The position numbers and the translations under genes were made by a program. From Mycolicibacterium pulveris (GTDB lineage: Bacteria; Actinomycetota; Actinomycetes; Mycobacteriales; Mycobacteriaceae), in NCBI RefSeq assembly GCF_010725725.1, contig NZ_AP022599.1, forward strand, positions 1,488,001 to 1,552,000: a stretch of DNA of 64,000 nt, in the 5' to 3' direction. This document shows, piece by piece, positions 1 through 64,000 of this stretch; the stretch's first letter is position 1; every line of letters starts with the position of its first letter. The notes below the pieces were generated by a model. The model was not told the origin of the DNA and did not search any database. It was given only the letters and a program-made list of their open reading frames with translations.

Positions 1-86
1 GTGTCGAACATCGCGACGACGTCGCCGCCGGCGTGCTCGGCGGTTGATGCGAAGAGCAGCGCGGCACGCGCGTGCGGGGTCGCCAA
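1..86 (-). CDS. possible start of a divergent gene, cut by window edge
   Basis: An open minus-strand frame runs off the left edge. A TTG start at 86-84 follows a GGAGAAG ribosome-binding-like stretch and gives about 28 residues (beginning ATPHARAALLFASTAEHAGG) with nearly every third codon position G or C. That codon pattern fits coding, but too little is visible to name a product. If real, it is divergent from the enoyl-CoA hydratase and shares the AT-rich control region at about 100-150. Confidence 0.35.
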   Translation of the reverse strand, partial: MATPHARAALLFASTAEHAGGDVVAMFD

Positions 87-126
87 GGTCGACTTCTCCG
101 TATCTCAACTGGGCTCGGAACTTATT

Positions 127-149
127 AGTACACTGATTACTATGATTTC
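127..149 (+). promoter_or_regulatory. operator-like motif, copy 1 (diverged)
   Basis: AT-rich stretch in very GC-rich DNA. It contains CACTGATTACTATGAT and matches the copy at 24392-24414 (read on the minus strand) at 15 of 23 positions by eye. The core ACTGATTA is kept. It covers the ATG at 142, which argues that the downstream gene starts at 175. Confidence 0.5.
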
Positions 150-174
150 CGCTACCCCCCACGATCAAGTGCCC

Positions 175-975
175 ATGGACGGGGTGGACGCGGCCCGGTT
201 GCAGGACATCGAGTTCGGCATCGAGGACCACGTCGCCACCATCACTTTGAACCGTCCGGACGCGCTCAACGCGGTTTCCGCTCAGATGGCCGCCGAACTG
301 GCGTGGGCGTGGCAGACGGTGCGCGACGACGACGAGGTCCATGCGGTGGTGCTGCGGGCCGCCGGCGACCGCGCGTTCTGCACCGGCGTCGACGTCAAGG
401 GGGACGGCAGCTGGTTCTTCCGGTCCAACGTGTGGAACACCTTCGACCCGGGCACGGTGATCTCGCCGAAGATCGTGCACCGCTGTTGGAAGCCGGTCGT
501 CACCGCCGTTCACGGGTTCGCCGCCGGCGGCGCGCAGTATCTGCTCAACGAGTCCGACATCATCATCTGCTCGGAGGATGCGAGTTTCTTTGACCCGCAT
601 GCCAACGCGTCGATCGTCTCGGCCCTCGAGCCGATCGGGATGCTGCACCGGGGCGTGCCGCTCGGCGAGGTGTTGCGGTGGGCGCTGATGGGCACCGAGG
701 AGCGCATCTCCGCGGCGACGGCCCTGCGTATCGGGCTGGTGTCCGAGGTCGTCGCCCGCGAGGAGCTGTGGGACCGGGCGCAGGCGATCGCGGCCTCCAT
801 CGCGGCGCGCAACCCGACCGCCATCCAGGGCAGCGTGCGGGCGATATGGGAATCTTTAGAAATGACCAGGTCGACCGCGCTGCACAACGGCATGGCCTAC
901 ACCCATATCGGCAACCCGCCGCTTGCCGAGCGCCGGGCGGCGCCGCGCCGCAACGGGCCGCCCACCTATCGGTGA
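175..975 (+). CDS. enoyl-CoA hydratase/isomerase (crotonase) family protein
   Basis: Crotonase-fold protein of about 266 residues, the usual length for a soluble beta-oxidation enzyme acting on 2-enoyl-CoA or a related acyl-CoA. Visible signatures are the oxyanion-hole stretch FCTGVDVKG and the core HGFAAGGAQYLLNESDIIICSED. The frame is open back to base 1, but 175 is preferred because the alternative ATG at 142 lies inside an operator-like motif. By eye, the two glutamates of classic hydratases are replaced (Gln in GGAQ, and no Glu after FFDP), so hydration is doubtful and another crotonase reaction is possible. Its stop is 4 bases before the next gene, suggesting co-transcription with the regulator. 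Confidence 0.8.
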   Translation: MDGVDAARLQDIEFGIEDHVATITLNRPDALNAVSAQMAAELAWAWQTVRDDDEVHAVVLRAAGDRAFCTGVDVKGDGSWFFRSNVWNTFDPGTVISPKIVHRCWKPVVTAVHGFAAGGAQYLLNESDIIICSEDASFFDPHANASIVSALEPIGMLHRGVPLGEVLRWALMGTEERISAATALRIGLVSEVVAREELWDRAQAIAASIAARNPTAIQGSVRAIWESLEMTRSTALHNGMAYTHIGNPPLAERRAAPRRNGPPTYR

Positions 976-979
976 TGCC

Positions 980-2413
980 TTGAACCCCGAACGGATCGCA
1001 CCGCGAGTCGACTCGCGCCAGGCCAAGCTGGCCGGCCGCGCAGCCGAGCAGATCGTCAATGATGTGGTCGAGCTGGGGTGGCCGGTCGGCGAGGTGCTGG
1101 GTTCGGAGACCGAACTTCTCGAGCGGTACGGGGTCAGTCGCGCGGTGCTGCGTGAGGCGATCCGGCTCGTCGAACATCAACGCGTGGCGCGGATGCGCCG
1201 CGGCACCGGGGGCGGCCTGGTGATCGACGAACCCGACGTCGACGCCGTCATCGGGCCCGCGGTCATCTACCTGCTGCGCGTCGGCGCCACCCTCAACGAG
1301 ATCTTCGACACCAGAATCCTACTCGAGGAACTCGCCGCCGAACTCGCCACGCTACGCGTCGCCGAGGCGGATCTGGCGACCCTTCGCGACGCCGTGGACC
1401 GCGAAGCCGAGGGCCGGCTCGCCGACTTCCGCGAGCTGCACACCCGGCTCGCCGCGCTGTCGGGCAACCCGGTGCTCGAGCTGTTCGTCGAAACCTTCAG
1501 CCGGGTCTGCAATTTCCACTTCGCCGACGTGGCCAGCGTGCCCCCCGACGTCGATCGCGCGGTGTTGCGGGCCCATCGCGGCATCGCGAAAGCGGTGCTG
1601 GCCAACGATCCCGCGCTGGCCCGCGAACGGATGCGCAGGCACCTGCGCGCCGAGGCCGACTTCATCCGCGCGCAGCCGGACACCGTGCAGCGCCTGGACC
1701 CCGAGGTGGCGCTCGCGGGCACGCTGGGCGACAAGCGCGGCGAAGCGCTGGCACGGCAGATCTTCGCCGAGCTCGCCAGCTCCGGTGCCACCCCGGGCAC
1801 GTTCGTCGGGTCGGAGGCCGCCCTGATGGAGAAGCACCGGGCCAGCCGCGCCGTCGTGCGCGAGGCCATCCGGATCCTGGAATACCACCGGATCGCGCTG
1901 ACCCGGCGGGGTCCCGGCGGCGGTTTGTTCGTCACCGAGCCCGACATCTCCGCCGTCGTCGACATCTTCGCGATCTATCTGCGCCGCCACGGGGTGAAGG
2001 TCCGGCACCTTGCCGACCTGCGCACCGGGCTCGAACTCGCGGTCGTCGCGCGCGCCGCCGAGACGCTGAAATCCGGCGGCGGTGATTCGGCGGCGATCGA
2101 GGCCGCGCTGCGCGCCGAGTCCGAGCACGGCCCCGCGACGGCGTTCGGCCACGGCGAGGACTTCCACTCGATGCTGGCCAGGCTGACCGGCAACCGGGCG
2201 CTGAGCCTGGTACACAGCGTCACGATGCGGCTCGGCTGGCAGTTCTTCTCCCAGTACGCAATTGAAGATCCCCGCGTGGCGGCGATGTCGCAGGAGTTGC
2301 CGTCCACGGTGGGGCCCGCCCACCAGAGCATCGCCGACGCCCTGCTGGCCGGCGACACCGAACTGGCGGTGGCACGGATGCGCGATCACATGACCGCCAC
2401 CGGCCCGACATGA
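980..2413 (+). CDS. tandem-duplicated GntR/FadR-type transcriptional regulator
   Basis: 477 residues made of two complete FadR-like units. The first winged helix-turn-helix spans about residues 20-90 (SRAVLREAIRLVEHQRVA, then RRGTGGGLVI) and is followed by an all-helical FCD-type effector domain to about 225. A second wHTH at about 250-320 (SRAVVREAIRILEYHRIA, then RRGPGGGLFV) is followed by another FCD domain. Ordinary family members are about 220-260 residues with one of each. Start chosen at TTG 980, just after the stop of the crotonase gene; ATG 923 would overlap that gene by 53 bases. It probably senses an acyl-CoA or organic acid and controls the surrounding catabolic genes. Confidence 0.85.
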   Translation: MNPERIAPRVDSRQAKLAGRAAEQIVNDVVELGWPVGEVLGSETELLERYGVSRAVLREAIRLVEHQRVARMRRGTGGGLVIDEPDVDAVIGPAVIYLLRVGATLNEIFDTRILLEELAAELATLRVAEADLATLRDAVDREAEGRLADFRELHTRLAALSGNPVLELFVETFSRVCNFHFADVASVPPDVDRAVLRAHRGIAKAVLANDPALARERMRRHLRAEADFIRAQPDTVQRLDPEVALAGTLGDKRGEALARQIFAELASSGATPGTFVGSEAALMEKHRASRAVVREAIRILEYHRIALTRRGPGGGLFVTEPDISAVVDIFAIYLRRHGVKVRHLADLRTGLELAVVARAAETLKSGGGDSAAIEAALRAESEHGPATAFGHGEDFHSMLARLTGNRALSLVHSVTMRLGWQFFSQYAIEDPRVAAMSQELPSTVGPAHQSIADALLAGDTELAVARMRDHMTATGPT

Positions 2414-2464
2414 GCTGACCCGAACACCGGCGTCCCGCCCCGGACTTTCCCCGCGGCGCAATTA

Positions 2465-2487
2465 AGGATACTGTTTTATCTGAATCT
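2465..2487 (+). promoter_or_regulatory. operator-like motif, copy 2
   Basis: AGGATACTG, 7 bases, then TGAATCT. Both halves are identical to the copy at 24392-24414 on the opposite strand, with 19 of 23 positions the same overall. It lies 16 bases before the acyl-CoA ligase start, in an AT-rich gap. The half-sites GATACT and TGAATC form an imperfect dyad with an 8-base spacer. Confidence 0.6.
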
Positions 2488-2503
2488 ATGCGCGGGAGGC
2501 TGG

Positions 2504-4078
2504 ATGCGGCATCCATGGGATCAGCGGCTCGGGGTGTGGTGGATCGCCGAGGATCACCCCGAGACACCGGCCATCGTCGAATCGCCCAGCGGCCGGACCA
2601 TGACGTTCGCCGAGTTGGCGGCCGCGGCGCACCGGGTGGCGAACGCGTTGCGCGCGCACGGGCTGCGGGTCGCTGACACCGTGGCCTACGCGCTGCCCAA
2701 CGACGTCGACGCGGTCATCTGGCAGCTGGCCACCACCGAGATCGGGCTGCGCTACCTCACCCTCAACACCGCGCTGTCCGCCGACGAGTTCACCTCGATC
2801 CTCGAGCACTCCGGCGCCTCGGCGCTGGCGGTCCACCCCGACTACCTCGACCGCTTCCACTCGGTGCCCGACGGCGCCGGGCTGCGGATCGTCGTGGGCG
2901 AACCTGCCCCCGCCGGCTGTCCTGACGGCTTTGTCAGCGAAAGCGACTTCCTGGCCGGGCAGCCGTCGACGCCGCCCGCCGACCGCACCCAGGGCGACGC
3001 GATCCGCTACTCCTCGGGCACCACGGGCAAGCCCAAGGGCATCGTGCGCCCGCTCGAGGAACGCGACCCCGGCGCGGCCGCCAACGCGCACGCGATCTTC
3101 GGGCGCGCCTTCGACTTCCGGCCGCTCGAAGGCGTTCACCTGGTGTCGACCGGTATGCACCATGCCGGATGCCAGAGCTTCTACCTCGGCGCGCTCAATG
3201 TCGGTCAGGCCCTGGCGATTCTGGGCAGGTTCGATGCCGAGGAGACGCTGACGGCGATCGAACGGCACGGCGTGACGACGGCCTACATGGTGCCCACCCA
3301 GTTCGTGCGGATGCTGAGGCTGCCGACACACGTGCGCAACAAGTACGACCTGTCGAGCCTGCGATCGGTGATCCATTCCGCCGCACCCTGCCCGCTGCAG
3401 GTGAAGAAGGACATGATGGCGTGGTGGGGTCCGGTGATCTGGGAGACCTACGGCGGCACCGAGGGCCCGGCCACCATCGCCAAACCCCACCACTGGCTGG
3501 AGAAGCCGGGCACCGTCGGCCGCCCGATCCGCGGTGTGCGGGTGCATATCCTCGATGACGAGGGTAACGCTTTGCCGCCCAACGCAATTGGCAACGTCTT
3601 TATCGAACGGATCGATGGGCAGTCATTCGAGTACCGCAACGACGCCGAACTCACCGCGTCGGTGCATCGCGGATCGGCGTTCACCATCGGCGACGTCGGG
3701 TACCTCGACGACGACGGATACCTCTTCATCTGTGACCGCGCCAAGGACATGATCATCAGCGGCGGGGTCAACATCTACCCCGCCGAAGTCGAGGGGGTGC
3801 TGCTCACCCATCCCGCGGTGGGCGACGTCGCGGTCATCGGGGTCCCCGACCCGGAGTGGGGCGAACAGGTCAAGGCCGTGGTCGAACTCGTCGACGAGGC
3901 CGAGCCGTCGGCCGAGCTGGCCGACGAGCTCATCGCGTTCTGCCGGGCCAGGCTCGCCGGCTTCAAGTGTCCGCGGTCGGTGGATTTCGAAGCGAGACTG
4001 CCCCGCAACGAAGCAGGCAAGTTGATCAAGCGCGTCGTCCGCGACGCCTACTGGGCCGAAGCCGGCAGGCGGGTCTGA
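2504..4078 (+). CDS. acyl-CoA synthetase (AMP-forming, FadD-like)
   Basis: 524-residue member of the ANL adenylating superfamily that activates a carboxylic acid to its CoA thioester through an acyl-adenylate. Visible motifs in order are the P-loop-like YSSGTTGKPKGI (about 168-179), YGGTEG (adenine binding), GDVGYLDDDGYLFICDR (ribose binding plus hinge), SGGVNIYPAEVE, and a C-terminal EAGKLIKR containing the adenylation lysine. The ATG at 2504 follows GGGAGG. It is followed after 4 bases by a TesB thioesterase and lies downstream of operator-like copy 2. The substrate is not readable; the context suggests a fatty, cyclic or aromatic acid delivered by the neighbouring Mce importer. Confidence 0.9.
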   Translation: MRHPWDQRLGVWWIAEDHPETPAIVESPSGRTMTFAELAAAAHRVANALRAHGLRVADTVAYALPNDVDAVIWQLATTEIGLRYLTLNTALSADEFTSILEHSGASALAVHPDYLDRFHSVPDGAGLRIVVGEPAPAGCPDGFVSESDFLAGQPSTPPADRTQGDAIRYSSGTTGKPKGIVRPLEERDPGAAANAHAIFGRAFDFRPLEGVHLVSTGMHHAGCQSFYLGALNVGQALAILGRFDAEETLTAIERHGVTTAYMVPTQFVRMLRLPTHVRNKYDLSSLRSVIHSAAPCPLQVKKDMMAWWGPVIWETYGGTEGPATIAKPHHWLEKPGTVGRPIRGVRVHILDDEGNALPPNAIGNVFIERIDGQSFEYRNDAELTASVHRGSAFTIGDVGYLDDDGYLFICDRAKDMIISGGVNIYPAEVEGVLLTHPAVGDVAVIGVPDPEWGEQVKAVVELVDEAEPSAELADELIAFCRARLAGFKCPRSVDFEARLPRNEAGKLIKRVVRDAYWAEAGRRV

Positions 4079-4082
4079 GCGG

Positions 4083-4919
4083 ATGACCCAGACCTCGCGC
4101 GAGGTGTTCGACGCCGACCAGGCCGCCCCGACGGCCGTCGCACAGGTCCTGCAACTCAAATCCCTTCCCCACGATCGGTTTCGGGCCGACCCGGTGAGCG
4201 TGACCGGTCGCCGCACCATCTACGGCGGACAGGTCGCCGCCCAGGCGTTGCGCGCGGCCAGCTTCACGGTGCCCGACGATCGGGTCGCGCACTCGATGCA
4301 CGCGTACTTCCTCGCTGCCGGGGATGCCAGCAGGCCGATCGAGCTGAAGGTCGAGCGCGACCGCGACGGCGGGCGCTACTCGGGTCGCCGGGTCAGCGCG
4401 GTGCAGGGCGAATCGGTGATCTTCTCGATGGTCTGCTCGTTCACCCGCCCCGCCGACGGCGCACCCGAATTCCAGGCCATCCCGATGCCCGACGTGCAGC
4501 GGCCCACCGAATTGCCGACGCATCAACTCAACGCGTCGCGCACCTTCGACCTGGAGGTGCGCGTGCCCGAGGACACCGAGCCGTGGTATCGCTGGCCGGC
4601 GCGGCTGTGGCTGCGCATCCGGGAGCGGCTGGCCGACGAGCCGAACGTGCGGGCCTGCGGCATGGTGTTCCTCTCCGACCTGTGCACCGGGCTGTCCCGG
4701 GCGCCCCAGATCGAACAGGTGGGGCTGCTGCCCAGCGTCGACCACGCGGTCTGGCTGCACCGCGACGGCGATCCCAACGGGTGGCTGCTGATCGACCTTC
4801 ATCCGCTGTCCACGTCGGGCGGGCGCGGCGTCTACACCGGTCAGATCTTCGACGAGCGAGGCGGGTTGGTGGCCAGCCTGGCCCAGGAGTCGCTGTTCGA
4901 CCTCCCGCGCGGCCGATGA
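4083..4919 (+). CDS. tesB: acyl-CoA thioesterase II (TesB family)
   Basis: 278-residue double-hotdog thioesterase that hydrolyses acyl-CoA to free acid and CoA. The N-terminal hotdog shows TIYGGQVAAQALRAA. The C-terminal hotdog carries SVDHAVWLHR, matching the SLDHAMWFH-type segment with the catalytic aspartate of TesB. Length and layout fit the family. It starts 4 bases after the acyl-CoA ligase, so the two are almost certainly co-transcribed. A ligase and thioesterase together may balance CoA use or release a shortened acid. Confidence 0.9.
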   Translation: MTQTSREVFDADQAAPTAVAQVLQLKSLPHDRFRADPVSVTGRRTIYGGQVAAQALRAASFTVPDDRVAHSMHAYFLAAGDASRPIELKVERDRDGGRYSGRRVSAVQGESVIFSMVCSFTRPADGAPEFQAIPMPDVQRPTELPTHQLNASRTFDLEVRVPEDTEPWYRWPARLWLRIRERLADEPNVRACGMVFLSDLCTGLSRAPQIEQVGLLPSVDHAVWLHRDGDPNGWLLIDLHPLSTSGGRGVYTGQIFDERGGLVASLAQESLFDLPRGR

Positions 4920-4929
4920 GCGCCGCGAA

Positions 4930-4952
4930 ACTATTCCCTAAATAAGTATCCT
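4930..4952 (-). promoter_or_regulatory. operator-like motif, copy 3
   Basis: Read on the minus strand it begins AGGATACT and continues TATTTAGGGAAT, matching the 24392-24414 copy at 16 of 23 positions (better with a one-base shorter spacer). It lies 17 bases before the ATG at 4970. The sequence TAGGAT at 4958-4963, six bases before that ATG, could be a -10 box for a leaderless transcript, so a bound repressor would sit over the promoter. Confidence 0.5.
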
Positions 4953-4969
4953 TTAGTTAGGATCGGTTC

Positions 4970-6061
4970 ATGGTCAGAGCGGACGCGGCGTGCGGGGATG
5001 CGTCGGTCGTCACCGCCGAGACCCCGTTCCTTCCCGACGACGACGCCTTTCACCGCTCTCCCGACGACAATCCGTTCTGGGCCGAGACCACGTGGTGGTC
5101 GTTCAACGTGCCCGAACGCAAGCTCGGCGGGTGGCTGCACGCACAGTTCAACACCAACCGCGGCACGGTGACGTGGCGGGTCTATGTCTGGGACCCCCGC
5201 GGCGCGGACCCGGAGCAGTTGCGTTACTTCCGCATGGAAACCGACGTGCCGATGCGGGATCTGGCGCCCGACCTGCGCGACATCGCCATCCCGGGCGGTG
5301 GGTTCAGCGTCCGGATGCTGCGTCCGCTGCACGATTACCGCATCGAATACAGCGATCCCGCAGCGGGTTTCGCGGTGCACCTGGACTTCGAAGGGGTGCA
5401 TCCACCGCGGCGGTTCACCCCGGGTGAGCCGCCCTTCATGGAGCACACCCACCTCGATCAGCTGGGGCACGTGACGGGCGAGCTGGTGCTCTCCGGGGAA
5501 CGCATCCCCATCGACTGCTACTCGGTGCGGGACCGGTCGTGGGCCCCCCGCGGCGCACCCAAGCGCACGGGTGACAAACCGGCCGCCGCACCGACGAACC
5601 GGGTGCGGCATCCCGGCGGACCGCGCTGGCGGGAAATCGAGCGCGAGCGCGGAAGAGGGCGAATTCAGTACATCTTCGGGCACGCCGGCGCCGACGTCGG
5701 GTTCCTCGGCTTTGTGCGGGTCGCCGACGGTGACGCCGGGGGGTGGTCACCGCTCAACCACGGCTGGCTGCTGGCCGACGGACACTTCGAGCGGCTGGAC
5801 AAGTCGGCCAGCGTGATGAAGAACTACCGCGATCCCCGCACCGGCTGGAGCGACCACATGGAGCTTCGGCTCACCGACCTGACCGGCCGCACGCTGGATG
5901 TCGAGGGCCACAGCGTCAGCCACATCTGCGAACGCGGAGGCGGCAGCACCGCGCTGATGCGCTGGGAATTGGGCGGCCGCATCGGGTGGGGCGAAGACCA
6001 AGACATCTGGCACCCAAAGCATTTCGCAAGGATGCTGGAAGCCCTGCAGGCCGTGCGGTGA
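4970..6061 (+). CDS. DUF7064/DUF7065-like protein (CrtC/AttH-type lipocalin-like fold)
   Basis: 363 residues, soluble, without a signal peptide or membrane segment. The pattern, with a WWSFNVPERKLGGWL opening, DCYSVRDRSWAPRG in the middle and a second half containing INHGW-like and MELRLTDLTGR strands, resembles the two beta-barrel DUF7064/7065 proteins often found beside acyl-CoA enzymes in actinobacteria. The assignment is from memory of the family and is tentative. The gene starts new control (operator-like copy 3 upstream) and runs into the CoA-transferase gene 22 bases downstream. No reaction can be assigned. Confidence 0.6.
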   Translation: MVRADAACGDASVVTAETPFLPDDDAFHRSPDDNPFWAETTWWSFNVPERKLGGWLHAQFNTNRGTVTWRVYVWDPRGADPEQLRYFRMETDVPMRDLAPDLRDIAIPGGGFSVRMLRPLHDYRIEYSDPAAGFAVHLDFEGVHPPRRFTPGEPPFMEHTHLDQLGHVTGELVLSGERIPIDCYSVRDRSWAPRGAPKRTGDKPAAAPTNRVRHPGGPRWREIERERGRGRIQYIFGHAGADVGFLGFVRVADGDAGGWSPLNHGWLLADGHFERLDKSASVMKNYRDPRTGWSDHMELRLTDLTGRTLDVEGHSVSHICERGGGSTALMRWELGGRIGWGEDQDIWHPKHFARMLEALQAVR

Positions 6062-6083
6062 TCGACTTGGACAGGAGCGACAG

Positions 6084-7292
6084 GTGACCGGACCATTCGA
6101 AGGCGTTCGTGTGGTGGAGGTCGCCTCGTGGACCTTCGTTCCCGGCGCCGGTGCCATCATGGCCGATCTCGGCGCCGATGTGATCAAGGTCGAACCGCCG
6201 GACGGGGATCCACAGCGGGCGCTTCGCAACGCCATCAACGCCGACGATTCCAGCCCGAATCCGTTTCTGCACGTGCCTAATCGGGGTAAGCGCAGCATCA
6301 CCTTGAACCTCACGAGCCAGGCCGGCCACGACACGCTGCTGAAACTCACCAAGAGCGCGGACGTGTTCCTGACCAGCTACCTGCCGAAGGTCCGCACCAA
6401 ACTCGGCATCGACGTCGACGACCTGCGCGGCGAGCACTCCCGTCTCATCTACGCTCGCGGAACAGGTTGGGGCACTTCGGGTCCGATGGCCGACGCCGGT
6501 GGCTTCGACTCGGCTGCGGCCTGGTCGGCCGCCGGCGTGCAGCACAAGCTCACCGAACCCGGCGCCCAATCGCCTGCCGCGCAGCCCGCCGCGTTCTACG
6601 ACCTGCAGGGCTCGAGCGCGATCGCGGGGGCCGTGGCGATGGCCCTGTACCGGCGGGAGCGAACCGGCGAGGGCGGGGTGGTCGACGTTTCGCTGTTGAA
6701 CACCGGCATGTGGACGATGAGCCCCGACCTGGCCGCCGCCGCCGCCGGGTCCGGTGAACTGCCGAGGCCCAACCGGTTTGACGCCCCCAACCCGATCGTC
6801 AACCTCTACCGCACCGCCGACGATCGGTGGCTGAACCTGGTGTGCCTGCAGGCCGACCGGTTCTGGGGCGAGTTGTGTGAGCTGATCGGCAGGCCGGAGC
6901 TGGCCGACGACGAGCGGTTCCACGACGGAGTTTCGCGGTTCGTCAACCGGGAGGCCTGTGTCGCCGAGCTGGACAAGACGTTCGGTGCACGCACGATGGA
7001 CGAGTGGAAGTCGGTGCTGTCGGGTTTCTCCGGAGTGTGGGCGCCCGCAGCGACTTTCGAGGAAGTGTGTGAGAACCCGCAGGTCGCCGAGAACGGCTAC
7101 CTGCCCGCCGTCGCGGGCAACGACGGCCGGGAATTCCGGCTGGTGTCACCCCCGTATCAGTTCGACGGTGTCCCAGGAGCACCGGCCGGGCCCGCACCCG
7201 AACTCGGGCAGCACACCGAAGAGGTGCTGCTGGAATCCGGTTTGGACTGGGACGAGATCAGCGCGCTGCGCGACAGCGGAGCCCTGGATTGA
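6084..7292 (+). CDS. family III CoA-transferase (CaiB/BaiF)
   Basis: 402-residue enzyme that moves CoA between carboxylic acids. The N terminus (GVRVVEVASWTFVPGAGAIMADLGADVIKVE) is the typical CaiB/BaiF opening, followed by GKRSITLNL. The aspartate in FYDLQG is the likely covalent aspartyl-CoA residue. The C-terminal PYQFDGV and ELGQHTEEVL are also typical. The GTG start at 6084 follows AGGAGCGACAG. It would let the pathway activate its substrate from an existing CoA ester without ATP, complementing the upstream ligase. Confidence 0.9.
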   Translation: MTGPFEGVRVVEVASWTFVPGAGAIMADLGADVIKVEPPDGDPQRALRNAINADDSSPNPFLHVPNRGKRSITLNLTSQAGHDTLLKLTKSADVFLTSYLPKVRTKLGIDVDDLRGEHSRLIYARGTGWGTSGPMADAGGFDSAAAWSAAGVQHKLTEPGAQSPAAQPAAFYDLQGSSAIAGAVAMALYRRERTGEGGVVDVSLLNTGMWTMSPDLAAAAAGSGELPRPNRFDAPNPIVNLYRTADDRWLNLVCLQADRFWGELCELIGRPELADDERFHDGVSRFVNREACVAELDKTFGARTMDEWKSVLSGFSGVWAPAATFEEVCENPQVAENGYLPAVAGNDGREFRLVSPPYQFDGVPGAPAGPAPELGQHTEEVLLESGLDWDEISALRDSGALD

Positions 7293-7299
7293 AGCCATG

Positions 7300-8094
7300 T
7301 CACACGTAGAGGTCGATCACCGTCTCCTTGGCGAGGTCACCCCACAGCATGCTGCGGCCCGCCCGCTCCATGTGCGCGGCCCAATGATCCCTGGCGCCGG
7401 CACCGTCGCCGGCCTCGATCAGCGCGACGAGCTTGTTGAACGCCTTGATGGTCTGCTTGTACTGCTTCTCGATTCCGGCGGGGTTGGTCGCCGTGCTCAT
7501 CACCCGGGTCATGTGGCGCGTCACGACCTCCCGCAGCACCGCCCCGAACAGCCGCAGCGTGTTGTTGCCGGCCCGCTCCATGATCAGGTCGTGGAATCGG
7601 AACGTGGCCGCAGTCCACTCCGCGTAATCCGCACCCGCGGTGCCCTCCTCGACCAGGGCCGCCAGCGCGCTCGCCGCCGCCTTGAGGTCGGCGATGTCCT
7701 CGGGCGTCGCGCGCCGCGCCACCATCTGTGCCGCTGCCGGTTCGAACACCTTGCGCGCCTCGTAAAGGTCGGTAAGGGTGGTGCCGGACATCTGCAGAAG
7801 CAGGCCAAAATTCCTTGCCGCTACGGATGTTTCGGGCGAGCACACCAGCACTCCACCGCGCGAGCCGCGTCGCACAACGATCAGCGACTCGCTTTCCAGA
7901 ATGCGAAAGGCCTCACGCAACGTGGGACGCGAGACCCCGAACTGTTTGACCAGTTCCACCTCGGTGGGCAGCGCGTCCCCCTCCTTCAGCACACCGCGCA
8001 CGATGCTGCTGCGCAGATGGTCGGCAATGAGCTCAGCGGTCTTCGGTGCGCGCACCAGCTTGGACTCGCCGTTCCCCCCGCTCGACAGGTCCAT
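7300..8094 (-). CDS. FadR-type GntR transcriptional regulator
   Basis: About 264 residues. An N-terminal winged helix-turn-helix (GDALPTEVELVKQFGVSRPT, then LREAFRILESESLI) is followed by the RRGSRGG wing and an all-helical FCD domain with metal or ligand-binding histidine positions (FRFHDLIMERAGNN). ATG 8094 is preferred over the TTG at 8154. It is convergent with the CoA-transferase (7 bases between stops) and was probably divergent from the aldehyde dehydrogenase before the IS110-family element landed in between. Likely a local repressor of the catabolic genes. Confidence 0.85.
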   Translation of the reverse strand: MDLSSGGNGESKLVRAPKTAELIADHLRSSIVRGVLKEGDALPTEVELVKQFGVSRPTLREAFRILESESLIVVRRGSRGGVLVCSPETSVAARNFGLLLQMSGTTLTDLYEARKVFEPAAAQMVARRATPEDIADLKAAASALAALVEEGTAGADYAEWTAATFRFHDLIMERAGNNTLRLFGAVLREVVTRHMTRVMSTATNPAGIEKQYKQTIKAFNKLVALIEAGDGAGARDHWAAHMERAGRSMLWGDLAKETVIDLYV

Positions 8095-8210
8095 CCGATG
8101 ATCCGTCCTCGCCGGCTCGCACTGTGTGAGGCGAACCCATTGCCCGCCTTCCAATTACCTAACTGATTGTACTCAACCCAGGACCCACAGGAGGATTCTC
8201 AATGAGGTTG

Positions 8211-9431
8211 TCAAGCCGCTGCGGCAGTAGGCGTGGTGGGTTGATAGGTCGTGTGGTCGCGCAGCATTGCCCACAGAACATTGAGACGCCGACGTGCCAG
8301 GGCCAGGACGGCTTGGCTGTGGCGTTTGCCTTCGGCGCGTTTGCGGTTGTAATACGTGCGCGAGACGGGGTCGGATCGAATGCTGGACAGCGCCGACAGG
8401 TAGCAGGCGCGCAGCAGGCGCCGGTTGTAGCGGCGGGGTCGTTGAAGGTTGCCGCTGATGCGGCCGGAGTCACGCGGTACCGGAGCCAGGCCGGCGACGC
8501 CGGCGAGGCGGTCAACGGAGTCGAAGGCACTCATGTCTCCGCCGGTGGCAGCGAGGAATTCGGCGCCGAGCGTGACGCCGAAGCCCGACATGCTCACGAT
8601 GATTTCGGCGTGGCGGTGGCGGCGAAATCGCTCCTCGATCATCGCATCGGTGTCGCCGATTTCGGTGTCGAGGGCCATCACCTCCTTGGCCAAGCGGGCA
8701 ACCATGGCCGCAGCGAGTTGTTGTCCGGGTATGACGGTGTGTTGAGCGTGAGCGGCCTGCAGGGCTTTGGCCGCGACGGCGTCGGCGTTGCGGGCCTTGC
8801 GTTTACCCAACCAGGCTGCCAGTCGAGCAGCACCGGCTCGTCGCAGCCCATCGGGAGTTTGATAGCCGGTGAGCAGCAGCAACGCGGCCTTGCTGGTGCT
8901 GTAGTCGAACGCGCGTTCCAGGGCTGGGAAGTATTCGAGCAGCTGGGCACGCAGTCGGTTGATCGTGCGGGTGCGATCAGCCACCAGATCGGTGCGCCGG
9001 CTGGTGAGAATGCGCAGCTCCACTGCGATGTCATCTCCGGGGCGCAGTGGTTGCAGATCGCGGCGCATCCGGGCCTGATCGGCAATGACGGCGGCATCTT
9101 TGGCGTCGGTCTTACCCTCCCCGCGGTAGCTGCCCGAGGCGTGGTGCACGGTGCGGCCGGGGATGTAGAGCAGCCGCTGGTCAGCGGCGATCAGCAGCGT
9201 GATCAGCAGGGCCGCACCGCCAGCGTTGAGATCGATGGCCCAGGTGACCTCACCGCCGTCAGCCATGGTTGCGACAGTGCTGATCAACTTCAACAGAGTC
9301 GCTTCGTCGTTGGCTACCCGCTGCGACAGCAGTCGCTTTCCCTCAGCATCGATGACCACGCAGAAGTGGTCCGATTTCCCAGCATCGATACCCGCCCAAA
9401 CAGCTTGTGTCACTACCGCCTCCGTGCTCAT
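8211..9431 (-). CDS. IS110-family transposase (DEDD recombinase)
   Basis: 406 residues from ATG 9431; a longer open frame back to 9503 would enter the presumed bridge-RNA region. The N-terminal RuvC-like DEDD domain opens VWAGIDAGKSDHFCVVID and contains KTDAKDAAVIADQAR. The C-terminal Tnp_IS116/IS110/IS902 domain follows (SMSGFGVTLGAEFLAATGGD, then RLAGVAGLAPVPRDSG). The protein cuts and rejoins DNA at the element ends. No frameshift is seen, so the copy may be active. Confidence 0.9.
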   Translation of the reverse strand: MSTEAVVTQAVWAGIDAGKSDHFCVVIDAEGKRLLSQRVANDEATLLKLISTVATMADGGEVTWAIDLNAGGAALLITLLIAADQRLLYIPGRTVHHASGSYRGEGKTDAKDAAVIADQARMRRDLQPLRPGDDIAVELRILTSRRTDLVADRTRTINRLRAQLLEYFPALERAFDYSTSKAALLLLTGYQTPDGLRRAGAARLAAWLGKRKARNADAVAAKALQAAHAQHTVIPGQQLAAAMVARLAKEVMALDTEIGDTDAMIEERFRRHRHAEIIVSMSGFGVTLGAEFLAATGGDMSAFDSVDRLAGVAGLAPVPRDSGRISGNLQRPRRYNRRLLRACYLSALSSIRSDPVSRTYYNRKRAEGKRHSQAVLALARRRLNVLWAMLRDHTTYQPTTPTAAAA

Positions 9432-9604
9432 CACCATTTCCACCAGCCCGGCAGACGACCACGCCGTCGTGTCCTTACACAGCGATCGAATCGCATCTCT
9501 CAATTAGCGGTCGAGTCGTCGCGGGACAGCGGGCGGCCAATCCTCCTCGGCCATCAAGGGCTGACCAATGAAAGCCATACCCGCTGTCCCTGGGTGAATC
9601 GAAG
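9432..9604 (-). ncRNA. candidate IS110 bridge RNA region
   Basis: Non-coding left end of the element, upstream of the transposase. Perfect 11-bp arms GGGACAGCGGG (9523-9533) and CCCGCTGTCCC (9580-9590) enclose 46 bases. Inside are two small hairpins, GGCC at 9535-9538 with 9549-9552 and GGCT at 9559-9562 with AGCC at 9573-9576, each with a 10-base loop. A stem carrying two loops is the kind of fold described for IS110 bridge RNAs, which guide donor and target choice. The fold was drawn by eye; transcript ends are unknown. Confidence 0.4.
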
Positions 9605-9655
9605 CCTAACTAAGGCCAGCGGCCCCGAACACCCTCCAAGAAAGGTAAGGATCCG

Positions 9656-11128
9656 ATGACCGCGAGCTCACTGGCCACCCGGAGGTTGTTCATCGACGGC
9701 GCGTGGACCGACGGTGTCGGTGAGCAGGCCCTCCAAGTGCTCAACCCCGCGACCGAGGAGATCATCGCCGAGGTGCCCCAGGCCTCACCGGCCGACGTCG
9801 ACGCCGCCGTGCAGGCCGCCCGCCGCGCCTTCGACGAAGGCCCCTGGCCGTCGATGAGCCCCGCCGAGCGCGGCCGGATCCTGGGTGCGATGGCCGACGA
9901 ATTGACGCGCAGGCGCGACGAACTCGTCGAGCTGAACATCACCGAGGCCGGATCCACCCGGATGCTTGCCGAGTTCCTCCAGGTCGGCACGCCAATCGAC
10001 CACTTCGCGGACATGGTCCACCGGGTGCTGCCACAGTTCGCGTTCGAAACACCCACCGCGCCCGTGCTCGGCAACGGCATCGGCCAGGGCGTCATCGTCC
10101 GCGAGCCCTACGGGGTGGCCGCCCTCATCACCGCGTTCAACTTCCCGTTCCTGCTCAACCTGGCCAAGATCGGCCCCGCGCTGGCCGCCGGGTGCACGGT
10201 GGTGCTCAAGTCGTCGCCGTACACGCCACTGGAAGCCCTGATCCTCGGGGAGATCGCCGAATCCGCCGGGCTGCCACCGGGAACGTTGAACATCGTCACC
10301 GGCGACGTCGACGCGGGTGAGGCGCTGACCCGCCATCCCGGCGTCGACATCGTCAGCTTCACCGGGTCCGACGCCGTCGGCCGCAAGGTCTACACCCAGG
10401 GCGCGGAGAGCATCAAGAAGGTGGTCCTCGAACTCGGCGGCAAGTCGGCGAACATCATCCTCGACGACGCCGATCTCGACAAGGCGATGGAAAGCGTTCT
10501 GGGCGGCTTCATCACGCATGCCGGCCAGGGCTGCGCGCTGCAGACGCGGATCCTCGTGCACCAGTCGTTGCACGACGACCTGGTGGCCCGCATCGTCGGC
10601 ACGCTGGGCTTCATCTCCGTCGGCGACCCCGCCGACCCCGCCACCATGATGGGGCCGCTGATCCGCGAAGTGCAGCGCCAGCGAGTGGAGGCACTGATCG
10701 CCACGGGAGTGGACGAGGGCGCACAGATCGCGTTCGGCGGCAAGCGCCCTGCCCACCTGGACCGCGGATTCTTCGTGGAGCCAACCCTTTTCGTCGGGGT
10801 CGACAACGGCATGCGGATCGCCCAGGAGGAATTCTTCGGCCCGGTGGCGGCGGTGATCCCGTTCGCCGACGACGACGAGGCCGTCCGGATCGCCAACGAC
10901 AGCCGGTACGGTCTCAGCGGCGGTGTCTGGTCGGCGGATCCCCTGCGGGCCGCCGCGGTCGCCCGCCGGCTGCGCACCGGCATGGTCGTCATCAACGGCG
11001 GCGGCGGTGGACTCAACCCCGCGGCCCCGTTCGGCGGCTACAAGCACAGCGGGATCGGCCGCGAGTTTGGGGAGTTCGGACTGTCGGAGTACCTGCAGCA
11101 CAAGGCCCTTCAATGGCCGGTCGGCTGA
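9656..11128 (+). CDS. NAD(P)-dependent aldehyde dehydrogenase
   Basis: 490 residues, full length for the ALDH superfamily. It oxidises an aldehyde to the acid. Visible are the cofactor-binding segment (FNFPFLLNLAKIGPALAAGC), VSFTGSDAVGRKV, the general-base glutamate in LELGGKSA (about residue 259), the nucleophilic cysteine in GQGCALQ (about 293) and EEFFGPV. The ATG follows GAAAGGTAAGG. The IS110-family element now separates it from its presumed original promoter region, so its expression may depend on sequence at the element's right end. It overlaps the next gene by 16 bases. Confidence 0.92.
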   Translation: MTASSLATRRLFIDGAWTDGVGEQALQVLNPATEEIIAEVPQASPADVDAAVQAARRAFDEGPWPSMSPAERGRILGAMADELTRRRDELVELNITEAGSTRMLAEFLQVGTPIDHFADMVHRVLPQFAFETPTAPVLGNGIGQGVIVREPYGVAALITAFNFPFLLNLAKIGPALAAGCTVVLKSSPYTPLEALILGEIAESAGLPPGTLNIVTGDVDAGEALTRHPGVDIVSFTGSDAVGRKVYTQGAESIKKVVLELGGKSANIILDDADLDKAMESVLGGFITHAGQGCALQTRILVHQSLHDDLVARIVGTLGFISVGDPADPATMMGPLIREVQRQRVEALIATGVDEGAQIAFGGKRPAHLDRGFFVEPTLFVGVDNGMRIAQEEFFGPVAAVIPFADDDEAVRIANDSRYGLSGGVWSADPLRAAAVARRLRTGMVVINGGGGGLNPAAPFGGYKHSGIGREFGEFGLSEYLQHKALQWPVG

Positions 11129-11550
11129 GCCTTCTGTTCGCCTCGGCGGCGGTCGGTGCGGCGCTGTGCGGATCCGCACCGGCGCATGCCGCGCCGCCGC
11201 CCCGGCCACCGGGCTCCCCCGACTACATCGAACGCACCGAGTGGGTGTACCACGGCGAGCGGGCCACCCTGCGGATCTACCCGACGGCCTGGGGATGGGC
11301 GGCGGCGGGCATCTTCACCGACGGCGCCCAGAGCTATGACGCGTGGGCCGAGCTGCTCGAGCACGCACCCGACGCCAACACGCTGAGCATGCAGAACCAG
11401 TTCATGTGCTACTGGCAGTTGGCGACGTTCACCAACCCGGGCAAGGTCGGCACCTGGAACCTGGAGCCGTGGCGACCGGTCGTGTCGAGCATCATCATGC
11501 AAAACTCGGGCTGCAACCCGGGCGGGCCCGACGACGTGCTCAACTGGTGA
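11113..11550 (+). CDS. secreted DUF2599-type protein
   Basis: 145 residues with a cleavable signal peptide (MAGRLSLLFASAAVGAALCG, likely cut after APAHA). The mature part is Trp-rich and ends with FTNPGKVGTWNLEPWRPVV and CNPGG, the pattern I associate with mycobacterial DUF2599 exported proteins. Two cysteines in the mature chain could form a disulfide. It overlaps the aldehyde dehydrogenase end, so it is likely translationally coupled, and is convergent with the next gene with an 11-base overlap. Function unknown. Confidence 0.7.
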   Translation: MAGRLSLLFASAAVGAALCGSAPAHAAPPPRPPGSPDYIERTEWVYHGERATLRIYPTAWGWAAAGIFTDGAQSYDAWAELLEHAPDANTLSMQNQFMCYWQLATFTNPGKVGTWNLEPWRPVVSSIIMQNSGCNPGGPDDVLNW

Positions 11551-12262
11551 TCGGCACGAACTCGGGGGCGATCAGATCGATGACCGCCGACCACGGGATC
11601 GTGATCGTGCGCACCTCGCGGCCGAACTGCCCCTCCGGAAAGTGCATTTCGATGCCCGCGTCGGTCGGAATCCAGAACCGGAAGTTGCGCTCCACCGGCG
11701 CCCATCCGGCGTAGTACTCGCCCCAGCCGCCCAACGGTGGCGTCGGATAGGTGGCGGGCAGGATCTCTTTGGTCAGTTCGCCCAGCCGGTTCAGACCGGC
11801 CTGCTCGTCGACGAACAAGTTGCCCCACACGATTTGGATTCCGCTGCGCGAGTCGAACACCCGCGTGGCGACCGTGTCGACCGGCATGTTCGGCAGCTCG
11901 GCGGCGTGGTACCGGCCGCGCCACAGCTCCGAGATGGTCAGTGGCCGGAACTGCAGCCTGCCCTGGGTGGTGAACGTCCACGGTGAGCTCTTGCTCGCGC
12001 TGGCGGCGAACAGCCACACCTGGCCGTCGGCCTCGTCGTCGAGGATCCGGTTGATCGCGTCGGTGACCGCGGGATCACCGCCTGCGAGCTTCTCGTAGTT
12101 CACCGTCCACTCGCCGGGCCCCTGCGGGCTGACGCCGGAACGCACATCGGGGACGACGGTGTAGGCCACACCGTTGGACACGGTGTCGGCCAGCGCGGCG
12201 GGCGTCGCACCGAGGAACGCGAGCAGCAGGAGGGCGCCGAACATCGCGGCCAGCCGGGTCAC
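11540..12262 (-). CDS. secreted RsiV/DUF3298-like protein at the end of mce operon 1
   Basis: 240 residues from a GTG at 12262, which overlaps the stop of the Mas gene by four bases (GTGA). That start gives a clean signal peptide (MFGALLLLAFLGATPAALA). The C-terminal region (GWGEYYAGWAPVERNFRFWI, then GIEMHFPEGQFG) looks like the DUF3298 part of RsiV-like proteins. Position at the 3' end of an mce operon, as for the similar gene at 48328-49122, suggests an accessory role to the Mce transporter outside the membrane. Mechanism unknown. Confidence 0.65.
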   Translation of the reverse strand: MTRLAAMFGALLLLAFLGATPAALADTVSNGVAYTVVPDVRSGVSPQGPGEWTVNYEKLAGGDPAVTDAINRILDDEADGQVWLFAASASKSSPWTFTTQGRLQFRPLTISELWRGRYHAAELPNMPVDTVATRVFDSRSGIQIVWGNLFVDEQAGLNRLGELTKEILPATYPTPPLGGWGEYYAGWAPVERNFRFWIPTDAGIEMHFPEGQFGREVRTITIPWSAVIDLIAPEFVPITS

Positions 12263-12876
12263 GGCAGCACGACGTCGCTGGCCAGCCACCGACCGTCGAC
12301 CTTGTCCATGGTGATGATGATCCTGTTGCGGTCAAGGCGCGGTTCGGGATTCAGCTTGTTGCTGACCGCCTGATCGAGGAACAGCATGACCTCCACCTTG
12401 TCTTTCGTCGCCGACTTGATGCCTGCCGCGATGACCTTCCCGTCGGCCCTGGCCTCGTTGTCGATGAGCACCTGCTTGAGCTGGTTACTCGATTCGCTGT
12501 ACATCTCCTTGAATTCGCCTGTGGCGCCGTCGAGTACCGCGGCGAAGTTCTCGTCGAGCTTGGCGCCGTCGACGGTGGTCAGGATGATCGCGTACTGCTG
12601 GGCGGCGGCCAGGGCCTGCTGGCCGGCGTTGTCGATGGCTTGGCGCTCCGACAGCTTGACGGCCAGCACGGCGCTGGTGGCCAGGGAGGCCACCAGCAGC
12701 GCGGCACCGGCCCCGAGCGCCACCGTTCGGCGGGTGGGATGGCGAAGCCATCGCCGCGGCGGGGAATCCGATTGCGGCTGTGCGTCTTCCGATCCGGCGT
12801 CGGTTTCGGGGCCGGTTGTCGTGGCTTCGGTGTCCTCGGGGGTGTCGACCGTGGACACGTCCTCGCGAGTAGTCAT
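12259..12876 (-). CDS. Mce-associated membrane protein (Mas)
   Basis: 205 residues. An acidic, disordered N-terminal tail (about 1-45) precedes one transmembrane segment (about 50-73, VALGAGAALLVASLATSAVL) and an extracytoplasmic domain. The sequence LDENFAAVLDGATGEFKEMY is nearly repeated in the Mas protein of the second mce operon. Mas proteins are encoded after mceF in actinobacterial mce operons and are thought to stabilise or accompany the transporter. 27 bases follow mceF. Confidence 0.85.
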   Translation of the reverse strand: MTTREDVSTVDTPEDTEATTTGPETDAGSEDAQPQSDSPPRRWLRHPTRRTVALGAGAALLVASLATSAVLAVKLSERQAIDNAGQQALAAAQQYAIILTTVDGAKLDENFAAVLDGATGEFKEMYSESSNQLKQVLIDNEARADGKVIAAGIKSATKDKVEVMLFLDQAVSNKLNPEPRLDRNRIIITMDKVDGRWLASDVVLP

Positions 12877-12903
12877 ATCGAGTCCTTTCTGACGGTCGTG
12901 GGG

Positions 12904-14154
12904 TCAGGGACCGCTCGGCGGCGGGGGGAGCGGGAGGAAGGGACCGCCATACGGCGTCGGAATGGTGAACCGGCCGGTCGGAACCGGGTCGGCGCGTTGC
13001 AGCGGGTGGGCGCCCGGCGGCGGTCCGGCGGTGTCGTCGCCGGCTGGGCGCGGCGCGTTGCGCGCCCCCCGCACCAGGTACTTGGGGTCGGGATTCGGGC
13101 AGTAGGTGTACAGGAACGGTTCCGGGAAGTCGGTCAGCGTCGGCGGTGCCTTCGGCAGGTTGTAATCGCATCCGTAGCGGGAGTACAGGCTTACCGCGCC
13201 CCACACTCCCCCGTCGCGGAACGTGCTGCCGACCGCCTCGAGCGCCGAACCCTGGCGGTACTGCGGGAAGAAGAACTCCTGCAGGGCGGGCACCCGCAGA
13301 TAGACGAGCTGGGACACCGTCGTCAGGTTCCCGAGCAGCTGCACCATGGTCGGTGAGTTGTCGGCGATGACGTCGTCGATCCCGGCGAACGCCTCGGGCC
13401 CGCGGTCCAGCAGGGTGCGGTACCCGTCCTGCATGCGTTCGACCCCGGCGAAGATCTGTGCCAGATCGCTCGAGGTCGTCGCCATCCCAGGACTGACGTC
13501 ACGCACCGTCGACAGCACCACCTTGCTGTTGCGGATGAGGCTGACCGTTTGGGGCAGAACCGAATCCAGGGTCGACACCAGGAACGTGCCGCCGTCGAGA
13601 ATGGCCGCGAGCTTGTCCGCGCCCTCCGGTCCGACGCGCAGTTCGTCGAGCACGGCGGACAGCCGCGCGGTGTCGATCTGTTCCAGGGTGCCGTCCAGGT
13701 CGCCGAGCAGCTTGGCCAGTGTCACCGGGGTTCTCGTTCGGGCGCTGTCGATCTCGGCACCGTCGGTGAGATAGGGGCCGTCGTTGCGGTCGGCGCGGAA
13801 GTCGAGATACTGCTCGCCGGCCGGGGACAGCGCCGACACCCGCACTTCGGTATCGGCCGGGATCCGGGTGCCGGGACGGATTTCCGCCACGGCCACCGCG
13901 CCGGTGTCGGACAACTCGATGGAGCGTACCCGGCCCACCGGTACCCCGCGCAACGTCACGTCCTGGCCCGGCAGCAGACCACCGGTCTGGTCGAGGTGTA
14001 CGCGGACGACGGCCTCGGTGCTGACCGGATCGAGCCGCAACGTTCCGAACAGCAGGTAGACCACGCCGAGAACGAACATGGTGGCCAGCGCGACCGCCGA
14101 AAGGCCCAGGCGCCGTATCCTGGCCCACCGCAACGCGTTCAGCAGATGCCTCAT
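12904..14154 (-). CDS. mceF: MceF, mce operon 1
   Basis: 416 residues. One N-terminal membrane helix (about 16-37) is followed by the MCE domain (about 45-120, GGLLPGQDVTLRGVPVGRV), a long helical stretch and a proline-rich tail. It is one of six MCE subunits that build the envelope-spanning lipid channel fed by the YrbE permease. NPKY/NAPRPAGDDTAGPPPG near the C terminus is shared with the MceF at 49811. Its ATG overlaps the mceE stop (ATGA). Confidence 0.92.
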   Translation of the reverse strand: MRHLLNALRWARIRRLGLSAVALATMFVLGVVYLLFGTLRLDPVSTEAVVRVHLDQTGGLLPGQDVTLRGVPVGRVRSIELSDTGAVAVAEIRPGTRIPADTEVRVSALSPAGEQYLDFRADRNDGPYLTDGAEIDSARTRTPVTLAKLLGDLDGTLEQIDTARLSAVLDELRVGPEGADKLAAILDGGTFLVSTLDSVLPQTVSLIRNSKVVLSTVRDVSPGMATTSSDLAQIFAGVERMQDGYRTLLDRGPEAFAGIDDVIADNSPTMVQLLGNLTTVSQLVYLRVPALQEFFFPQYRQGSALEAVGSTFRDGGVWGAVSLYSRYGCDYNLPKAPPTLTDFPEPFLYTYCPNPDPKYLVRGARNAPRPAGDDTAGPPPGAHPLQRADPVPTGRFTIPTPYGGPFLPLPPPPSGP

Positions 14155-15395
14155 CCCGCAGGCTCCTCCAGCGATGCCCCTGGCGGGGCCGTGGGCGGTG
14201 GCGGCTCCAGTCCAGGCGGTGGCGGGGCGGGCGTGAGCTTGTCCGGCGCGGGCCCGATCAGGTTGGGCGGCGGCACGTTTCCGGGTGGCGGCGTCGGCGC
14301 GCCCCAGAACTTGTTGCGGACCATCAACAGTTCGTAGGAGATGCTGCCGACCATGTTGCGGAAGTCCTCCCGGGTGGGGGCGCGGCTTCCCGGGTCGGCC
14401 GGGTGATACGGATCGGCGAACGCGCCCACAGCGAGGTCGGCGAGGTCGATCTCGACGCTGGACGCCGTCGAGTTGGTGGTCTTGAGGATGGGCCCGAACA
14501 TCCGGTTGAAGTTCGCCAGCGAAGCGCCGGGCGCGGTGGACGCCTCGTTGAGGCCCTCGGAGATCCGGTTGAGGTCGGCCATCATGCTTCGTGACTCCTC
14601 ACCCCGCACCGACGGCATCTTGGCCAGCTGCAGGGTGATTCGATTGACCTGCGTGACGAGGTCGATGATCCGGTCGGTGTTCTCGGCGACGGTCCCCAAC
14701 GCGGGCCCCGCGGCCTCGATCGCGGCGTCGATGGATCGCTGCCGTTCGGCCATCGTCTCGGCAAGATCACCGGTCTGGCTGAGCGCGGTCTTGATGCGAT
14801 CCGACCGTGCCGAGAGGCTCTGGATGAGGCGGGTGGACTCGTCGACGAATTGGTTGAGGTCCTCGCCCTTTCCGCCGACCGCGCGGCCCATCCCGTTGAC
14901 GATCCTGGTCAGGTTGCGGATCGCGCCCCCGTTGACCAGCACCGCCGCGGTGCTCAGCACGTCTTCCACCGAGGCGGCGGACGCGGTGGAGTCCAACGGG
15001 AGCGCGGCACCCGGCAGCAGTGGTCGGGTCGCCGCGGACGCCCCGGGTGGCGGAGTCAGCGACACGAAGATGTCGCCGAGCGGGGTGGCCGAACGCAGTT
15101 CGGCCTTGGTGCCTTCGGGGATCTGGACGTCGGAGGCGATCCGCATCGTCACCACCGCGGTGTAGTCGCGTGCGGTCATCGACTCGACCTCGCCGACGTC
15201 GGCGCCGGACAGCCGAACCTTGGCTTTGGCAGGCAAATTCAGCGCGTTGGCGAACGTCGCGCTGATCTCGTAGGTGTCCTCACCGACCGACGGGGCGGGC
15301 AGTGGAATCTGGTCCAGGCCCATCGAGCAGCCCGCCAACACCGTTGACAGGCAGAGCGCGCAAAGCGCGCCCAGAGGTTTCATCCGCTGTGTCAT
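14151..15395 (-). CDS. mceE: MceE lipoprotein, mce operon 1
   Basis: 414 residues. A short signal peptide ends in the lipobox LAGC, so it is a predicted lipoprotein like M. tuberculosis LprK-type MceE proteins. The MCE domain follows (ANALNLPAKAKVRLSGADVG), then long helices and a proline-rich C terminus. ATG 15395 overlaps the mceD stop by four bases; the longer open frame upstream is inside mceD. Confidence 0.92.
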   Translation of the reverse strand: MTQRMKPLGALCALCLSTVLAGCSMGLDQIPLPAPSVGEDTYEISATFANALNLPAKAKVRLSGADVGEVESMTARDYTAVVTMRIASDVQIPEGTKAELRSATPLGDIFVSLTPPPGASAATRPLLPGAALPLDSTASAASVEDVLSTAAVLVNGGAIRNLTRIVNGMGRAVGGKGEDLNQFVDESTRLIQSLSARSDRIKTALSQTGDLAETMAERQRSIDAAIEAAGPALGTVAENTDRIIDLVTQVNRITLQLAKMPSVRGEESRSMMADLNRISEGLNEASTAPGASLANFNRMFGPILKTTNSTASSVEIDLADLAVGAFADPYHPADPGSRAPTREDFRNMVGSISYELLMVRNKFWGAPTPPPGNVPPPNLIGPAPDKLTPAPPPPGLEPPPPTAPPGASLEEPAG

Positions 15396-16495
15396 CCCGG
15401 CAGACCTGCCAATCCCTCGAGCATGCTGGTGAGTCCGAAATCGGGGCCGAAATCCTGGATGGTTCCCGTGGTGCAACCGAGCTGTTTCATGCCCAGCAGG
15501 TTGCACAGCTCCTTGGTCATCTGGCCGTTGAGCTCGACCTTGTCGAGCACGGGATGCGCCCGGATGGCGTCCTTCTCGTGATCGATCATGTTGTAGACGT
15601 TGTCCAGCAGCATCGGCGCCACATCGAGTGCCTCTGCCATCTCGCGGCGGTAGTCGGCGATGGCCTTGGTCACGGTCTCCATTCCCGCCGCGGTCGCCTT
15701 CAGGTGATCACGGTTGTCGTCGATCAGATCGGCGGTCTGAGTGAGGATCTCGTTCACCTGTGCGCCGGTCGACCCGCTACCGAGCTGCTCGGCGGCCAGC
15801 ACGGCGCTCAGCTGGCGCACCGAGGTGCCGACGTCACGGATCGTCTGGTCGTTCTCGACCGCCGCTGCGGTCAGCCTGTCGAGGTTGGTGACGATCGTGG
15901 TGATCGCGTCGGCGGTCGGCGCGCCCCTGTCCTGGCTCATCTTCAGCGCCGTGGACAGTTCGCCCAGCGCCGAACGGATCTTGGCGCCGTTGCCGTGCGT
16001 CATCGCGGCGCTCACCGACAACAGATCCGCGACAGGGCCCGACCCGCGGCCGTCGCCCTGCAGATGCACCGCCAGCTCGTCGATCATCGCCAGTACCCGG
16101 TCGAATTCCACCGGCGTCCTGGTCCGGTCCAGTCCGAGCCGGGTGCCGTCGGCGAGCGTGGGGCCGTCGCGGTACGCCGGGGTGAGCTCGACGTGCCGGT
16201 CGGTGAGGATGGAGGTGGAGACGGTGACAGCCTGCGCGTCGGCGGGAATCTGGACGCCGGGGTCGACGCGCATGGTCACCTCGACGTAGGCGCCCTTCGG
16301 ATCGATCTTCTCGACCTTGCCCACCGGCATGCCGAGCACGGATACCGCGTTGCCCTCGTACAGGCCGCTCGCGCTGTCGAACTCGCCGACGATCGTCAGT
16401 GCGCGCCCGCCGAGGGGACCGCTCACGCAACCCCCGCACACGAATCCCACCATGACCAGCACGACGATCAGCTTCACGATTGCGCGTGGGGTCAT
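15392..16495 (-). CDS. mceD: MceD, mce operon 1
   Basis: 367 residues with an N-terminal hydrophobic segment, an MCE domain (SASGLYEGNAVSVLGMPVGK at about 42-61) and helical region. The conserved end FGPDFGLTSMLEGLAGLPG matches the MceD of the second operon. Oddly, the membrane segment ends VCGGC, a weak lipobox-like site with Cys at 23, which the second MceD lacks. ATG overlaps the mceC stop (ATGA). Confidence 0.92.
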   Translation of the reverse strand: MTPRAIVKLIVVLVMVGFVCGGCVSGPLGGRALTIVGEFDSASGLYEGNAVSVLGMPVGKVEKIDPKGAYVEVTMRVDPGVQIPADAQAVTVSTSILTDRHVELTPAYRDGPTLADGTRLGLDRTRTPVEFDRVLAMIDELAVHLQGDGRGSGPVADLLSVSAAMTHGNGAKIRSALGELSTALKMSQDRGAPTADAITTIVTNLDRLTAAAVENDQTIRDVGTSVRQLSAVLAAEQLGSGSTGAQVNEILTQTADLIDDNRDHLKATAAGMETVTKAIADYRREMAEALDVAPMLLDNVYNMIDHEKDAIRAHPVLDKVELNGQMTKELCNLLGMKQLGCTTGTIQDFGPDFGLTSMLEGLAGLPG

Positions 16496-17547
16496 TTGCA
16501 GTCCCCGAAGTACGGTGGCAGGTTGAATTGCTTGGCGCGACCGCTGATCGCGCAGATGAACGAGTCGATCATCGACCCCCCGGTGGAGGTGAAGTCGAAC
16601 TCGTTACCGTTTCCGGTCGCGTTGGCGAAGTTGCGGACAGGCAGCGGCAGCAGCTGAAGCGTGCTGCGCAACAACGCATCGTTGCGGTGGACCGCGCTGA
16701 GCATGCCGTCGAGGTTGGCCATCAGTTCGTCGATCCGCTGCCGGTCGTCGACCAGCACCGGGCGCAGCTCGTTCACCAGCTTCGTGGTGGCGTTGATCAG
16801 CCGCACCACCAGTTCCCTGCGCGCCGCCAGGTCGCCGAGGACCTCGTGGCTCTGATGGATCAGCAGGCCCAGGCTGTGCTGTTGGTCGCCGAGCAGCTCG
16901 GCCACCCGCTCGGTGCTGCGCAGCAGGTCGTAGATCTGATCGCGGCGCGAGGCGATCACCGACGACAGGTGGCCGATGTTGTCGAGCGCCTGCGGAAGCA
17001 CCTCGGGGGCACCCTGCAACTGCGTCGACAGCGTCGTCATCGACTGCGCGATCTTCTCGGCGTCCACGGCCTCGAACGTGGTGGTGGCGTCCTGCAGAGC
17101 GGATTGCAGGTCGTAGGGAACCTCGGTGTTGGCCAGCGGGATTCGCCGATCCGTCAGCGGCTGCGAGCCTGCCGGCTGCACGTCGACGTAACGTGCGCCA
17201 AGCAGCGTCGTGAGCTTGATCGAGGCCCTGGTGGCCGAGCCCATCGGCACGTCGTCGTCGATCTCCAGACCGACCGCCACGTGGTCACCGGCCAGCCGCA
17301 TGCTCTTGACGCGACCGACGTGCACGCCGGCGACCGTCACCTGGTCGCCCACGCTCAAACCGGCCGACTGCGCGAACTCGGCGATGTAGACGTCCCTGCC
17401 GAGCCCGAGGCGCCCCAGGCCCAGCGCGCCGCCCAGCGCCAGGCCGAGGACCAGCACCGCGATCAAGCCGAGGCGCAGCTTGCTGTAGGAATCGATGGGT
17501 CGGCCGGTCCGAATCTTCGCGTTCGCAGGGTTTCTCATCATCGTCAC
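16492..17547 (-). CDS. mceC: MceC, mce operon 1
   Basis: 351 residues. Membrane anchor at about 25-45, MCE domain (AGLSVGDQVTVAGVHVGRVK), long helical part, and the tail CAISGRAKQF...GDCK that is kept in the second MceC. GTG at 17547 overlaps the mceB stop in the GTGA arrangement used in this operon; the two ATGs at 17541 and 17538 are alternatives. The track of open frame before it overlaps mceB and is not used. Confidence 0.9.
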   Translation of the reverse strand: MTMMRNPANAKIRTGRPIDSYSKLRLGLIAVLVLGLALGGALGLGRLGLGRDVYIAEFAQSAGLSVGDQVTVAGVHVGRVKSMRLAGDHVAVGLEIDDDVPMGSATRASIKLTTLLGARYVDVQPAGSQPLTDRRIPLANTEVPYDLQSALQDATTTFEAVDAEKIAQSMTTLSTQLQGAPEVLPQALDNIGHLSSVIASRRDQIYDLLRSTERVAELLGDQQHSLGLLIHQSHEVLGDLAARRELVVRLINATTKLVNELRPVLVDDRQRIDELMANLDGMLSAVHRNDALLRSTLQLLPLPVRNFANATGNGNEFDFTSTGGSMIDSFICAISGRAKQFNLPPYFGDCK

Positions 17548-18617
17548 CGGCACTTCTGGGTGTAGGTCAGCCGATCCTCGGGGGTGCCCTCGCGCACGAT
17601 CGCGTGGATGAGGCTGTCGATGCGGGGAAACTGCGTGACGGTGAGATTGCATGCGTAAATGTCCAGATACGCCCCGCCCTGGCTGAAGCGGGCCATGCCC
17701 TTGAGCATCAGCGGGGTGTTGAACGCCATGTATTCGAAGCCCTGCTTGTCCTCCATGAAGTGCTTGGCGAAGCCGGGTTCGCGGGCCAGCCACTCCCTCA
17801 AGTCCGGCTGGACGTCGTCGATGATGTTCGCCAGCCGCTGGCCCACAATCGAGGTCTGATCGATCGAGTCTACGAATTCGGCACGGCGGGCGGCGAATCC
17901 ATCGAAGACCATCTCCGCGGAGTAGATGGTTGTGCGCAGGGCGTCGTCGCGGTCGGCCAGCGAGGCGACGACGCTGTTCAGATGGGTCAGCACGCCGTCG
18001 AGGATCGCGTCGGTGCCGGAATAGGACTCGGCAAGACGGGTGGTCTCGGAGATCATGGTCGCGATCGCGCCGGTGTCGCCCTGCAGGGACCGCACGATCG
18101 CGGTGGTGAGGTTGTCGACCTGCGCGGGATTCAGCAGCGCGAACAGCGGTTCGAAGCCGTTGAGCAATTGGGAGATGTCGAAGGACGGCTCGGTGCGTTC
18201 GACGGGGATCACCGCACCGGCCGGGAGCACGCGCGGAACGCCGTAGTCGCCGAGGGACAGCCCGAGGTAACGCTGGCCGATGATGTTCTGGTAGATGATG
18301 CCGGCCTTGGTGTTTCCGTACAGCACCTGTTCGGACTGCACCCGGAAGTCCACCTTCGCGGTGGTGCCGTCGAGCGCGATGGCGTCGACGCGACCCACCT
18401 TGACCCCGGCCATACGCACCTCGTCACCGACCTTGAGCCCCGAGGCATCGGTGAAGATCGCGCTGTAGCTGCGGGTCTCGCCTGCGACGTTGCGCTGCAA
18501 CGTGACGAACACGGTCCAGATCAGGGCGAGGCAGACGGCGAGGAAGACGGTCAGCCCGAGCAGGGGGCGGCGGTACTTGCTCAGAAACGTTCCGACGGAG
18601 GTTTCCGGCGACTTCAC
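17544..18617 (-). CDS. mceB: MceB, mce operon 1
   Basis: 357 residues. Membrane helix at about 18-38, MCE domain (ASGLKVGDEVRMAGVKVGRV) and the region IIGQRYLGLSLGD, V(I)PVERTEPSFDISQLLNGFEPLF that is nearly identical in the MceB at 54558. C terminus ends YTQKCR. GTG 18617 overlaps the mceA stop by four bases. Confidence 0.92.
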   Translation of the reverse strand: MKSPETSVGTFLSKYRRPLLGLTVFLAVCLALIWTVFVTLQRNVAGETRSYSAIFTDASGLKVGDEVRMAGVKVGRVDAIALDGTTAKVDFRVQSEQVLYGNTKAGIIYQNIIGQRYLGLSLGDYGVPRVLPAGAVIPVERTEPSFDISQLLNGFEPLFALLNPAQVDNLTTAIVRSLQGDTGAIATMISETTRLAESYSGTDAILDGVLTHLNSVVASLADRDDALRTTIYSAEMVFDGFAARRAEFVDSIDQTSIVGQRLANIIDDVQPDLREWLAREPGFAKHFMEDKQGFEYMAFNTPLMLKGMARFSQGGAYLDIYACNLTVTQFPRIDSLIHAIVREGTPEDRLTYTQKCR

Positions 18618-19969
18618 GGGCCGTTCACTCCTTCCGGCTGGGCGGGGGCTGGCAGGGGCGCCTCGGCGGGCAGCGGCGCCGGTGCCCCGGGGTCGGGAAC
18701 GACGTGGATCGTGTTGCCGCGGGCGACCGGGCCGAGCAGCAGCTCTGAGGCGACGTTGGCGTCCGGGCCGAGCAACTCGGCGAGCTGCGCGCGCTCCTCG
18801 GGGCTGCCGACCGGGCCCACATTGCCGCCCGGTGGCTGGTAGTTGCGCGGATCCAGCGGGGCGGGTAGCACCGGCGGGTCGGCGGTGAGCGGGGCGTTAT
18901 GGCAGCTGGGGCCCTCGAGCGCGCCGTAGCGCGGGCAGTCCTGGCGGGTGTACATCTTGTTCGGCGTGAAGACCAACATGAACTTACCGACCGCCATGTT
19001 CTTGTCTTCATGCCAGACATGGTCGAAGAACCGGTTGGTGACGTCGTTGATGCGCGTGACGATGGGTGCGAAAGCGCCTGCGCCGTCGGCCATCACACCC
19101 ATCACCGGGGACAGCTGGGTGGTGATCACGATGATGCGGTCCATGTGGTTCTCGAACGACGTCCCGATCTCCCCGAACGTGGCGTGCCCGGCGGACAGGA
19201 AGTGTGCCAGCTGCTGACGCTCTTCGGCCAGTGTGCGCATCGGCACCACCGCGCTGTGCACCGCGTCGAGCAGATCCGGCGAAGTGCGCTGCAGGCCCTG
19301 CAGCGCGTCGGAGACCACCGCGAGCGTGGCCTCGGTGCCGTCGTCGGCCATCACCCGGTTGAGTTCGTCGACGATGCGCTTGGCCCCGCCGCCGGCCCGT
19401 TCGATCTCGTCGCCGCGACCGCTCGTGGCCTCGGCGACGGCGGCCAGCACGCCAACGGAGTCGGTGGACCCCGGCCTGCCCGCGGCGGCGAGCACCTCGC
19501 GCAGCTTGGTCAGCGCCGTCTGGAACTGCACCGTGGCCAGGCTGTCGTCCTGGCGGATCTGCGCGCCGGGCTTCAGTGCGGGTCCGGAGCCGTTGTCCAC
19601 CAGCTGAATCGACGACACCGCAAACACGTTGCCCGGCACCACCCGGGCGGTCACGGTGGCCGGGATGGCGCGCGCGAAGTGCGGGTCGAGGCTCACCTCG
19701 ACCCGGTTGTCGCCACCGTCGGCGGCTGGGATCACGCCCTCGACGGTGCCGACCAGCGCGCCGCGGAATTTGACGTCGGAACCCTTCGGCAGGCCGTCGC
19801 CGACATTGGTGAGCAGCGCAATGACACCGACGCGACCGGAGAACGCTCCTTCGGACTTGGCGATCGCGGCGGCGGCCAGGAGCAGGGCGCCGAGCAGTAC
19901 CGCGATCCCGCGCAGCAGCAGCCGGCCCTGCGACACCGGCGCTGAGGCGGATTCGAAGTTCGGCAACAT
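18614..19969 (-). CDS. mceA: MceA, mce operon 1
   Basis: 451 residues from ATG 19969, which sits 2 bases after the yrbEB stop. The upstream open frame lies within yrbEB and is discounted. Layout: membrane helix about 18-40, MCE domain (NVGDGLPKGSDVKFRGALVG), helical needle part, then a proline-rich tail with GGNVGPVGSPEERAQL and LLLGPVARG. The same tail motifs recur in the MceA at 55610. Confidence 0.92.
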   Translation of the reverse strand: MLPNFESASAPVSQGRLLLRGIAVLLGALLLAAAAIAKSEGAFSGRVGVIALLTNVGDGLPKGSDVKFRGALVGTVEGVIPAADGGDNRVEVSLDPHFARAIPATVTARVVPGNVFAVSSIQLVDNGSGPALKPGAQIRQDDSLATVQFQTALTKLREVLAAAGRPGSTDSVGVLAAVAEATSGRGDEIERAGGGAKRIVDELNRVMADDGTEATLAVVSDALQGLQRTSPDLLDAVHSAVVPMRTLAEERQQLAHFLSAGHATFGEIGTSFENHMDRIIVITTQLSPVMGVMADGAGAFAPIVTRINDVTNRFFDHVWHEDKNMAVGKFMLVFTPNKMYTRQDCPRYGALEGPSCHNAPLTADPPVLPAPLDPRNYQPPGGNVGPVGSPEERAQLAELLGPDANVASELLLGPVARGNTIHVVPDPGAPAPLPAEAPLPAPAQPEGVNGP

Positions 19970-19971
19970 CG

Positions 19972-20829
19972 TCAGCCACCCAGCCTTGCGCCCGACCCGA
20001 TGCCCCAAAGCCCGATCGTCAGTAGCAGGTTCGCGATGATCATGACCGAGATGCTTGCCCGCATGGCACGCCCGGCCGCGGTCCCGACCCCTTGGGGCCC
20101 GCCCGCGGCGAAGTAACCGTAATAGCACTGAATGGTCGACGTGATGATGACGAAGACAATCGCCTTGCACACCGAGTAGAAGATGTCCGTGCCGGTCAAC
20201 ACCAACCGGAAGTAGTGCTCGAACGACCCCGCCGACAGCCCACCGGCGAAGGTGACGATGGCCTGCACCGTCGCGTAGTTGACCACCAGGCACAGGATGT
20301 ACAGCGGGATGATCGCCACCACCGACGCCAGCAACCGGGTGGTGATCAGGTACGGAATCGGCCGGATCGCAAGCGATTCCATCGCGTCGATCTCCTCGGA
20401 GATGCGCATCGAACCGAGCTGCGCGGTGAATCGGCAGCCCGCCTGCGCGGCGAAGGCCAACGCCGCCATGACGGGGGCCAGTTCGCGCGTCGACACCGTC
20501 GACGACAGCAGGCCCGCGGCCGGTTCCATGCCGAGCAGGTGAAGTGCCTCGAGGCCCTCGATGCCCACGATCGCCCCGGCCGTCGCACCGAGCAGGATGA
20601 TCACCCACGCCGTGCCGCCGCCCACCACGACGGAGCCGTTGCCCCAGGTGACGTCGGACAGGATCGCCAAGAAGCTCTTCCGGTACCGGGCCAGCGTCAC
20701 CGGAATGCCGGCCACCGCGCGCCAGAAGAACGTCAGCATGTGGCCGAGCCGCGCGCCGAGCCCGGCCACCGACTCCGTGGCCGACACCAGCGGCCGAACA
20801 CCGCGCGGGTAGTACGGTGCCGCCGCCAT
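19972..20829 (-). CDS. yrbEB: YrbEB permease, mce operon 1
   Basis: 285-residue integral membrane protein of the MlaE/YrbE family with about five to six helices. It is the permease partner of YrbEA in the ABC-type Mce lipid importer. Conserved family segments include AAQAGCRFTAQLGSMRISEE, IDAMESLAIRPIPYL and the C-terminal GVGTAAGRAMRASI. ATG 20829 overlaps the yrbEA stop by one base (TGATG). The ATPase (MceG/MkL) is not in this window, as usual. Confidence 0.92.
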   Translation of the reverse strand: MAAAPYYPRGVRPLVSATESVAGLGARLGHMLTFFWRAVAGIPVTLARYRKSFLAILSDVTWGNGSVVVGGGTAWVIILLGATAGAIVGIEGLEALHLLGMEPAAGLLSSTVSTRELAPVMAALAFAAQAGCRFTAQLGSMRISEEIDAMESLAIRPIPYLITTRLLASVVAIIPLYILCLVVNYATVQAIVTFAGGLSAGSFEHYFRLVLTGTDIFYSVCKAIVFVIITSTIQCYYGYFAAGGPQGVGTAAGRAMRASISVMIIANLLLTIGLWGIGSGARLGG

Positions 20830-21677
20830 CAGAGCGATGCCTTCGGAAACAGCAGGACATACATCTGGGTGAACACGACGTTGGTGATCATCAGCAGCAG
20901 AATCGACGCCACCACAGTGGCGTTCACCGAGTTCGCCACCCCGGCGGGGCCGCCTTTGGTGGTCAACCCCTTGTCGCACGCGACGATCGCGACGATCGCC
21001 GCGAACACCACCGCCTTGATCAAGGTCAGCACCATGTCGCCGACCGTCGCGAACGACGCGAACGTCATCACGAAACTGCCGGGCGCCCCGGCCTGCGCGA
21101 AAGTGTTGAACAGGTAGCCGGCCAGGAACCCGATGAAACAGACCAACCCGGTCAACGCGACACCGACGACCATCGCCGCGGCCAGCCGTGGCACGACCAG
21201 CCGGCGGATCACCGAAATCCCCATCACCTCAAGCGCGTCGACCTCGTCGCGGATGGTTCGCGACCCCAGATCCGCGCAGATCGCCGAGCCGACCGCCGCC
21301 GCCATCAGCAGCGCGGCGACCAGCGGTGCGCCTTGGCGGATGACGGCCAGGCCGCTGGCGGCGCCGGCCAACGACGTCGCACCGACCTGCCCCGCGAGCA
21401 GCGCGAACTGGATCTGCAGCGTCACCCCGATGGGGATGGCGACGCACATGGTCGGCAGCATCGCCGTCGACGCCATGAAGGCGGCCTGCTCGACGAACTC
21501 GCCGAGCGGAAAGCGCCATCGCAGGATGTCGAGAATGAGGTACTGCAGGGCCCGCAGGCCGAGGATGCACTGACTGCCAACGGTTTCCAGGGAGGCGATG
21601 GGATGCCTCCTGGCGTAGCCCTTCGTCCACTCGGTGATGTCACCGACTGGCGAAGGCATCTGCCCCGAAGTCACCAT
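20829..21677 (-). CDS. yrbEA: YrbEA permease, mce operon 1
   Basis: 282-residue MlaE/YrbE-family permease. Signatures: LPTMCVAIPIGVTLQIQFAL, GQVGATSLAGAASGLAVIRQ, AICADLGSRTIRDEVDALEV and KGLTTKGGPAGVANSVN. It forms the inner-membrane base of the Mce importer with YrbEB. Only 29 bases separate it from the 94-residue gene upstream, with no visible promoter there, so it probably belongs to a transcript starting before the acyl-CoA dehydrogenase at 24376. Confidence 0.93.
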   Translation of the reverse strand: MVTSGQMPSPVGDITEWTKGYARRHPIASLETVGSQCILGLRALQYLILDILRWRFPLGEFVEQAAFMASTAMLPTMCVAIPIGVTLQIQFALLAGQVGATSLAGAASGLAVIRQGAPLVAALLMAAAVGSAICADLGSRTIRDEVDALEVMGISVIRRLVVPRLAAAMVVGVALTGLVCFIGFLAGYLFNTFAQAGAPGSFVMTFASFATVGDMVLTLIKAVVFAAIVAIVACDKGLTTKGGPAGVANSVNATVVASILLLMITNVVFTQMYVLLFPKASL

Positions 21678-21706
21678 TGACCCCTCGGATCGCTACCTAT
21701 TGTTCC

Positions 21707-21991
21707 TCAACGCCACTGGGGACGCCGGTCGGATGGCGGATCGACCAGTGACCCGAACCGGCGGTTGAAGGACTCGTTCGTGCGCTGCTCCTGTCGATAC
21801 CGGTCGCCGCTGGACTTCAGCAGTTCGATGCGCTGTTCGAGGCGTCGAATGCGGTCCGTGTCCGGGCTGGCCTGCTGGCGCAGCCCGTCCAGCTCCGCTG
21901 TGGCCGCGGCCAGTTCCTCCGACAGCCGCGCGGCGACCTCGCCGAACGTCAGCAGGTCGTAGTCGGCGGTGTCGGGCCGCGGTTCGGTCAT
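21707..21991 (-). CDS. small coiled-coil protein of unknown function
   Basis: 94 residues, charged, with a strongly helical, coiled-coil-like middle (ARLSEELAAATAELDGLRQQ, then RRLEQRIELLKSSGDRYRQE). No membrane segment or known motif. It overlaps the amidohydrolase stop by four bases and precedes yrbEA, so it is tightly built into the operon. It could be an adaptor or a subunit of the neighbouring enzyme; nothing in the sequence decides. Confidence 0.7.
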   Translation of the reverse strand: MTEPRPDTADYDLLTFGEVAARLSEELAAATAELDGLRQQASPDTDRIRRLEQRIELLKSSGDRYRQEQRTNESFNRRFGSLVDPPSDRRPQWR

Positions 21992-23148
21992 CGGCCGTTG
22001 CCGAAGCGCAGCAGTTCGCGTGCGTTGAGTTCCACGATGCGGTGGACGTCGTCGTCCGGAACGTCAAGGAGGTTCTCGCTCATCCGTTTACGGCTGTTGG
22101 GCCAGTTCGAGTCGGAGTGCGGATAGTCGACCTCGACGAGGATGTTCTCGACACCGATCGCGTCCCGGGAGTTCACGCCGTGCTCGTCGTCGATGAAGCA
22201 GCCCCAGAAGTGCTTGCGGAAAAGATCCGACGGCCGATCCTCGCGGCTGATGTTCTGATACCAGCGGTGCCGCTCCCAGGTGTAGTCCAGCCGTTCCAGC
22301 AGGTAGGGGATCCAGCCGATGCCGCCCTCGGAAAGCATGAACTTCAGGTTCGGATGTCGTTGCAACACACCGGAGAACACCAGGTCCGCGGTGCTCCACA
22401 TCAGGTTGGTGGAGAACGTCGCGATCGCCACCGCGAACGGCGCGTTGGGGTCCATGGAGCCGGTGGCGAAGGAGAAGCCGGGCACGTAGCTGCCCGAACC
22501 GAAGTGCAGGCACACCGGCATGTCCGCGGCCTCGAGGGCGTCCCACAGCTTCTCCCAGTGCGTCGGGTCGTGGAACGAGGGCAGGCCGAGCGGCACGGGG
22601 CTGTCGGGAAATGACACCGCCCTGGTCCCGATCTGGGCCAACCGCTCGACTTCGCGGGCCGCCAACTCCACATCCCAGGTGGGCAGAATTCCCAACGGGA
22701 TCAACCGATCCGGTGCCGTCGCGCACCACTCGTCGACCTGGAAGTCGTTCCAGGCCCGCACACATTCCAATGCGAGCGTCTTGTCCTTGGCCCGTTGGAA
22801 CACCCCGCCGCCGAATCCCGGAAACGACGGAAACGCCAGCGCGGCCTCCACGCCGTCGATGTCCATGTCGCGGACCCGCTCGACGGGGTCGTAGCAGCCC
22901 GGGATCATCTGGTCGTAGCGCACCGGTTCCATGCCGTACTCCGCGGGCGGCTTGCCGGCGACGGCGTTGAGCCCGATCTGCGGGAACAGCTGGCCTTCGT
23001 ACTGCCAGACATGGTGTCCCTCAGCCGTTTCGACGATCTGCGGGCCCTCGGCACGAAGCGCTTCTGGAAGCCGGTCCTGCCACACCCGAGGATGTTCGAT
23101 GACGTGGTCGTCGACCGAGATGATCTTCATCCAGTCTTGCAAAGGCAT
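21988..23148 (-). CDS. metal-dependent amidohydrolase family protein
   Basis: 386-residue TIM-barrel amidohydrolase of the amidohydrolase_2 type. The N-terminal ISVDDHVIEHP supplies the D-x-H motif, HFGSGSY a barrel histidine, LSEGGIGWIP and the C-terminal VEVDYPHSDSNWP the catalytic aspartate region. Relatives decarboxylate or hydrolyse cyclic and aromatic acids; the substrate here is unknown. It lies 37 bases after the acyl-CoA dehydrogenase and overlaps the next gene, linking catabolism with the Mce importer in one transcript. Confidence 0.85.
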   Translation of the reverse strand: MPLQDWMKIISVDDHVIEHPRVWQDRLPEALRAEGPQIVETAEGHHVWQYEGQLFPQIGLNAVAGKPPAEYGMEPVRYDQMIPGCYDPVERVRDMDIDGVEAALAFPSFPGFGGGVFQRAKDKTLALECVRAWNDFQVDEWCATAPDRLIPLGILPTWDVELAAREVERLAQIGTRAVSFPDSPVPLGLPSFHDPTHWEKLWDALEAADMPVCLHFGSGSYVPGFSFATGSMDPNAPFAVAIATFSTNLMWSTADLVFSGVLQRHPNLKFMLSEGGIGWIPYLLERLDYTWERHRWYQNISREDRPSDLFRKHFWGCFIDDEHGVNSRDAIGVENILVEVDYPHSDSNWPNSRKRMSENLLDVPDDDVHRIVELNARELLRFGNGR

Positions 23149-23185
23149 GGCATCTCCTTCGACTCCGAAACCGGGTCCTTGGGGG

Positions 23186-24376
23186 TCATCGCGGCAATCC
23201 CAGTGCGCGTTCGGCGATCAGGTTGCGGAGCACCTCGTTGGTGCCGCCCGCGATGGTGAAGGCCCGCCCGTAGAGGAAGGCGTCCTGCCACCATCCGTCG
23301 TCGTGCACCTGGGCGTCGCCCTCGATACGCACCCCGTCGTGGCCCTGCAACTGCACCCCGTACTCGTGCAGGGCCAGGTTGATCTCGCTGAACAGGATCT
23401 TCGACACCGGCGCGTCGGCGACGTCTCCGGTGCCGTGCAGCGCCCTGCTGTCGCCGAACGCCGAAACCAGCGCGTTCACGTGCACGTCGGCGACGAAACC
23501 GCCGATCGCCTGGCGCACGTCGTCGCGTTCGAGCGCGGGGCGGCCGTCCCGCCGCACGTCATTCGCGAGGCGCACCAACCGGTTCAGCGCCCCGAACAGC
23601 GATGCCCCGCTGCCGGCGCTGGAGCGTTCCAGCGCCAGGCTGGTGGTCGTCACCGCCCAGCCCCCGTTGACCTCGCCGATGACCTGGGTTTCGGGGATCC
23701 GCACGCCGTCGAAGAAGACCTCGTTGAAGTCGGCGGTGCCGGTGATCTCGCGCAGCGGGCGCACCGTGACGCCAGGGGTTTTCATGTCCAGCGCGAACGC
23801 CGTGATACCCGCGTGCTTGGGCGCGTCGGGATCGGTGCGGGCCAGCAGGTAGCCCCAGTCGGCGTGCTGGCCGTTGGTGGTCCACACCTTCTGCCCGTCG
23901 ACGACGAAGTGGTCCCCGTCGCGGCGCGCGCGCGTGCGCAGGCCGGCCAGATCGCTGCCGGCGTCGGGCTCGCTGAACAGCTGGCACCAGATGTGCTCGC
24001 CGGAGCGGATGCGCGGCAGGAAGTGGTCCTTCTGTGCGGTCGTACCCGAGGCGACGATCGCAGCGCCGGCGAGCAATCCGCCGCCGACCGGACCGGCCGC
24101 TCCCGCGCGGATCAGCTCGTCGGCGACAACGGACTCGTGCAGCGGATGCGCGTCTGCCAATCCCCCGTACTCGACCGGCCAGTTCACTCCCAGCAACTGC
24201 TCGCTGAAGAGAATCGCGGTCCACTTCCGCAACGCGGGAATTTCGTGGGCCTCAGGCGCCCGAACGCCGGTGCGGCTGTGGCGCGGCGGCGCATACTGGG
24301 CGGCTAGATCGCGGACCCGCATGCGCAGCGCATCCAACTCGCGGTCCTGGCCGAGATGCAAGTCGCCTCCGTCCAA
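23186..24376 (-). CDS. acyl-CoA dehydrogenase (FadE family)
   Basis: 396 residues. FAD-dependent alpha,beta-dehydrogenation of an acyl-CoA. Visible are the flavin/substrate loop CQLFSEPDAGSDLAGLRT, VDGQKVWTTNGQHADWGYLL and the C-terminal IAGGTNEVLRNLIAERALGL. The catalytic Glu of straight-chain enzymes is not evident. Start is TTG 24376; an internal ATG at 24322 is possible. It is divergent from the dehydrogenase at 24478, and in actinobacteria such pairs often form mixed heterotetramers for cholesterol-like side chains. It heads the transcript that continues into mce operon 1. Confidence 0.88.
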   Translation of the reverse strand: MDGGDLHLGQDRELDALRMRVRDLAAQYAPPRHSRTGVRAPEAHEIPALRKWTAILFSEQLLGVNWPVEYGGLADAHPLHESVVADELIRAGAAGPVGGGLLAGAAIVASGTTAQKDHFLPRIRSGEHIWCQLFSEPDAGSDLAGLRTRARRDGDHFVVDGQKVWTTNGQHADWGYLLARTDPDAPKHAGITAFALDMKTPGVTVRPLREITGTADFNEVFFDGVRIPETQVIGEVNGGWAVTTTSLALERSSAGSGASLFGALNRLVRLANDVRRDGRPALERDDVRQAIGGFVADVHVNALVSAFGDSRALHGTGDVADAPVSKILFSEINLALHEYGVQLQGHDGVRIEGDAQVHDDGWWQDAFLYGRAFTIAGGTNEVLRNLIAERALGLPR

Positions 24377-24391
24377 CCGGTTTAGTGATCA

Positions 24392-24414
24392 GATTCACCT
24401 TAATCAGTATCCTG
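24392..24414 (-). promoter_or_regulatory. operator-like motif, copy 4 (best copy)
   Basis: Read on the minus strand: AGGATACTG, ATTAAGG, TGAATCT. It lies in the divergent gap between the two acyl-CoA dehydrogenase genes, 15 bases from the minus-strand start. It contains the dyad GATACT-N8-TGAATC. Its position would let one regulator control both directions, including the transcript leading into mce operon 1. Confidence 0.6.
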
Positions 24415-24477
24415 TATGTTTTGGGGAGTTATTGCAATCCCCTCATTCGCCCCGTCGGCGTCAGCGAAGGAGCACCC

Positions 24478-25605
24478 GTGGATTTCGAGCTCTCCGACGA
24501 GCAGCGCGGCCTCGTGGATTCCACCCGTTCCCTGCTGAGCAGCAAATCGTCGGTCGATCGGGCCAGGGCGCTGATCGACGGGCCGGTCGGGTACGACGCC
24601 GAGGTGTGGCGGCTGGGCTCCCAACTCGGCTGGCCGGCGTTGGCGATTCCGGAGGCCGACGGTGGGCTGGGCCAGCAGTCGATCGATTTGGCGCTGGTGG
24701 GCGTGGAGCTTGGCCGCGGGTTGGCGGCCACGCCGTTCATTCCCACAGTCGTCGCGGCGGATACCCTGAGCCGGGCCGAAGAGGTGACGAAATCCAAGGT
24801 TCTGCAGTCGATTTCGGAAGGCGCACTGATCGCGACGTGGGCGTTCGCCGAGTCGGGCCGGCCGTGGACGCCTGCCGGGCTGCAGACCCGCGCCGAACGG
24901 AGCGGTGACGGCTACCGCATCACGGGGTCCAAGGCGTCGGTGCAGGACGCCGATGCCGCACAGGTGCTGCTGGTCGACGCGGTGCTCGACGGCGCGCCCG
25001 CCCGTTTCCTGGTGCCCGCGGACGCCGAGAACCTGAGGATCGAGCGGCAGCAGACTCTCGACGTCACCCGCAGATACTGCGATGTCACGTTCGAGGGGGT
25101 GTGCGTTCCGGCGGACGGGCTCGTCGCCGCCGGCGACGCAGCGCAGCGGTCGCTGGCCCGCACGCTGCAGCTGCACACCGTGCTGGTGTGCGCGGAGCTT
25201 GTCGGCATCGGCGAGCGCCTGTTGGCGATGACCGTCGACTATGTCAAGAACCGCGTCCAATTCGGCCGTCCCGTTGGCAGTTTCCAAGCCGTCAAGCACA
25301 AGTGCTCAAACATGCGCATCCGGGTTCAGGCCAGCACGGCGGCCACCTACTACGCCGCGATGGCGCTCGACAGCGGCCGCGCCGACGTCGATCACGCGGT
25401 CAGCGTCGCGAAAGCCTATGTGTCCGACGCCGTCAACGAGGTCGCGGGCGAGGCGCTTCAGCTTCACGGCGGGATCGGGTTCACCTGGGAGCACGATCTA
25501 CATCTCTACCTGCGCCGGGCCCGTGTCAACTCGCTGCTGTCCGGTGACGCCAGCCATCACCGGGAGCGGTTGTGCCGGATGCTCGAGGCCGAGGTGCTGC
25601 GCTAA
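24478..25605 (+). CDS. acyl-CoA dehydrogenase (FadE family)
   Basis: 375 residues from GTG 24478, preceded by GAAGGAG; the frame is open upstream to 24385 but that part covers the promoter. Opening MDFELSDEQRGLVDSTRSLL is typical. The first half is less conserved; C-terminal FGRPVGSFQAVKHKCSNM and ALQLHGGIGFTWEHDLHLYL are strongly family-like. Together with the divergent partner it may form a two-gene FadE heteromer. It is followed by a short repeat (25611-25680) and then gpsA. Confidence 0.9.
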   Translation: MDFELSDEQRGLVDSTRSLLSSKSSVDRARALIDGPVGYDAEVWRLGSQLGWPALAIPEADGGLGQQSIDLALVGVELGRGLAATPFIPTVVAADTLSRAEEVTKSKVLQSISEGALIATWAFAESGRPWTPAGLQTRAERSGDGYRITGSKASVQDADAAQVLLVDAVLDGAPARFLVPADAENLRIERQQTLDVTRRYCDVTFEGVCVPADGLVAAGDAAQRSLARTLQLHTVLVCAELVGIGERLLAMTVDYVKNRVQFGRPVGSFQAVKHKCSNMRIRVQASTAATYYAAMALDSGRADVDHAVSVAKAYVSDAVNEVAGEALQLHGGIGFTWEHDLHLYLRRARVNSLLSGDASHHRERLCRMLEAEVLR

Positions 25606-25610
25606 CCCGG

Positions 25611-25680
25611 GCCGAGATCGACGTTTTGGCGGAATCCACTGGCACTTTTCCGCCCAAATGTCCCTTTGGGCGTGAGTGTG
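25611..25680 (+). repeat. dispersed intergenic repeat, family D copy 1
   Basis: Begins GCCGAGATCGACG and matches 37882-37951 at about 48 of the first 60 positions without gaps, same orientation. Contains the hairpin GGCGGAA...TTCCGCC. It lies between a dehydrogenase stop and gpsA. Confidence 0.7.
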
Positions 25681-25724
25681 CAAACCGCACGTGCGCGCTG
25701 GGGAGTGGTCCTACGCTGACGGGC

Positions 25725-26747
25725 ATGGCTGAGAAACGGGTTCCCAAAGTCGTCGTTCTCGGTGGGGGCTCCTGGGGTACCACCGTCGCGTCCATCTGCG
25801 CCAGGCGCGGGCCGACCCTGCAATGGGTGCGCTCGGAGGAGACCGCCAAGGACATCAATGACAACCACCGCAACACCAAGTACCTCGGCGACGAGGTCGA
25901 ACTCCCCGAGTCGTTGAAGGCGACGACGGACTTCTCCGAGGCGGCCAGCTGCGCCGACGTCATCGTGATGGGCGTGCCGTCACACGGCTTTCGCGCGGTG
26001 CTGACCGAGCTGGCCAAGGAGCTGCGGCCGTGGGTACCCGTGGTGTCGTTGGTCAAGGGGCTCGAGCAGGGCACGAACTACCGGATGAGCCAGATCGTCG
26101 CCGAGGTGCTGCCCGGGCATCCGGCCGGAATCCTGGCCGGGCCGAACATCGCCCGCGAGGTCGCCGAGGGCTACGCCGCCGCCGCGGTGCTCGCGATGCC
26201 CGACCAGCAACTCGCCGCGAACCTGGCACAGCTGTTCCGCACCAAGCGGTTTCGCACGTACACCACCGACGATGTGGTCGGCGTGGAGATGGCAGGCGCG
26301 CTGAAGAACGTGTACGCGATCGCGGTCGGCATGGGCTATTCGCTTGGGATCGGCGAGAATACCCGCGCGATGGTGATGGCGCGTGCCGTGCGCGAGATGT
26401 CGAAGCTGGGCGAGGCGATGGGTGGGCACCGCGACACGTTCGCGGGCCTGGCCGGCATCGGCGACCTCATCGTCACGTGCACGTCGCAGCGCAGCCGCAA
26501 CCGCCACGTCGGCGAACAGCTGGGTGCAGGCAAGCCGATCGACGAGATCATCGCGTCGATGAACCAAGTCGCCGAGGGCGTCAAGGCCGCCAGCGTGGTC
26601 ATGGAGTTCTGCAACGACTACGGGCTGTCGATGCCGATCGCGCGGGAGGTCGACGCGGTGGTCAACCACGGCTCGACCGTCGAGCAGGCCTACCGCGGGC
26701 TGATGGTCGAAAAGCCGGGCCACGAGGTGCACGGCTCGGGGTTCTGA
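25725..26747 (+). CDS. gpsA: glycerol-3-phosphate dehydrogenase [NAD(P)+]
   Basis: 340 residues. Makes sn-glycerol 3-phosphate from dihydroxyacetone phosphate for phospholipid synthesis. N-terminal Rossmann motif VVLGGGSWGTTVA, then MGVPSHGFRAVL, SLVKGLE, LAGPNIAREV, the active-site lysine in GALKNVYAIAVGMGYSLG, and NTRAMVMARAVREM. ATG 25725 lies 7 bases after TACGCT (25712-25717), a plausible -10, so the mRNA may be leaderless. Starts the block that matches M. tuberculosis Rv0551c-Rv0564c in inverted order. Confidence 0.95.
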   Translation: MAEKRVPKVVVLGGGSWGTTVASICARRGPTLQWVRSEETAKDINDNHRNTKYLGDEVELPESLKATTDFSEAASCADVIVMGVPSHGFRAVLTELAKELRPWVPVVSLVKGLEQGTNYRMSQIVAEVLPGHPAGILAGPNIAREVAEGYAAAAVLAMPDQQLAANLAQLFRTKRFRTYTTDDVVGVEMAGALKNVYAIAVGMGYSLGIGENTRAMVMARAVREMSKLGEAMGGHRDTFAGLAGIGDLIVTCTSQRSRNRHVGEQLGAGKPIDEIIASMNQVAEGVKAASVVMEFCNDYGLSMPIAREVDAVVNHGSTVEQAYRGLMVEKPGHEVHGSGF

Positions 26748-26765
26748 GCCCGTGCGCGCCGAAGG

Positions 26766-27308
26766 CTAGTTGAAGAACGGGTTGGTGCCCTCGGGCCGGT
26801 CCAGCAGCGGAACGCGGCCGTCGTTGATGATGTAGCTGCCCGCCGGGCTGAGCACGAAACCGGACTGGTTACGGCTGTCCGCGCACGTCGTCACCGAGCC
26901 GTCGCTGCCGCAGCTGACCGTCTGGAAGCTGATCCGCGACCCGGCCGGCAGCGGCTTGACGTCGCCGACGAAGCCGAACACCGCGGCGTCGGCGTTGGCG
27001 AACCCGGGCACCCCCGGCCCGCCGCTGACGAAGTTCGCGCCGTTGGGCGCGGCGGGAATCGCGCCGCTGCAGCCGTAGCCGCCGGTGCGCTGCAGCACAC
27101 ACGTCAACCCGTCCGGGGTGCGGAACGCATACCAGCTGCCGTCCATCACCGCATAGTCGGAGAGCTTGACCGGGGCGTAGGCGTTGACGTCGGGAGCGGG
27201 TGGGGCCGGCGGCGGCGACGGCGGCTGCGCGGCAGCCACTCCGGACCCGCCGAGCAGCGCCGCGGCCGCGCCGAGGGCGCCGATCAGGACTCTGTTCAGC
27301 ACGTGCAC
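26766..27308 (-). CDS. secreted protein, unknown function
   Basis: 180 residues from a GTG, with a signal peptide (VLIGALGAAAALLGGSGVAA) followed by a proline-rich linker. The mature part holds four cysteines in CVLQRTGGYGC and CGSDGSVTTC, likely two disulfides, and ends NPFFN. It resembles small exported mycobacterial proteins, but I do not recognise a named family. It is convergent with gpsA, 18 bases away. Confidence 0.75.
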   Translation of the reverse strand: MHVLNRVLIGALGAAAALLGGSGVAAAQPPSPPPAPPAPDVNAYAPVKLSDYAVMDGSWYAFRTPDGLTCVLQRTGGYGCSGAIPAAPNGANFVSGGPGVPGFANADAAVFGFVGDVKPLPAGSRISFQTVSCGSDGSVTTCADSRNQSGFVLSPAGSYIINDGRVPLLDRPEGTNPFFN

Positions 27309-27375
27309 ACCCTAAACGGTGCGCTGGGGACTCGCAGCATACCCAGGTCATCGCCGATCGACGGCCGCCCGTTAC

Positions 27376-27428
27376 GTGATTTCGGCGCGCTCATGGCCCC
27401 TGACGGTCGATCAGCGCGCCGAAATCGC
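27376..27428 (-). repeat. 53-bp palindromic element, family A copy 3
   Basis: Arms GTGATTTCGGCGCG and CGCGCCGAAATCGC (14 bases, one mismatch) around 25 bases. Its reverse complement lines up with the copies at 40904 and 41842, all exactly 53 bp. It ends immediately before the htpX stop codon and could act as a hairpin terminator. Confidence 0.8.
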
Positions 27429-28304
27429 TCAGTACGGGCCGCCGCGGCCGGCCATCTGCTCGAGCCGGCGGATCCGGTCCTCGATCGGCGGGTGCGTGGA
27501 GAACAGCTTGCCGATCTTCTCGCCGGAGCGGAACGGGTTGGCGATCATCAGGTGCGCCTGATCGGCCAGCTTCGGGTCGGGCGGCAGCGGCGCCTGCTCC
27601 ACACCGGCGCTGATCTTGCGCAGCGCGCTGGCCAACGCCAGCGGGTCACCGGTCAGCTCCGCACCGGACTGGTCGGCCTGGTACTCGCGCGACCGCGACA
27701 CGGCCAGCCGGATCACCGTCGCCGCGATTGGGCCCAGCAGCGAAACCAGAAGGATCGCAATCGGATTCGCGCCGCCGCTACGGTTGCCGCCGAACATGCT
27801 CGCGAAGAAGGCGAGGTTGGCCAGCGCGGTGATCACCGACGCCATCGCGCCTGCCACACACGAGATCAGGATGTCGCGGTTGTAGACGTGCGACAGCTCG
27901 TGACCCAGCACCGCGCGCAGCTCGCGTTCGTTGAGGATGCCCAGGATGCCCGTCGTACAGCACACCGCCGCGTTGCGCGGATTGCGGCCCGTCGCGAACG
28001 CGTTGGGCGCCGCGGTGTCGCTGATGTAGAGCCGCGGCATCGGTTGCCGCGCGGCGGTCGCCAGCTCGCGCACGATGCGGTACATCACCGGCGCCTGCAT
28101 CTCGTTGACCGGCTGCGCGTGCATGGCCCGCAACGCCAGCTTGTCGCTGTTGAAGTAGACGTAGACGTTCATGCCGATGGCGAACAGCACGGCCAGGAAC
28201 ATGATGTTGCGGCCGAACATCGCGCCGACGGCGACGATCAGCGCCGAGAACAGCGCCAGCAACAGGAACGTCTTGATCCTGTTCGCGTGCGGGTTCCACG
28301 TCAT
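27429..28304 (-). CDS. htpX: membrane zinc metalloprotease HtpX (M48)
   Basis: 291 residues, close to the 286-residue M. tuberculosis protein. Two N-terminal membrane helices (about 11-50), the zinc motif HELSH in [15 protein letters not shown], two further hydrophobic segments and the third zinc ligand region [13 protein letters not shown]. It degrades misfolded membrane proteins. Gene order htpX-grcC1-menJ is that of M. tuberculosis. Confidence 0.95.
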
Positions 28305-28395
28305 CGCGGATTCCTCCTGCTTGGGGCTCTCGAGTCGAGCTGGAAGCCTTCGCCTGACATAACGCTGCAGCGATCCCCCCGGTTCCGAAACAGCC

Positions 28396-29403
28396 TCAGC
28401 CGTGCCGGTTGACCGTGTAGTGCACCAGCGTGGCCAGCGCGTCGCGGCCGGGGCCGTCGGGCAGGTGGTTGAGCTCGTCGCTGGCCTGTTCGGCGTACTG
28501 GACGACGGTCTCTTTGGCCCGCGCCATGCCCGGTGACGTGCGCAGTAACCGCAGCGCCTCGGCCAGGTCGTCGTCGTCGTCGACGGGCCCGGCCAGCAGC
28601 TGCCGCAGCCGGTCGGCGTCGGGCCCCGGTTCGCGCAGCGCGTAGAGCACCGGCAGCGTGTGCACGCCTTCGCGCAGATCGGTGCCGGGCACCTTGCCGG
28701 ACTCCTCGAGGTCGCTGTCGATGTCGATGATGTCGTCGGAGATCTGAAACGCGGTGCCGACGATGCCGCCGAGGCGGGAGAGCCGCTCGATCTGCTCGTC
28801 GTCGGCGCCGGAGAACGTGGCCCCGAACCGGCCGGACGCCGCGATCAGGCAGGCGGTCTTCTCGTACACCACCTTGAGGTAGTGGTCGACGGAGTCGACG
28901 TTCTCGGCGGCGCCGCGGGTTTCGCGCATCTGGCCGGTGACCAGCTGGGCGAACGTGTCGGCGATCACCCGCACCGCTTCGGGCCCCAACCTGCTGACCA
29001 GACGAGACGCGGTGGCGAACAGGTAGTCGCCGGCCAGGATCGCGATGTTGTTGCTCCAGCGGGCGTTGGCGCTCAGCGCACCGCGGCGCATCTGCGCGTC
29101 GTCCATCACGTCGTCGTGGTACAGCGTCGCGAGGTGCACGAGCTCGATGACCGCACCGGCGACCGTCACCTGCCACGCGTCGGGTTCGGGGCCCAGCCGC
29201 GCCGACAGCACGGTGAACAGCGGACGGAACCGCTTGCCGCCGGCCTGGAACAGGTGCTGCACGGCCTCGGACATCAGCTCGTCGGCTTTGCCCAGCTCAG
29301 CGGCCATCAGGTCCTCGATGCGCGCCACCGCGTCGCGAACGTCTCGCGCGAACGCGGGGTCCCCGAAATCCACTCCCGCCACCACGCTCGCTGGTGTCCT
29401 CAC
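28396..29403 (-). CDS. grcC1: polyprenyl diphosphate synthase
   Basis: 335 residues from GTG 29403, the same length I recall for M. tuberculosis GrcC1. Trans-prenyltransferase with both aspartate-rich motifs, DDVMD (in [15 protein letters not shown]) and DDIID (in [12 protein letters not shown]). It elongates prenyl diphosphates, and beside menJ it probably makes the menaquinone side chain. A much longer open frame upstream overlaps menJ and is rejected. It is divergent from menJ with 21 bases between starts. Confidence 0.93.
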
Positions 29404-29424
29404 ACAGCCAACATACTGGGAACC

Positions 29425-30645
29425 ATGGATTCGCGAGCCGACGTGGTGGTGGTGGGTGCCGGACCCGCTGGATCGGCGGCCGCCGCATGGGCGTGCCGCG
29501 CCGGCCGCGATGTGCTGGTGATCGACTCCGCGCAGTTCCCCCGGGACAAGGCCTGCGGCGACGGCCTGACCCCGCGCGCCGTGCAGGAAATGGAGCGGCT
29601 GGGGCTGGGTACCTGGCTGGACGGGCGGGTTCGTCACCGCGGGTTGCGGATGTCGGGGTTCGGCGCCGACGTCGAAATCGAGTGGCCGGGACCGTCGTTC
29701 CCGGCGACCTCCAGCGCGGTCCCGCGCACCGAGCTCGACGACCGCATCCGCATGGTCGCCGTCGACGAGGGCGCCAAGATGATGTTGGGCGTGAAAGCCG
29801 TTGGCGTGCAGCATGACTCGACGGGCCGGGTGATGACGCTGGAGCTGGACAACGGGGCCTCGATCGGGTGCTCCGAGTTGATCGTCGCCGACGGCGCACG
29901 ATCGACGCTGGGGCGCGTGCTGGGCCGGCAGTGGCACAAGGAAACCGTGTACGGCGTGGCGGTGCGCGGTTACATCGCCACGCCGCGGGCGGGCGAGCCG
30001 TGGATCACGTCGCATCTGGAGTTGCGCTCCCCCGAAGGTGAGGTGCTGCCCGGCTACGGCTGGATCTTCCCGCTGGGCAACGGCGAGGTGAACATCGGCG
30101 TCGGCGCGCTGGCGACGTCGCGGCGGCCGGCCGACACGGCGCTGCGGCCGCTGATGTCCTACTACGCGGGGCTGCGCCGCGACGAGTGGGGCTTCTCCGG
30201 TGCGCCGCGGGCCGCGTTGTCGGCGCTGTTGCCGATGGGCGGGGCGGTGTCGGGGGTGGCCGGGCCGAACTGGATGCTGATCGGCGACGCGGCGGCCTGC
30301 GTCAACCCGCTGAACGGCGAGGGCATCGACTACGGGATGGAGACCGGCCGGCTGGCGGCCGAGCTGCTGGGCTCCGGTGACTTGTCGGCGGCATGGCCGG
30401 CGGTGCTTTCGGCGCACTATGCGCGCGGGTTCTCGGTGGCGCGCCGGCTGGCGCTGTTGTTGACGATTCCGCGCTTCCTGCCGCTGGCGGGGCCGGTGGC
30501 GATGCGGTCGGACTTCTTGATGACGATCGCGGTGCGGGTGATGGGCAATTTCGTCACCGAGGAGGACGCCGACTGGGTGGCCCGGCTGTGGCGGGTGGCG
30601 GGGAAGGCATCGCGGCGCATCGACGAACGTCCGCCGTTCACCTGA
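29425..30645 (+). CDS. menJ: menaquinone reductase (geranylgeranyl reductase family)
   Basis: 406 residues. FAD-binding VVVVGAGPAGSAAAAW at the N terminus, FPRDKACGDGLTPRAV (family signature) and GDAAACVNPLNGEGIDYGME. MenJ saturates one isoprene unit of the menaquinone side chain in mycobacteria. The ATG lies close to a CATACT sequence at 29411-29416, so the message may be leaderless. Its stop overlaps the start of the next gene by one base (TGATG). Confidence 0.92.
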   Translation: MDSRADVVVVGAGPAGSAAAAWACRAGRDVLVIDSAQFPRDKACGDGLTPRAVQEMERLGLGTWLDGRVRHRGLRMSGFGADVEIEWPGPSFPATSSAVPRTELDDRIRMVAVDEGAKMMLGVKAVGVQHDSTGRVMTLELDNGASIGCSELIVADGARSTLGRVLGRQWHKETVYGVAVRGYIATPRAGEPWITSHLELRSPEGEVLPGYGWIFPLGNGEVNIGVGALATSRRPADTALRPLMSYYAGLRRDEWGFSGAPRAALSALLPMGGAVSGVAGPNWMLIGDAAACVNPLNGEGIDYGMETGRLAAELLGSGDLSAAWPAVLSAHYARGFSVARRLALLLTIPRFLPLAGPVAMRSDFLMTIAVRVMGNFVTEEDADWVARLWRVAGKASRRIDERPPFT

Positions 30646-31085
30646 TGAGCACACCCGCGGTCTACCGCGCGCCGATGCGTTCCCGCAGCGACGATTTCGA
30701 TCCGGCGGCGACGATCGAGCGCGCGCTGGCGCTGGGGCTGGTGGGCTTTGGTGAAGCCGGTGCCGATGAGCGGCTGCAGCGTCGGGTGGACCGGTTCGCC
30801 GACGTCGACGACGGCTCGTTCGTGTGGACACGCGACGCCGCGGGCCTGTACTGGCTGGGCCGCATCGACGGGCCGTACTTCTACGACGATGCCGGAGCGG
30901 CGGTGGATCTGGTGCATGTCCGCCCCTGCCGGTGGCTGGGGCGCCCGCTCACCGAATCCGCGGTGCCCGCCGCCGTCGTCGCCACCTTCGGCCGGGGCGG
31001 GCGCAACTTCCAGCAGACCCACGACCCCGGCGTCGGCCCGCAGACGCAACGGGCTTGGGACGCAGGCATTGTCGAGTCTGGCTAA
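30645..31085 (+). CDS. conserved hypothetical protein coupled to menJ
   Basis: 146 residues, soluble, no signal peptide. Visible stretches: DDGSFVWTRDAAGLYWLGRI, YFYDDAGAAVDLVHVRPCRW, GRGGRNFQQTHDPG. The TGATG overlap indicates translational coupling to menJ. I do not recognise the family. Confidence 0.65.
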   Translation: MSTPAVYRAPMRSRSDDFDPAATIERALALGLVGFGEAGADERLQRRVDRFADVDDGSFVWTRDAAGLYWLGRIDGPYFYDDAGAAVDLVHVRPCRWLGRPLTESAVPAAVVATFGRGGRNFQQTHDPGVGPQTQRAWDAGIVESG

Positions 31086-31181
31086 CTGTAAGCCCTGCTA
31101 GCTGAACTGTTCACGGGCACGCGCCGGGATTATCCTTTGGCGTAGCGGCGTTTAGAAAGTGCATCGAGGGAAGGAACCGCG

Positions 31182-31397
31182 ATGCGTAGCCTGACAGTTC
31201 GAGCGGCGCTCGGCGCAATCGCCATCACCGCTGCCCTGGGCTCGGCCGGAATCGCTGCCGCGGCGCCGAGCGGGCCGTGTCGAGACGTGCCCTATGTCGG
31301 TGTCTGCGAACGACTCGGCGACCAGCCGCGCCCCACCCCCCGACAGAGCATGGGCGAAATCATCGTGACGCCCGACAGCACCCAGTCCGTCGGCTAG
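31182..31397 (+). CDS. small secreted protein
   Basis: 71 residues: a signal peptide cut near AAAAP, then about 43 residues with two cysteines (CRDVPYVGVC). The ATG follows GGGAAGG. An upstream TATCCT (31131-31136) could be a -10 box, giving a 5' leader of about 40 bases. No known family. It is convergent with the next gene, overlapping by four bases. Confidence 0.7.
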   Translation: MRSLTVRAALGAIAITAALGSAGIAAAAPSGPCRDVPYVGVCERLGDQPRPTPRQSMGEIIVTPDSTQSVG

Positions 31398-32449
31398 CCA
31401 AGCGATTTGGCGAACCCGCTGACGTCGCGGATGCTGGCGTCGAACACATCCGGCATGACGTGCGCCATCAGCAGATCACCGCCGTGGCAGGTGCCCGCCA
31501 CCACGCGGCCGACCGCGGGCACGCCCACGCGGATCAGCCGTCGGTAGTACAGCAGGCCCTCGTCACGCAGCGGGTCGAGTTCATTGACCGAGATGACATG
31601 CGGTGGCATTCCGGTCAGCTCGCCGTCGGTGGCCACCCCGGCCCAACAGGTGGCGTCGTCGGCGTGCTTACCGTCGGGGTCGTAGATCGAGCCGAGCAGC
31701 GCCAGCTGTTGGCGATCGACGAAGTATCCGTCGTTCTCCTTCAGCGACGGCAGGTCGTCGCACTCGTCGAGCCAACGGTTGGAGATGTAGGGGCACTGCG
31801 CGTAGAGCCCGGCGATGTCGCCCACCCAGCCTTCCCGTTTGGCCTTGTGCGCCACGGCCAGCGTCAGGTTGCCGCCGCCGGACTCCCCCGACACGATCAA
31901 ATGGCTGACACCGAGTTCCGTGCGGTTGGCCGCCACCCACCGCACGGCCGACGCGCAGTCGTTGAGGCCCGCCGGAAACGGGTGGGGGCCGAGCTTGCCG
32001 CCGGAGTTGCGAAACTCCACGCCGACGACGACAACCCCTGTGGCAGCGAGGTATTCACGCAACCTCAGATAGGCGGTGTCGGCGGCGCTGCCGATCGCCA
32101 TTCCGCCGCCGTGCAGATGTACGACGGCGGGCAAGGGGGCGCCGCCGGTGTCGGGGCTGCTGAGGTACAGCGTGATGTCGTTGCCGTCGACGCTGGCGAT
32201 CTGGGTGGTCGTGGTGGTGACGCCGGTGACCGTCGGTGCGGCCTGGGCGAACACGTCGAAGATGGCGCCCATGCCCTGTTCGCTGACCGCGGCGAACTCG
32301 CGGCGGTCTTCCAGCGGCGCGTCGACGGTCAGCGGCGGGGGCGGTAGCCGCCCGTCGAGGCCGAACGGCGCGAAGGCCTTGACCATGCGCGGATCAGCAC
32401 GCGGATCGGTGCCGAGGGTGGCTTCGGGGTCTGCCAGACGTCCATACAT
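31394..32449 (-). CDS. alpha/beta hydrolase, hormone-sensitive-lipase family
   Basis: 351 residues. Contains the oxyanion-hole motif HGGGMAIGS, the nucleophile elbow GESGGGNLTLA, and a C-terminal Asp/His pair (EPDPLRDEG-like ELDPLRDEGLLYY, then GTCHGGDLL). These enzymes cleave short or bulky esters. No signal peptide, so cytoplasmic. Its neighbours give no clear substrate. Confidence 0.88.
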   Translation of the reverse strand: MYGRLADPEATLGTDPRADPRMVKAFAPFGLDGRLPPPPLTVDAPLEDRREFAAVSEQGMGAIFDVFAQAAPTVTGVTTTTTQIASVDGNDITLYLSSPDTGGAPLPAVVHLHGGGMAIGSAADTAYLRLREYLAATGVVVVGVEFRNSGGKLGPHPFPAGLNDCASAVRWVAANRTELGVSHLIVSGESGGGNLTLAVAHKAKREGWVGDIAGLYAQCPYISNRWLDECDDLPSLKENDGYFVDRQQLALLGSIYDPDGKHADDATCWAGVATDGELTGMPPHVISVNELDPLRDEGLLYYRRLIRVGVPAVGRVVAGTCHGGDLLMAHVMPDVFDASIRDVSGFAKSLG

Positions 32450-32473
32450 GGCGTGACCGTATACCGCGGCGCG

Positions 32474-34252
32474 CTATGTCGTCGGCCATCTGGTGTCGAA
32501 GATGTCCAGGATATGGGGCAAACCCTTCTGGTACCGGGCGCGGTCGAGCTGTTTGAGGGGTTCCCACCACGGCGCCTGGAACAGCTCGACGATCTTGACC
32601 ATGTCGCCGTTGTAGCCCGACGCCTGCAGCACCGCGTTGGCCGCGTAGCGCCCGCCCTCGTTGGCGCCCTCCATCGTGGTGACGTTCTGGTCGGTCTTGA
32701 TCCATTCGCCGGCCAGAAACAGGTTGTCGATCGCCGTGACCGCGTTGGGCCGTCGATGCCACGACCCGGGATCCTGGATGAACAGCGGTTCGTCGTTGCG
32801 GACATCCGGTGTGCCCGAGTCGATGATCGCCGGGTCGAGGAACCACGAGTGCAGCATGTCGTCGTCGACCACCTTGTCGGTGTCGTTGAGGTGGGCCTTG
32901 ATCTGCTGCCACGCCTCGTGGGCGATCTCCTGGGGCGTGCAGTCCCGCGCACTTCTGCCGTTGAAGTTACCCGGCGTGCTCCAGTCGGAGATGATCGCCG
33001 ACAGACAGTCACGCACGGTGCCGTCGCCGTACTCGGTGAGGCTTTTCCTCCAGAACTGCTCCTGGCTGATCGAGGTGATCGCCCAACCGGAGTCGACGTA
33101 GTTGACGTGACCCTTGGTGACGTCGACACGATCCTTGAGATAGAACATCAGGCCGTTCATCCACTCGGTGCGCAGCAGCGCGATGTTGGCCAGTTGCGGG
33201 TCGGCCTCGATGACGTCGGGGGTGAGGACCGCGGCCAGCTTCTCGCACGGGATGGCCGAGACGTACCAGTCGGCGACGACGGGCTGCGGTATGCCGCCCT
33301 GGCTGACCACGGTCGCCGACTCGATGTGCTTGCCGTTGGTGGTAAACCGCGCCACCGCCTGACCGATGCGGAACTGCACGCCCTGGTCACGCAGGTACTC
33401 GACCCATGGGTCCAACCACTGCGAGCTCGTCGGTCCGTTGAGCACACGGTCGAAACCCTTGCCGTCGGAGTCGTTTCCGAAAAGCAGGATGGACCAGACC
33501 GACGCTTCGCCGACCAGTCCGATCGAATGTGCGCTGGCGTCTTTGGATTTGGATGCGGCCAGGTTACGGATGATGCCGTCGGCGAGGTAGCGGTTGTATT
33601 CGTGGGACTTTCGGTTCGCGCCGATGTAGTCCTCCCACGTCAGGTTCTCCCACTGGCCGAGCTTGCGTTCGTTGCTGCTGGAGACGTAGACGGCGAGCTT
33701 CTGCGCGGCGTACAGCGCCTCCCACGGCGGCAGCCGGAACAACGTCTCGAAGACGGTGGTGACCGATTCGATGAAAGCCTTTGGAGTGATCGGATTCGGG
33801 ATGGTCGGCAGCGGAAGCGGAAGCGGCACAGTGAGATCGGAGCGACCCATCCCGGAATGCAAGTAGGATGTCGCCCGGGTCAGGTTCTCCCAGGTGCCGT
33901 TCCGGTTGCCGGGAAACGGGATTCGACGCATGGTGTCGGTGACGTTGCGGTAGAAGCCGGGGAAGAACCGGAACCCGTGCTCGGCAGGCAGCGGCGTGGC
34001 CCCGGAGTTCGGGACGGGTATCGAACGGGCTTTGCCGCCGAGTTCTTTTCGTTCGTAGACCGTGACCTGATAGCCGCGTTCGACGAGTTCGTGCGCGGCG
34101 GTCAAGCCGGCGATCCCCGCACCGAACACCGCGACCGTCTTTCCGGGGGCGGCGCGGGCGCGCGGCGGCATCGACGCCAGCGCGGCCGCGGCGGCGGCTC
34201 CGGCCAGGAACGTCCGGCGGGACAAGTGAGTGTGCTGAGCATCACTCGACAT
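32474..34252 (-). CDS. Tat-exported FAD-dependent oxidoreductase
   Basis: 592 residues. Twin-arginine signal (LSRRTFLAGAAAAAALAS) predicts folded export. Then the dinucleotide motif VAVFGAGIAGLTAAHELVER, KELGGKARS, HGFRFFPGFYRN and the C-terminal FAD contact LFLAGEWIKTDQNVTTMEGA. This matches the phytoene-desaturase/amine-oxidase (HpnE-like) group. It may act on an isoprenoid or amine outside the membrane. Not part of the M. tuberculosis order as I know it. Confidence 0.85.
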   Translation of the reverse strand: MSSDAQHTHLSRRTFLAGAAAAAALASMPPRARAAPGKTVAVFGAGIAGLTAAHELVERGYQVTVYERKELGGKARSIPVPNSGATPLPAEHGFRFFPGFYRNVTDTMRRIPFPGNRNGTWENLTRATSYLHSGMGRSDLTVPLPLPLPTIPNPITPKAFIESVTTVFETLFRLPPWEALYAAQKLAVYVSSSNERKLGQWENLTWEDYIGANRKSHEYNRYLADGIIRNLAASKSKDASAHSIGLVGEASVWSILLFGNDSDGKGFDRVLNGPTSSQWLDPWVEYLRDQGVQFRIGQAVARFTTNGKHIESATVVSQGGIPQPVVADWYVSAIPCEKLAAVLTPDVIEADPQLANIALLRTEWMNGLMFYLKDRVDVTKGHVNYVDSGWAITSISQEQFWRKSLTEYGDGTVRDCLSAIISDWSTPGNFNGRSARDCTPQEIAHEAWQQIKAHLNDTDKVVDDDMLHSWFLDPAIIDSGTPDVRNDEPLFIQDPGSWHRRPNAVTAIDNLFLAGEWIKTDQNVTTMEGANEGGRYAANAVLQASGYNGDMVKIVELFQAPWWEPLKQLDRARYQKGLPHILDIFDTRWPTT

Positions 34253-34319
34253 GCCGCTAAGTTAATGGCCATTCTCCGCGGGAAGGCCGCGACACGCCGT
34301 AACGCCTGCCCGTTGTCGG

Positions 34320-35006
34320 CTAAGGTTTGGTCGCGGCGTGCAGCGCGACGATTCCGCCGGTGAGATTGCGCCACCGCACCTGCGACCAGCCGGCCTCGGC
34401 TATCTCGCGGGCCAGGGCCCGCTGGTCGGGCCACGCGCGGATGGACTCGGCGAGGTAAACGTAGGCCTCCGGGTTCGACGACACCGCGCGGGCGATCCGC
34501 GGCAGCGCCTGCATCAGGTACTCCTTGTAGACGGTCGCGAACAAGCGGTTCGTCGGCGTGGAGAACTCGCACACCACCAGCCGTCCGCCGGGCCGGGTCA
34601 CCCGCGCCATCTCCCGCAGCCCCGCGGTGTGGTCGACCACGTTGCGCAGCCCGAAACTGATCGTCACCGCGTCGAAGACGCCGTCGGCGAACGGCAACCG
34701 CGTCGCGTCCCCGGCCACCTTGGGCACCTTGCGCTGGTAACCGGCGGCCAGCATCCCCACGCTGAAGTCCGCGGCCACACACCACGCCCCCGACGCCGCC
34801 AACTCCACCGTCGACACCGCGGTGCCGGCCGCGATGTCGAGCACCTTGTCGCCGGGCCCCACCCGCAGCGCCGAGCGTGTCGCGCGCCGCCAGAACCGGT
34901 CCTGGCCCAGCGACAACACGGTGTTGGTCAGGTCGTAGCGGCGTGCGACGGCGTCGAACATCGATGCGACCTCGTGCGGGTCCTTCTCCAGCGTCGCGCG
35001 GCTCAC
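34320..35006 (-). CDS. menG: demethylmenaquinone methyltransferase
   Basis: 228 residues from GTG 35006, giving the N terminus [20 protein letters not shown] that lines up with M. tuberculosis MenG (Rv0558) from memory. SAM-binding [20 protein letters not shown] and the UbiE signatures [20 protein letters not shown] and [16 protein letters not shown]. It catalyses the last methylation of menaquinone synthesis. The longer upstream open frame overlaps the divergent SDR gene and is not used. Confidence 0.95.
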
Positions 35007-35054
35007 GGCGTCGACGCTACCTGTGGTCCGGGCCTTCAGGCGCATAGTGGGTCC

Positions 35055-35879
35055 ATGGGCGAAAGAGTGTGGTTCATCACCGGGACATCGCGCGGGTTCG
35101 GCCGCGAATGGACGGCCGCGGCCCTCGAGCGGGGCGACAAGGTCGCCGCGACCGCGCGCGACGTCGCGACGCTGGACGATCTGGCGTCGACATACGGCTC
35201 CGCGCTGCTGCCGCTGTCGCTGGATGTGACCGACCGCGAGGCGGACTTCGCGGCCGTCAAGCAGGCCCACGACCACTTCGGCCGGCTCGACGTCGTCGTG
35301 AACAACGCCGGCTACGGCCACTTCGGTTTCGTCGAGGAGGTGACCGAGCAGGAGGCGCGGGATCAGATCGAGACCAACGTGTTCGGCGCGCTGTGGGTCA
35401 CCCAGGCCGCGCTGCCGTACCTGCGGGCCCAGCGCAGTGGGCACGTCGTGCAGGTGTCGTCGATCGGCGCGGTGTTGGCGTTTCAGAACCTCGGGCTCTA
35501 TCACGCGTCGAAGTGGGCCCTTGAGGGTTTCTCGCAGTCGCTGGCGCAGGAGGTGGCGCCGTTCGGGATCCACGTCACGCTGATCGAGCCGGCCGGCTTC
35601 GCCACCGACTGGGGCGGCTCGTCGTCACGGCGGTCCGCGCCGCTGCCCGACTACCGCGAGGTGCACGAGGAGGCCGACCGGATTCGCAGCCAGCGCGTGT
35701 CCAAGCCGGGCGACCCGAAGGCGTCGGCGCGGGCCCTGCTGAAGGTCGTTGACGCCGAACCTCCGCCGCTACGAGTGTTTTTCGGGGAGATCGGGTTGGG
35801 GATGGTCAAGGCCGAATACGCCGACCGGATCAAGACGTGGGAGCAGTGGCAGCGGGTCGCCATCGAGGCACAGGGCTGA
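35055..35879 (+). CDS. short-chain dehydrogenase/reductase
   Basis: 274 residues. Classical SDR: cofactor motif [19 protein letters not shown], catalytic Ser in VQVSSIGA and YxxxK in [10 protein letters not shown]. Oxidises or reduces an alcohol/carbonyl with NAD(P)H. The ATG is 48 bases from the menG start on the other strand; shared divergent promoter with a CATAGT-like -10 at 35043-35048. Confidence 0.9.
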
Positions 35880-35890
35880 GTTCGCTCCGG

Positions 35891-35948
35891 CGAGCAGACG
35901 CCAATACCCCCAAATTCACGCTGAAATAGGGGTTTTCACGTCTGCTCG
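35891..35948. repeat. 58-bp palindromic element, family C copy 1
   Basis: Perfect 10-bp ends CGAGCAGACG and CGTCTGCTCG, with an inner ACCCC/GGGGT stem. Exactly 58 bp, like 63269-63326 which shares the ends but has a different centre. It lies between convergent genes, probably terminates both, and supplies the last ten residues and the stop of mgtA. Confidence 0.8.
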
Positions 35949-37055
35949 ACGGTGTTGGACCGCGGCGTAATGGTCGAGAAGCTCGTCGCATATGGCCGGC
36001 CAGGTACGACCGAGCACACTACGACGCGCGGCCACCGAATAACGTGCCCGTGCGGCGAGCAGGTGGTCGACGGCCGCGGGGAGGTCGGCCTCGAACGTCT
36101 CGACGGACAGCAGCAGCCCGGTGCGGTAGGGTGCCACCAGGTCGCGCGGACCGCCGGCGTTCGGGGCGACGACGGGCAGGCCGGAGGCCATCGCCTCCAG
36201 CACGGTCTGGCAGAACGTCTCATGTTCTCCGGGGTGAACGAACAGGTCCATCGAGGCGTAGGCGGCCGCCAGCTGCTCCCCGTACAGTGCGCCGGTGAAA
36301 ACCGCGGTGGGCATGAGTGTTTGGAGCTTCCTGCGGTCGATGCCGTCGCCGACGAGTACGAGTTGCAGGTCGTCGCGGGCGGCCAGGGCAGCCAACCGCT
36401 CGACGTGCTTTTCCGGGGCGAGCCGCCCGACGAACCCGACGATGGGCCTGCCGTCCGGTGACCATCGGCGGCGCACCGCGTCGTCGCGTGCTGAGGGAGC
36501 GAACCCGGTGACGTCGACGCCGCGCGCCCACTTGTGCACCCGCGGAATACGGTGTGCGCTCAGGTCTTCCATGGCGGAGGTGGACGGTGCCAGGGTGCGG
36601 TCGGCGCGGCTGTGCAGGTGCCGGGTCCAGGCCCACGCGGCGCGGGCGGCGAACCCGACGCCGTAGCTCTGCGCGAACCCGGCGATGTCTGTTTGGTATA
36701 CCGCGACGGTCGGTACCCCGAGCCGTCTTGCGGCGTGCAGGCCGCCGTAGCCCAGGAGCGCGGGTGAGGCCAAATGCACGACGTCAGGGTCGAATCCGCG
36801 CAGCACACCGACGATCCTGGGTCGCGGCACGCCCAGCGGTAGCGAAGTGACCCCGGGGAACATGCGTGACGGCACACGGTGCACCCGGATGCCGTCGTGC
36901 ACGCGGTCGGCGGGTGGTTGGCCGCGCGGGGTGTCAGGGGCGATGACGAGGGCTTCGTGGCCGGTGCGGCGAAGGTGCTCGAGTATCCGCAGCACCGAGT
37001 TCGTCACGCCGTTGATGTTCGGGAGGAAGGACTCTGCGACGATCGCAACGCGCAC
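35916..37055 (-). CDS. mgtA: GDP-mannose-dependent alpha-mannosyltransferase
   Basis: 379 residues, GT-B fold, GT4 family. N-terminal [20 protein letters not shown] and the C-terminal donor site [20 protein letters not shown] with the E-x7-E motif. It corresponds in place and length to M. tuberculosis MgtA (Rv0557, formerly PimB), which adds mannose to a glucuronosyl diacylglycerol and to lipomannan precursors. The final residues [10 protein letters not shown] come from the 58-bp palindrome at 35891-35948. Confidence 0.92.
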
Positions 37056-37189
37056 ACCGCAATGGTCGCCGTCGCCGATGTCGGCAAGGTTGCATCGCGG
37101 CGTACGGCGGACGAAGACCCGGTGCCGACAACGGATGCGTCACCGTCGCTTCATCGAGTAGGGTGCGCACCAGAGAAAGGGCGGTTGAC

Positions 37190-37861
37190 ATGCGGATACC
37201 CCGTGTCCTGGCGTTGCTGGCGATCGGTGTGATGCTTGTCGCGCCGGGGTGCACCCGGCAGGTCGCCGGCACCGCGCAGCCCGATCCGGACAAGCCCCCG
37301 GTGGGGGTGAGCAAGGACGGCTTCGGCGTCGTCGCCGGATTCGAGAACGCGCCCGTGCGCATCGAGATCTTCACCGAGCCGCAGTGCACCCACTGTGCTG
37401 ACCTGCAGGCCGACTTCGGCGATCAGCTGGCCTATTACATCGGCGTCGGGCAGTTGAAGGTCACCTACCGTCCGCTGACGTTTCTCGACACCGAGTCCGA
37501 CGGGCATTCGGCGCGGGTGAGCAACGCGTTGTTCCTGGCCGCCGACGCCGAGGCGACAGGCGCCGAGTTCCAACGGTTCGTCCGGGAGCTGTGGATGCAT
37601 CAGGACCCGGGCGGCCCCGGCCCGAGCGACGATGACATGGCCGAGATGGCGCGGGACGCGGGGCTTCCCGGCAGCGTGGTCGATCGGGTGGCCACCGGCG
37701 GGTCCGCGGTGAACATCGCCGACATGGAGGTGTCGAACTTCGAGTACCTCTACGAGATCGATCCGTTGAGCACCGGTACGCCAACGGTTTTCGACCCGGT
37801 GACCGATGAGCGGCTCGACATCTATGACGATGACTGGTTGCTGAAGCTCATCCAGTCTTGA
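37190..37861 (+). CDS. DsbA-like thioredoxin-fold lipoprotein
   Basis: 223 residues. Lipobox APGC at the end of the signal peptide, then a thioredoxin-fold domain with the redox motif CTHC (EPQCTHCADLQADFGDQLAY) and a cis-proline region GTPTVF. Predicted envelope thiol oxidoreductase or disulfide carrier. The ATG follows AGAAAGG. It lies between mgtA and the DUF3592/menD group, convergent with the latter. Confidence 0.85.
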   Translation: MRIPRVLALLAIGVMLVAPGCTRQVAGTAQPDPDKPPVGVSKDGFGVVAGFENAPVRIEIFTEPQCTHCADLQADFGDQLAYYIGVGQLKVTYRPLTFLDTESDGHSARVSNALFLAADAEATGAEFQRFVRELWMHQDPGGPGPSDDDMAEMARDAGLPGSVVDRVATGGSAVNIADMEVSNFEYLYEIDPLSTGTPTVFDPVTDERLDIYDDDWLLKLIQS

Positions 37862-37881
37862 CCCGCGCGCGCCCACCTTGC

Positions 37882-37951
37882 GCCGAGATCGACGAAATGG
37901 CGAAAACTACTCGCACTTTCCCGCCCGTGTGTCCCCTTGGGTGCTTTGAAC
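37882..37951 (+). repeat. dispersed intergenic repeat, family D copy 2
   Basis: About 80 percent identical over 60 bases to 25611-25680. Here the element runs into the end of the DUF3592 gene and encodes its last 14 residues and stop codon. Confidence 0.7.
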
Positions 37952-38452
37952 CGCCTCGATGCGGCGCTGCGCCAGGCCGGTCGCGGCCAGCGCCATCCCC
38001 GCGATCACCCAACCCACCACCGCGATCGAACCGGCCGGGATGATCGCCAACGCCGCGTTACGGTCCTGCACCCGCACCAGATCCGGGTCGTTGCGGTCGT
38101 ATTCGACATAGATCCGCATCCCCGCCTCCAGCTCCGACGGATACAGCACCCCCAACTCCGGCCGATACGTCACCCGGTCCGGCGTGACGAACTCGATCGT
38201 CGAGCGGCGCGGGCCCGCGCTGAGCACCTCGGCCTCCGCGACCCCCATGTGCCGCTCGATCTGGCGGTCGTTGCGCCACGCGCCCAACACCATCAGCACC
38301 GACTGCAGCGTCACCAGGCACGCCACCACCACGATCGCGATGCGGATGCGCCGAAACACCCGTTGGGTCCGCGACCCGTTCGGCTCAGCCGACAAGTTCG
38401 GAATCATGGTGCGCACCACAGCGATCGGATTCCTCAGCTTGCCGACGTTCAC
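37907..38452 (-). CDS. DUF3592-type membrane protein downstream of menD
   Basis: 181 residues from GTG 38452, overlapping the menD stop by four bases. Two membrane helices (about residues 41-60 and 139-160) enclose a small domain ([20 protein letters not shown]) typical of DUF3592. Corresponds in place to M. tuberculosis Rv0556. The C-terminal [11 protein letters not shown] is read from a dispersed repeat. Role unknown; co-transcribed with menD. Confidence 0.8.
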
Positions 38453-40098
38453 AGCGCCGCCTTGATCGACGCGTGCAGCGCCCGCAGCGAGGACCGGTCT
38501 GCCTTCACCTCCAGCACCCGCATCCCCTCGTGCGGCTCGTCGAGCGCCGGGGCCAGATCGTTCACCTCCAGCTGGCGGCTCTCCACGTGATACGCCCGGC
38601 ACAACGCGCCGACGTCCACGTCGTGCGGGGTGCCGAAGATCCGCGAGGACACATCGGAGAACCGCGGATCGCCCTGCTCGAGCAGTTCGAAGATGCCGCC
38701 TCCGTTGTCGTTAGACACCACGATGGTCAGGTTGCGCGGGGTGGGCTCGGTCGGCCCGATCAGCAGACCGGAACTGTCGTGCACGAACGTCAGGTCGCCG
38801 AGGAGCGCGACCGTGCGGCCGCCGCCGGTCGTCCGCTCGTGGGCCAGCGCCGCCCCGATCGCCGTCGACACCGTGCCGTCGATGCCGGCCACGCCCCGGT
38901 TGGAGCGCACCTTGATGCCGTGCGGGTTCAGCCCCACCAACGCCGCGTCGCGTACCGGGTTGGACGCGCCGAGCACCAGCTGGTCCCCCGGCCGCAGCGC
39001 GTCGGCCACCGCCGCGGCCACGTGCAGCCCCGTCGTCAGCGGGTGGGTCCTGAGCTGGTTTCGCACCGCGTCCACGGCATGCCGGTTGAACTCTTCGCAG
39101 CGCTTCAACCAGGCCGGATGCGGCGCGCCCGTGGTGACCGCGCGGGTGCCGGTGGCCTGCGAGTTGCCGGACACGTCGGGCCAGCGCGGGCCGGTGGTCA
39201 GCGCGTAGACGGGCACCGACGGGTCGGCCAGCAGCGCCGACACCGGCCGGTGCAGCGTCGGGCGGCCCAGCATGATGACCTGCTTGGGGTGGATCAGCGG
39301 CAACGCCAGCGGATGCAGCGGATTGGCCGGGGGCGGCGCGGTCGGCTCGGCGACGGTGGGCAGCGCCGCGAGGTTGGGGTGCTCGCCGGCGCCGTGACCG
39401 GCGATGACGACGGTGTCGGGCGTCAGGTCGATGTCCAGCGGCTGGTCGAACGTGACGGGCGGGGTGTACGTCCACGGCTTGCCGCCGCGGCGGCCCTCCG
39501 GCGCGTAGCCGAGGCTGTCGCGCGCTTCGCTGGCGTCGGGCACCAGCGGTTCTCGCAGCGGAATGTCGAACTGCACCGGACCTGCATTGGCTGAGCGAGA
39601 TCCCATGGCCGCCACCAGAACTCGGCACGTCGCCGAACGCCACTGCGCGTTGAGCTCGGCCATCCGCTCGGTCGCGTCCTCCGCGAGGCCCAGGCTGATC
39701 GACGCGCGTACCTGGGTGCCGAAGTAGCCGAGCTGCTCGAACGTCTGGTTCGCGCCGGTGCCCAACAGCTCATAGGGCCGGTTGGCGCTCAGCACGATCA
39801 GCGGCACCCGCGCGTAGTTGGCCTCCACCACCGCCGGGCCCAGGTTGGCCACCGCGGTGCCCGACGTCATCGCCACACACACCGGCGCCTGCTCGGCCAC
39901 GGCCAGCCCGATCGCCAGAAAGCCCGCGGTGCGCTCGTCGATGCGCACGTGCAGCCGGATGCGGCCGGTCCGGTCGGCGTCCTGCAGCGCGAACGCCAGC
40001 GGCGCGTTGCGCGACCCCGGGCACAGCACGACGTCTCGTACGCCGCCGCGAATGAGCTCGTCGACGACCACGCGGGCCTGCGCGGTCGATGGGTTCAC
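38449..40098 (-). CDS. menD: SEPHCHC synthase MenD
   Basis: 549 residues, thiamine-diphosphate enzyme that joins isochorismate and 2-oxoglutarate early in menaquinone synthesis. N-terminal [16 protein letters not shown] and the glutamate in [17 protein letters not shown], then the Mg/ThDP region [17 protein letters not shown] with [17 protein letters not shown] 40098 overlaps the bpoC stop (GTGA). Operon order: bpoC, menD, DUF3592 protein. Confidence 0.95.
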
Positions 40099-40883
40099 GG
40101 CTCCAGACTATCGGCGAAGAACTTCAGCACCGCCTCGTTGACCAGCTGCGGCTGCTCGATGAAGCCCAGGTGGCCGGTGTCGGGAACCTCCAGGTAGCGC
40201 CCGTTGGGGATGGCGTCGGCGACCTCGCGGCCCAGGTGCGGCGGCATCACCACGTCGTCGGCGAACCCGATGACCAGCGTCGGGTGCGTGATGGCGCGGT
40301 ACGCGGGCAGCCGGTTGTCCTCCGGTATGACACCGAACTGGGCCTGCAGACCCGGCGTGATCTTGGTCGGCCACATCGTGAACATGTCGAGCCAGTCGCG
40401 CACCTTCGCGTCGTCGTTGAGGGTCTTCGGCGAAAAGCTCTCCAGCAGACGGATTTTCGCGTCGTAGCGGGGTGGCAGCCGGACACCGGAGTCGAACAGC
40501 TCCCGCTCGGCGGCGCGGAAGAACTCGCGGGTGCGGTCGGTGCGGCCGCGGGTGGCCAGCAGCACCGCGCGGTCGACGAGCTCCGGGCGTGCCAGCAGTA
40601 GTTCCTGGGCGATGAACGAGCCCATCGACACCCCCACCAGGCGCACCGGCGCGGCGTCGAGCTTCTCGATCAGCGCGGCGGTGTCGGCGACCATCGTCTC
40701 GATGGTGAAGCCGCTGGCCTGCTCGGTCGCGCCCACGCCGCGGTTGTCGAAGGTGATGCAGCGATAGCCGGCCCGCTGAAACTCGGGCACCTGATGCAGA
40801 TGCCAGGTCCGGCCGGCTCCGCCGCGCCCGGCGATGAACAGGACAGCGGGGCCGCTACCGCGGTCGTCATAGGCCAAATTCAC
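40095..40883 (-). CDS. bpoC: alpha/beta hydrolase BpoC (MenH candidate)
   Basis: 262 residues from GTG 40883. Opening [20 protein letters not shown], nucleophile elbow [10 protein letters not shown], acid FADDVVMPP and histidine DTGHLGFIE. It corresponds to M. tuberculosis Rv0554 (BpoC), annotated as a peroxidase but with a MenH-like position just before menD, so SHCHC synthase activity is plausible. The open frame continues upstream through a 53-bp palindrome and is discounted. Confidence 0.88.
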
Positions 40884-40903
40884 GCTGACGACCGTATCTC
40901 GCG

Positions 40904-40956
40904 GCGATTTCGGCGCGGATATCGCCCGCTGCGGGGCATGAGCGCGCCGAAATCGC
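40904..40956 (+). repeat. 53-bp palindromic element, family A copy 1
   Basis: Perfect 14-bp arms GCGATTTCGGCGCG and CGCGCCGAAATCGC. It lies between two divergent gene starts, so it cannot be serving as a terminator for either gene. Same orientation as the copy at 41842-41894. Confidence 0.85.
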
Positions 40957-40998
40957 CGGAAGTGGAACCGCGGCGCCGCCGCGCGCGTCCGAACAACC

Positions 40999-41880
40999 AT
41001 GATCGATGACTACCTGCGCCGTCATGACGGCGTAATCACGCTTGCGCAGGCGCGCAGGGCCGGCCTGACCCAAAAAGTCGTGCAGCGACGCGTGGCCTCC
41101 GGGCATTGGCGCAGGTGCACGCCCGGGGTGTACTTCGTCGAAGATCGGCCTTTCACCGACGCCGCACGTATTCGCGCGGCGGTGTGGGGCTACGGCCCGC
41201 AGGCTGCGGCGAGCGGCCTCACCGCCGCCTGGTGGCACGGTCTCACGAGGTTCACCCCGGAACTCGTCGAAGTCACCGTCCCTCGGAACAGTCACGGACG
41301 CAGCCATGACGGATGCCGGGTGCGGCGGCGCGACCTCGAGCCGCCAGACGTCGTCGAGCGAAACGGGCTTCGGCTGACGGCGCTGGATCTGACGGTGCTC
41401 GAAGCCGCCGTCCAGCGCGGCGGTGGAGCGAGGTTGATGGATTCTGCGCTACAGCGCCGTGTCGAGCTGGGCCAGTTGTGGCGGACACATCTGCGCAACA
41501 AGGGCCGGTACGGATCGCCACGAGCGCGCCGACTATTGCTCGCGGCGTCGGACGGCGCCCGGTCAGAGGCCGAGAGGCTGCTGCTCAGGCTGCTCCGCAA
41601 CGCGCGCATCACCGGGTGGAAGGCGAACTACGCATTCGGCCCGTACCAGATCGATGTCGCGTTCGCGGTGCTGAAAATCGCGATCGAGGTCGATGGCTGG
41701 GCATTCCACAGTGACGAGGAGGCGTTCCAGCACGACCGGACACGCCAGAACCATCTGATTCTGTACGGCTGGCAGGTCCTGCGCTTTACCTGGCTGGACC
41801 TCGTCGAGTATCCGCAGCGGGTCCTCGCCGCCATCCGCTCGGCGATCTCGGCGCGCTCACGGACGCTGGCGGGGCATTAG
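40999..41880 (+). CDS. AbiEi-like N-terminal domain fused to DUF559 nuclease-like domain
   Basis: 293 residues. The N-terminal part (DDYLRRHDGVITLAQARRAG, then GVYFVED) is the wHTH seen in AbiEi-type antitoxins. The C-terminal DUF559/Vsr-like PD-(D/E)XK domain shows YQIDVAFAVLKIAIEVDG, with the Asp, Glu and Asp in the expected order, then WQVLRFTW. Common in actinobacteria; a defence or DNA-repair role is only suspected. It stands alone between two 53-bp palindromes, and its last 12 residues and stop are read from the second one. Confidence 0.75.
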   Translation: MIDDYLRRHDGVITLAQARRAGLTQKVVQRRVASGHWRRCTPGVYFVEDRPFTDAARIRAAVWGYGPQAAASGLTAAWWHGLTRFTPELVEVTVPRNSHGRSHDGCRVRRRDLEPPDVVERNGLRLTALDLTVLEAAVQRGGGARLMDSALQRRVELGQLWRTHLRNKGRYGSPRARRLLLAASDGARSEAERLLLRLLRNARITGWKANYAFGPYQIDVAFAVLKIAIEVDGWAFHSDEEAFQHDRTRQNHLILYGWQVLRFTWLDLVEYPQRVLAAIRSAISARSRTLAGH

Positions 41881-41894
41881 CGCGCCGAAATCGC
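41842..41894 (+). repeat. 53-bp palindromic element, family A copy 2
   Basis: Arms GCGATCTCGGCGCG and CGCGCCGAAATCGC (one mismatch) at the junction of two convergent genes. Read on either strand it encodes AISAR; the plus-strand gene stops at 41880 and the minus-strand gene at 41877, both inside the element. Confidence 0.85.
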
Positions 41895-42599
41895 CCGTTG
41901 CCGCGCCCGCTTGATCGCGGCACCCCACACCAGCTTCACCGTGGGCGCCAGCTGGTGCTGCTTGACCATGTCCCTGGTCAGCAGCGCCGATGCGGCCGCC
42001 TTGGTGGCCACCGACGCCTTGGAGGTATGCCCGGAGTCGAACGGGGGCTGCGGGTCGTATTCGATGACCAGCTGCACCGCCTTGGCCTTGGCCTCCCCGC
42101 CGATCTGCCCGCACAGCCAGAGCCCCAGGTCGATGCCCGCCGAGACGCCGGCCGCGGTGACGATCTTGCCCTCGCGCACGATCCGCTGATCGCCCACCGG
42201 CTCGACGCCGAACGAGCGCAGCGGCTGCAGCGCCATCCAGTGCGACGTGGCCCGACACCCCTCCAGCACACCCGCCGCGGCCAGGATCACCGAGCCCGAG
42301 CACACAGAGGTCGTCCAGGTCGACGTCTGGTGGGCCCGCCGGACCCAGTCGAGCACCTTCTCGTCGCGGGCGTGCTCGAAGGTCGCCCCGCCGCCGGGCA
42401 CCAGCACGATGTCGGGCGACGGCGTCTCGTCGAACGAGTGGGTGGCGCCGATGAGCAGCACCCCCGAGTCGGCGGCGACGGGCCCGGGCTCATGCCACAC
42501 AAACCGCACCTCGGTGTCGGGCAGGTTGCGCAGCACCTCGTAGGGGCCGATGAAGTCCAGCGCGGTGTAGCCGGGGTACACCATGATCGCGATCTGCAT
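41877..42599 (-). CDS. DJ-1/PfpI family protein (isonitrile-hydratase-like)
   Basis: 240 residues with a glutamine-amidotransferase-like fold. The nucleophile cysteine lies in TTSVCSGSVILAAAG after the VLVPGGG loop. Relatives include isonitrile hydratase and DJ-1 glyoxalases. It lies 12 bases after the GlxA-type regulator on the same strand, so it is probably that regulator's target. The C-terminal AISAR and stop come from a 53-bp palindrome. Confidence 0.85.
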   Translation of the reverse strand: MQIAIMVYPGYTALDFIGPYEVLRNLPDTEVRFVWHEPGPVAADSGVLLIGATHSFDETPSPDIVLVPGGGATFEHARDEKVLDWVRRAHQTSTWTTSVCSGSVILAAAGVLEGCRATSHWMALQPLRSFGVEPVGDQRIVREGKIVTAAGVSAGIDLGLWLCGQIGGEAKAKAVQLVIEYDPQPPFDSGHTSKASVATKAAASALLTRDMVKQHQLAPTVKLVWGAAIKRARQRAISAR

Positions 42600-42611
42600 G
42601 TGGCCTCCTTG

Positions 42612-43571
42612 TCAGGCGAACGTCTTGCGGTACTGGTCGGGCGAAACCCCGAGCCGACGAACGAAGTTGCGGCGCAACGTTTCCGCGGTGCCCAAGCCGC
42701 ACCGGGCGGCGATCACGGTGAGCGTGTCGTCGGTCTCCTCGAGCTGGCGGCGCGCGGCCTCGGTGCGGATCCGTTCGACATAGGCGCCGGGCGCCTCGCC
42801 GACCTCCTCGGTGAACAGCCGGGTGAAGTGACGCGGGCTCATCGCTGCGCGGCGCGCCAACTCCGGAACACTGTGCGGCCCACCGGGTTCGGTCTCGATG
42901 GCTTCCTGCACCCGCCGGATCGGGGTGCGCTTGGCCCGCGGCATCCACACCGGCGCGGCGAACTGCGTCTGCCCGCCGGGTCTGCGCAGGTACAGCACCA
43001 GCCAGCGCGCCACGGTCTGCGCGACGTCGGTGCCGTGGTCGTCCTCGACCAGCGACAGCGCCAGGTCGATGCCCGCGGTGACGCCCGCGGCGGTCCAGAT
43101 GCGCTCGTTGCTACGCACAAAAATCGGATCCGGATCGACTGCCACCGAAGGGAATTCACGTGCCAGCCGGTCGGCGAACGCCCAGTGCGTGGTGACCGGG
43201 CAACCGTCGAGCAGCCCGGCCTGGGCGGCCAGGAACGCGCCCGTGCAGACGGTGACGACGCGGCGCGCGTGCTGCGCGACCGCCTGGATCCAGGCGATGA
43301 CGTCGACGTTGGCGCGGGTCTGGTCCACGCCGAAACCGCCGGGCAGGATCAGCGTGTCGACGGGCTCGCCCGGGTCGGGCAGGGGCTGCGCGGCCAGCGC
43401 CAGCCCAGTGCCGGTGGTTGCGGGATGGCCGCCCTCGGTCACCACGCGCACCGTGTAGCCGTCGCGGCCGTGGGCGCCCAAATACGTCGAGGCGCCGCTG
43501 AACACCTCGTGCGGGCCGACCAGGTCCAGCGCCTGGACACCCGGATAGCCGAGGATCAGCACCGATCGCAC
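42612..43571 (-). CDS. GlxA-type AraC family regulator with DJ-1/PfpI domain
   Basis: 319 residues: N-terminal PfpI-like domain (about 1-190) with VTVCTGAFLAAQAG, and C-terminal AraC DNA-binding domain with two helix-turn-helices (RRAAMSPRHFTRLF and ARCGLGTAETLRRNFVRRLG). GTG start at 43571. Probably controls the adjacent DJ-1-like gene. Not part of the conserved menaquinone order; it sits between bpoC and menC. Confidence 0.88.
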   Translation of the reverse strand: MRSVLILGYPGVQALDLVGPHEVFSGASTYLGAHGRDGYTVRVVTEGGHPATTGTGLALAAQPLPDPGEPVDTLILPGGFGVDQTRANVDVIAWIQAVAQHARRVVTVCTGAFLAAQAGLLDGCPVTTHWAFADRLAREFPSVAVDPDPIFVRSNERIWTAAGVTAGIDLALSLVEDDHGTDVAQTVARWLVLYLRRPGGQTQFAAPVWMPRAKRTPIRRVQEAIETEPGGPHSVPELARRAAMSPRHFTRLFTEEVGEAPGAYVERIRTEAARRQLEETDDTLTVIAARCGLGTAETLRRNFVRRLGVSPDQYRKTFA

Positions 43572-43625
43572 GTCACCCAGTGTCGTGCACCCGCGCGATG
43601 GCGTCTATGCCATGCATCCCACAGA

Positions 43626-44591
43626 TTAGGACAGGAGCGGGTGGCAGGTCCGCACCCGGCCGATCCACCACTGCCTGCGGTCGGGGGCGGCGGCCAGCGC
43701 CTCCAGCCGGGCCGGGTCCGGCACGACGGGCCGCACCGGCAGCGTCCCGTCGTCGAGCGCGAACGGTTCGGCGACGTCCTCGACGAACAACCCGCCGGTG
43801 CCCAGCCCGCAGGCGTGGGGCAGGTCCGGCAGCGCCGCGGCGGCCAGCAGCCCGCGCCCGATGCCCACCGCCGTGTCCAGCGCGCTGGACACCACGATCG
43901 GGATGTCGATCTGCGCGGCGATGTCCAGCAGCCGCGCCACCCCGCCCAGCGGCGCCACCTTGAGCACCGCGACGTCGGCGGCGTGCGCGCGCACCACGTG
44001 CAGCGGGTCGTCGGCCTTGCGGATGCTCTCGTCGGCGGCGACCGGCACGTCGATGCGGCGGCGCAGCTCGGCCAGCTCCGTGACCGATGAGCACGGCTGT
44101 TCGAGGTACTCCAGTGGCCCGTCGGCGGTCAGCGCTGCTGCGGCGGCGACGGCCTCGGTGACGCTCCAACCGCCGTTGGCGTCGACCCGCACGGTCGGCA
44201 CGTGGGCGCGCACGGCGTTGACGCGTGCGACGTCGTCGGCCAGGGTCTGGCCGGGTTCGGCGACCTTCACCTTCGCCGTCGTCGCCCCGGGAAAGCGCGC
44301 CAGCACCTCGGGCACCTGCGCGGGTGCGACCGCGGGCACGGTGGCGTTGATCGGGACGCGGTCACGGCGCGGCGGCGGCGACGGGCGGTAGGCGGCCTCG
44401 ATCGCCGCCGCCAGCCAGTGCGCGGCCTCGGGCGGCTCGTATTCGACAAACGCGCCGAACTCGCCCCAGCCGGTCGGCCCGTCGATCAGCGCGGCCTCGC
44501 GAACGGTGATGCCGCGGAACCGAACTCGCATCGGTAGTGCGACGACGTGCATGCGGTCCAGAAGGTCGTCGAGCTCCGGCATGTCGTCCAT
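43626..44591 (-). CDS. menC: o-succinylbenzoate synthase
   Basis: 321 residues, enolase superfamily. Converts SHCHC to o-succinylbenzoate in menaquinone synthesis. Lysine motif TAKVKVAEPG, metal ligands in VRVDANGG, EYLEQPC and VAADESIRK, and second lysine AVLKVAPLGG. Start ATG 44591 or 44582. Compared with M. tuberculosis, it is separated from bpoC/menD by three inserted genes. Confidence 0.94.
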   Translation of the reverse strand: MDDMPELDDLLDRMHVVALPMRVRFRGITVREAALIDGPTGWGEFGAFVEYEPPEAAHWLAAAIEAAYRPSPPPRRDRVPINATVPAVAPAQVPEVLARFPGATTAKVKVAEPGQTLADDVARVNAVRAHVPTVRVDANGGWSVTEAVAAAAALTADGPLEYLEQPCSSVTELAELRRRIDVPVAADESIRKADDPLHVVRAHAADVAVLKVAPLGGVARLLDIAAQIDIPIVVSSALDTAVGIGRGLLAAAALPDLPHACGLGTGGLFVEDVAEPFALDDGTLPVRPVVPDPARLEALAAAPDRRQWWIGRVRTCHPLLS

Positions 44592-44700
44592 ACTGCCGCA
44601 CCGCCGATGTTTAGTTCTGGGCGCAACCGGCAAATTCTGAGGCGAACATTTCGAGTGCGAGGAGAACTGTGCCGTTTCCCACCGTGGTAGGGAGCCGACG

Positions 44701-45321
44701 ATGATGCGGCTGCTCGAGATTCCCATGCAGATCGCGGAATCCGTGTTGTCGATCGTGGGCATCCGGGTGGGCACCGAAGAGCCCCACTATGTGGGTACCC
44801 AGCTCACGGACAGCGTGGAGATCCGGCGGTACGGTCCGCGGATCGCCGCGGAGACCACGGTGACCGCCGACGAGGACCGCGCCCGCTACATCGGTTTTCG
44901 ACGCCTCGCCGGGTACATCTTCGGCGGCAATCACCGCGACGAGAAGATCGCGATGACCGCGCCGGTCAGCCAGCAGTCACGCGAGAAGATTGCGATGACG
45001 GCGCCGGTGGCGCAGGCCCGAAACGGTGACCACTCGACGATCCGGTTCTACCTGCCGTCGAAGTGGACGATGGACACCTTGCCGACCCCGGATGACGACG
45101 AGGTGCGGTTGGTGACCGTGCCGGGTGAGACGGTCGCGGTGTTGCGGTTCAGCGGCGACCGCAGCGCGCACGCCGTCGCTGCCCGGACGCAGGAACTTTC
45201 GGAGGTGTTACGCGCCAACGCGATCGAGGTCGCCGGGCCGGCACAGGCCTGGTTCTACGACCCGCCCTGGACGCTGCCGTTTCGCCGCCGCAACGAGATC
45301 GCGATCCCGGTGCGCCAGTAG
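44701..45321 (+). CDS. SOUL-family heme-binding-like protein
   Basis: 206 residues. The family hallmark EKIAMTAPV appears twice (about residues 81 and 94), as is normal for SOUL proteins, followed by RFYLPSKWTMDTLPTPDD and AQAWFYDPPWTLPFRRRNEI. Hydrophobic N terminus but no clear signal peptide. It may bind heme or a porphyrin; no partner is visible. It is convergent with the next ligase gene, 8 bases apart. Confidence 0.9.
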   Translation: MMRLLEIPMQIAESVLSIVGIRVGTEEPHYVGTQLTDSVEIRRYGPRIAAETTVTADEDRARYIGFRRLAGYIFGGNHRDEKIAMTAPVSQQSREKIAMTAPVAQARNGDHSTIRFYLPSKWTMDTLPTPDDDEVRLVTVPGETVAVLRFSGDRSAHAVAARTQELSEVLRANAIEVAGPAQAWFYDPPWTLPFRRRNEIAIPVRQ

Positions 45322-45329
45322 CTCGGTCC

Positions 45330-46907
45330 TTAGACTGTCGCCCGGTCGCGGCCCTCCCAGTAGGGCTTGCGCAGCTCCTTCTTCAGGATTTTGCCGGTGG
45401 GGTTGCGCGGCAGCTCGTCGGTGATGTCGACGCTCTTGGGGCACTTGTAGCCCGCGAGCCGTTCCCGGCACCACGCGATCAGCTCCTCCGGGGTGGCCGA
45501 ACCCTCCAGCGAGACCACGGCTTTGACGACCTCGCCCCACTTCTCGTCGGGAACGCCGATGACGGCGACGTCGGCGACCGCGGGATGCTCGGCGATCACC
45601 CGTTCGACTTCGATCGAGTAGATGTTCTCGCCGCCGGAGATGATCATGTCCTTGAGTCGGTCCTCGACGAAGATGAAGCCCTCCTGGTCGACGCGCCCGA
45701 TGTCACCGGTGCGGAACCAGCCGTCGGAGGTGATCGCCTCGGCCGTCGCCTCCGGCTTGTTGTGGTAGCCCTTCATCAACTGCGGTGTGCGGAACCACAA
45801 TTCGCCCTGCTGTCCGGTCGGCACCTCGTCCAGCGTGTCCGGGTCGACGACGCGCACTTCGGCGTTGGGCACCAGCGTGCCCGCGCTGGACAGCCGTTCC
45901 TCGCGGCCGGGGTCGCGGTGCGCCTCGGGCAGCAGGTGGCTGATCACCCCACACACCTCGGTGAGCCCGTACACCTGCATGAAATCGGTGTTCGGCCAGG
46001 CCTTCAACGCCGCACGCAACAGCGGCAGCGGCATCGGGGACGCGCCGTAGGCGAACGTCTTGAGCGCGCCGAACAGCTTGACCGCTTCCTCGCCGGACTC
46101 CAGCACCTTGGCCAACACGGCGGGCACCAGGAATGTTCTGTTGGCACCCTGCAGAATCGCGCCTGCCAACGAGGCGCCGTCGACCTCGCGGGTCATCACG
46201 CTGGGCATCCCGTCGTGCAGGCCGAACTGCACATACGACGAGCCGCCGACGTGGAACAGCGGCATCGACACCATGCTCTTGTCGCCCTCGTCGAAGTTGA
46301 AGCCCTCGTGGCCGTTGATGGTGTGCGCGATGATGTTGGCCTGCGTCAGCTCAACGCCTTTGGGCCGGCCCGTGGTGCCCGAGGAGTACATGATGATGGC
46401 CACGTCGTCGGGTTGGACGTCGGCGCCGCGGTTCACCGGCGTGGCCGAGGCCAGCATCGCCTCGTACTCGTCGCCTTGAGAGCCATTGCCGCCCTCCGGG
46501 GTCACCGCGACGATGTGCTCGATGTGGGTGAGCTTGTCGCTGATCTTGTCGATGCCCGACTTGAGCTCGGCCCCGACGACCAGCAGCTTGGCGTCGGAGT
46601 CGTTGAGCACGTAGTCGAGTTCGTCGGCGGCCAGCCGGAAGTTGATAATCGCGTTGGCCGCGCCAAGCGATGCGGCGGCCAGCGTCAGCTCCACGCAGGC
46701 GGGGTGGTTCTTGTCCAGGAACGCCACCACGTCGCCGCGTTTGACGCCACGCTCGGCCAGCGCGCCGGCGAGCCGACGCACGCGGTCGTTCCACTGCGCC
46801 CAGGTCCAGGTGCGGTCCAGATACGTGATCGCCTCGGAGTCGGGCTTGGTTTGCGCCCAGTGGGCGGTTCGTTCGTCGAGGAAACGCGGGTCAGGCAGCT
46901 CAGACAT
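45330..46907 (-). CDS. long-chain fatty acid-CoA ligase family protein
   Basis: 525 residues. ANL motifs: IMYSSGTTGRPKGVELT, QVYGLTEVCG, RTGDIGRVDQEGFIFVEDRL, KDMIISGGENIYSIEVE and PTGKILKKELR. ATG 46907 is preferred; the frame runs further upstream. Unlinked by strand to the YciI-like gene next door. It is the second of three acyl-CoA ligases in the window; substrate not readable. Confidence 0.9.
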   Translation of the reverse strand: MSELPDPRFLDERTAHWAQTKPDSEAITYLDRTWTWAQWNDRVRRLAGALAERGVKRGDVVAFLDKNHPACVELTLAAASLGAANAIINFRLAADELDYVLNDSDAKLLVVGAELKSGIDKISDKLTHIEHIVAVTPEGGNGSQGDEYEAMLASATPVNRGADVQPDDVAIIMYSSGTTGRPKGVELTQANIIAHTINGHEGFNFDEGDKSMVSMPLFHVGGSSYVQFGLHDGMPSVMTREVDGASLAGAILQGANRTFLVPAVLAKVLESGEEAVKLFGALKTFAYGASPMPLPLLRAALKAWPNTDFMQVYGLTEVCGVISHLLPEAHRDPGREERLSSAGTLVPNAEVRVVDPDTLDEVPTGQQGELWFRTPQLMKGYHNKPEATAEAITSDGWFRTGDIGRVDQEGFIFVEDRLKDMIISGGENIYSIEVERVIAEHPAVADVAVIGVPDEKWGEVVKAVVSLEGSATPEELIAWCRERLAGYKCPKSVDITDELPRNPTGKILKKELRKPYWEGRDRATV

Positions 46908-47104
46908 GTTCAGAGCGTGCCATAAACCCGGGTTCCAGCCAGGAGAGTTTCGCGAACCTCCGAATCTGCGATCCGTTCGGGCGGCGCGGGTCGGCCGCAG
47001 TTGCCGATCTCCCGGGAGACCTTCGATGAGAAATCGCGTCGGGACGTGTCGGTCTCTAAAGGTGCCCGTACGGGGCACGACGAGAACCTGAAGGAGACAT
47101 CACG

Positions 47105-47569
47105 ATGGCGCGTTACATGCTGATCATGCGCTCCACCCCGGAGGCCGAGGCCGCGATGGCCGAGGCCGAGATCGACTTCGACCAGATCTTCGAACAGATG
47201 GGCCGCTTCAACGAGGAGCTCATCAAGGCCGGTGTGCTACTGGCCGGTGAGGGCCTGACCGGACCTGAGGAGGGGTTCGTCGTCGACTTCAACTCCGATC
47301 CACCGACGGTCACCGACGGCGGGTACACGGACGCCAGGGAGCTGTTCAACGGGTTCTGGATTCTGCAGGTGTCGTCGAAGGACGAGGCCGAGCAGTGGGC
47401 GCGGAAGATCCCCCTGGGCAAGGGCGTCAAGGTCGAGGTGCGGCGGGTCGCCGAGACGACCGAGTTCCCGCTCGACAATCCCTGGGTCAAGAAGGAGATT
47501 CAGTGGAAGGCCGAGCTTGCGGAGAAGATCGCGACGCAGGCCCGCGCCGAGGCCGAGCAGTTCGTCTAG
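47105..47569 (+). CDS. YciI/DGPF-domain protein
   Basis: 154 residues, small soluble YCII-like (alpha/beta ferredoxin-like) protein beginning ARYMLIMRSTPEAEAA, with FNEELIKAGVLLAGEGLTG and WILQVSSKDEAEQWARKIPL. The ATG follows GAAGGAGA. Such proteins often accompany ECF sigma factors, but none is here. Role unknown. Confidence 0.88.
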   Translation: MARYMLIMRSTPEAEAAMAEAEIDFDQIFEQMGRFNEELIKAGVLLAGEGLTGPEEGFVVDFNSDPPTVTDGGYTDARELFNGFWILQVSSKDEAEQWARKIPLGKGVKVEVRRVAETTEFPLDNPWVKKEIQWKAELAEKIATQARAEAEQFV

Positions 47570-47586
47570 GCCCTCGGGCGGCGAGG

Positions 47587-47742
47587 CTAGGTGGCGCGGA
47601 TCCGGATGGGTCCGCGCCACGTTGCGTCGGGGTCGAGCACCTCCCCCTTTTGGGTGATCTCGACGTGACCGTCGCGGGCCAGGGGCCCGCGTTCGCGGGA
47701 CAGGTCCAGGATCGCCTCGCGCAGCCGCCGCCGGGTGCTCAT
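47587..47742 (-). CDS. short DUF3253-like protein, probably internally deleted
   Basis: 51 residues: a start like DUF3253 proteins (RRRLREAILDLSRERGP) joined directly to the end of one (LARDGHVEITQKGEVLDPDA, then RGPIRIR). From memory, the family is about 80-110 residues with a middle part carrying a CPSE-like motif, which is missing. Either a minimal version or a remnant after an in-frame deletion. Codon use is coding-like. Confidence 0.6.
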   Translation of the reverse strand: MSTRRRLREAILDLSRERGPLARDGHVEITQKGEVLDPDATWRGPIRIRAT

Positions 47743-47752
47743 TCGGCCGAAT

Positions 47753-48325
47753 CTACGCTCCCGCGCACACCCCGGAGTCGCGGATCACCCCGCCGTAGAC
47801 GTTGGCAGTGGCGATATTGGCGTTGATCTGCCCGGCGGGCAGCCGCTTCTTGATCTTGTCGCTGATCTGGGTGAACTGATACCACAGCCGGTACATCGAA
47901 TCCCCGTGGAACACCGGCGAATACTCGCTCTGGTCCGGGTAGTTGATGATGAACAGCGTGTGCGCACGGGGGTTCAGGAAGGCCGCGGACTGGTCGAGGT
48001 TGGCGGCGACGACGTCACCGGCGCGGGTCATCCCCGGCGCCGACCAGTCGTCGTCGTGGTCGGCCAGGAAGTGCTGAAAGCCGAACACCTGCGCCATCAG
48101 TTCGTCGTACTGGGCGTTGAACCACTGGCAGGAGTCCCGCATCGCGGTGACCTGTTCGGGGGTGACGCGGATCTGCCACAGGTTGTACGGGAACACGGTG
48201 TAGTCGGGCTGCCAGGCCGACGGGTGCGGTGTGAACACCGGCAGCGTCGGCGCAACCTCGTCGGCCCGTGCCATCGGCGCGGCGACCAGCAGCGCCGCGA
48301 TGCTCGCCACCACAACCCGAAACAT
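47753..48325 (-). CDS. secreted protein at the end of mce operon 2
   Basis: 190 residues with a signal peptide (FRVVVASIAALLVAAPMARA). The mature part is aromatic-rich (YTVFPYNLWQIRVTPEQVTA, LFIINYPDQSEYSPVFHGDS) with two cysteines. It starts 2 bases after the upstream gene's stop, so it is the last gene of the mce operon 2 transcript. No counterpart in mce operon 1. Not recognised. Confidence 0.7.
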   Translation of the reverse strand: MFRVVVASIAALLVAAPMARADEVAPTLPVFTPHPSAWQPDYTVFPYNLWQIRVTPEQVTAMRDSCQWFNAQYDELMAQVFGFQHFLADHDDDWSAPGMTRAGDVVAANLDQSAAFLNPRAHTLFIINYPDQSEYSPVFHGDSMYRLWYQFTQISDKIKKRLPAGQINANIATANVYGGVIRDSGVCAGA

Positions 48326-48327
48326 GG

Positions 48328-49122
48328 TCAGGCGCCGCCGAATTCGGGACGCAGCACCGGCGCGAGCGCCGACAGCGGGATATGGGCCTGCACGGTGCCG
48401 CCGTCCATCGCCCACTGCATGCGGCCGATCGTGTAGTCCAACGGGCTGTCGCGACCGACCGGATAGTCGGGCATGTAGAGGATCAGCTCATCCGGGGTGA
48501 GCGCCCACGCCCGGTAGCCGCCGGAGTACACCTTGTCCGGGGTCCAGCGGTCCGGGGTGAACGGATAGGTGCCGGCCTGGTGCGGCGGCGGTGCGGCATC
48601 GAGTGCGGCGACGATGAACGGCGCACCCAGGCGCGGGATCTCGGCCAGGTGGTCGACGCCCGGTTTGAACAGGTCGGCCAGTTGCAGCTGCCGCCCGCCG
48701 GCGAAGGTGAAGGTGCGGTAGGCGTCGCTGATGATGGGCGCGTTCGGGTGTGCGAGGGCGTCGGTACCCACTGTGCCCGAATACATCTCGTGGAAGACGG
48801 CCGTCATCGCGTCGCCGTGATGGAAGATCTGGAAGTGCTGCTCGCCGAAGCTGTCCTGGACCATCTTCGTCGCGGCGTTGCGCCAGTTGTTCATCAGGTT
48901 GGTCAGGTATTCCCGGATGGTGGGGTTGTTCACCAGATCGCCGGGCAACGCCATCTTGATGGTGCGGACGGCGTTGCGCTCCGAGACCACCGACGTGCTG
49001 CAGAACTGCCCGTCCCACTGTCCGCCCAGCTCGTCACAGAACGACGGTGCTGACGCTGCAGCAGCGGGTGCGGTCAGCAGGGCGGCGACGACGGCTACCG
49101 CGGCCACGACGGACGCGCGCAT
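48328..49122 (-). CDS. secreted RsiV/DUF3298-like protein, mce operon 2
   Basis: 264 residues, signal peptide (VVAAVAVVAALLTAPAAA). Contains FCDELGGQWDGQFC and a C-terminal domain (ALTPDELILYMPDYPVG, AHIPLSALAPVLRPEF) of the DUF3298 kind. Same operon place as 11540-12262. It begins the base after the Mas gene ends. Likely extracytoplasmic helper of the transporter. Confidence 0.7.
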   Translation of the reverse strand: MRASVVAAVAVVAALLTAPAAAASAPSFCDELGGQWDGQFCSTSVVSERNAVRTIKMALPGDLVNNPTIREYLTNLMNNWRNAATKMVQDSFGEQHFQIFHHGDAMTAVFHEMYSGTVGTDALAHPNAPIISDAYRTFTFAGGRQLQLADLFKPGVDHLAEIPRLGAPFIVAALDAAPPPHQAGTYPFTPDRWTPDKVYSGGYRAWALTPDELILYMPDYPVGRDSPLDYTIGRMQWAMDGGTVQAHIPLSALAPVLRPEFGGA

Positions 49123-49779
49123 CTAGGGCAGCTCGACTTCGCTTGCGCGCCAACGACCGTCGACGTACTCCATGGTCATCTTGATCCGGCTGCGATCGAT
49201 ACGCGGATCCGGGACGGTGGCGTTCTGCACCGCCTGATCGACGAATAGCAACACCACCACCTTGTCCGTGGTGGCGGATTGCACTGCCGACTCCAGCACC
49301 ACCCCGTGCGCGGAGGCCTTGTTGTCGATCAACAACTGGCGCAGCTCGGCGCTGGACTTCGAGTACATGTCCTTGAACTCGCCGGTCGCGCCGTCGAGTA
49401 CCGCTGCGAAGTTCTCGTCGACCTCGTTGGAGTCGATGCTGGTCAGCACCTGCGCGTACTCGACCGCCGCCTGCTGGGCGGCATCGGCGGCGTGTTCCAG
49501 CTGCCGCAGCTGCCATAGCTGCCAGCCCAGAAAACCGGAGCCGGCCAGCACCCCGACGACCAGGGTGGCCAGTGCCGCGAGCCGGATGCGGCGCGGCCAG
49601 TTCCGCTCGCCCGCCGTGCCGGACGCCGGGTCGTCGGGTGTCCGGTCGTCGCTGCCCGAGGCGGTCTCGGGGGCGTCGGACACGTCGGTGTCGGGCTGCT
49701 CGACGTCCGACGTTGCCTCAGTAGTTTCGCTGTCACCGTCGGGTTTCTTGTCGGTGTCCTTGTCGTTCGTCACAGACAA
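49123..49779 (-). CDS. Mce-associated membrane protein (Mas), mce operon 2
   Basis: 218 residues: acidic tail (about 1-60), membrane helix (about 68-90), extracytoplasmic domain with ENFAAVLDGATGEFKDMYSK shared with the mce operon 1 Mas protein. TTG start at 49779 is favoured by AGGAGATCAAG just upstream; GTG 49773 is an alternative. 31 bases after mceF. Confidence 0.85.
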   Translation of the reverse strand: MSVTNDKDTDKKPDGDSETTEATSDVEQPDTDVSDAPETASGSDDRTPDDPASGTAGERNWPRRIRLAALATLVVGVLAGSGFLGWQLWQLRQLEHAADAAQQAAVEYAQVLTSIDSNEVDENFAAVLDGATGEFKDMYSKSSAELRQLLIDNKASAHGVVLESAVQSATTDKVVVLLFVDQAVQNATVPDPRIDRSRIKMTMEYVDGRWRASEVELP

Positions 49780-49810
49780 CTTGATCTCCTAGCAACTACG
49801 CACTCGCGGC

Positions 49811-51061
49811 TCACCGCGGTGGCTCGATCGGTAGCGTCGGCCCACCGTACGGGGTGGGAATGGTGAACCGGCCCTTCGGGGTCGGATCCGTCTGCCGACC
49901 GAGATCGGCACCGGGCGGGGGGCCCGCGGTGTCGTCGTCGGCCGGCCGCGGCGCGTTCTTGGCTCCGCGGACCAGCATCCCGGGGTGATCGTCGCGGCAG
50001 AATGTGTACATGAACGGTTCCGGGTAGTCCGCGTTGGACGGTGGAAGGCGCGGCGTTCCGTAGTCGCAGTGATACCGCGGGTAGATGTCGCCGCTGGCCC
50101 ACAGCCCGTTGTCGTGCATCGCGCTGCCCAGCGCGTCGAGCAGCGAGCCACGGTAGTCCGGGAACAGCGCATTCAGTGCCGGCACCCGCAGGTACAACAG
50201 CCGGGAGACGGTGGTCAGATTGCCGAGCAGTTGCACCATCGTGTCGGAGTTGTCGATGAACAAGGCGTCCACCGCGGACAGCGCATCCGGACCCTGGTTG
50301 GTGAGCCGGCGATAGCCGTCGCGCATCTTGTTGATGCCGACGAAGCTCTGGTCGAGATTATCTGAGGCAACTGCGATTCCGGCGTTCTTGTCGGCGGCCA
50401 ACGTGAGCACCACCCGGCTGGTCCGCAACAGGCTGCTGGTCTCCGGCAACACCGAATCCATCGTGGACAACAGGAACGTACCGCCTTCGACGATGTCCTT
50501 CAGCTTCTGGGGACCGGCCTGCGACAGGCTCAACTCTCGCCTGATCAGCTCGAGTTTCTCGGTATCGGCCTGCGCCAACGCCCCGTCCGTGTTGGCCAAC
50601 AGCTCGGCCAGGCTGACCGGCACCGTGGCCCTACCCTGCTCGATGACGGCGCCATCGGCCAGGAACGGGCCCTGGTCGGACTCCGGCAGGAAGTCAATGT
50701 ACTGCTCACCGGCCGGCGACAGGCCCGACACCGCGACATCGCTGGATTCCGGGATCTTCATCGACGATTTGACGTTGACCACCGCGTTCACCCCGGCCGG
50801 GGTGATGTCGAGCCGGTCCACCCGGCCGATCGGCACGCCACGCATCGTCACGTCCTGGTCGGGCAGCAGGCCGGCCGACTCGGGCAGTTGGATGGTGAGT
50901 TGATACTGCGAGGCGAACGGGTTCACCCGCAACGCACCGAACAGCAGGTAGCCGGTCGCTACCACCAGGACCAGAACCAACCCGGCGGAAGATAGCCAGG
51001 CGCGGCGGCGGTGGCCGAACCGGACAAGGTCGACCAGCCGGTCGGCAACTGTCGAGATCAT
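49811..51061 (-). CDS. mceF: MceF, mce operon 2
   Basis: 416 residues, exactly the length of the mce operon 1 MceF. Membrane helix about 22-45, MCE domain (SAGLLPDQDVTMRGVPIGRV), helices, then KNAPRPADDDTAGPPPG and TIPTPYGGP. ATG 51061 overlaps the mceE stop; the longer frame upstream lies in mceE. Confidence 0.92.
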   Translation of the reverse strand: MISTVADRLVDLVRFGHRRRAWLSSAGLVLVLVVATGYLLFGALRVNPFASQYQLTIQLPESAGLLPDQDVTMRGVPIGRVDRLDITPAGVNAVVNVKSSMKIPESSDVAVSGLSPAGEQYIDFLPESDQGPFLADGAVIEQGRATVPVSLAELLANTDGALAQADTEKLELIRRELSLSQAGPQKLKDIVEGGTFLLSTMDSVLPETSSLLRTSRVVLTLAADKNAGIAVASDNLDQSFVGINKMRDGYRRLTNQGPDALSAVDALFIDNSDTMVQLLGNLTTVSRLLYLRVPALNALFPDYRGSLLDALGSAMHDNGLWASGDIYPRYHCDYGTPRLPPSNADYPEPFMYTFCRDDHPGMLVRGAKNAPRPADDDTAGPPPGADLGRQTDPTPKGRFTIPTPYGGPTLPIEPPR

Positions 51062-52401
51062 CGTGGCGCCTCCGCAGGCAGTGGCGCGGGTGCAGGCGGC
51101 GGGGCGGGCGAAGGTGGCAGCGGCGGCCCGGCCACCGGCCCCAGTGCCGGCAGTGGAATATCGGTCGCCGGGGGCGCGACGGGCAGCGGTGCCGGCGGCG
51201 TTGGTGGGGCGAGCGGTGGCCCCGCGACCTCCAATTCCCCGGGCTCGGTCGGACTGGGGATCACCGGGACCTGCGGCACACCGGGACCCTTGCCGACGAT
51301 CTTCTCCTGCAGCCGGTACAGCGTGTACTTGAACGAGCCCACCAGGTGAAACCAGTTGTGCCACTTGGGACCGTGGAACCCCTGGTCTCCGGCGAAGCCG
51401 ATATCGGGTATGTGTCCGAGGATCAATCGGTCGATGCTCGCGTTGGTCGCGAGCGCGTTGCCGGTCATCGACTTGATGAATGGGGGCATCAGCCGGTTCA
51501 GCGCATAGAGCGTCGCGTCGGGGGCCAGCGCGACGTCGTTCCACGCGCCGGCGACGGTGTTGGCGTCAGCGATGACGCTGCGGCCGCTGGTGTCGGTGCC
51601 GGCGATCGACGGGAACTTGCGTGCCTGAACGGACACATCACCGACCTGCTCGACGAGGTCGGCGATCTGGGTGGTGTGTGCCGCCAGCGTGTCGGTGGCC
51701 GGACGGGCTTCGGCCATCACTTCGCTGATGGTCTGATTCTTGGCCTCGATGGCCTCGACGAGCCGGGAAGTCTCGGTGATCGCGTTCGAGATCTGCCCGG
51801 ACCGGGCGTTCAGCGTGCCCAGGGTGTCGTTGGTCTTACGGATGAGATTGCCGAACGCCTCGCCCTGATCGCCGGTCGCCTTGCCCAGTCCGTTGATGAT
51901 GTTGGTGAAGTTGCGCACCGCACCGCCGTTGACCAACACCGCCGCCGATGCCAACACCGATTCGACGGTGGCTGCGGCCGTCGTCGACTCCAATGGGATC
52001 GTGTCGCCATCGGTCAACAAGGGCGCGTTCGGATCGGCGGGGAACGGCGGCTTGATCGCGATGAAAATATCGCCGAGGGGTGTCGCGGAACGTAATTCGG
52101 CGGTGCTGCCCTGGGGCACCTGAACTCCGTCCATGATGCGCAAGGTGGTCACCGCGGTGTAGTTGCGCGCCTTCATCGACTCCATCTGGCCGACATCGGC
52201 ACCGGCCAGCTTCACCTTGGCGCTGGCGGGCAGGTTCAGCGCGTTGGAGAACACCGCCGTCAGCTGGTAGCCGCCGGAGCCGACGCCGGGTGCCGGCAGC
52301 GGCAAACTGGCCAAACCGTCGGTGGCACAGCCGGAAAGGGCCAGGCACGCCGCCATCGCCAGCGCGATCGGCCGACGGTGGCGCCTGCTGCTCGGGGTCA
52401 T
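51058..52401 (-). CDS. mceE: MceE lipoprotein, mce operon 2
   Basis: 447 residues with lipobox LSGC, MCE domain (NALNLPASAKVKLAGADVGQ) and an unusually long Pro/Ala-rich C-terminal tail (about 380-447). ATG 52401 shares one base with the mceD stop (TAATG). Confidence 0.92.
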   Translation of the reverse strand: MTPSSRRHRRPIALAMAACLALSGCATDGLASLPLPAPGVGSGGYQLTAVFSNALNLPASAKVKLAGADVGQMESMKARNYTAVTTLRIMDGVQVPQGSTAELRSATPLGDIFIAIKPPFPADPNAPLLTDGDTIPLESTTAAATVESVLASAAVLVNGGAVRNFTNIINGLGKATGDQGEAFGNLIRKTNDTLGTLNARSGQISNAITETSRLVEAIEAKNQTISEVMAEARPATDTLAAHTTQIADLVEQVGDVSVQARKFPSIAGTDTSGRSVIADANTVAGAWNDVALAPDATLYALNRLMPPFIKSMTGNALATNASIDRLILGHIPDIGFAGDQGFHGPKWHNWFHLVGSFKYTLYRLQEKIVGKGPGVPQVPVIPSPTEPGELEVAGPPLAPPTPPAPLPVAPPATDIPLPALGPVAGPPLPPSPAPPPAPAPLPAEAPR

Positions 52402-53522
52402 TATTTCTGTCCCATCGCCGCGAGTCCGTCCAGCATGTACGTCAGCCCGAAGTCCGGCCCGAAGTCCTGCAACGTCCCGGTGCTGCAGCCCAGTTGCCGC
52501 AGCCCCATCACGTTGCACACCTCCTTGATGAACTGGTTGTCGAACAACACCCGGTCGGTGAGCACCTTGACCCGCAAGGCGCCGTTCTTCCGGTCGACGA
52601 TGTTGTACAGGTTGTCCAGTGTCATCGGCGCCACGTCCAGGAATTCCTTGAGATCGCGTTCGTGATCGACAGCCGTGTTCAGCACAATGTCGCCGTTGGC
52701 GACGAGATCCTTGATGGTGTCGCGATGGATCTCGAGCACCTCACGGGTGTTGGTCAACACCTCGTTGATCTTTTTGCCGGTGGTCCCGCTGCCGAGGTTC
52801 TCATCGGCCAGGATCTGGCTGAGTGCGCGCACCGACGAGCCGAATTCCCGCAGTGTCTCGTCATTCCTGGCCGCCGCCTCTGACAACGAACTCAAGTTCC
52901 GGACGATGGTGGTCAGCTGATCCTTGGTCACCGTGCCCCGATCGGCGCTGAGCCGCAGGGCATTCGACAGCTCGCCGAGCGCGTCCTTCATCTGCTGGCC
53001 GTTGCCGTCGGCGATCGCGGCGGTGGCGTTGACCACATCGGCGATCGGGCCGTCACCCTTTCCGTCGCCCTCCAGAGATACCGACAGCTTGTCGAGAACG
53101 TCGAGCACCCGGGCGAATTCCACCGGGGTCTGGGTGCGATTCAGGCCGATGGTCGCGTGATCCTGCAGGGTCGGACCGCTGCCCGAGTAGGGTGGCGTCA
53201 GTTCGATCTGCCGGTCGGTCAGAATCGAGTTGGAAATCGTCACCGCCTGGACGTCCGCGGGAACCTTGACATCCTTGTCCACGGTGAAGTCGACCTCGAC
53301 GTAGCCCCCCTTGGGGGTGATCTTGGCGACCCGGCCCACCGGCATCCCGAGAACCGCGACGGTGTTTCCCTCGTATAGGCCTGCGGCACTGTCGAACTGG
53401 GCGGTCACCGTGATGGTGTCGAGCCGGTCCTTGGTGTAGAGCACCACGACGGTGGCCAACACCAGACCCGCGACCAGTGCGATCGCACCGGCAACCAGCA
53501 GCTTGGTCTTGGTGATCCTCAT
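52401..53522 (-). CDS. mceD: MceD, mce operon 2
   Basis: 373 residues. Plain membrane anchor (about 9-30, no lipobox, unlike its mce operon 1 counterpart), MCE domain (SAAGLYEGNTVAVLGMPVGR), and the conserved end FGPDFGLTYMLDGLAAMG. ATG 53522 overlaps the mceC stop (ATGA). Confidence 0.92.
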   Translation of the reverse strand: MRITKTKLLVAGAIALVAGLVLATVVVLYTKDRLDTITVTAQFDSAAGLYEGNTVAVLGMPVGRVAKITPKGGYVEVDFTVDKDVKVPADVQAVTISNSILTDRQIELTPPYSGSGPTLQDHATIGLNRTQTPVEFARVLDVLDKLSVSLEGDGKGDGPIADVVNATAAIADGNGQQMKDALGELSNALRLSADRGTVTKDQLTTIVRNLSSLSEAAARNDETLREFGSSVRALSQILADENLGSGTTGKKINEVLTNTREVLEIHRDTIKDLVANGDIVLNTAVDHERDLKEFLDVAPMTLDNLYNIVDRKNGALRVKVLTDRVLFDNQFIKEVCNVMGLRQLGCSTGTLQDFGPDFGLTYMLDGLAAMGQK

Positions 53523-54565
53523 TTGCAGTCCTGGTAGTACTCGATCATGCTGAATTGCTTGGCGCGGCCGCTGATTGCGCACATCCACGAGTCGACCAGC
53601 AGGCCGTTGGTCGCGTTGAACCCAGCCGCATTGCCGCTGCCGGTGGCGTTGGCCAAGCCACGCAGGGCGATTGGCCCGGACTGCAGGATGCTGCGCAGGA
53701 AGCCGTCACCGTCGCGGGCGAGCAGAGTGGACAACTCGCGCAGATTGCCCAGCAGCTCCTCGAGTTCGGGCCGGTCGTCGATGACGACGCTGCTCAATGT
53801 TTCGACGAGGTTGGTGAGCGCATCCATCATCGCGTGGAATGTCGCACGCGACGCGACGAACTCGCCGAGCAACGAGTTGCCCTGGTTTACCAGGCTGCCG
53901 ATGGTGGACTGCTGACGGCGCAGCGTATTGCTGACCACTTCAGTGGTTTTCAGCAGTTCACCCAGTTGGTCGCGACGCTCGGCGATGATCGTCGACAGCG
54001 TGTGGGTGTTCTCCAGGGCCTGCGGCACCACCGGCGGCAACGTCTTCATCTGCTCGCCCAGAATGGACAGCGTCTCGGCGAAATTGTCGGAGTCGACCTG
54101 CTCGTAGGTTCGGGTGACGTCGGCGAGGGCTTCCTGCAGGTCGTAGGGGACCTCGGTGTGGGTCAGGTCGAAGGTGTCGTTCGGCAGCGAGCCTGCACCG
54201 TCGGGAAACAGGGCCAGATACCGCGAGCCGAGGATCGTGGTGATCTTGATCGAGGCCCGTGAATCCTCGCCCAGCGCAACGTCATTGCGCACCTTGAGCT
54301 TGGCCTCGACGTAGTCACCGGCGAGTTCCATACTCAACACCTCGCCCACAGGGATTCCGGCAACCGTGACCGGATTGCCGACTTGCAGCGCGGCGGCCTG
54401 CAAGAAGTGCGCGGTGTACTGCCGGTAGCCGAAGTTGGCCACCTTGAACAACAGCAGCGTTCCGACGAGCAACGAAACCACCAGGACCGCAACGACGCCC
54501 ATCCAGGTCTTGTTGCGGTTCTCCAGCGGGAGTCGCCGGCGCCGCGGCTTCGTCTGATCAGCCAT
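53519..54565 (-). CDS. mceC: MceC, mce operon 2
   Basis: 348 residues. Basic N terminus (TKPRRRRLPLENRNK), membrane helix about 22-45, MCE domain (ALQVGNPVTVAGIPVGEVLS), helical part and tail CAISGRAKQFSMIEYYQDCK. Overlaps mceB by 8 bases. Confidence 0.92.
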   Translation of the reverse strand: MADQTKPRRRRLPLENRNKTWMGVVAVLVVSLLVGTLLLFKVANFGYRQYTAHFLQAAALQVGNPVTVAGIPVGEVLSMELAGDYVEAKLKVRNDVALGEDSRASIKITTILGSRYLALFPDGAGSLPNDTFDLTHTEVPYDLQEALADVTRTYEQVDSDNFAETLSILGEQMKTLPPVVPQALENTHTLSTIIAERRDQLGELLKTTEVVSNTLRRQQSTIGSLVNQGNSLLGEFVASRATFHAMMDALTNLVETLSSVVIDDRPELEELLGNLRELSTLLARDGDGFLRSILQSGPIALRGLANATGSGNAAGFNATNGLLVDSWMCAISGRAKQFSMIEYYQDCK

Positions 54566-55613
54566 TGGCCATGTTCCTGCACTTCGGGGTGTAACGCGCC
54601 TTGTTGCCGGGGGTGGCGGCGTCCACGATGATCGGCACCACGTCGTTGAGGCCGGGGAAGAATCCTTGGATATTCAGGTCACATGCGTAGGCGTTGGCGA
54701 AGGAGCCTTCGCTGGTGATGCGTGCAAAGCCCTTCAGCAGCAACGGGAGGTTGGCGCCGGTAAATGCCAGCTGGTTCTCCAGACCGACCATGTGCGCCGC
54801 GAACCCCGGTTCGCGGGTGACCATTTCCTTCAGCGACGGGTACACCTCGTCGGAGATCGTCGACAATTGCCGCACCACCTTCGCGATCGAACTCATCGAC
54901 GCCACCAATTCGGGGCGTCGCGCGTCGAAGGTCGACACCACCGTGCGGGCTTCGCCGATGATGTGGTCGAGGTCGTCGTTGTGCCGGGCGAGGTTGGCCA
55001 CCACGACGTTCAGGTCAGTGATCACCTCACCGAGTTGCTCGTCCTGACCGGCGAACGACTCGGTGAGCTGGCTGGTCTGGTCCACCAGGGCGGTGATGGA
55101 CCCCTTGTCGCCCTGCAGCGATTGGATGACACCCTTGGTCAAGTTGTCGGCGTGCTTGGGGTCGAGAACGCTGAACAGTGGCTCGTACCCGTTGAGCAGC
55201 CGGCCGACATCGAACGACGGGTCGGTGCGCTCGACGGGGATGACGCTGCCGGGCTTCAGCGGGCCCGGGTCACCGAGATTGCCCAGCGACAGACCGAGAT
55301 ATCGCTGGCCGACGATGTTCTGGTAGGTGACCGAGGCAACGGTGGTGCCCAGCACCTGCTGGTCGCTTTGCACCACGAAGGACACCTTGGCGTGTTTGCC
55401 TTGCAGCTCAATGCTTTCCACCCGGCCCACCCGCACACCGGCCATCCGCACGTCGTCGCCCTCACGCAACCCGAACACATCGGTGAACATCGCGGCATAG
55501 GGCACGGTCCGGCCGGCCACGTCTCGACGCAGCGTGACGTACACCAGCCAGGTCAGCGTGATCGCGACCACCATGAACAGCGACAGGCCGATCAGCGCTC
55601 CGCGGTACTTCAT
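54558..55613 (-). CDS. mceB: MceB, mce operon 2
   Basis: 351 residues. Membrane helix about 5-25, MCE domain (VFGLREGDDVRMAGVRVGRV), then IVGQRYLGLSLGNLGDPG and VIPVERTDPSFDVGRLLNGY as in the first MceB. ATG overlaps the mceA stop by four bases. Confidence 0.92.
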   Translation of the reverse strand: MKYRGALIGLSLFMVVAITLTWLVYVTLRRDVAGRTVPYAAMFTDVFGLREGDDVRMAGVRVGRVESIELQGKHAKVSFVVQSDQQVLGTTVASVTYQNIVGQRYLGLSLGNLGDPGPLKPGSVIPVERTDPSFDVGRLLNGYEPLFSVLDPKHADNLTKGVIQSLQGDKGSITALVDQTSQLTESFAGQDEQLGEVITDLNVVVANLARHNDDLDHIIGEARTVVSTFDARRPELVASMSSIAKVVRQLSTISDEVYPSLKEMVTREPGFAAHMVGLENQLAFTGANLPLLLKGFARITSEGSFANAYACDLNIQGFFPGLNDVVPIIVDAATPGNKARYTPKCRNMANG

Positions 55614-57262
55614 CGGGCCTCCTGGTCAAGCGAGACGGTCGTGCCACGGGCTACCGGTCCGAGCAGCAACTGGGTCGCCGTGGTGGCCGGCTGGCCGGTG
55701 ATGACGGACAGCTGGTTGCGTTCCTGTCGGCTACCAACGGGTCCGACGTTCCCGCCGAAGGCCGCCGGCTGAGCCGGCGTTATAGCAGGAGCCGGCTGAG
55801 CCGGCGTTATAACAGGAGCCGGCGCGGCTTCGGCGGGCAACGGACCGGATGGCTGCGGAGCTACCGGCCCGGCAGGTGGGGCTGGCGGATCCCATGGTTT
55901 GGGCGCGACCGGTGCCGGTGGGGATTGGATCACCGGCGGCTGTGGCGTTGGTTCCAGCGCCGGGTTGGCCGATCCGGGTACCGGTGGCGACGGCGAAACT
56001 CCCGGTGGCAGAGGTGGATTCGGATCAGCCAGGTTTGGGTACGGGTTGACCAGCGGTGGCCCGACGGCAACCAGGTTGCCGTTCTCCCCCAATACCGTGC
56101 CGGGCGGGGGCGCCAGGTCCTTCGGAGGCTGATAGTTCTGTGGTAGCAGCGTATCCGGGAGGGGCGGCCGCACCGGAACCAATGGCGCGGTGTAACAGCT
56201 CGGGCCCTTGAGTTCGCCGTACTGCGGGCAATCGGCACGGGTATAGGTGTAGGTCGGCGTGAACGACAGGTTCACCCGCATGTTGCCGATGTCGCGGTCA
56301 TGCATCCACACCTCGTCGAAGAACTTGTCGGACAGCTCGTTCAGCTTGACGAAGGCCGGCACCCAGTGGCGCGAGGTATCCGCCAGGTTGCCGACCACCG
56401 GGGTCAGCTCCGAGCTGATCTTGACCATTCGGTCGGTGTGGTTGTTCAGCGCGGTGTGAGTGGTGTTCATGGTGTGGATACCGCCGTTGACCAGCGTGTC
56501 GAGCTGGGCCCGCTGCTCGACCAGCACCTGCATCGGTTGCACCGCCTTCTGCAGCGCGTCGAACAGTTCCGGTGTGGTCTGCTGCAGTCCGACGGCCGCA
56601 TCGGTGAGCGCCGACACCGTCGTCGAGTCCGGCCCGGTGGCCACAATCGCGTCGACATCATCGATGAGCCGGTCCAGTTGGGCGCCGGCGGCCAGCAACT
56701 CGGTGCGGCGGTCCTCGGTGGCCTCGTTGATCGCGGCCAGGATGCCGATGGTTTTGTCTTCGCGACCCCGCCCGGTGGCGGCCAGGATGTCGCGCAGCTT
56801 GCTGATCGTCGTCTGGAACAACACGGTCGGCAGCTCGGTGTCCTCCGGAATGTGCGCGCCCGCACGGATCGGCGGCCCGTCGCCGTTGTCGACCAGCTGC
56901 ACCGACGACACCGCGAACACGTTGCTGGGCACCACCCGCGCGGTGACGTTGGCCGGTATCGAGCGGGCGTAATGCGGGTCCAGGTTGATGTGGACGTAGT
57001 TCGGGTTGCCGTCCGCGGCCGGGGTGACGCTGTCGACCGTGCCGACCAGCACGCCGTGGTACTTGACATCCGACCGCTGGGGCAGGCCGTCACCGACGTT
57101 GACGAGGTCCGCGACGACCCGGACGAACGGATCGAGCCGCCCGGTCGACTTGACCAGCAGGGCCGTCGAAATCACCCCTAGCACAAGGAGAACCACGAGC
57201 CCGCCGACCAGCAGCTGCCGGTCGTTGGGGCCGCGCCCGTCCAGGTCGAAGGAATTCGCCAC
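55610..57262 (-). CDS. mceA: MceA with extended proline-rich tail, mce operon 2
   Basis: 550 residues, about 100 longer than the MceA of operon 1. Membrane helix about 16-38, MCE domain (NVGDGLPQRSDVKYHGVLVG), helical needle region to about 330, then a Pro-rich tail of about 170 residues that holds a nine-residue tandem repeat (PAPxITPAQ) and ends with GGNVGPVGSRQERNQL and LLLGPVARG, the same tail motifs as the first MceA. GTG start directly follows the yrbEB stop. Confidence 0.92.
   Translation of the reverse strand: MANSFDLDGRGPNDRQLLVGGLVVLLVLGVISTALLVKSTGRLDPFVRVVADLVNVGDGLPQRSDVKYHGVLVGTVDSVTPAADGNPNYVHINLDPHYARSIPANVTARVVPSNVFAVSSVQLVDNGDGPPIRAGAHIPEDTELPTVLFQTTISKLRDILAATGRGREDKTIGILAAINEATEDRRTELLAAGAQLDRLIDDVDAIVATGPDSTTVSALTDAAVGLQQTTPELFDALQKAVQPMQVLVEQRAQLDTLVNGGIHTMNTTHTALNNHTDRMVKISSELTPVVGNLADTSRHWVPAFVKLNELSDKFFDEVWMHDRDIGNMRVNLSFTPTYTYTRADCPQYGELKGPSCYTAPLVPVRPPLPDTLLPQNYQPPKDLAPPPGTVLGENGNLVAVGPPLVNPYPNLADPNPPLPPGVSPSPPVPGSANPALEPTPQPPVIQSPPAPVAPKPWDPPAPPAGPVAPQPSGPLPAEAAPAPVITPAQPAPAITPAQPAAFGGNVGPVGSRQERNQLSVITGQPATTATQLLLGPVARGTTVSLDQEAR
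55764..55823 (-). repeat. 27-bp tandem repeat within mceA
   Basis: Two copies of a 27-bp unit (55764-55790 and 55791-55817, one difference) plus six further bases. In frame, it encodes a nine-residue repeat in the proline-rich tail of MceA; a site where repeat number could vary between strains. Confidence 0.85.
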
Positions 57263-58117
57263 CTAGCCCCCGAACCTCGCTCCGGAGTCGACGTTCCACA
57301 GCGCCATGGTGAGCAGCATGTTGACGATGATCACCACGGTGATGCTGGCCCGCATCGCATGGCCGGCGGCGACGCCCACACCCTCGGGGCCGCCGGCGGC
57401 GTAAAAGCCGTAGTAGCACTGGATCGTCGTGGCGATCCACACGAAGATGATGGCCTTCAGCAACGAGTACAAGATGTCCTGGCCCGACAGCATCAACGTG
57501 AAGTAGTGCAGATACGAACCCGTCGCGCCGCCGCTGATGACGCGCACCACCACTTGGGTGGTCAGATAACTGACCGCCAGGCACACGACGTAGAGCGGGA
57601 TGACGGCGACCACCGAGGCCATCAGCCGGGTGGTCACCAGGTACGGCACCGGGCGGATCGCCAGGGACTCCAGCGCGTCGATCTCCTCGGCGATCCGCAT
57701 GGACCCCAGCTGTGCGGTGAACCGGCAGCCCGCCTGGGTGGCGAACGCCAGCGACAACGCGATCGGGGCCAGCTCGCGGGTGTTGACCAGCGAGGAGATG
57801 ATGCCCGTCGCCGGGCCAAGGCCCAGCAGGTCGAGGAAGTTGTACCCCTCGATGCCGACGAGCGCACCGACGGTGACGCCCAGCACGATCGCCACCCCGG
57901 CGGTACCGCCGCCCACCACCAAAGAGCCGTTACCCCAGGCGATGTCGGACAGCAGACGCACGAATTCGGCGCGATAATGCCGTAGCGCCAACGGGATTGC
58001 CGCGATCGCGCGGACGAAGAACACCAGCATGTGGCCGAGCCGGCCGATCGGCGGGGTGGCCTTCTGGTAGAGGCGGACGAAGGGCGCCAGCAGCGGCGGT
58101 ACGAAAGTCGACGCCAT
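57263..58117 (-). CDS. yrbEB: YrbEB permease, mce operon 2
   Basis: 284 residues, MlaE/YrbE family. TQAGCRFTAQLGSMRIAEEI, DALESLAIRPVPYL and GVGVAAGHAMRASITV. Pairs with YrbEA as the permease of the second Mce importer. Its ATG is one base after the yrbEA stop. Confidence 0.92.
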   Translation of the reverse strand: MASTFVPPLLAPFVRLYQKATPPIGRLGHMLVFFVRAIAAIPLALRHYRAEFVRLLSDIAWGNGSLVVGGGTAGVAIVLGVTVGALVGIEGYNFLDLLGLGPATGIISSLVNTRELAPIALSLAFATQAGCRFTAQLGSMRIAEEIDALESLAIRPVPYLVTTRLMASVVAVIPLYVVCLAVSYLTTQVVVRVISGGATGSYLHYFTLMLSGQDILYSLLKAIIFVWIATTIQCYYGFYAAGGPEGVGVAAGHAMRASITVVIIVNMLLTMALWNVDSGARFGG

Positions 58118-58118
58118 C

Positions 58119-58955
58119 TCAGAGCCCGACCCGGGGGAACAACATGATGTAGAGCTGGCTGATCGCGACGTTGACGACCATGAGAACGAGAATCGACTCG
58201 ACCACCGCGGCGTTCACCGAGTTCGCCACCCCGGTCGGCCCGCCCTTGGTCGACATCCCCTTCTGGCAGGACACCACCGCGACGATCGCCCCGAAGATGA
58301 CGGCCTTGACCAGCGCCACGATCATGTCCCCGGTGGTGGTGAACGCGGCGAAGGTGGCGACGAAGCTGCCCGGGGCACCGTTTTGGAAGTACACGTTGAA
58401 CAGGTAGCTGGCCAGAAAGCCGACGAAGCACACCACGCCGGTGAGCGCCACGCCGATCATGATGGCCGCGGCGAACCTGGGCACCACCAGGCGCCGGATC
58501 ACGGAAACACCCATCACCTCCATCGCCTCGGTCTCCTCGCGCATCTTGCGGGAACCGAGATCCGCTGTGATCGCCGAACCGACGGCGGCGGCCATCAGGA
58601 TCGCCGCGGTCAGTGAGGCGGCCTGACGGATCACCGCCAGACCGCTGGCCGCGCCTGCCAGTGACGTGGCGCCGACCTGGCCGGCGAGCAATGCGAACTG
58701 AATCGACAGGGTGACTCCGATGGGCAGGGCCACCAGCACCGTCGGCAGCACGGCGGTGCCCGCCATGAACGCGGCTTGGCGGATGAACTCCCACCACTGG
58801 AACCGGCCGGTGAAAAGATCGACGAAGAAGTACTGCACCGTGCGCACCGCGAGCACGAACTGGTCGCCGGCGGTCGCCAGCGCTGCCACGGGGTGACGTT
58901 TGACGTAGCCACCGGCCCAGTCGCCGATGACCTCGACGCTGTCACTACGCGCCAT
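58119..58955 (-). CDS. yrbEA: YrbEA permease, mce operon 2
   Basis: 278 residues, MlaE/YrbE family: VLVALPIGVTLSIQFALLAG, QVGATSLAGAASGLAVIRQA, ITADLGSRKMREETEAMEV, KGMSTKGGPTGVANSVN. First gene of the second mce operon, with its own promoter region upstream (58956-59342), unlike the first operon where catabolic genes precede yrbEA. Confidence 0.93.
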   Translation of the reverse strand: MARSDSVEVIGDWAGGYVKRHPVAALATAGDQFVLAVRTVQYFFVDLFTGRFQWWEFIRQAAFMAGTAVLPTVLVALPIGVTLSIQFALLAGQVGATSLAGAASGLAVIRQAASLTAAILMAAAVGSAITADLGSRKMREETEAMEVMGVSVIRRLVVPRFAAAIMIGVALTGVVCFVGFLASYLFNVYFQNGAPGSFVATFAAFTTTGDMIVALVKAVIFGAIVAVVSCQKGMSTKGGPTGVANSVNAAVVESILVLMVVNVAISQLYIMLFPRVGL

Positions 58956-59342
58956 AGTTACGAACCGTCATTAACTTATTGCCTCGCGTCTGTGTCCGCC
59001 GCATCCCCAAGTCTGCGGGTAAAAGCAGCATATTCACTTGACTTCGCCGTATAGACGTGACCAACCGCGGTGGTGGTCCACCCTGGGCTCCAGTGGCCCC
59101 ACCGCAGTAGTGATGAGTATGCACATTTACTAATGCCGAGTCTGCAGAATTGCGGAATACCCACCGCGGCGACGAGCCGGGCATGCTGACACGAGCGAAA
59201 GCGTGCGCTCAACCGGCATTTCCGGCGGCGCGGAATTGTCGTGGCCGTCAACGAGAGGTGTTTGCGGGTTGGCCGTTCCCGCGAGCCCGCCTTTGTGGGG
59301 CACCGGGGGGGGCATTCTGGAACACGTTCTAGTGTGATGGCC
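58956..59342. promoter_or_regulatory. divergent control region of mce operon 2 and the fadD8-like gene
   Basis: 387 bases without a convincing gene. AT-rich start (CATTAACTTATTGCC) near yrbEA; an 11-bp palindrome GGTGGTCCACC at 59072-59082; a loose dyad TAGTGATG (59108) ... CATTTACTA (59124); and a KstR-type box at 59318-59331. The plus-strand frame open from 59241 and minus-strand frames here show no coding character. Confidence 0.6.
59318..59331 (+). promoter_or_regulatory. KstR-type operator
   Basis: TGGAACACGTTCTA fits the published KstR consensus TNNAACNNGTTNNA (cholesterol regulon repressor) at every fixed position. It overlaps a possible -10 (TAGTGT, 59330-59335) of the acyl-CoA ligase. 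Confidence 0.7.
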
Positions 59343-60968
59343 ATGGTTAACTCCTCGCACGAGCGCTCGTCGGTAGACCTGTTGCGTCACCCCCTGCACT
59401 CCGGACACCTCACCGTGGGCGCGCTGAAGCGGAACAAGGACAAACCGGTGCTGTTCCTCGGGGACACCACGCTGACCGGCGGCGAGCTCGCCGACCGCAT
59501 CAGCCAGTACATCCAGGCGTTCGAGGCGCTGGGCGCGGGCAGCGGAACGGCGGTGGGCCTGCTGTCGCTGAACCGCCCCGAGGTGCTGATGATCATCGGC
59601 GCCGGCCAGACCCAGGGCTACCGTCGCACCGCACTACATCCTCTCGGTTCGCTGGACGACCACGCCTACGTGCTCGACGACGCCGGCGTCTCGTCGCTGA
59701 TCATCGACCCGGTGCCGATGTTCGTCGAGCGCGCGATCGGGCTGTTGGAGAAGGTGCCGTCGCTCAAACAGATCCTGACGATCGGTCCGGTGCCGCAGGC
59801 GCTGACGGGCGTCGCGGTGGACCTGACCGCCGAGGCCGAGAAGTACCCGCCGCGCCCGCTGGCCGCGGCGGATCTGCCGCCGGATCACATCGGCGGGATG
59901 GCCTACACCGGCGGCACCACGGGCAAGCCCAAGGGCGTGATCGGCACGGTGCAGTCGATCACCACAATGACGACGATCCAGCTGGCCGAGTGGGAATGGC
60001 CCGAGCACCCGAAATTCCTGATGTGCACGCCGCTTTCGCACGCCGGGGCGGCGTTTTTCGTGCCGACCATCGTCAAGGGCGGCGAAATGGTGGTGCTGTC
60101 CAAGTTCGACCCGGCCGAGGTGCTGCGGGTGATCGAGGAGCAGCGCATCACCGCCACCATGCTGGTGCCGTCGATGATCTACGCGTTGCTGGACCACCCG
60201 GATTCGCACACCCGCGACCTGTCCTCGCTCGAGACGGTGTACTACGGTGCGTCGGCGATGAACCCGGTGCGCCTGGCCGAGGCGATCCGCCGCTTCGGGC
60301 CGATCTTCGCCCAGTACTACGGCCAGTCCGAGGCCCCGATGGTGATCACGTATCTGGCCAAGGGCGACCACGACGAGAAGCGGTTGACCTCCTGCGGGCG
60401 CCCGACGCTGTTCGCGCGGGTGGCGCTGCTGGACTCCGACGGCAACCCGGTGCCCCAAGGTGAGGTCGGCGAGATCTGCGTGTCGGGCCCGCTGGTGTCC
60501 GGTGGCTACTGGAACAAGCCCGAGGCCACCGCGGAGACTTTTCGTGACGGCTGGATGCACACCGGCGATCTGGCCCGCGAGGACTCCGACGGCTTCTACT
60601 ACATCGTCGACCGGACCAAGGACATGATCGTCACCGGCGGGTTCAACGTGTTTCCGCGCGAGGTGGAAGACGTTGTGGCCGAACATCCTTCGGTCGCACA
60701 GGTGTGCGTGATCGGCACGCCGGACGAGAAGTGGGGCGAGGCGGTGACGGCGGTGGTGGTGCTGCGGCCCGAGGCCGAGCGGTCCGAGGAGGCGATCGCG
60801 CGGATGACCGCCGAGATCCAGGCCGCGGTCAAGGAGCGCAAGGGTTCGGTGCAGTCGCCCAAGCAGGTGATCGTGGTCGACTCGGTGCCGGTGACTGCGC
60901 TGGGCAAGCCCGACAAGAAGGCGGTGCGCGCACAATTCTGGAAGGACGCCGACCGCGCCGTCGGCTGA
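59343..60968 (+). CDS. fadD8: acyl-CoA ligase, FadD8-like
   Basis: 541 residues from ATG 59343; ATG 59337 is two codons earlier. ANL motifs: AYTGGTTGKPKGVIGT, YYGQSEAPMV, HTGDLAREDSDGFYYIVDRT, KDMIVTGGFNVFPREVE and ALGKPDKKAVR. Place in the menC-side of the block and sequence as remembered point to M. tuberculosis FadD8 (Rv0551c). A KstR-type box over its promoter suggests induction with cholesterol use. TAGTGT seven bases before 59343 suits a leaderless mRNA. Confidence 0.85.
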   Translation: MVNSSHERSSVDLLRHPLHSGHLTVGALKRNKDKPVLFLGDTTLTGGELADRISQYIQAFEALGAGSGTAVGLLSLNRPEVLMIIGAGQTQGYRRTALHPLGSLDDHAYVLDDAGVSSLIIDPVPMFVERAIGLLEKVPSLKQILTIGPVPQALTGVAVDLTAEAEKYPPRPLAAADLPPDHIGGMAYTGGTTGKPKGVIGTVQSITTMTTIQLAEWEWPEHPKFLMCTPLSHAGAAFFVPTIVKGGEMVVLSKFDPAEVLRVIEEQRITATMLVPSMIYALLDHPDSHTRDLSSLETVYYGASAMNPVRLAEAIRRFGPIFAQYYGQSEAPMVITYLAKGDHDEKRLTSCGRPTLFARVALLDSDGNPVPQGEVGEICVSGPLVSGGYWNKPEATAETFRDGWMHTGDLAREDSDGFYYIVDRTKDMIVTGGFNVFPREVEDVVAEHPSVAQVCVIGTPDEKWGEAVTAVVVLRPEAERSEEAIARMTAEIQAAVKERKGSVQSPKQVIVVDSVPVTALGKPDKKAVRAQFWKDADRAVG

Positions 60969-60980
60969 GCCCTTTTGGCG

Positions 60981-61038
60981 CGAGCGTGCGTGTCTGAGGC
61001 CGACACGCCGACAAAATCCGCGAGTTTGCGCACGCTCA
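60981..61038 (-). repeat. 58-bp palindromic element, family B copy 1
   Basis: GAGCGTGCG and CGCACGCTC arms. Its reverse complement matches 62348-62405 at 53 of 58 positions. Lies 12 bases after the fadD8-like stop. Confidence 0.85.
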
Positions 61039-61057
61039 CGGGAGAGGGTGACCCTCG

Positions 61058-62329
61058 ATGACAGACGACGGGTGGGTGCGCGGTGACTATCTCGGCCTCG
61101 ACATGCCCGCGCACGCCGACGCCCTGCGCCGCGGCGGCGCATCATTTCTCACCGAGGCGTTTCGGCGGTCGGGGGCACTGACAGCGGGCAACACAGTCCT
61201 TGCGATCACCGACCTGCGTGAGTTCCGCGGCGGCAGCACCGGTCGCAAGGCGATGCTGTCGGTCGACTACGACGGCACGGTACGCTTGCCGACCGATCTG
61301 TTCGTCAAGTTCTCCCGCGACTTCGGCGACCCCGCACGCGACCGCGGCCGCACCCAGATGGAGTTCGAGGTGCGCTTCGCGTTGCTGTCACGCATGCCGG
61401 ATTTTCCGATCACCGTGCCTCGCTGCCTGTTCGCCGACTACCACGCGCCGTCGGGCACCGGGCTGCTGATCACTGAGCGAATCCCCTACGGCACCAACGG
61501 TATCGAACCCCACTATGACAAGTGCATGGACTACACCATGCCGGATCCGCTGGCCCACTACGAGGCCCTGCTGGGTGCGCTCGGCCAGCTCGCGGGGGCC
61601 GGCAAGGCGGGCCGACTGCCGCAAGAACTCGTCGAGCAGTTCCCCGTCGACATGGAGCGGCTGTCGGTCGGGGAACGCGCGCCGTACACTGCCGATCAAC
61701 TCCAGCGCCGGGTCGACCGGCTCGCCGAGTTCGCCGTCGCGCACCCGTCCCTGCTACCGGACAACGTCCGCGAGCCGGAATTCCTTGCGCGGCTGCGTAA
61801 TGAGGTGGCCCGCTTCCCGGACCGGGAGAAGGACATCTGGCGACACCTTGCCGACGATCCCGATTACGTCGCGCTGTGTCACTGGAACGCCAGCGTCGAC
61901 AACGCCTGGTTCTGGCGACGTCCGGACGGGCACCTCGAATGCGGGCTGCTGGACTGGGGTTGCGTCGGCCAGATGAACCTGGCGATGGTGCTCTGGGGTG
62001 CGATGTGCAGCGCGGAGACCCAGATGTGGGATCAGCACTTCGATGCGCTGCTCGAGCACTTTCTCGCCGAGTTCCGTTCGGCGGGAGGGCCGGCGCTCGA
62101 GGCGGCCACGGTCACACGGCACCTGCTGCTGTACGTCGCGGTGATGGGGCTGGCGTGGTTGCTCGATGTGCCGTCGTACCTGCTGAAGCTGCTCCCCGAA
62201 CCGGTTTCCGATCGGTTCGACGCGCGGATCGCCGGCGACGAGCAGGCCCGCAGCCGCTTGTTGATGACGACCAACTTCCTCAACCTGTGGGCGACGACCG
62301 ACGTCGCCGGTGCGCTGGATGCGATTTGA
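61058..62329 (+). CDS. aminoglycoside-phosphotransferase-fold protein with altered catalytic motif
   Basis: 423 residues resembling the APH/choline-kinase fold. A lysine region LFVKFSRDFGD, then the catalytic-loop equivalent CHWNASVDN followed by LLDWGCVGQMN. In active kinases the loop is HxDxxxxN; here Asp is Asn (HWNxxxDN), while the second metal Asp (LLDWG) is kept. It may be a pseudokinase or use another base. It is bracketed by inverted 58-bp repeats. Confidence 0.75.
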   Translation: MTDDGWVRGDYLGLDMPAHADALRRGGASFLTEAFRRSGALTAGNTVLAITDLREFRGGSTGRKAMLSVDYDGTVRLPTDLFVKFSRDFGDPARDRGRTQMEFEVRFALLSRMPDFPITVPRCLFADYHAPSGTGLLITERIPYGTNGIEPHYDKCMDYTMPDPLAHYEALLGALGQLAGAGKAGRLPQELVEQFPVDMERLSVGERAPYTADQLQRRVDRLAEFAVAHPSLLPDNVREPEFLARLRNEVARFPDREKDIWRHLADDPDYVALCHWNASVDNAWFWRRPDGHLECGLLDWGCVGQMNLAMVLWGAMCSAETQMWDQHFDALLEHFLAEFRSAGGPALEAATVTRHLLLYVAVMGLAWLLDVPSYLLKLLPEPVSDRFDARIAGDEQARSRLLMTTNFLNLWATTDVAGALDAI

Positions 62330-62347
62330 CGCCGGGCCGCGCACCCG

Positions 62348-62405
62348 CGAGCGTGCGTAAACTCGCGGTTCTTGTCGGCGTGTCGCCCTCAGACACGCAC
62401 GCTCG
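62348..62405 (+). repeat. 58-bp palindromic element, family B copy 2
   Basis: Perfect ends CGAGCGTGCG and CGCACGCTCG. Opposite orientation to the copy at 60981-61038, between two convergent genes; likely bidirectional hairpin terminator. Confidence 0.85.
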
Positions 62406-62430
62406 CGCTTAAAGGAGCACCTAGAAGGTG

Positions 62431-63039
62431 CTACACGATGAGGTCGGCTTTGTGTCGGCCCGCCTCGATCCGGTCGGCGTTGGGTTCGTCGACCGCGTGG
62501 ACCCAGGACCGCGCCTGTTCCGCTGTCTTACCGAACTGCACGTGCCGCTTGATAAGTCGGCGGCGACGCTCGGCGGGGTCGACATCGAGGAACCACACCT
62601 CATCGAGCATCGCGCGCACGGCAGGCCACGGCTCGTCGTCGTCGAGGAGGTAGTTGCCCTCGGTGACGACCAACCGCGCATCGGGTGCGACGGGGATGCT
62701 GCCCGCGATCGGCTGCTCGAGGTCACGGTGAAACGCCGGCGCGTACACGGTGTGCGGCGGCTCTGCCCGAATCCGTTGCAGCAGGCTCAGATAGCCGTAT
62801 CCGTCGAAGGTGTCGATCGCGCCCTTGCGATCGAGCCGGCCCAGCCGCGTCAACTCGGCGTCGGCGAGATGAAAACCGTCCGCGGGCACATACACGGCAC
62901 CGTCGAACGCCGCCTCGACGTCCTCGGCGAGCGTCGACTTGCCCGCACCCGGCGCGCCGGTGATCCCGAGCAGACACCGGTGTTGCCGATCAAGACGACC
63001 CGCCACGCGCGCCGCGAGGTCGGGCGGCAACGGCGCCAT
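62431..63039 (-). CDS. P-loop nucleoside/nucleotide kinase-like protein (uridine kinase type)
   Basis: 202 residues. Walker A GITGAPGAGKSTLAEDV, substrate segment VYVPADGFHLADAEL, VVTEGNYLLDDDEPWP and an LID-like RRRLIKRHVQFGKTAEQARS. The pattern matches uridine/pantothenate kinase-like proteins; substrate uncertain. ATG overlaps the stop of the 69-residue gene (TGATG), so the two are translationally coupled. Confidence 0.85.
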   Translation of the reverse strand: MAPLPPDLAARVAGRLDRQHRCLLGITGAPGAGKSTLAEDVEAAFDGAVYVPADGFHLADAELTRLGRLDRKGAIDTFDGYGYLSLLQRIRAEPPHTVYAPAFHRDLEQPIAGSIPVAPDARLVVTEGNYLLDDDEPWPAVRAMLDEVWFLDVDPAERRRRLIKRHVQFGKTAEQARSWVHAVDEPNADRIEAGRHKADLIV

Positions 63040-63248
63040 CAGTCCAGCAGCGCGTCGATCTCCGCGGCCAGACGCGCGATACGCTCCCGTTCGCTGGGGA
63101 TCCCCCGGTTCTCCTCCGCGGCGCGCTGCCAGCCCAGCCGCCACATCCGCGCCACCACGCGGTCACCGATGCCCGCATACGGGTTGACCAGCGTGTGTGG
63201 GAACGCTTTGCGTCCCTCCCGGTAAGCAGTAACCAGTCGATGCGCCAT
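63039..63248 (-). CDS. small RMF-like protein
   Basis: 69 residues. AYREGRKAFPHTLVNPYAG followed by MWRLGWQRAAEEN resembles the NPY...W..GW..A layout of ribosome modulation factor, but the match is short. Likely cytoplasmic and basic. Coupled to the P-loop kinase gene downstream. Confidence 0.65.
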   Translation of the reverse strand: MAHRLVTAYREGRKAFPHTLVNPYAGIGDRVVARMWRLGWQRAAEENRGIPSERERIARLAAEIDALLD

Positions 63249-63268
63249 CGGTGACCACCTTCCCACCG

Positions 63269-63326
63269 CGAGCAGGCGCACAAGCGCACCTGCACCGGCG
63301 TGTCGATACGTTTCTGCGTCTGCTCG
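63269..63326. repeat. 58-bp palindromic element, family C copy 2
   Basis: Arms GCGAGCAGGCGCA and TGCGTCTGCTCGC (13 bases, one mismatch) beginning one base outside. Same ends and length as 35891-35948. It lies between divergent starts, so it is not a terminator there. Confidence 0.8.
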
Positions 63327-63386
63327 CCGAAGAATACGAGAACGCTTGACCCGCAAGGCCGCCCGTCCCGGATCTACCATGGTGAA

Positions 63387-64000
63387 ATGACCGAGATCCG
63401 GGCCGTTTTGTTCGACCTCTCCGGCACCCTGTTCCGGCTCGAGGAGGACGAGAGCTGGTTTTCCGGCATGGAGGTCGACGAACGCGAGGTCGACGGCCAC
63501 GTTCAGGCCGAGCTGATGCGCCGGCTCACCGCGCCGACCGGTCAGCACGTGGACATGCCCGGCGACACCTACCACGCCTGGGTCAACCGCGACCTCGCTC
63601 CGCACCTGCACCGCGAGGCCTACCTGCACGTCCTTCGGGCTATCCGGGCTGGCGGGTCATCACGCCGAAGACCTGTACGCCCGCGTCATCGACCCGCAGT
63701 GCTGGACGCCCTACCCCGACACCGCCGACGTGCTCGAAAACCTGCACCGACAGGACATCAAGACCGCGGTGGTGTCCATCATCGCCTTCGACGTGCGGCC
63801 CGCGTTCGCCTCGATCGGCGCGGCCGAATTCGTCGACGAGTTCGTGCTGTCCTATGAGGTCGGCGCCGTCAAACCCGACCCCGCCATCTTCGAGACCGCG
63901 CTGCAGCGGCTCGGGGTCGGCGACAGTGACGAGGCCGACGGCGGCGCCCGCGCCGTCGGCTGCGGCTTCATCCTCGTCGACCCGCTGCCCACCACCGAAC
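63387..64000 (+). pseudogene. HAD-superfamily hydrolase, frameshifted and cut by window edge
   Basis: N-terminal HAD motif AVLFDLSGTLF (second Asp replaced by Ser, as in some family members). The first frame is coding-like to about 63636, then becomes arginine-rich noise and stops at 63857. From 63640 the next frame continues the protein: HHAEDLYARVIDPQCWTPYP, TAVVSIIAFDVRPAF, GAVKPDPAIFETAL. One extra G in the run 63637-63639 explains it. Sequencing error or true mutation cannot be told apart. TACCAT at 63375 could be a -10 for a leaderless start. Confidence 0.8.

Follow-up and report, generated by a model that had tools for sequence, protein, structure and literature searches.

A conserved operator-like element in an mce-linked lipid-breakdown cluster of Mycolicibacterium pulveris and the tandem GntR-FCD protein GntR2 as its predicted binder

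A conserved element of about 24 bp was found before the units of a lipid-breakdown and import cluster in Mycolicibacterium pulveris. Its copies are most likely operators, predicted as such and nearly restricted to the cluster in this genome, and there is a good probability that the protein binding them is GntR2 (980-2413), a tandem GntR-FCD protein encoded among them. The whole cluster could then probably be switched as one unit. Positions are those of the window, the entire stretch of 64,000 nucleotides analysed, unless given for the genome.

Cluster genes and sites

The genes were assigned by Pfam domains where these are named. On the + strand lie genes for a crotonase (enoyl-CoA hydratase/isomerase, ECH_1; 142..975), the 477-aa GntR2 (980..2413; second gene of the crotonase operon, Pfam order GntR-FCD-GntR-FCD), an acyl-CoA ligase (AMP-binding; 2504..4078), an acyl-CoA thioesterase (4HBT_3/4HBT_3C, Acyl_CoA_thio; 4083..4919), a DUF7065/DUF7064 protein that is Rv3169-like but below the NCBIfam cut-off (4970..6061), a CaiB/class III CoA-transferase-racemase family protein (CoA_transf_3; 6084..7292) and an aldehyde dehydrogenase, aldh (Aldedh; 9656..11128). 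The - strand carries gntR1, encoding a single GntR-FCD regulator (GntR and FCD; 7300..8094), the mce/yrbE transport operon (MlaD, Mce4_CUP1, MlaE; 12904..21677), an amidohydrolase gene (Amidohydro_2; 21988..23148) and the acyl-CoA dehydrogenase (ACAD) gene acad1 (23186..24376), whose product is PimC-like but below cut-off; acad2 (24478..25605, +) encodes an ACAD that is IpdE2/PimD-like but below the cut-offs.

A matrix was built from four sites, each lying directly before the genes to which the preliminary description had assigned it and kept there in relatives: before the crotonase-gntR2 operon (124..148, +; matrix score 37.0, 16.5 with its class left out; 14/15 genomes), the acyl-CoA ligase-thioesterase unit (2462..2486, +; 40.4 and 34.0; 15/15) and the DUF7064/7065 gene (4931..4955, -; 34.8 and 19.5; 15/15), and between the divergent ACAD genes (24392..24416, -; 39.1 and 30.1; 15/15), the last being also upstream of the acad1-amidohydrolase-yrbE-mce unit. 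The 15 cluster genomes include that of M. pulveris itself. The crotonase site was not found in G012 alone, where the crotonase match covers only the C-terminal end. The core of this site in the window, AGTACACT (127-134, +), stops 7 nt short of the crotonase start codon (ATG) and appears to hold a leaderless-type -10 element, TACACT. A new, weaker site (8152..8176, -; matrix score 22.8) was located between gntR1 (-) and aldh (+); it scored at least 12 in 12/15 genomes and lower in G027, G099 and G012.

Redrawn motif and genome-wide scans

The two best copies of the 23-bp motif first described, at 2465-2487 (+) and 24391-24413 (-), were confirmed, the latter having been placed one base off at 24392-24414. 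They have AGGATACTG-N7-TGAATCT in common and are identical at 19/23 positions. The copies at 4930-4952 (-) and 127-149 (+) agree with that at 24391-24413 at 16/23 and 15/23 positions, respectively, and with that at 2465-2487 at 14/23 each. Allowing up to three mismatches, the 23-mer matched twice in the 64-kb window, where 100 shuffles gave an expectation of 0.02. With its position 9 set to N it matched 14 times in the 5.48 Mb genome versus 9 times for the reversed control, and the two window copies were the only matches there with fewer than three mismatches.

The GATACT-N8-TGAATC dyad of the preliminary description had to be given up because its right half is not conserved across orthologs: TGAATC stood at that distance in 5/59 ortholog sites (crotonase 0/14, ligase 2/15, DUF7064 0/15, ACAD 3/15). 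The conserved element instead consists of a near-palindromic AGKRYACT core and an A/T-rich arm on one side only, and its orientation with respect to the gene differs between sites. The symmetry centre ranked best in the matrix is the core, with the 24-bp conservation one-sided; another palindrome, with its centre 11 bp away from the core, came eighth in symmetry and was not adopted. Under the same mismatch limit of three, the redrawn 24-mer gave 7 matches in the 5.48 Mb genome versus 2 for the reversed control, and 6 of the 7 fell inside genome positions 1480577-1512416 (32 kb). Both checks named in the preliminary description, against background DNA and against the same genes in relatives, left the motif standing.

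The matrix added two cluster sites, that at 8152-8176 and one 7.4 kb left of the window; neither these nor the oxygenase sites described below had any part in building it. Scores were 22.8-40.4 at the six cluster sites and reached at most 15.5 when the 84 kb region was dinucleotide-shuffled 40 times; leaving out one class at a time recovered all four site classes at 16.5-34.0, with non-sites at 10.9 or less. In the 15 cluster genomes, 87/106 matches belonged to the cluster or to the flank on its left and 19 lay elsewhere, as counted by hand. The single regulon originally proposed is probable and looks larger than first drawn, apparently taking in two more sites of the cluster as well as an oxygenase gene unlinked to it.

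GntR2 and its tandem paralogs

GntR2 contains GntR and FCD stretches twice each, all above cut-off; its modules are 38% identical, and its predicted structure had a pLDDT of 81.9 and a pTM of 0.82. GntR and FCD domains were likewise present in the two tandem paralogs scanned, and the recognition helix SR[AS][VA]xREAxR was kept in both modules, in cluster GntR2 and in the paralogs. Sequence search with GntR2 returned five matches (6az6, 2di3, 9jpj, 7xp0 and NanR 6on4), and fold search returned VanR, FadR and others; these five and the 50 fold matches listed (of 963) are chains of single-module length, with no tandem chain among them.

Tandem GntR paralogs, 37-45% identical to GntR2, were found in 51/198 genomes of the genus. 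An 18-mer with the core AGTACACT occurred in 52/198 genomes, once in each (reversed control 0), and was followed by the tandem gene at a distance of 814-1320 bp in 45/51 paralog genomes; it was missing from G051, G186 and G168, and these three paralog loci and the motif places in G048 and G113 were left out of the locus reading. When the cluster matrix was run on the 1.5 kb preceding each of 14 paralog genes, the best match fell on the core in 14/14 (7 in register, 7 on the opposite strand), the loci being related and not independent. These paralog sites are near-palindromic, have mainly the core in common and scored 6.6-21.4 with the matrix. The core accompanies the tandem GntR into a second operon type in 45/51 genomes and into a third in G098, and no separate gntR1-like match was found in the 11 paralog loci listed.

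As gntR2 and the cluster were present in the same 15/198 genomes, co-occurrence alone cannot name the binder; DUF7064 likewise occurs in these 15 genomes, which was rejected as evidence, since the cluster is passed on together with its regulator. GntR2 is favoured because the same core precedes diverged tandem-paralog genes without a separate gntR1 in the loci shown. The two GntR proteins, named side by side as binders in the preliminary description, are therefore not on an equal footing: a GntR protein is likely, and GntR2 appears to be the best-supported candidate, ahead of the single GntR1.

Unlinked oxygenase gene

An MpaB/Lcp-like oxygenase gene unlinked to the cluster has a site starting 42-51 bp before its ATG in 14/14 cluster genomes holding the gene, with scores of 11.8-29.1. 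The weak sites in G027 and G099 (11.8 each) and G039 (13.9) score below the shuffle maximum of 15.5 and were accepted because of their position; G039 has a second place, 1 kb farther upstream, with a score of 17.8. The site was found in 14/14 genomes with gntR2 versus 2/27 without it (G153 and G037), the 27 including G181 and G022 (49-50% identical), G009 (partial) and G168 (start uncertain). Scores were 4.6 or less in 25/27 genomes without a gntR2 ortholog, G098 and G168 of this group carrying a tandem paralog and no oxygenase site. G153 and G037 keep strong sites (23.4 and 25.9); gntR2 was not found in either by a search run without a positive control, and the best gntR1 relative is 41-43% identical. 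These exceptions may be recent losses; in L053 (GA-2829) the cluster looks to have been lost, with scraps left. On a tree taking in 34/41 oxygenase genes, four independent pairs were available for co-loss, of which two went the same way, two gave no difference and none went the opposite way, too small a number for significance.

Alternative readings

GntR1 (7300-8094) is encoded in the same cluster, is 72-97% identical in 8/10 named loci where it was found and has a weak site directly before its own gene, so that this single-module protein might bind the motif and control the cluster while the tandem protein does something else. We regard this as unlikely. Of the six sites, that at gntR1 scores lowest, dropping under 12 in 3/15 genomes, the GntR1 recognition helix SRPTLREAFR differs from that of the tandem proteins, and the core precedes tandem-GntR operons in G100 and G155, in whose 20-kb regions a separate gntR1 was not found and whose best single GntR relatives, 37-38% identical, are on other contigs. 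Improbable too is a regulator encoded elsewhere, with the tandem GntR merely a neighbour of its sites: tandem GntR genes take the core along into the other two operon types, and the oxygenase site scores 4.6 or less in 25/27 genomes where the gntR2 ortholog was not found, although G153 and G037, which have strong sites and in which gntR2 and a close gntR1 were both looked for and not found, agree with such a regulator.

It is very improbable that the element is an unusual -10 promoter read by a sigma factor. Such an element would be expected genome-wide before many unlinked genes, whereas the 24-mer matches concentrate in 32 kb and the matrix matches of the cluster genomes in the cluster and its left flank; the conservation over about 24 bp and the variable strand relative to the gene also argue against it. 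What speaks for a promoter is that the cores hold TACACT, TATCCT or TACTGT beside plausible start sites, and that only 7 nt separate the crotonase core from the ATG.

Proposed mechanism

With GntR2 as the binder, one chain with two near-equivalent winged-helix domains would form a built-in dimer. Its two recognition helices would read AGT/ACT as half-sites within the AGKRYACT core, and the orientation would be set through contacts with the one-sided A/T-rich arm. Bound GntR2 would cover the -10 region, most clearly at the crotonase, where the core includes TACACT. Repression of crotonase-gntR2 would amount to autoregulation, and the other repressed units would be ligase-thioesterase, DUF7064/7065-CaiB, ACAD-amidohydrolase-mce, the opposite ACAD and gntR1/aldh, joined by the thiolase and ChsH2-like genes that lie left of the window and by the unlinked oxygenase gene. 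A CoA ester or acid of the pathway might bind the FCD domains and so release GntR2.

Relation to known regulators

Neither a described regulator with this motif, in agreement with the preliminary description, nor a described regulon for this mce-linked catabolic cluster was found in a literature search. According to PMC11667970, Mce3R (Rv1963c) of M. tuberculosis is an autoregulated double TetR repressor of an mce operon and lipid-metabolism genes, with 25-bp asymmetric, non-palindromic sites, two of them 53 bp apart before yrbE3A, for which binding and structure are proven. Mce3R is the closest analogue of the predicted regulator GntR2, not a fellow member. The likeness, in part a predicted one for GntR2, lies in two DNA-binding modules in one chain, a non-palindromic site of about 25 bp, and sites before the own operon and an mce operon; the differences are a TetR fold as opposed to GntR/FCD by Pfam and fold search, and paired sites before yrbE3A as opposed to single sites before many cluster units and an unlinked gene.

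Regulators of the FadR/FCD subfamily of GntR bind short palindromic operators with a GT..AC core. AGKRYACT keeps GT..AC in part of the sites only: AGTACACT and AGTATACT fit, and AGGATACT is without the left GT. As in this subfamily, an N-terminal GntR winged helix precedes an FCD domain in either half of GntR2, but GntR2 differs in carrying two such modules in a chain where the subfamily has one and acts as a homodimer. KstR, KstR2, Mce1R and Mce2R, mycobacterial regulators of lipid/steroid catabolism and mce operons, have different motifs; Mce1R and Mce2R are of the single-module FadR type, in contrast to the tandem GntR2. Rv3060c and MSMEG_5201 are named as GntR proteins in PMC9927256 and PMC2018728, the available parts of which do not give their tandem nature, operator or regulon; Table 3 of PMC2018728, as far as available, holds no operator for MSMEG_5201. 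The two possibly represent the paralog group seen here, in which the tandem GntR has a double acyl-CoA dehydrogenase nearby. Rv3060c we take to be a tandem protein beside fadE22/Rv3061c.

We tentatively suggest, with somewhat more doubt than confidence, that mycobacteria have a family of GntR-FCD repressors with two modules in a single chain. Each would be tied to a beta-oxidation operon of its own by operators of one common type (AGKRYACT and a one-sided A/T arm). The family would have arisen by internal duplication, independently of the double TetR Mce3R, and one branch would run a regulon of Mce import and the oxygenase, with a substrate that is methyl-branched or isoprenoid. Fusion of two modules for non-palindromic sites in two unrelated mycobacterial families, TetR (Mce3R) and GntR, is suggested by the comparison, both being linked to lipid import and beta-oxidation. 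A concrete operator, binder and short target list, all predicted, make the regulon and substrate of the mce-linked cluster testable at once, and the same type of operator suggests what the tandem GntR paralogs, found in 51/198 genomes of the genus, may control.

Matches outside the cluster

The match G000:C1:3966902 (score 21.2) and its look-alikes, in 9/15 cluster genomes including that of M. pulveris, were rejected as regulon members. In L172, L173, L174 and L182 the look-alikes are a GAGAATA-n-TATTCTC palindrome; in L172 it is flanked by a TetR gene and a divergently oriented ACAD gene and is most likely the predicted operator of that TetR. The other five were judged by their sequence alone. 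Three further out-of-cluster matches (G039, G174:C42 and G000:540466) are without explanation. Matches in genus genomes outside the cluster genomes (G049, 15.9; G145, 15.8; G043, 4.8) were taken as chance by score.

Putative operator element

The preliminary description had proposed a 23-bp motif with a GATACT-N8-TGAATC dyad. Its two strong copies were recovered at 2465-2487 (+) and 24391-24413 (-) with 19/23 identity, together with weaker copies at 4930-4952 (-) and 127-149 (+), which agree with the second strong copy at 16/23 and 15/23 positions, respectively. Within the window the 23-mer matched twice (0.02 expected), and the two strong copies were the only ones with <3 mismatches in the whole genome (5,484,749 bases); 14 matches were found there in total against 9 for the reversed-motif control, the twelve with 3 mismatches lying near control level. 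The right half of the dyad did not hold, TGAATC standing at the proposed position in just 5/59 sites.

In aligned intergenic regions of the four site classes (crotonase, acyl-CoA ligase, DUF7064/7065 and divergent acyl-CoA dehydrogenases (ACADs); 14, 15, 15 and 15 genomes), a block of ~24 bp was far better kept than its flanks; no readable crotonase site was seen in these regions of genome G012. The matrix built from these sites has core columns A-G-(G/T)-A-(T/C)-A-C-T followed by (G/A)-(A/T)-T-T-(T/A)-A-G-(c)-T-n-A-(A/T)-T, and its best centre of symmetry is the core. Because the cores themselves served to line up the sites, the conservation of the core comes in part from the procedure; the arm carried no anchor, and in the crotonase class its end overlaps the start codon, which confounds arm conservation with coding.

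The redrawn 24-mer with ≤3 mismatches gave 7 matches in the own genome, 6 of them inside 1480577-1512416, and 2 control hits. The shuffle maximum of the matrix was 15.5 (40 shuffles of the 84 kb region). Two of these six matches are new sites: one at 8152-8176 (-), between the single GntR-FCD gene gntR1 and the aldehyde dehydrogenase gene aldh (score 22.8), and one 7.4 kb left of the window (L083:12576-12600 (-), score 29.8), in the gap that separates a thiolase gene (-) from a ChsH2-like OB-fold gene (+). When the matrix was rebuilt leaving one class out, the omitted class still scored 16.5, 34.0, 19.5 and 30.1, any non-site reaching ≤10.9. An IS110-family transposase gene at 8211-9503 (-) separates the gntR1/aldh site from the start of aldh, which in the own genome is thereby disconnected from this site by ~1.5 kb; none of the 14 compared cluster genomes carries an insert there.

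Distribution of gntR2 and of the sites

Tandem GntR proteins were searched in 198 genus genomes, with 8 candidates scored per genome, and 64 genomes gave a match at E<=1e-60. Orthologs of the tandem GntR-FCD gene gntR2 (68-100% identity) were present in 15 genomes including the own, and paralogs (37-45%) in 51, two genomes holding both. The other 14 genomes largely preserve the synteny of the cluster, with losses: no match was obtained for the thioesterase in 4 and for the amidohydrolase in 6, the mce operon is reduced in G012, and the cluster of G150 carries an insert of ~8 kb. Locus L053 (Mycobacterium sp. GA-2829) holds an orphan gntR2 (69% identical), preceded, as judged by eye, only by a 3' crotonase scrap; no site scoring ≥12 was found across 21 kb, and the locus looks like a relic of a lost cluster. 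Its product has arginine at FCD position H199, where all of the other 10 aligned proteins have histidine.

A 17-mer of the site (≤1 mismatch) matched two or three times in each cluster genome (15/15), and once in 3/183 genomes outside them. A looser 24-mer gave 106 matches in the 15 cluster genomes against 13 control hits. By our own count, with contexts read for part, 87 lay within the cluster or in the flank to its left, 7 before an oxygenase gene and 9 in a TetR-type palindrome, and 3 were unexplained. With this motif the left-flank site was found in 14/15 cluster genomes, being absent from G012. A second left-flank site lies ~6-8 kb further out in G073, G174 and G150 (L179 and L180 among the loci), and Mycolicibacter sp. 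MYC340 has extra cluster genes (thiolases, AveC-like) with their own sites at L052 17296-17320 (+) and 20574-20598 (-). The perfect palindrome GAGAATAGTATTCTC at G000:C1:3966902 (L172), flanked by a TetR gene and an ACAD gene that diverges from it, has look-alikes in 9/15 cluster genomes, own included, and is likely a TetR operator.

Candidate regulator

Among the scanned cluster ORFs the only regulators were gntR2 (980-2413, tandem) and gntR1 (7300-8094, single). The 18-mer AATACAGTACACTCWATT (≤1 mismatch) occurred once each in 52/198 genomes with 0 control hits, and 45/51 paralog genomes have it 814-1320 bp ahead of the tandem gene; at the seven such loci displayed (L140, L141, L143, L151, L154, L156, L168) it precedes a thiolase gene, then the regulator. 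Six paralog genomes lack it, and the three examined (L136, L138, L139) have variant cores before an ACAD gene or the regulator. Seven genomes have the 18-mer and no paralog match at 1e-60; all five examined showed a thiolase and the start of a tandem-like gene. At paralog loci the best cluster-matrix match within 1.5 kb upstream fell on the conserved core in 14/14 cases, with scores of 6.6-21.4; seven of these matches were in register, and the other seven ran along the opposite strand of the near-palindrome. No match to the separate gntR1 appeared in the paralog loci displayed. Orthologs of gntR1 (74%) were found in both other cluster genomes tested, and no relatives >45% in 11 other genomes tested.

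Both modules of GntR2, and likewise those of its 10 named orthologs and of 17 paralogs, carry the recognition helix SR(A/S)(V/A)(L/V/F)REA(I/V/T)R, which is compatible with one common half-site. G098 holds a third type of tandem-GntR cluster (regulator 40% identical, with ACAD, aldh and ligase relatives) and has sites belonging to this core family at L136:17058 and L137:3329.

In the literature searched, which lay mostly outside subscription journals, nothing related to tandem or double GntR proteins and no GntR regulon with an mce operator in Mycolicibacterium was found; MSMEG_5201 was met there in a classification only.

Possible unlinked oxygenase target

An MPAB_Lcp_cat domain protein (27.3 bits, cut-off 23) is present in 14/15 cluster genomes, and in 14/14 an AGG(A/G)(C/T)ACT-type site starts 42-51 bp before the oxygenase ATG (scores 11.8-29.1; own genome TAAAGGGCACTCATTTCGACGTTAG, 19.0). 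The weakest sites, in G027 and G099 (11.8) and G039 (13.9), fall under the shuffle maximum and rest on position, and in G039 a different place scores higher (17.8 vs 13.9). The comparison group was the 27/198 genomes with the oxygenase gene (E<=1e-120) and without a gntR2 ortholog, G098 and G168 among them carrying a tandem paralog. The site was found in 2/27 (G153, 23.4; G037, 25.9), the rest scoring ≤4.6; several look decayed by eye, e.g. G014 and G052. Association with gntR2 gave a Fisher value of 3e-9 with kinship ignored. The gene tree (34/41 oxygenases) yielded 4 independent pairs, 2 changing the same way, 2 showing no difference and 0 opposite, so that significance is out of reach with just these pairs. 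The link between the oxygenase site and gntR2 is regarded as suggestive. In G153 and G037 the searches gave no gntR2 and no close gntR1, and their strong sites may reflect either recent loss or another binder.

Pathway and proposed mechanism

The cluster encodes crotonases, acyl-CoA ligases, a thioesterase, a CaiB-type racemase/transferase, an aldehyde dehydrogenase, PimC/PimD/IpdE2-like ACADs (below cut-offs), MaoC, a lipid-transfer-type thiolase with a ChsH2-like partner, a P450 and an mce operon. Together with the oxygenase it resembles an oligo-isoprenoid-like or, as the alternative likeness, a sterol-side-chain-like route, and the substrate assignment is left tentative because the oxygenase domain score is weak. 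Oligo-isoprenoid use is described as oxidation of the aldehyde, import by Mce, CoA ligation, an ACAD step and the Mcr racemase (PMC8538451), a scheme that the cluster and the MpaB/Lcp-like oxygenase resemble.

The core at the crotonase gene stops 7 nt short of the ATG; on sequence grounds this spacing is the geometry of a leaderless promoter, with a putative -10 inside the operator. Autoregulation is expected since gntR2 is the next gene after crotonase. By analogy with the FadR/FCD family, GntR2 would repress by covering the -10 and would be released from DNA by a pathway CoA ester. GntR2 consists of two GntR-FCD modules that share 38% identity and resemble single FCD regulators in the PDB; its model, from 11 sequences, had pLDDT 81.9 and pTM 0.82.
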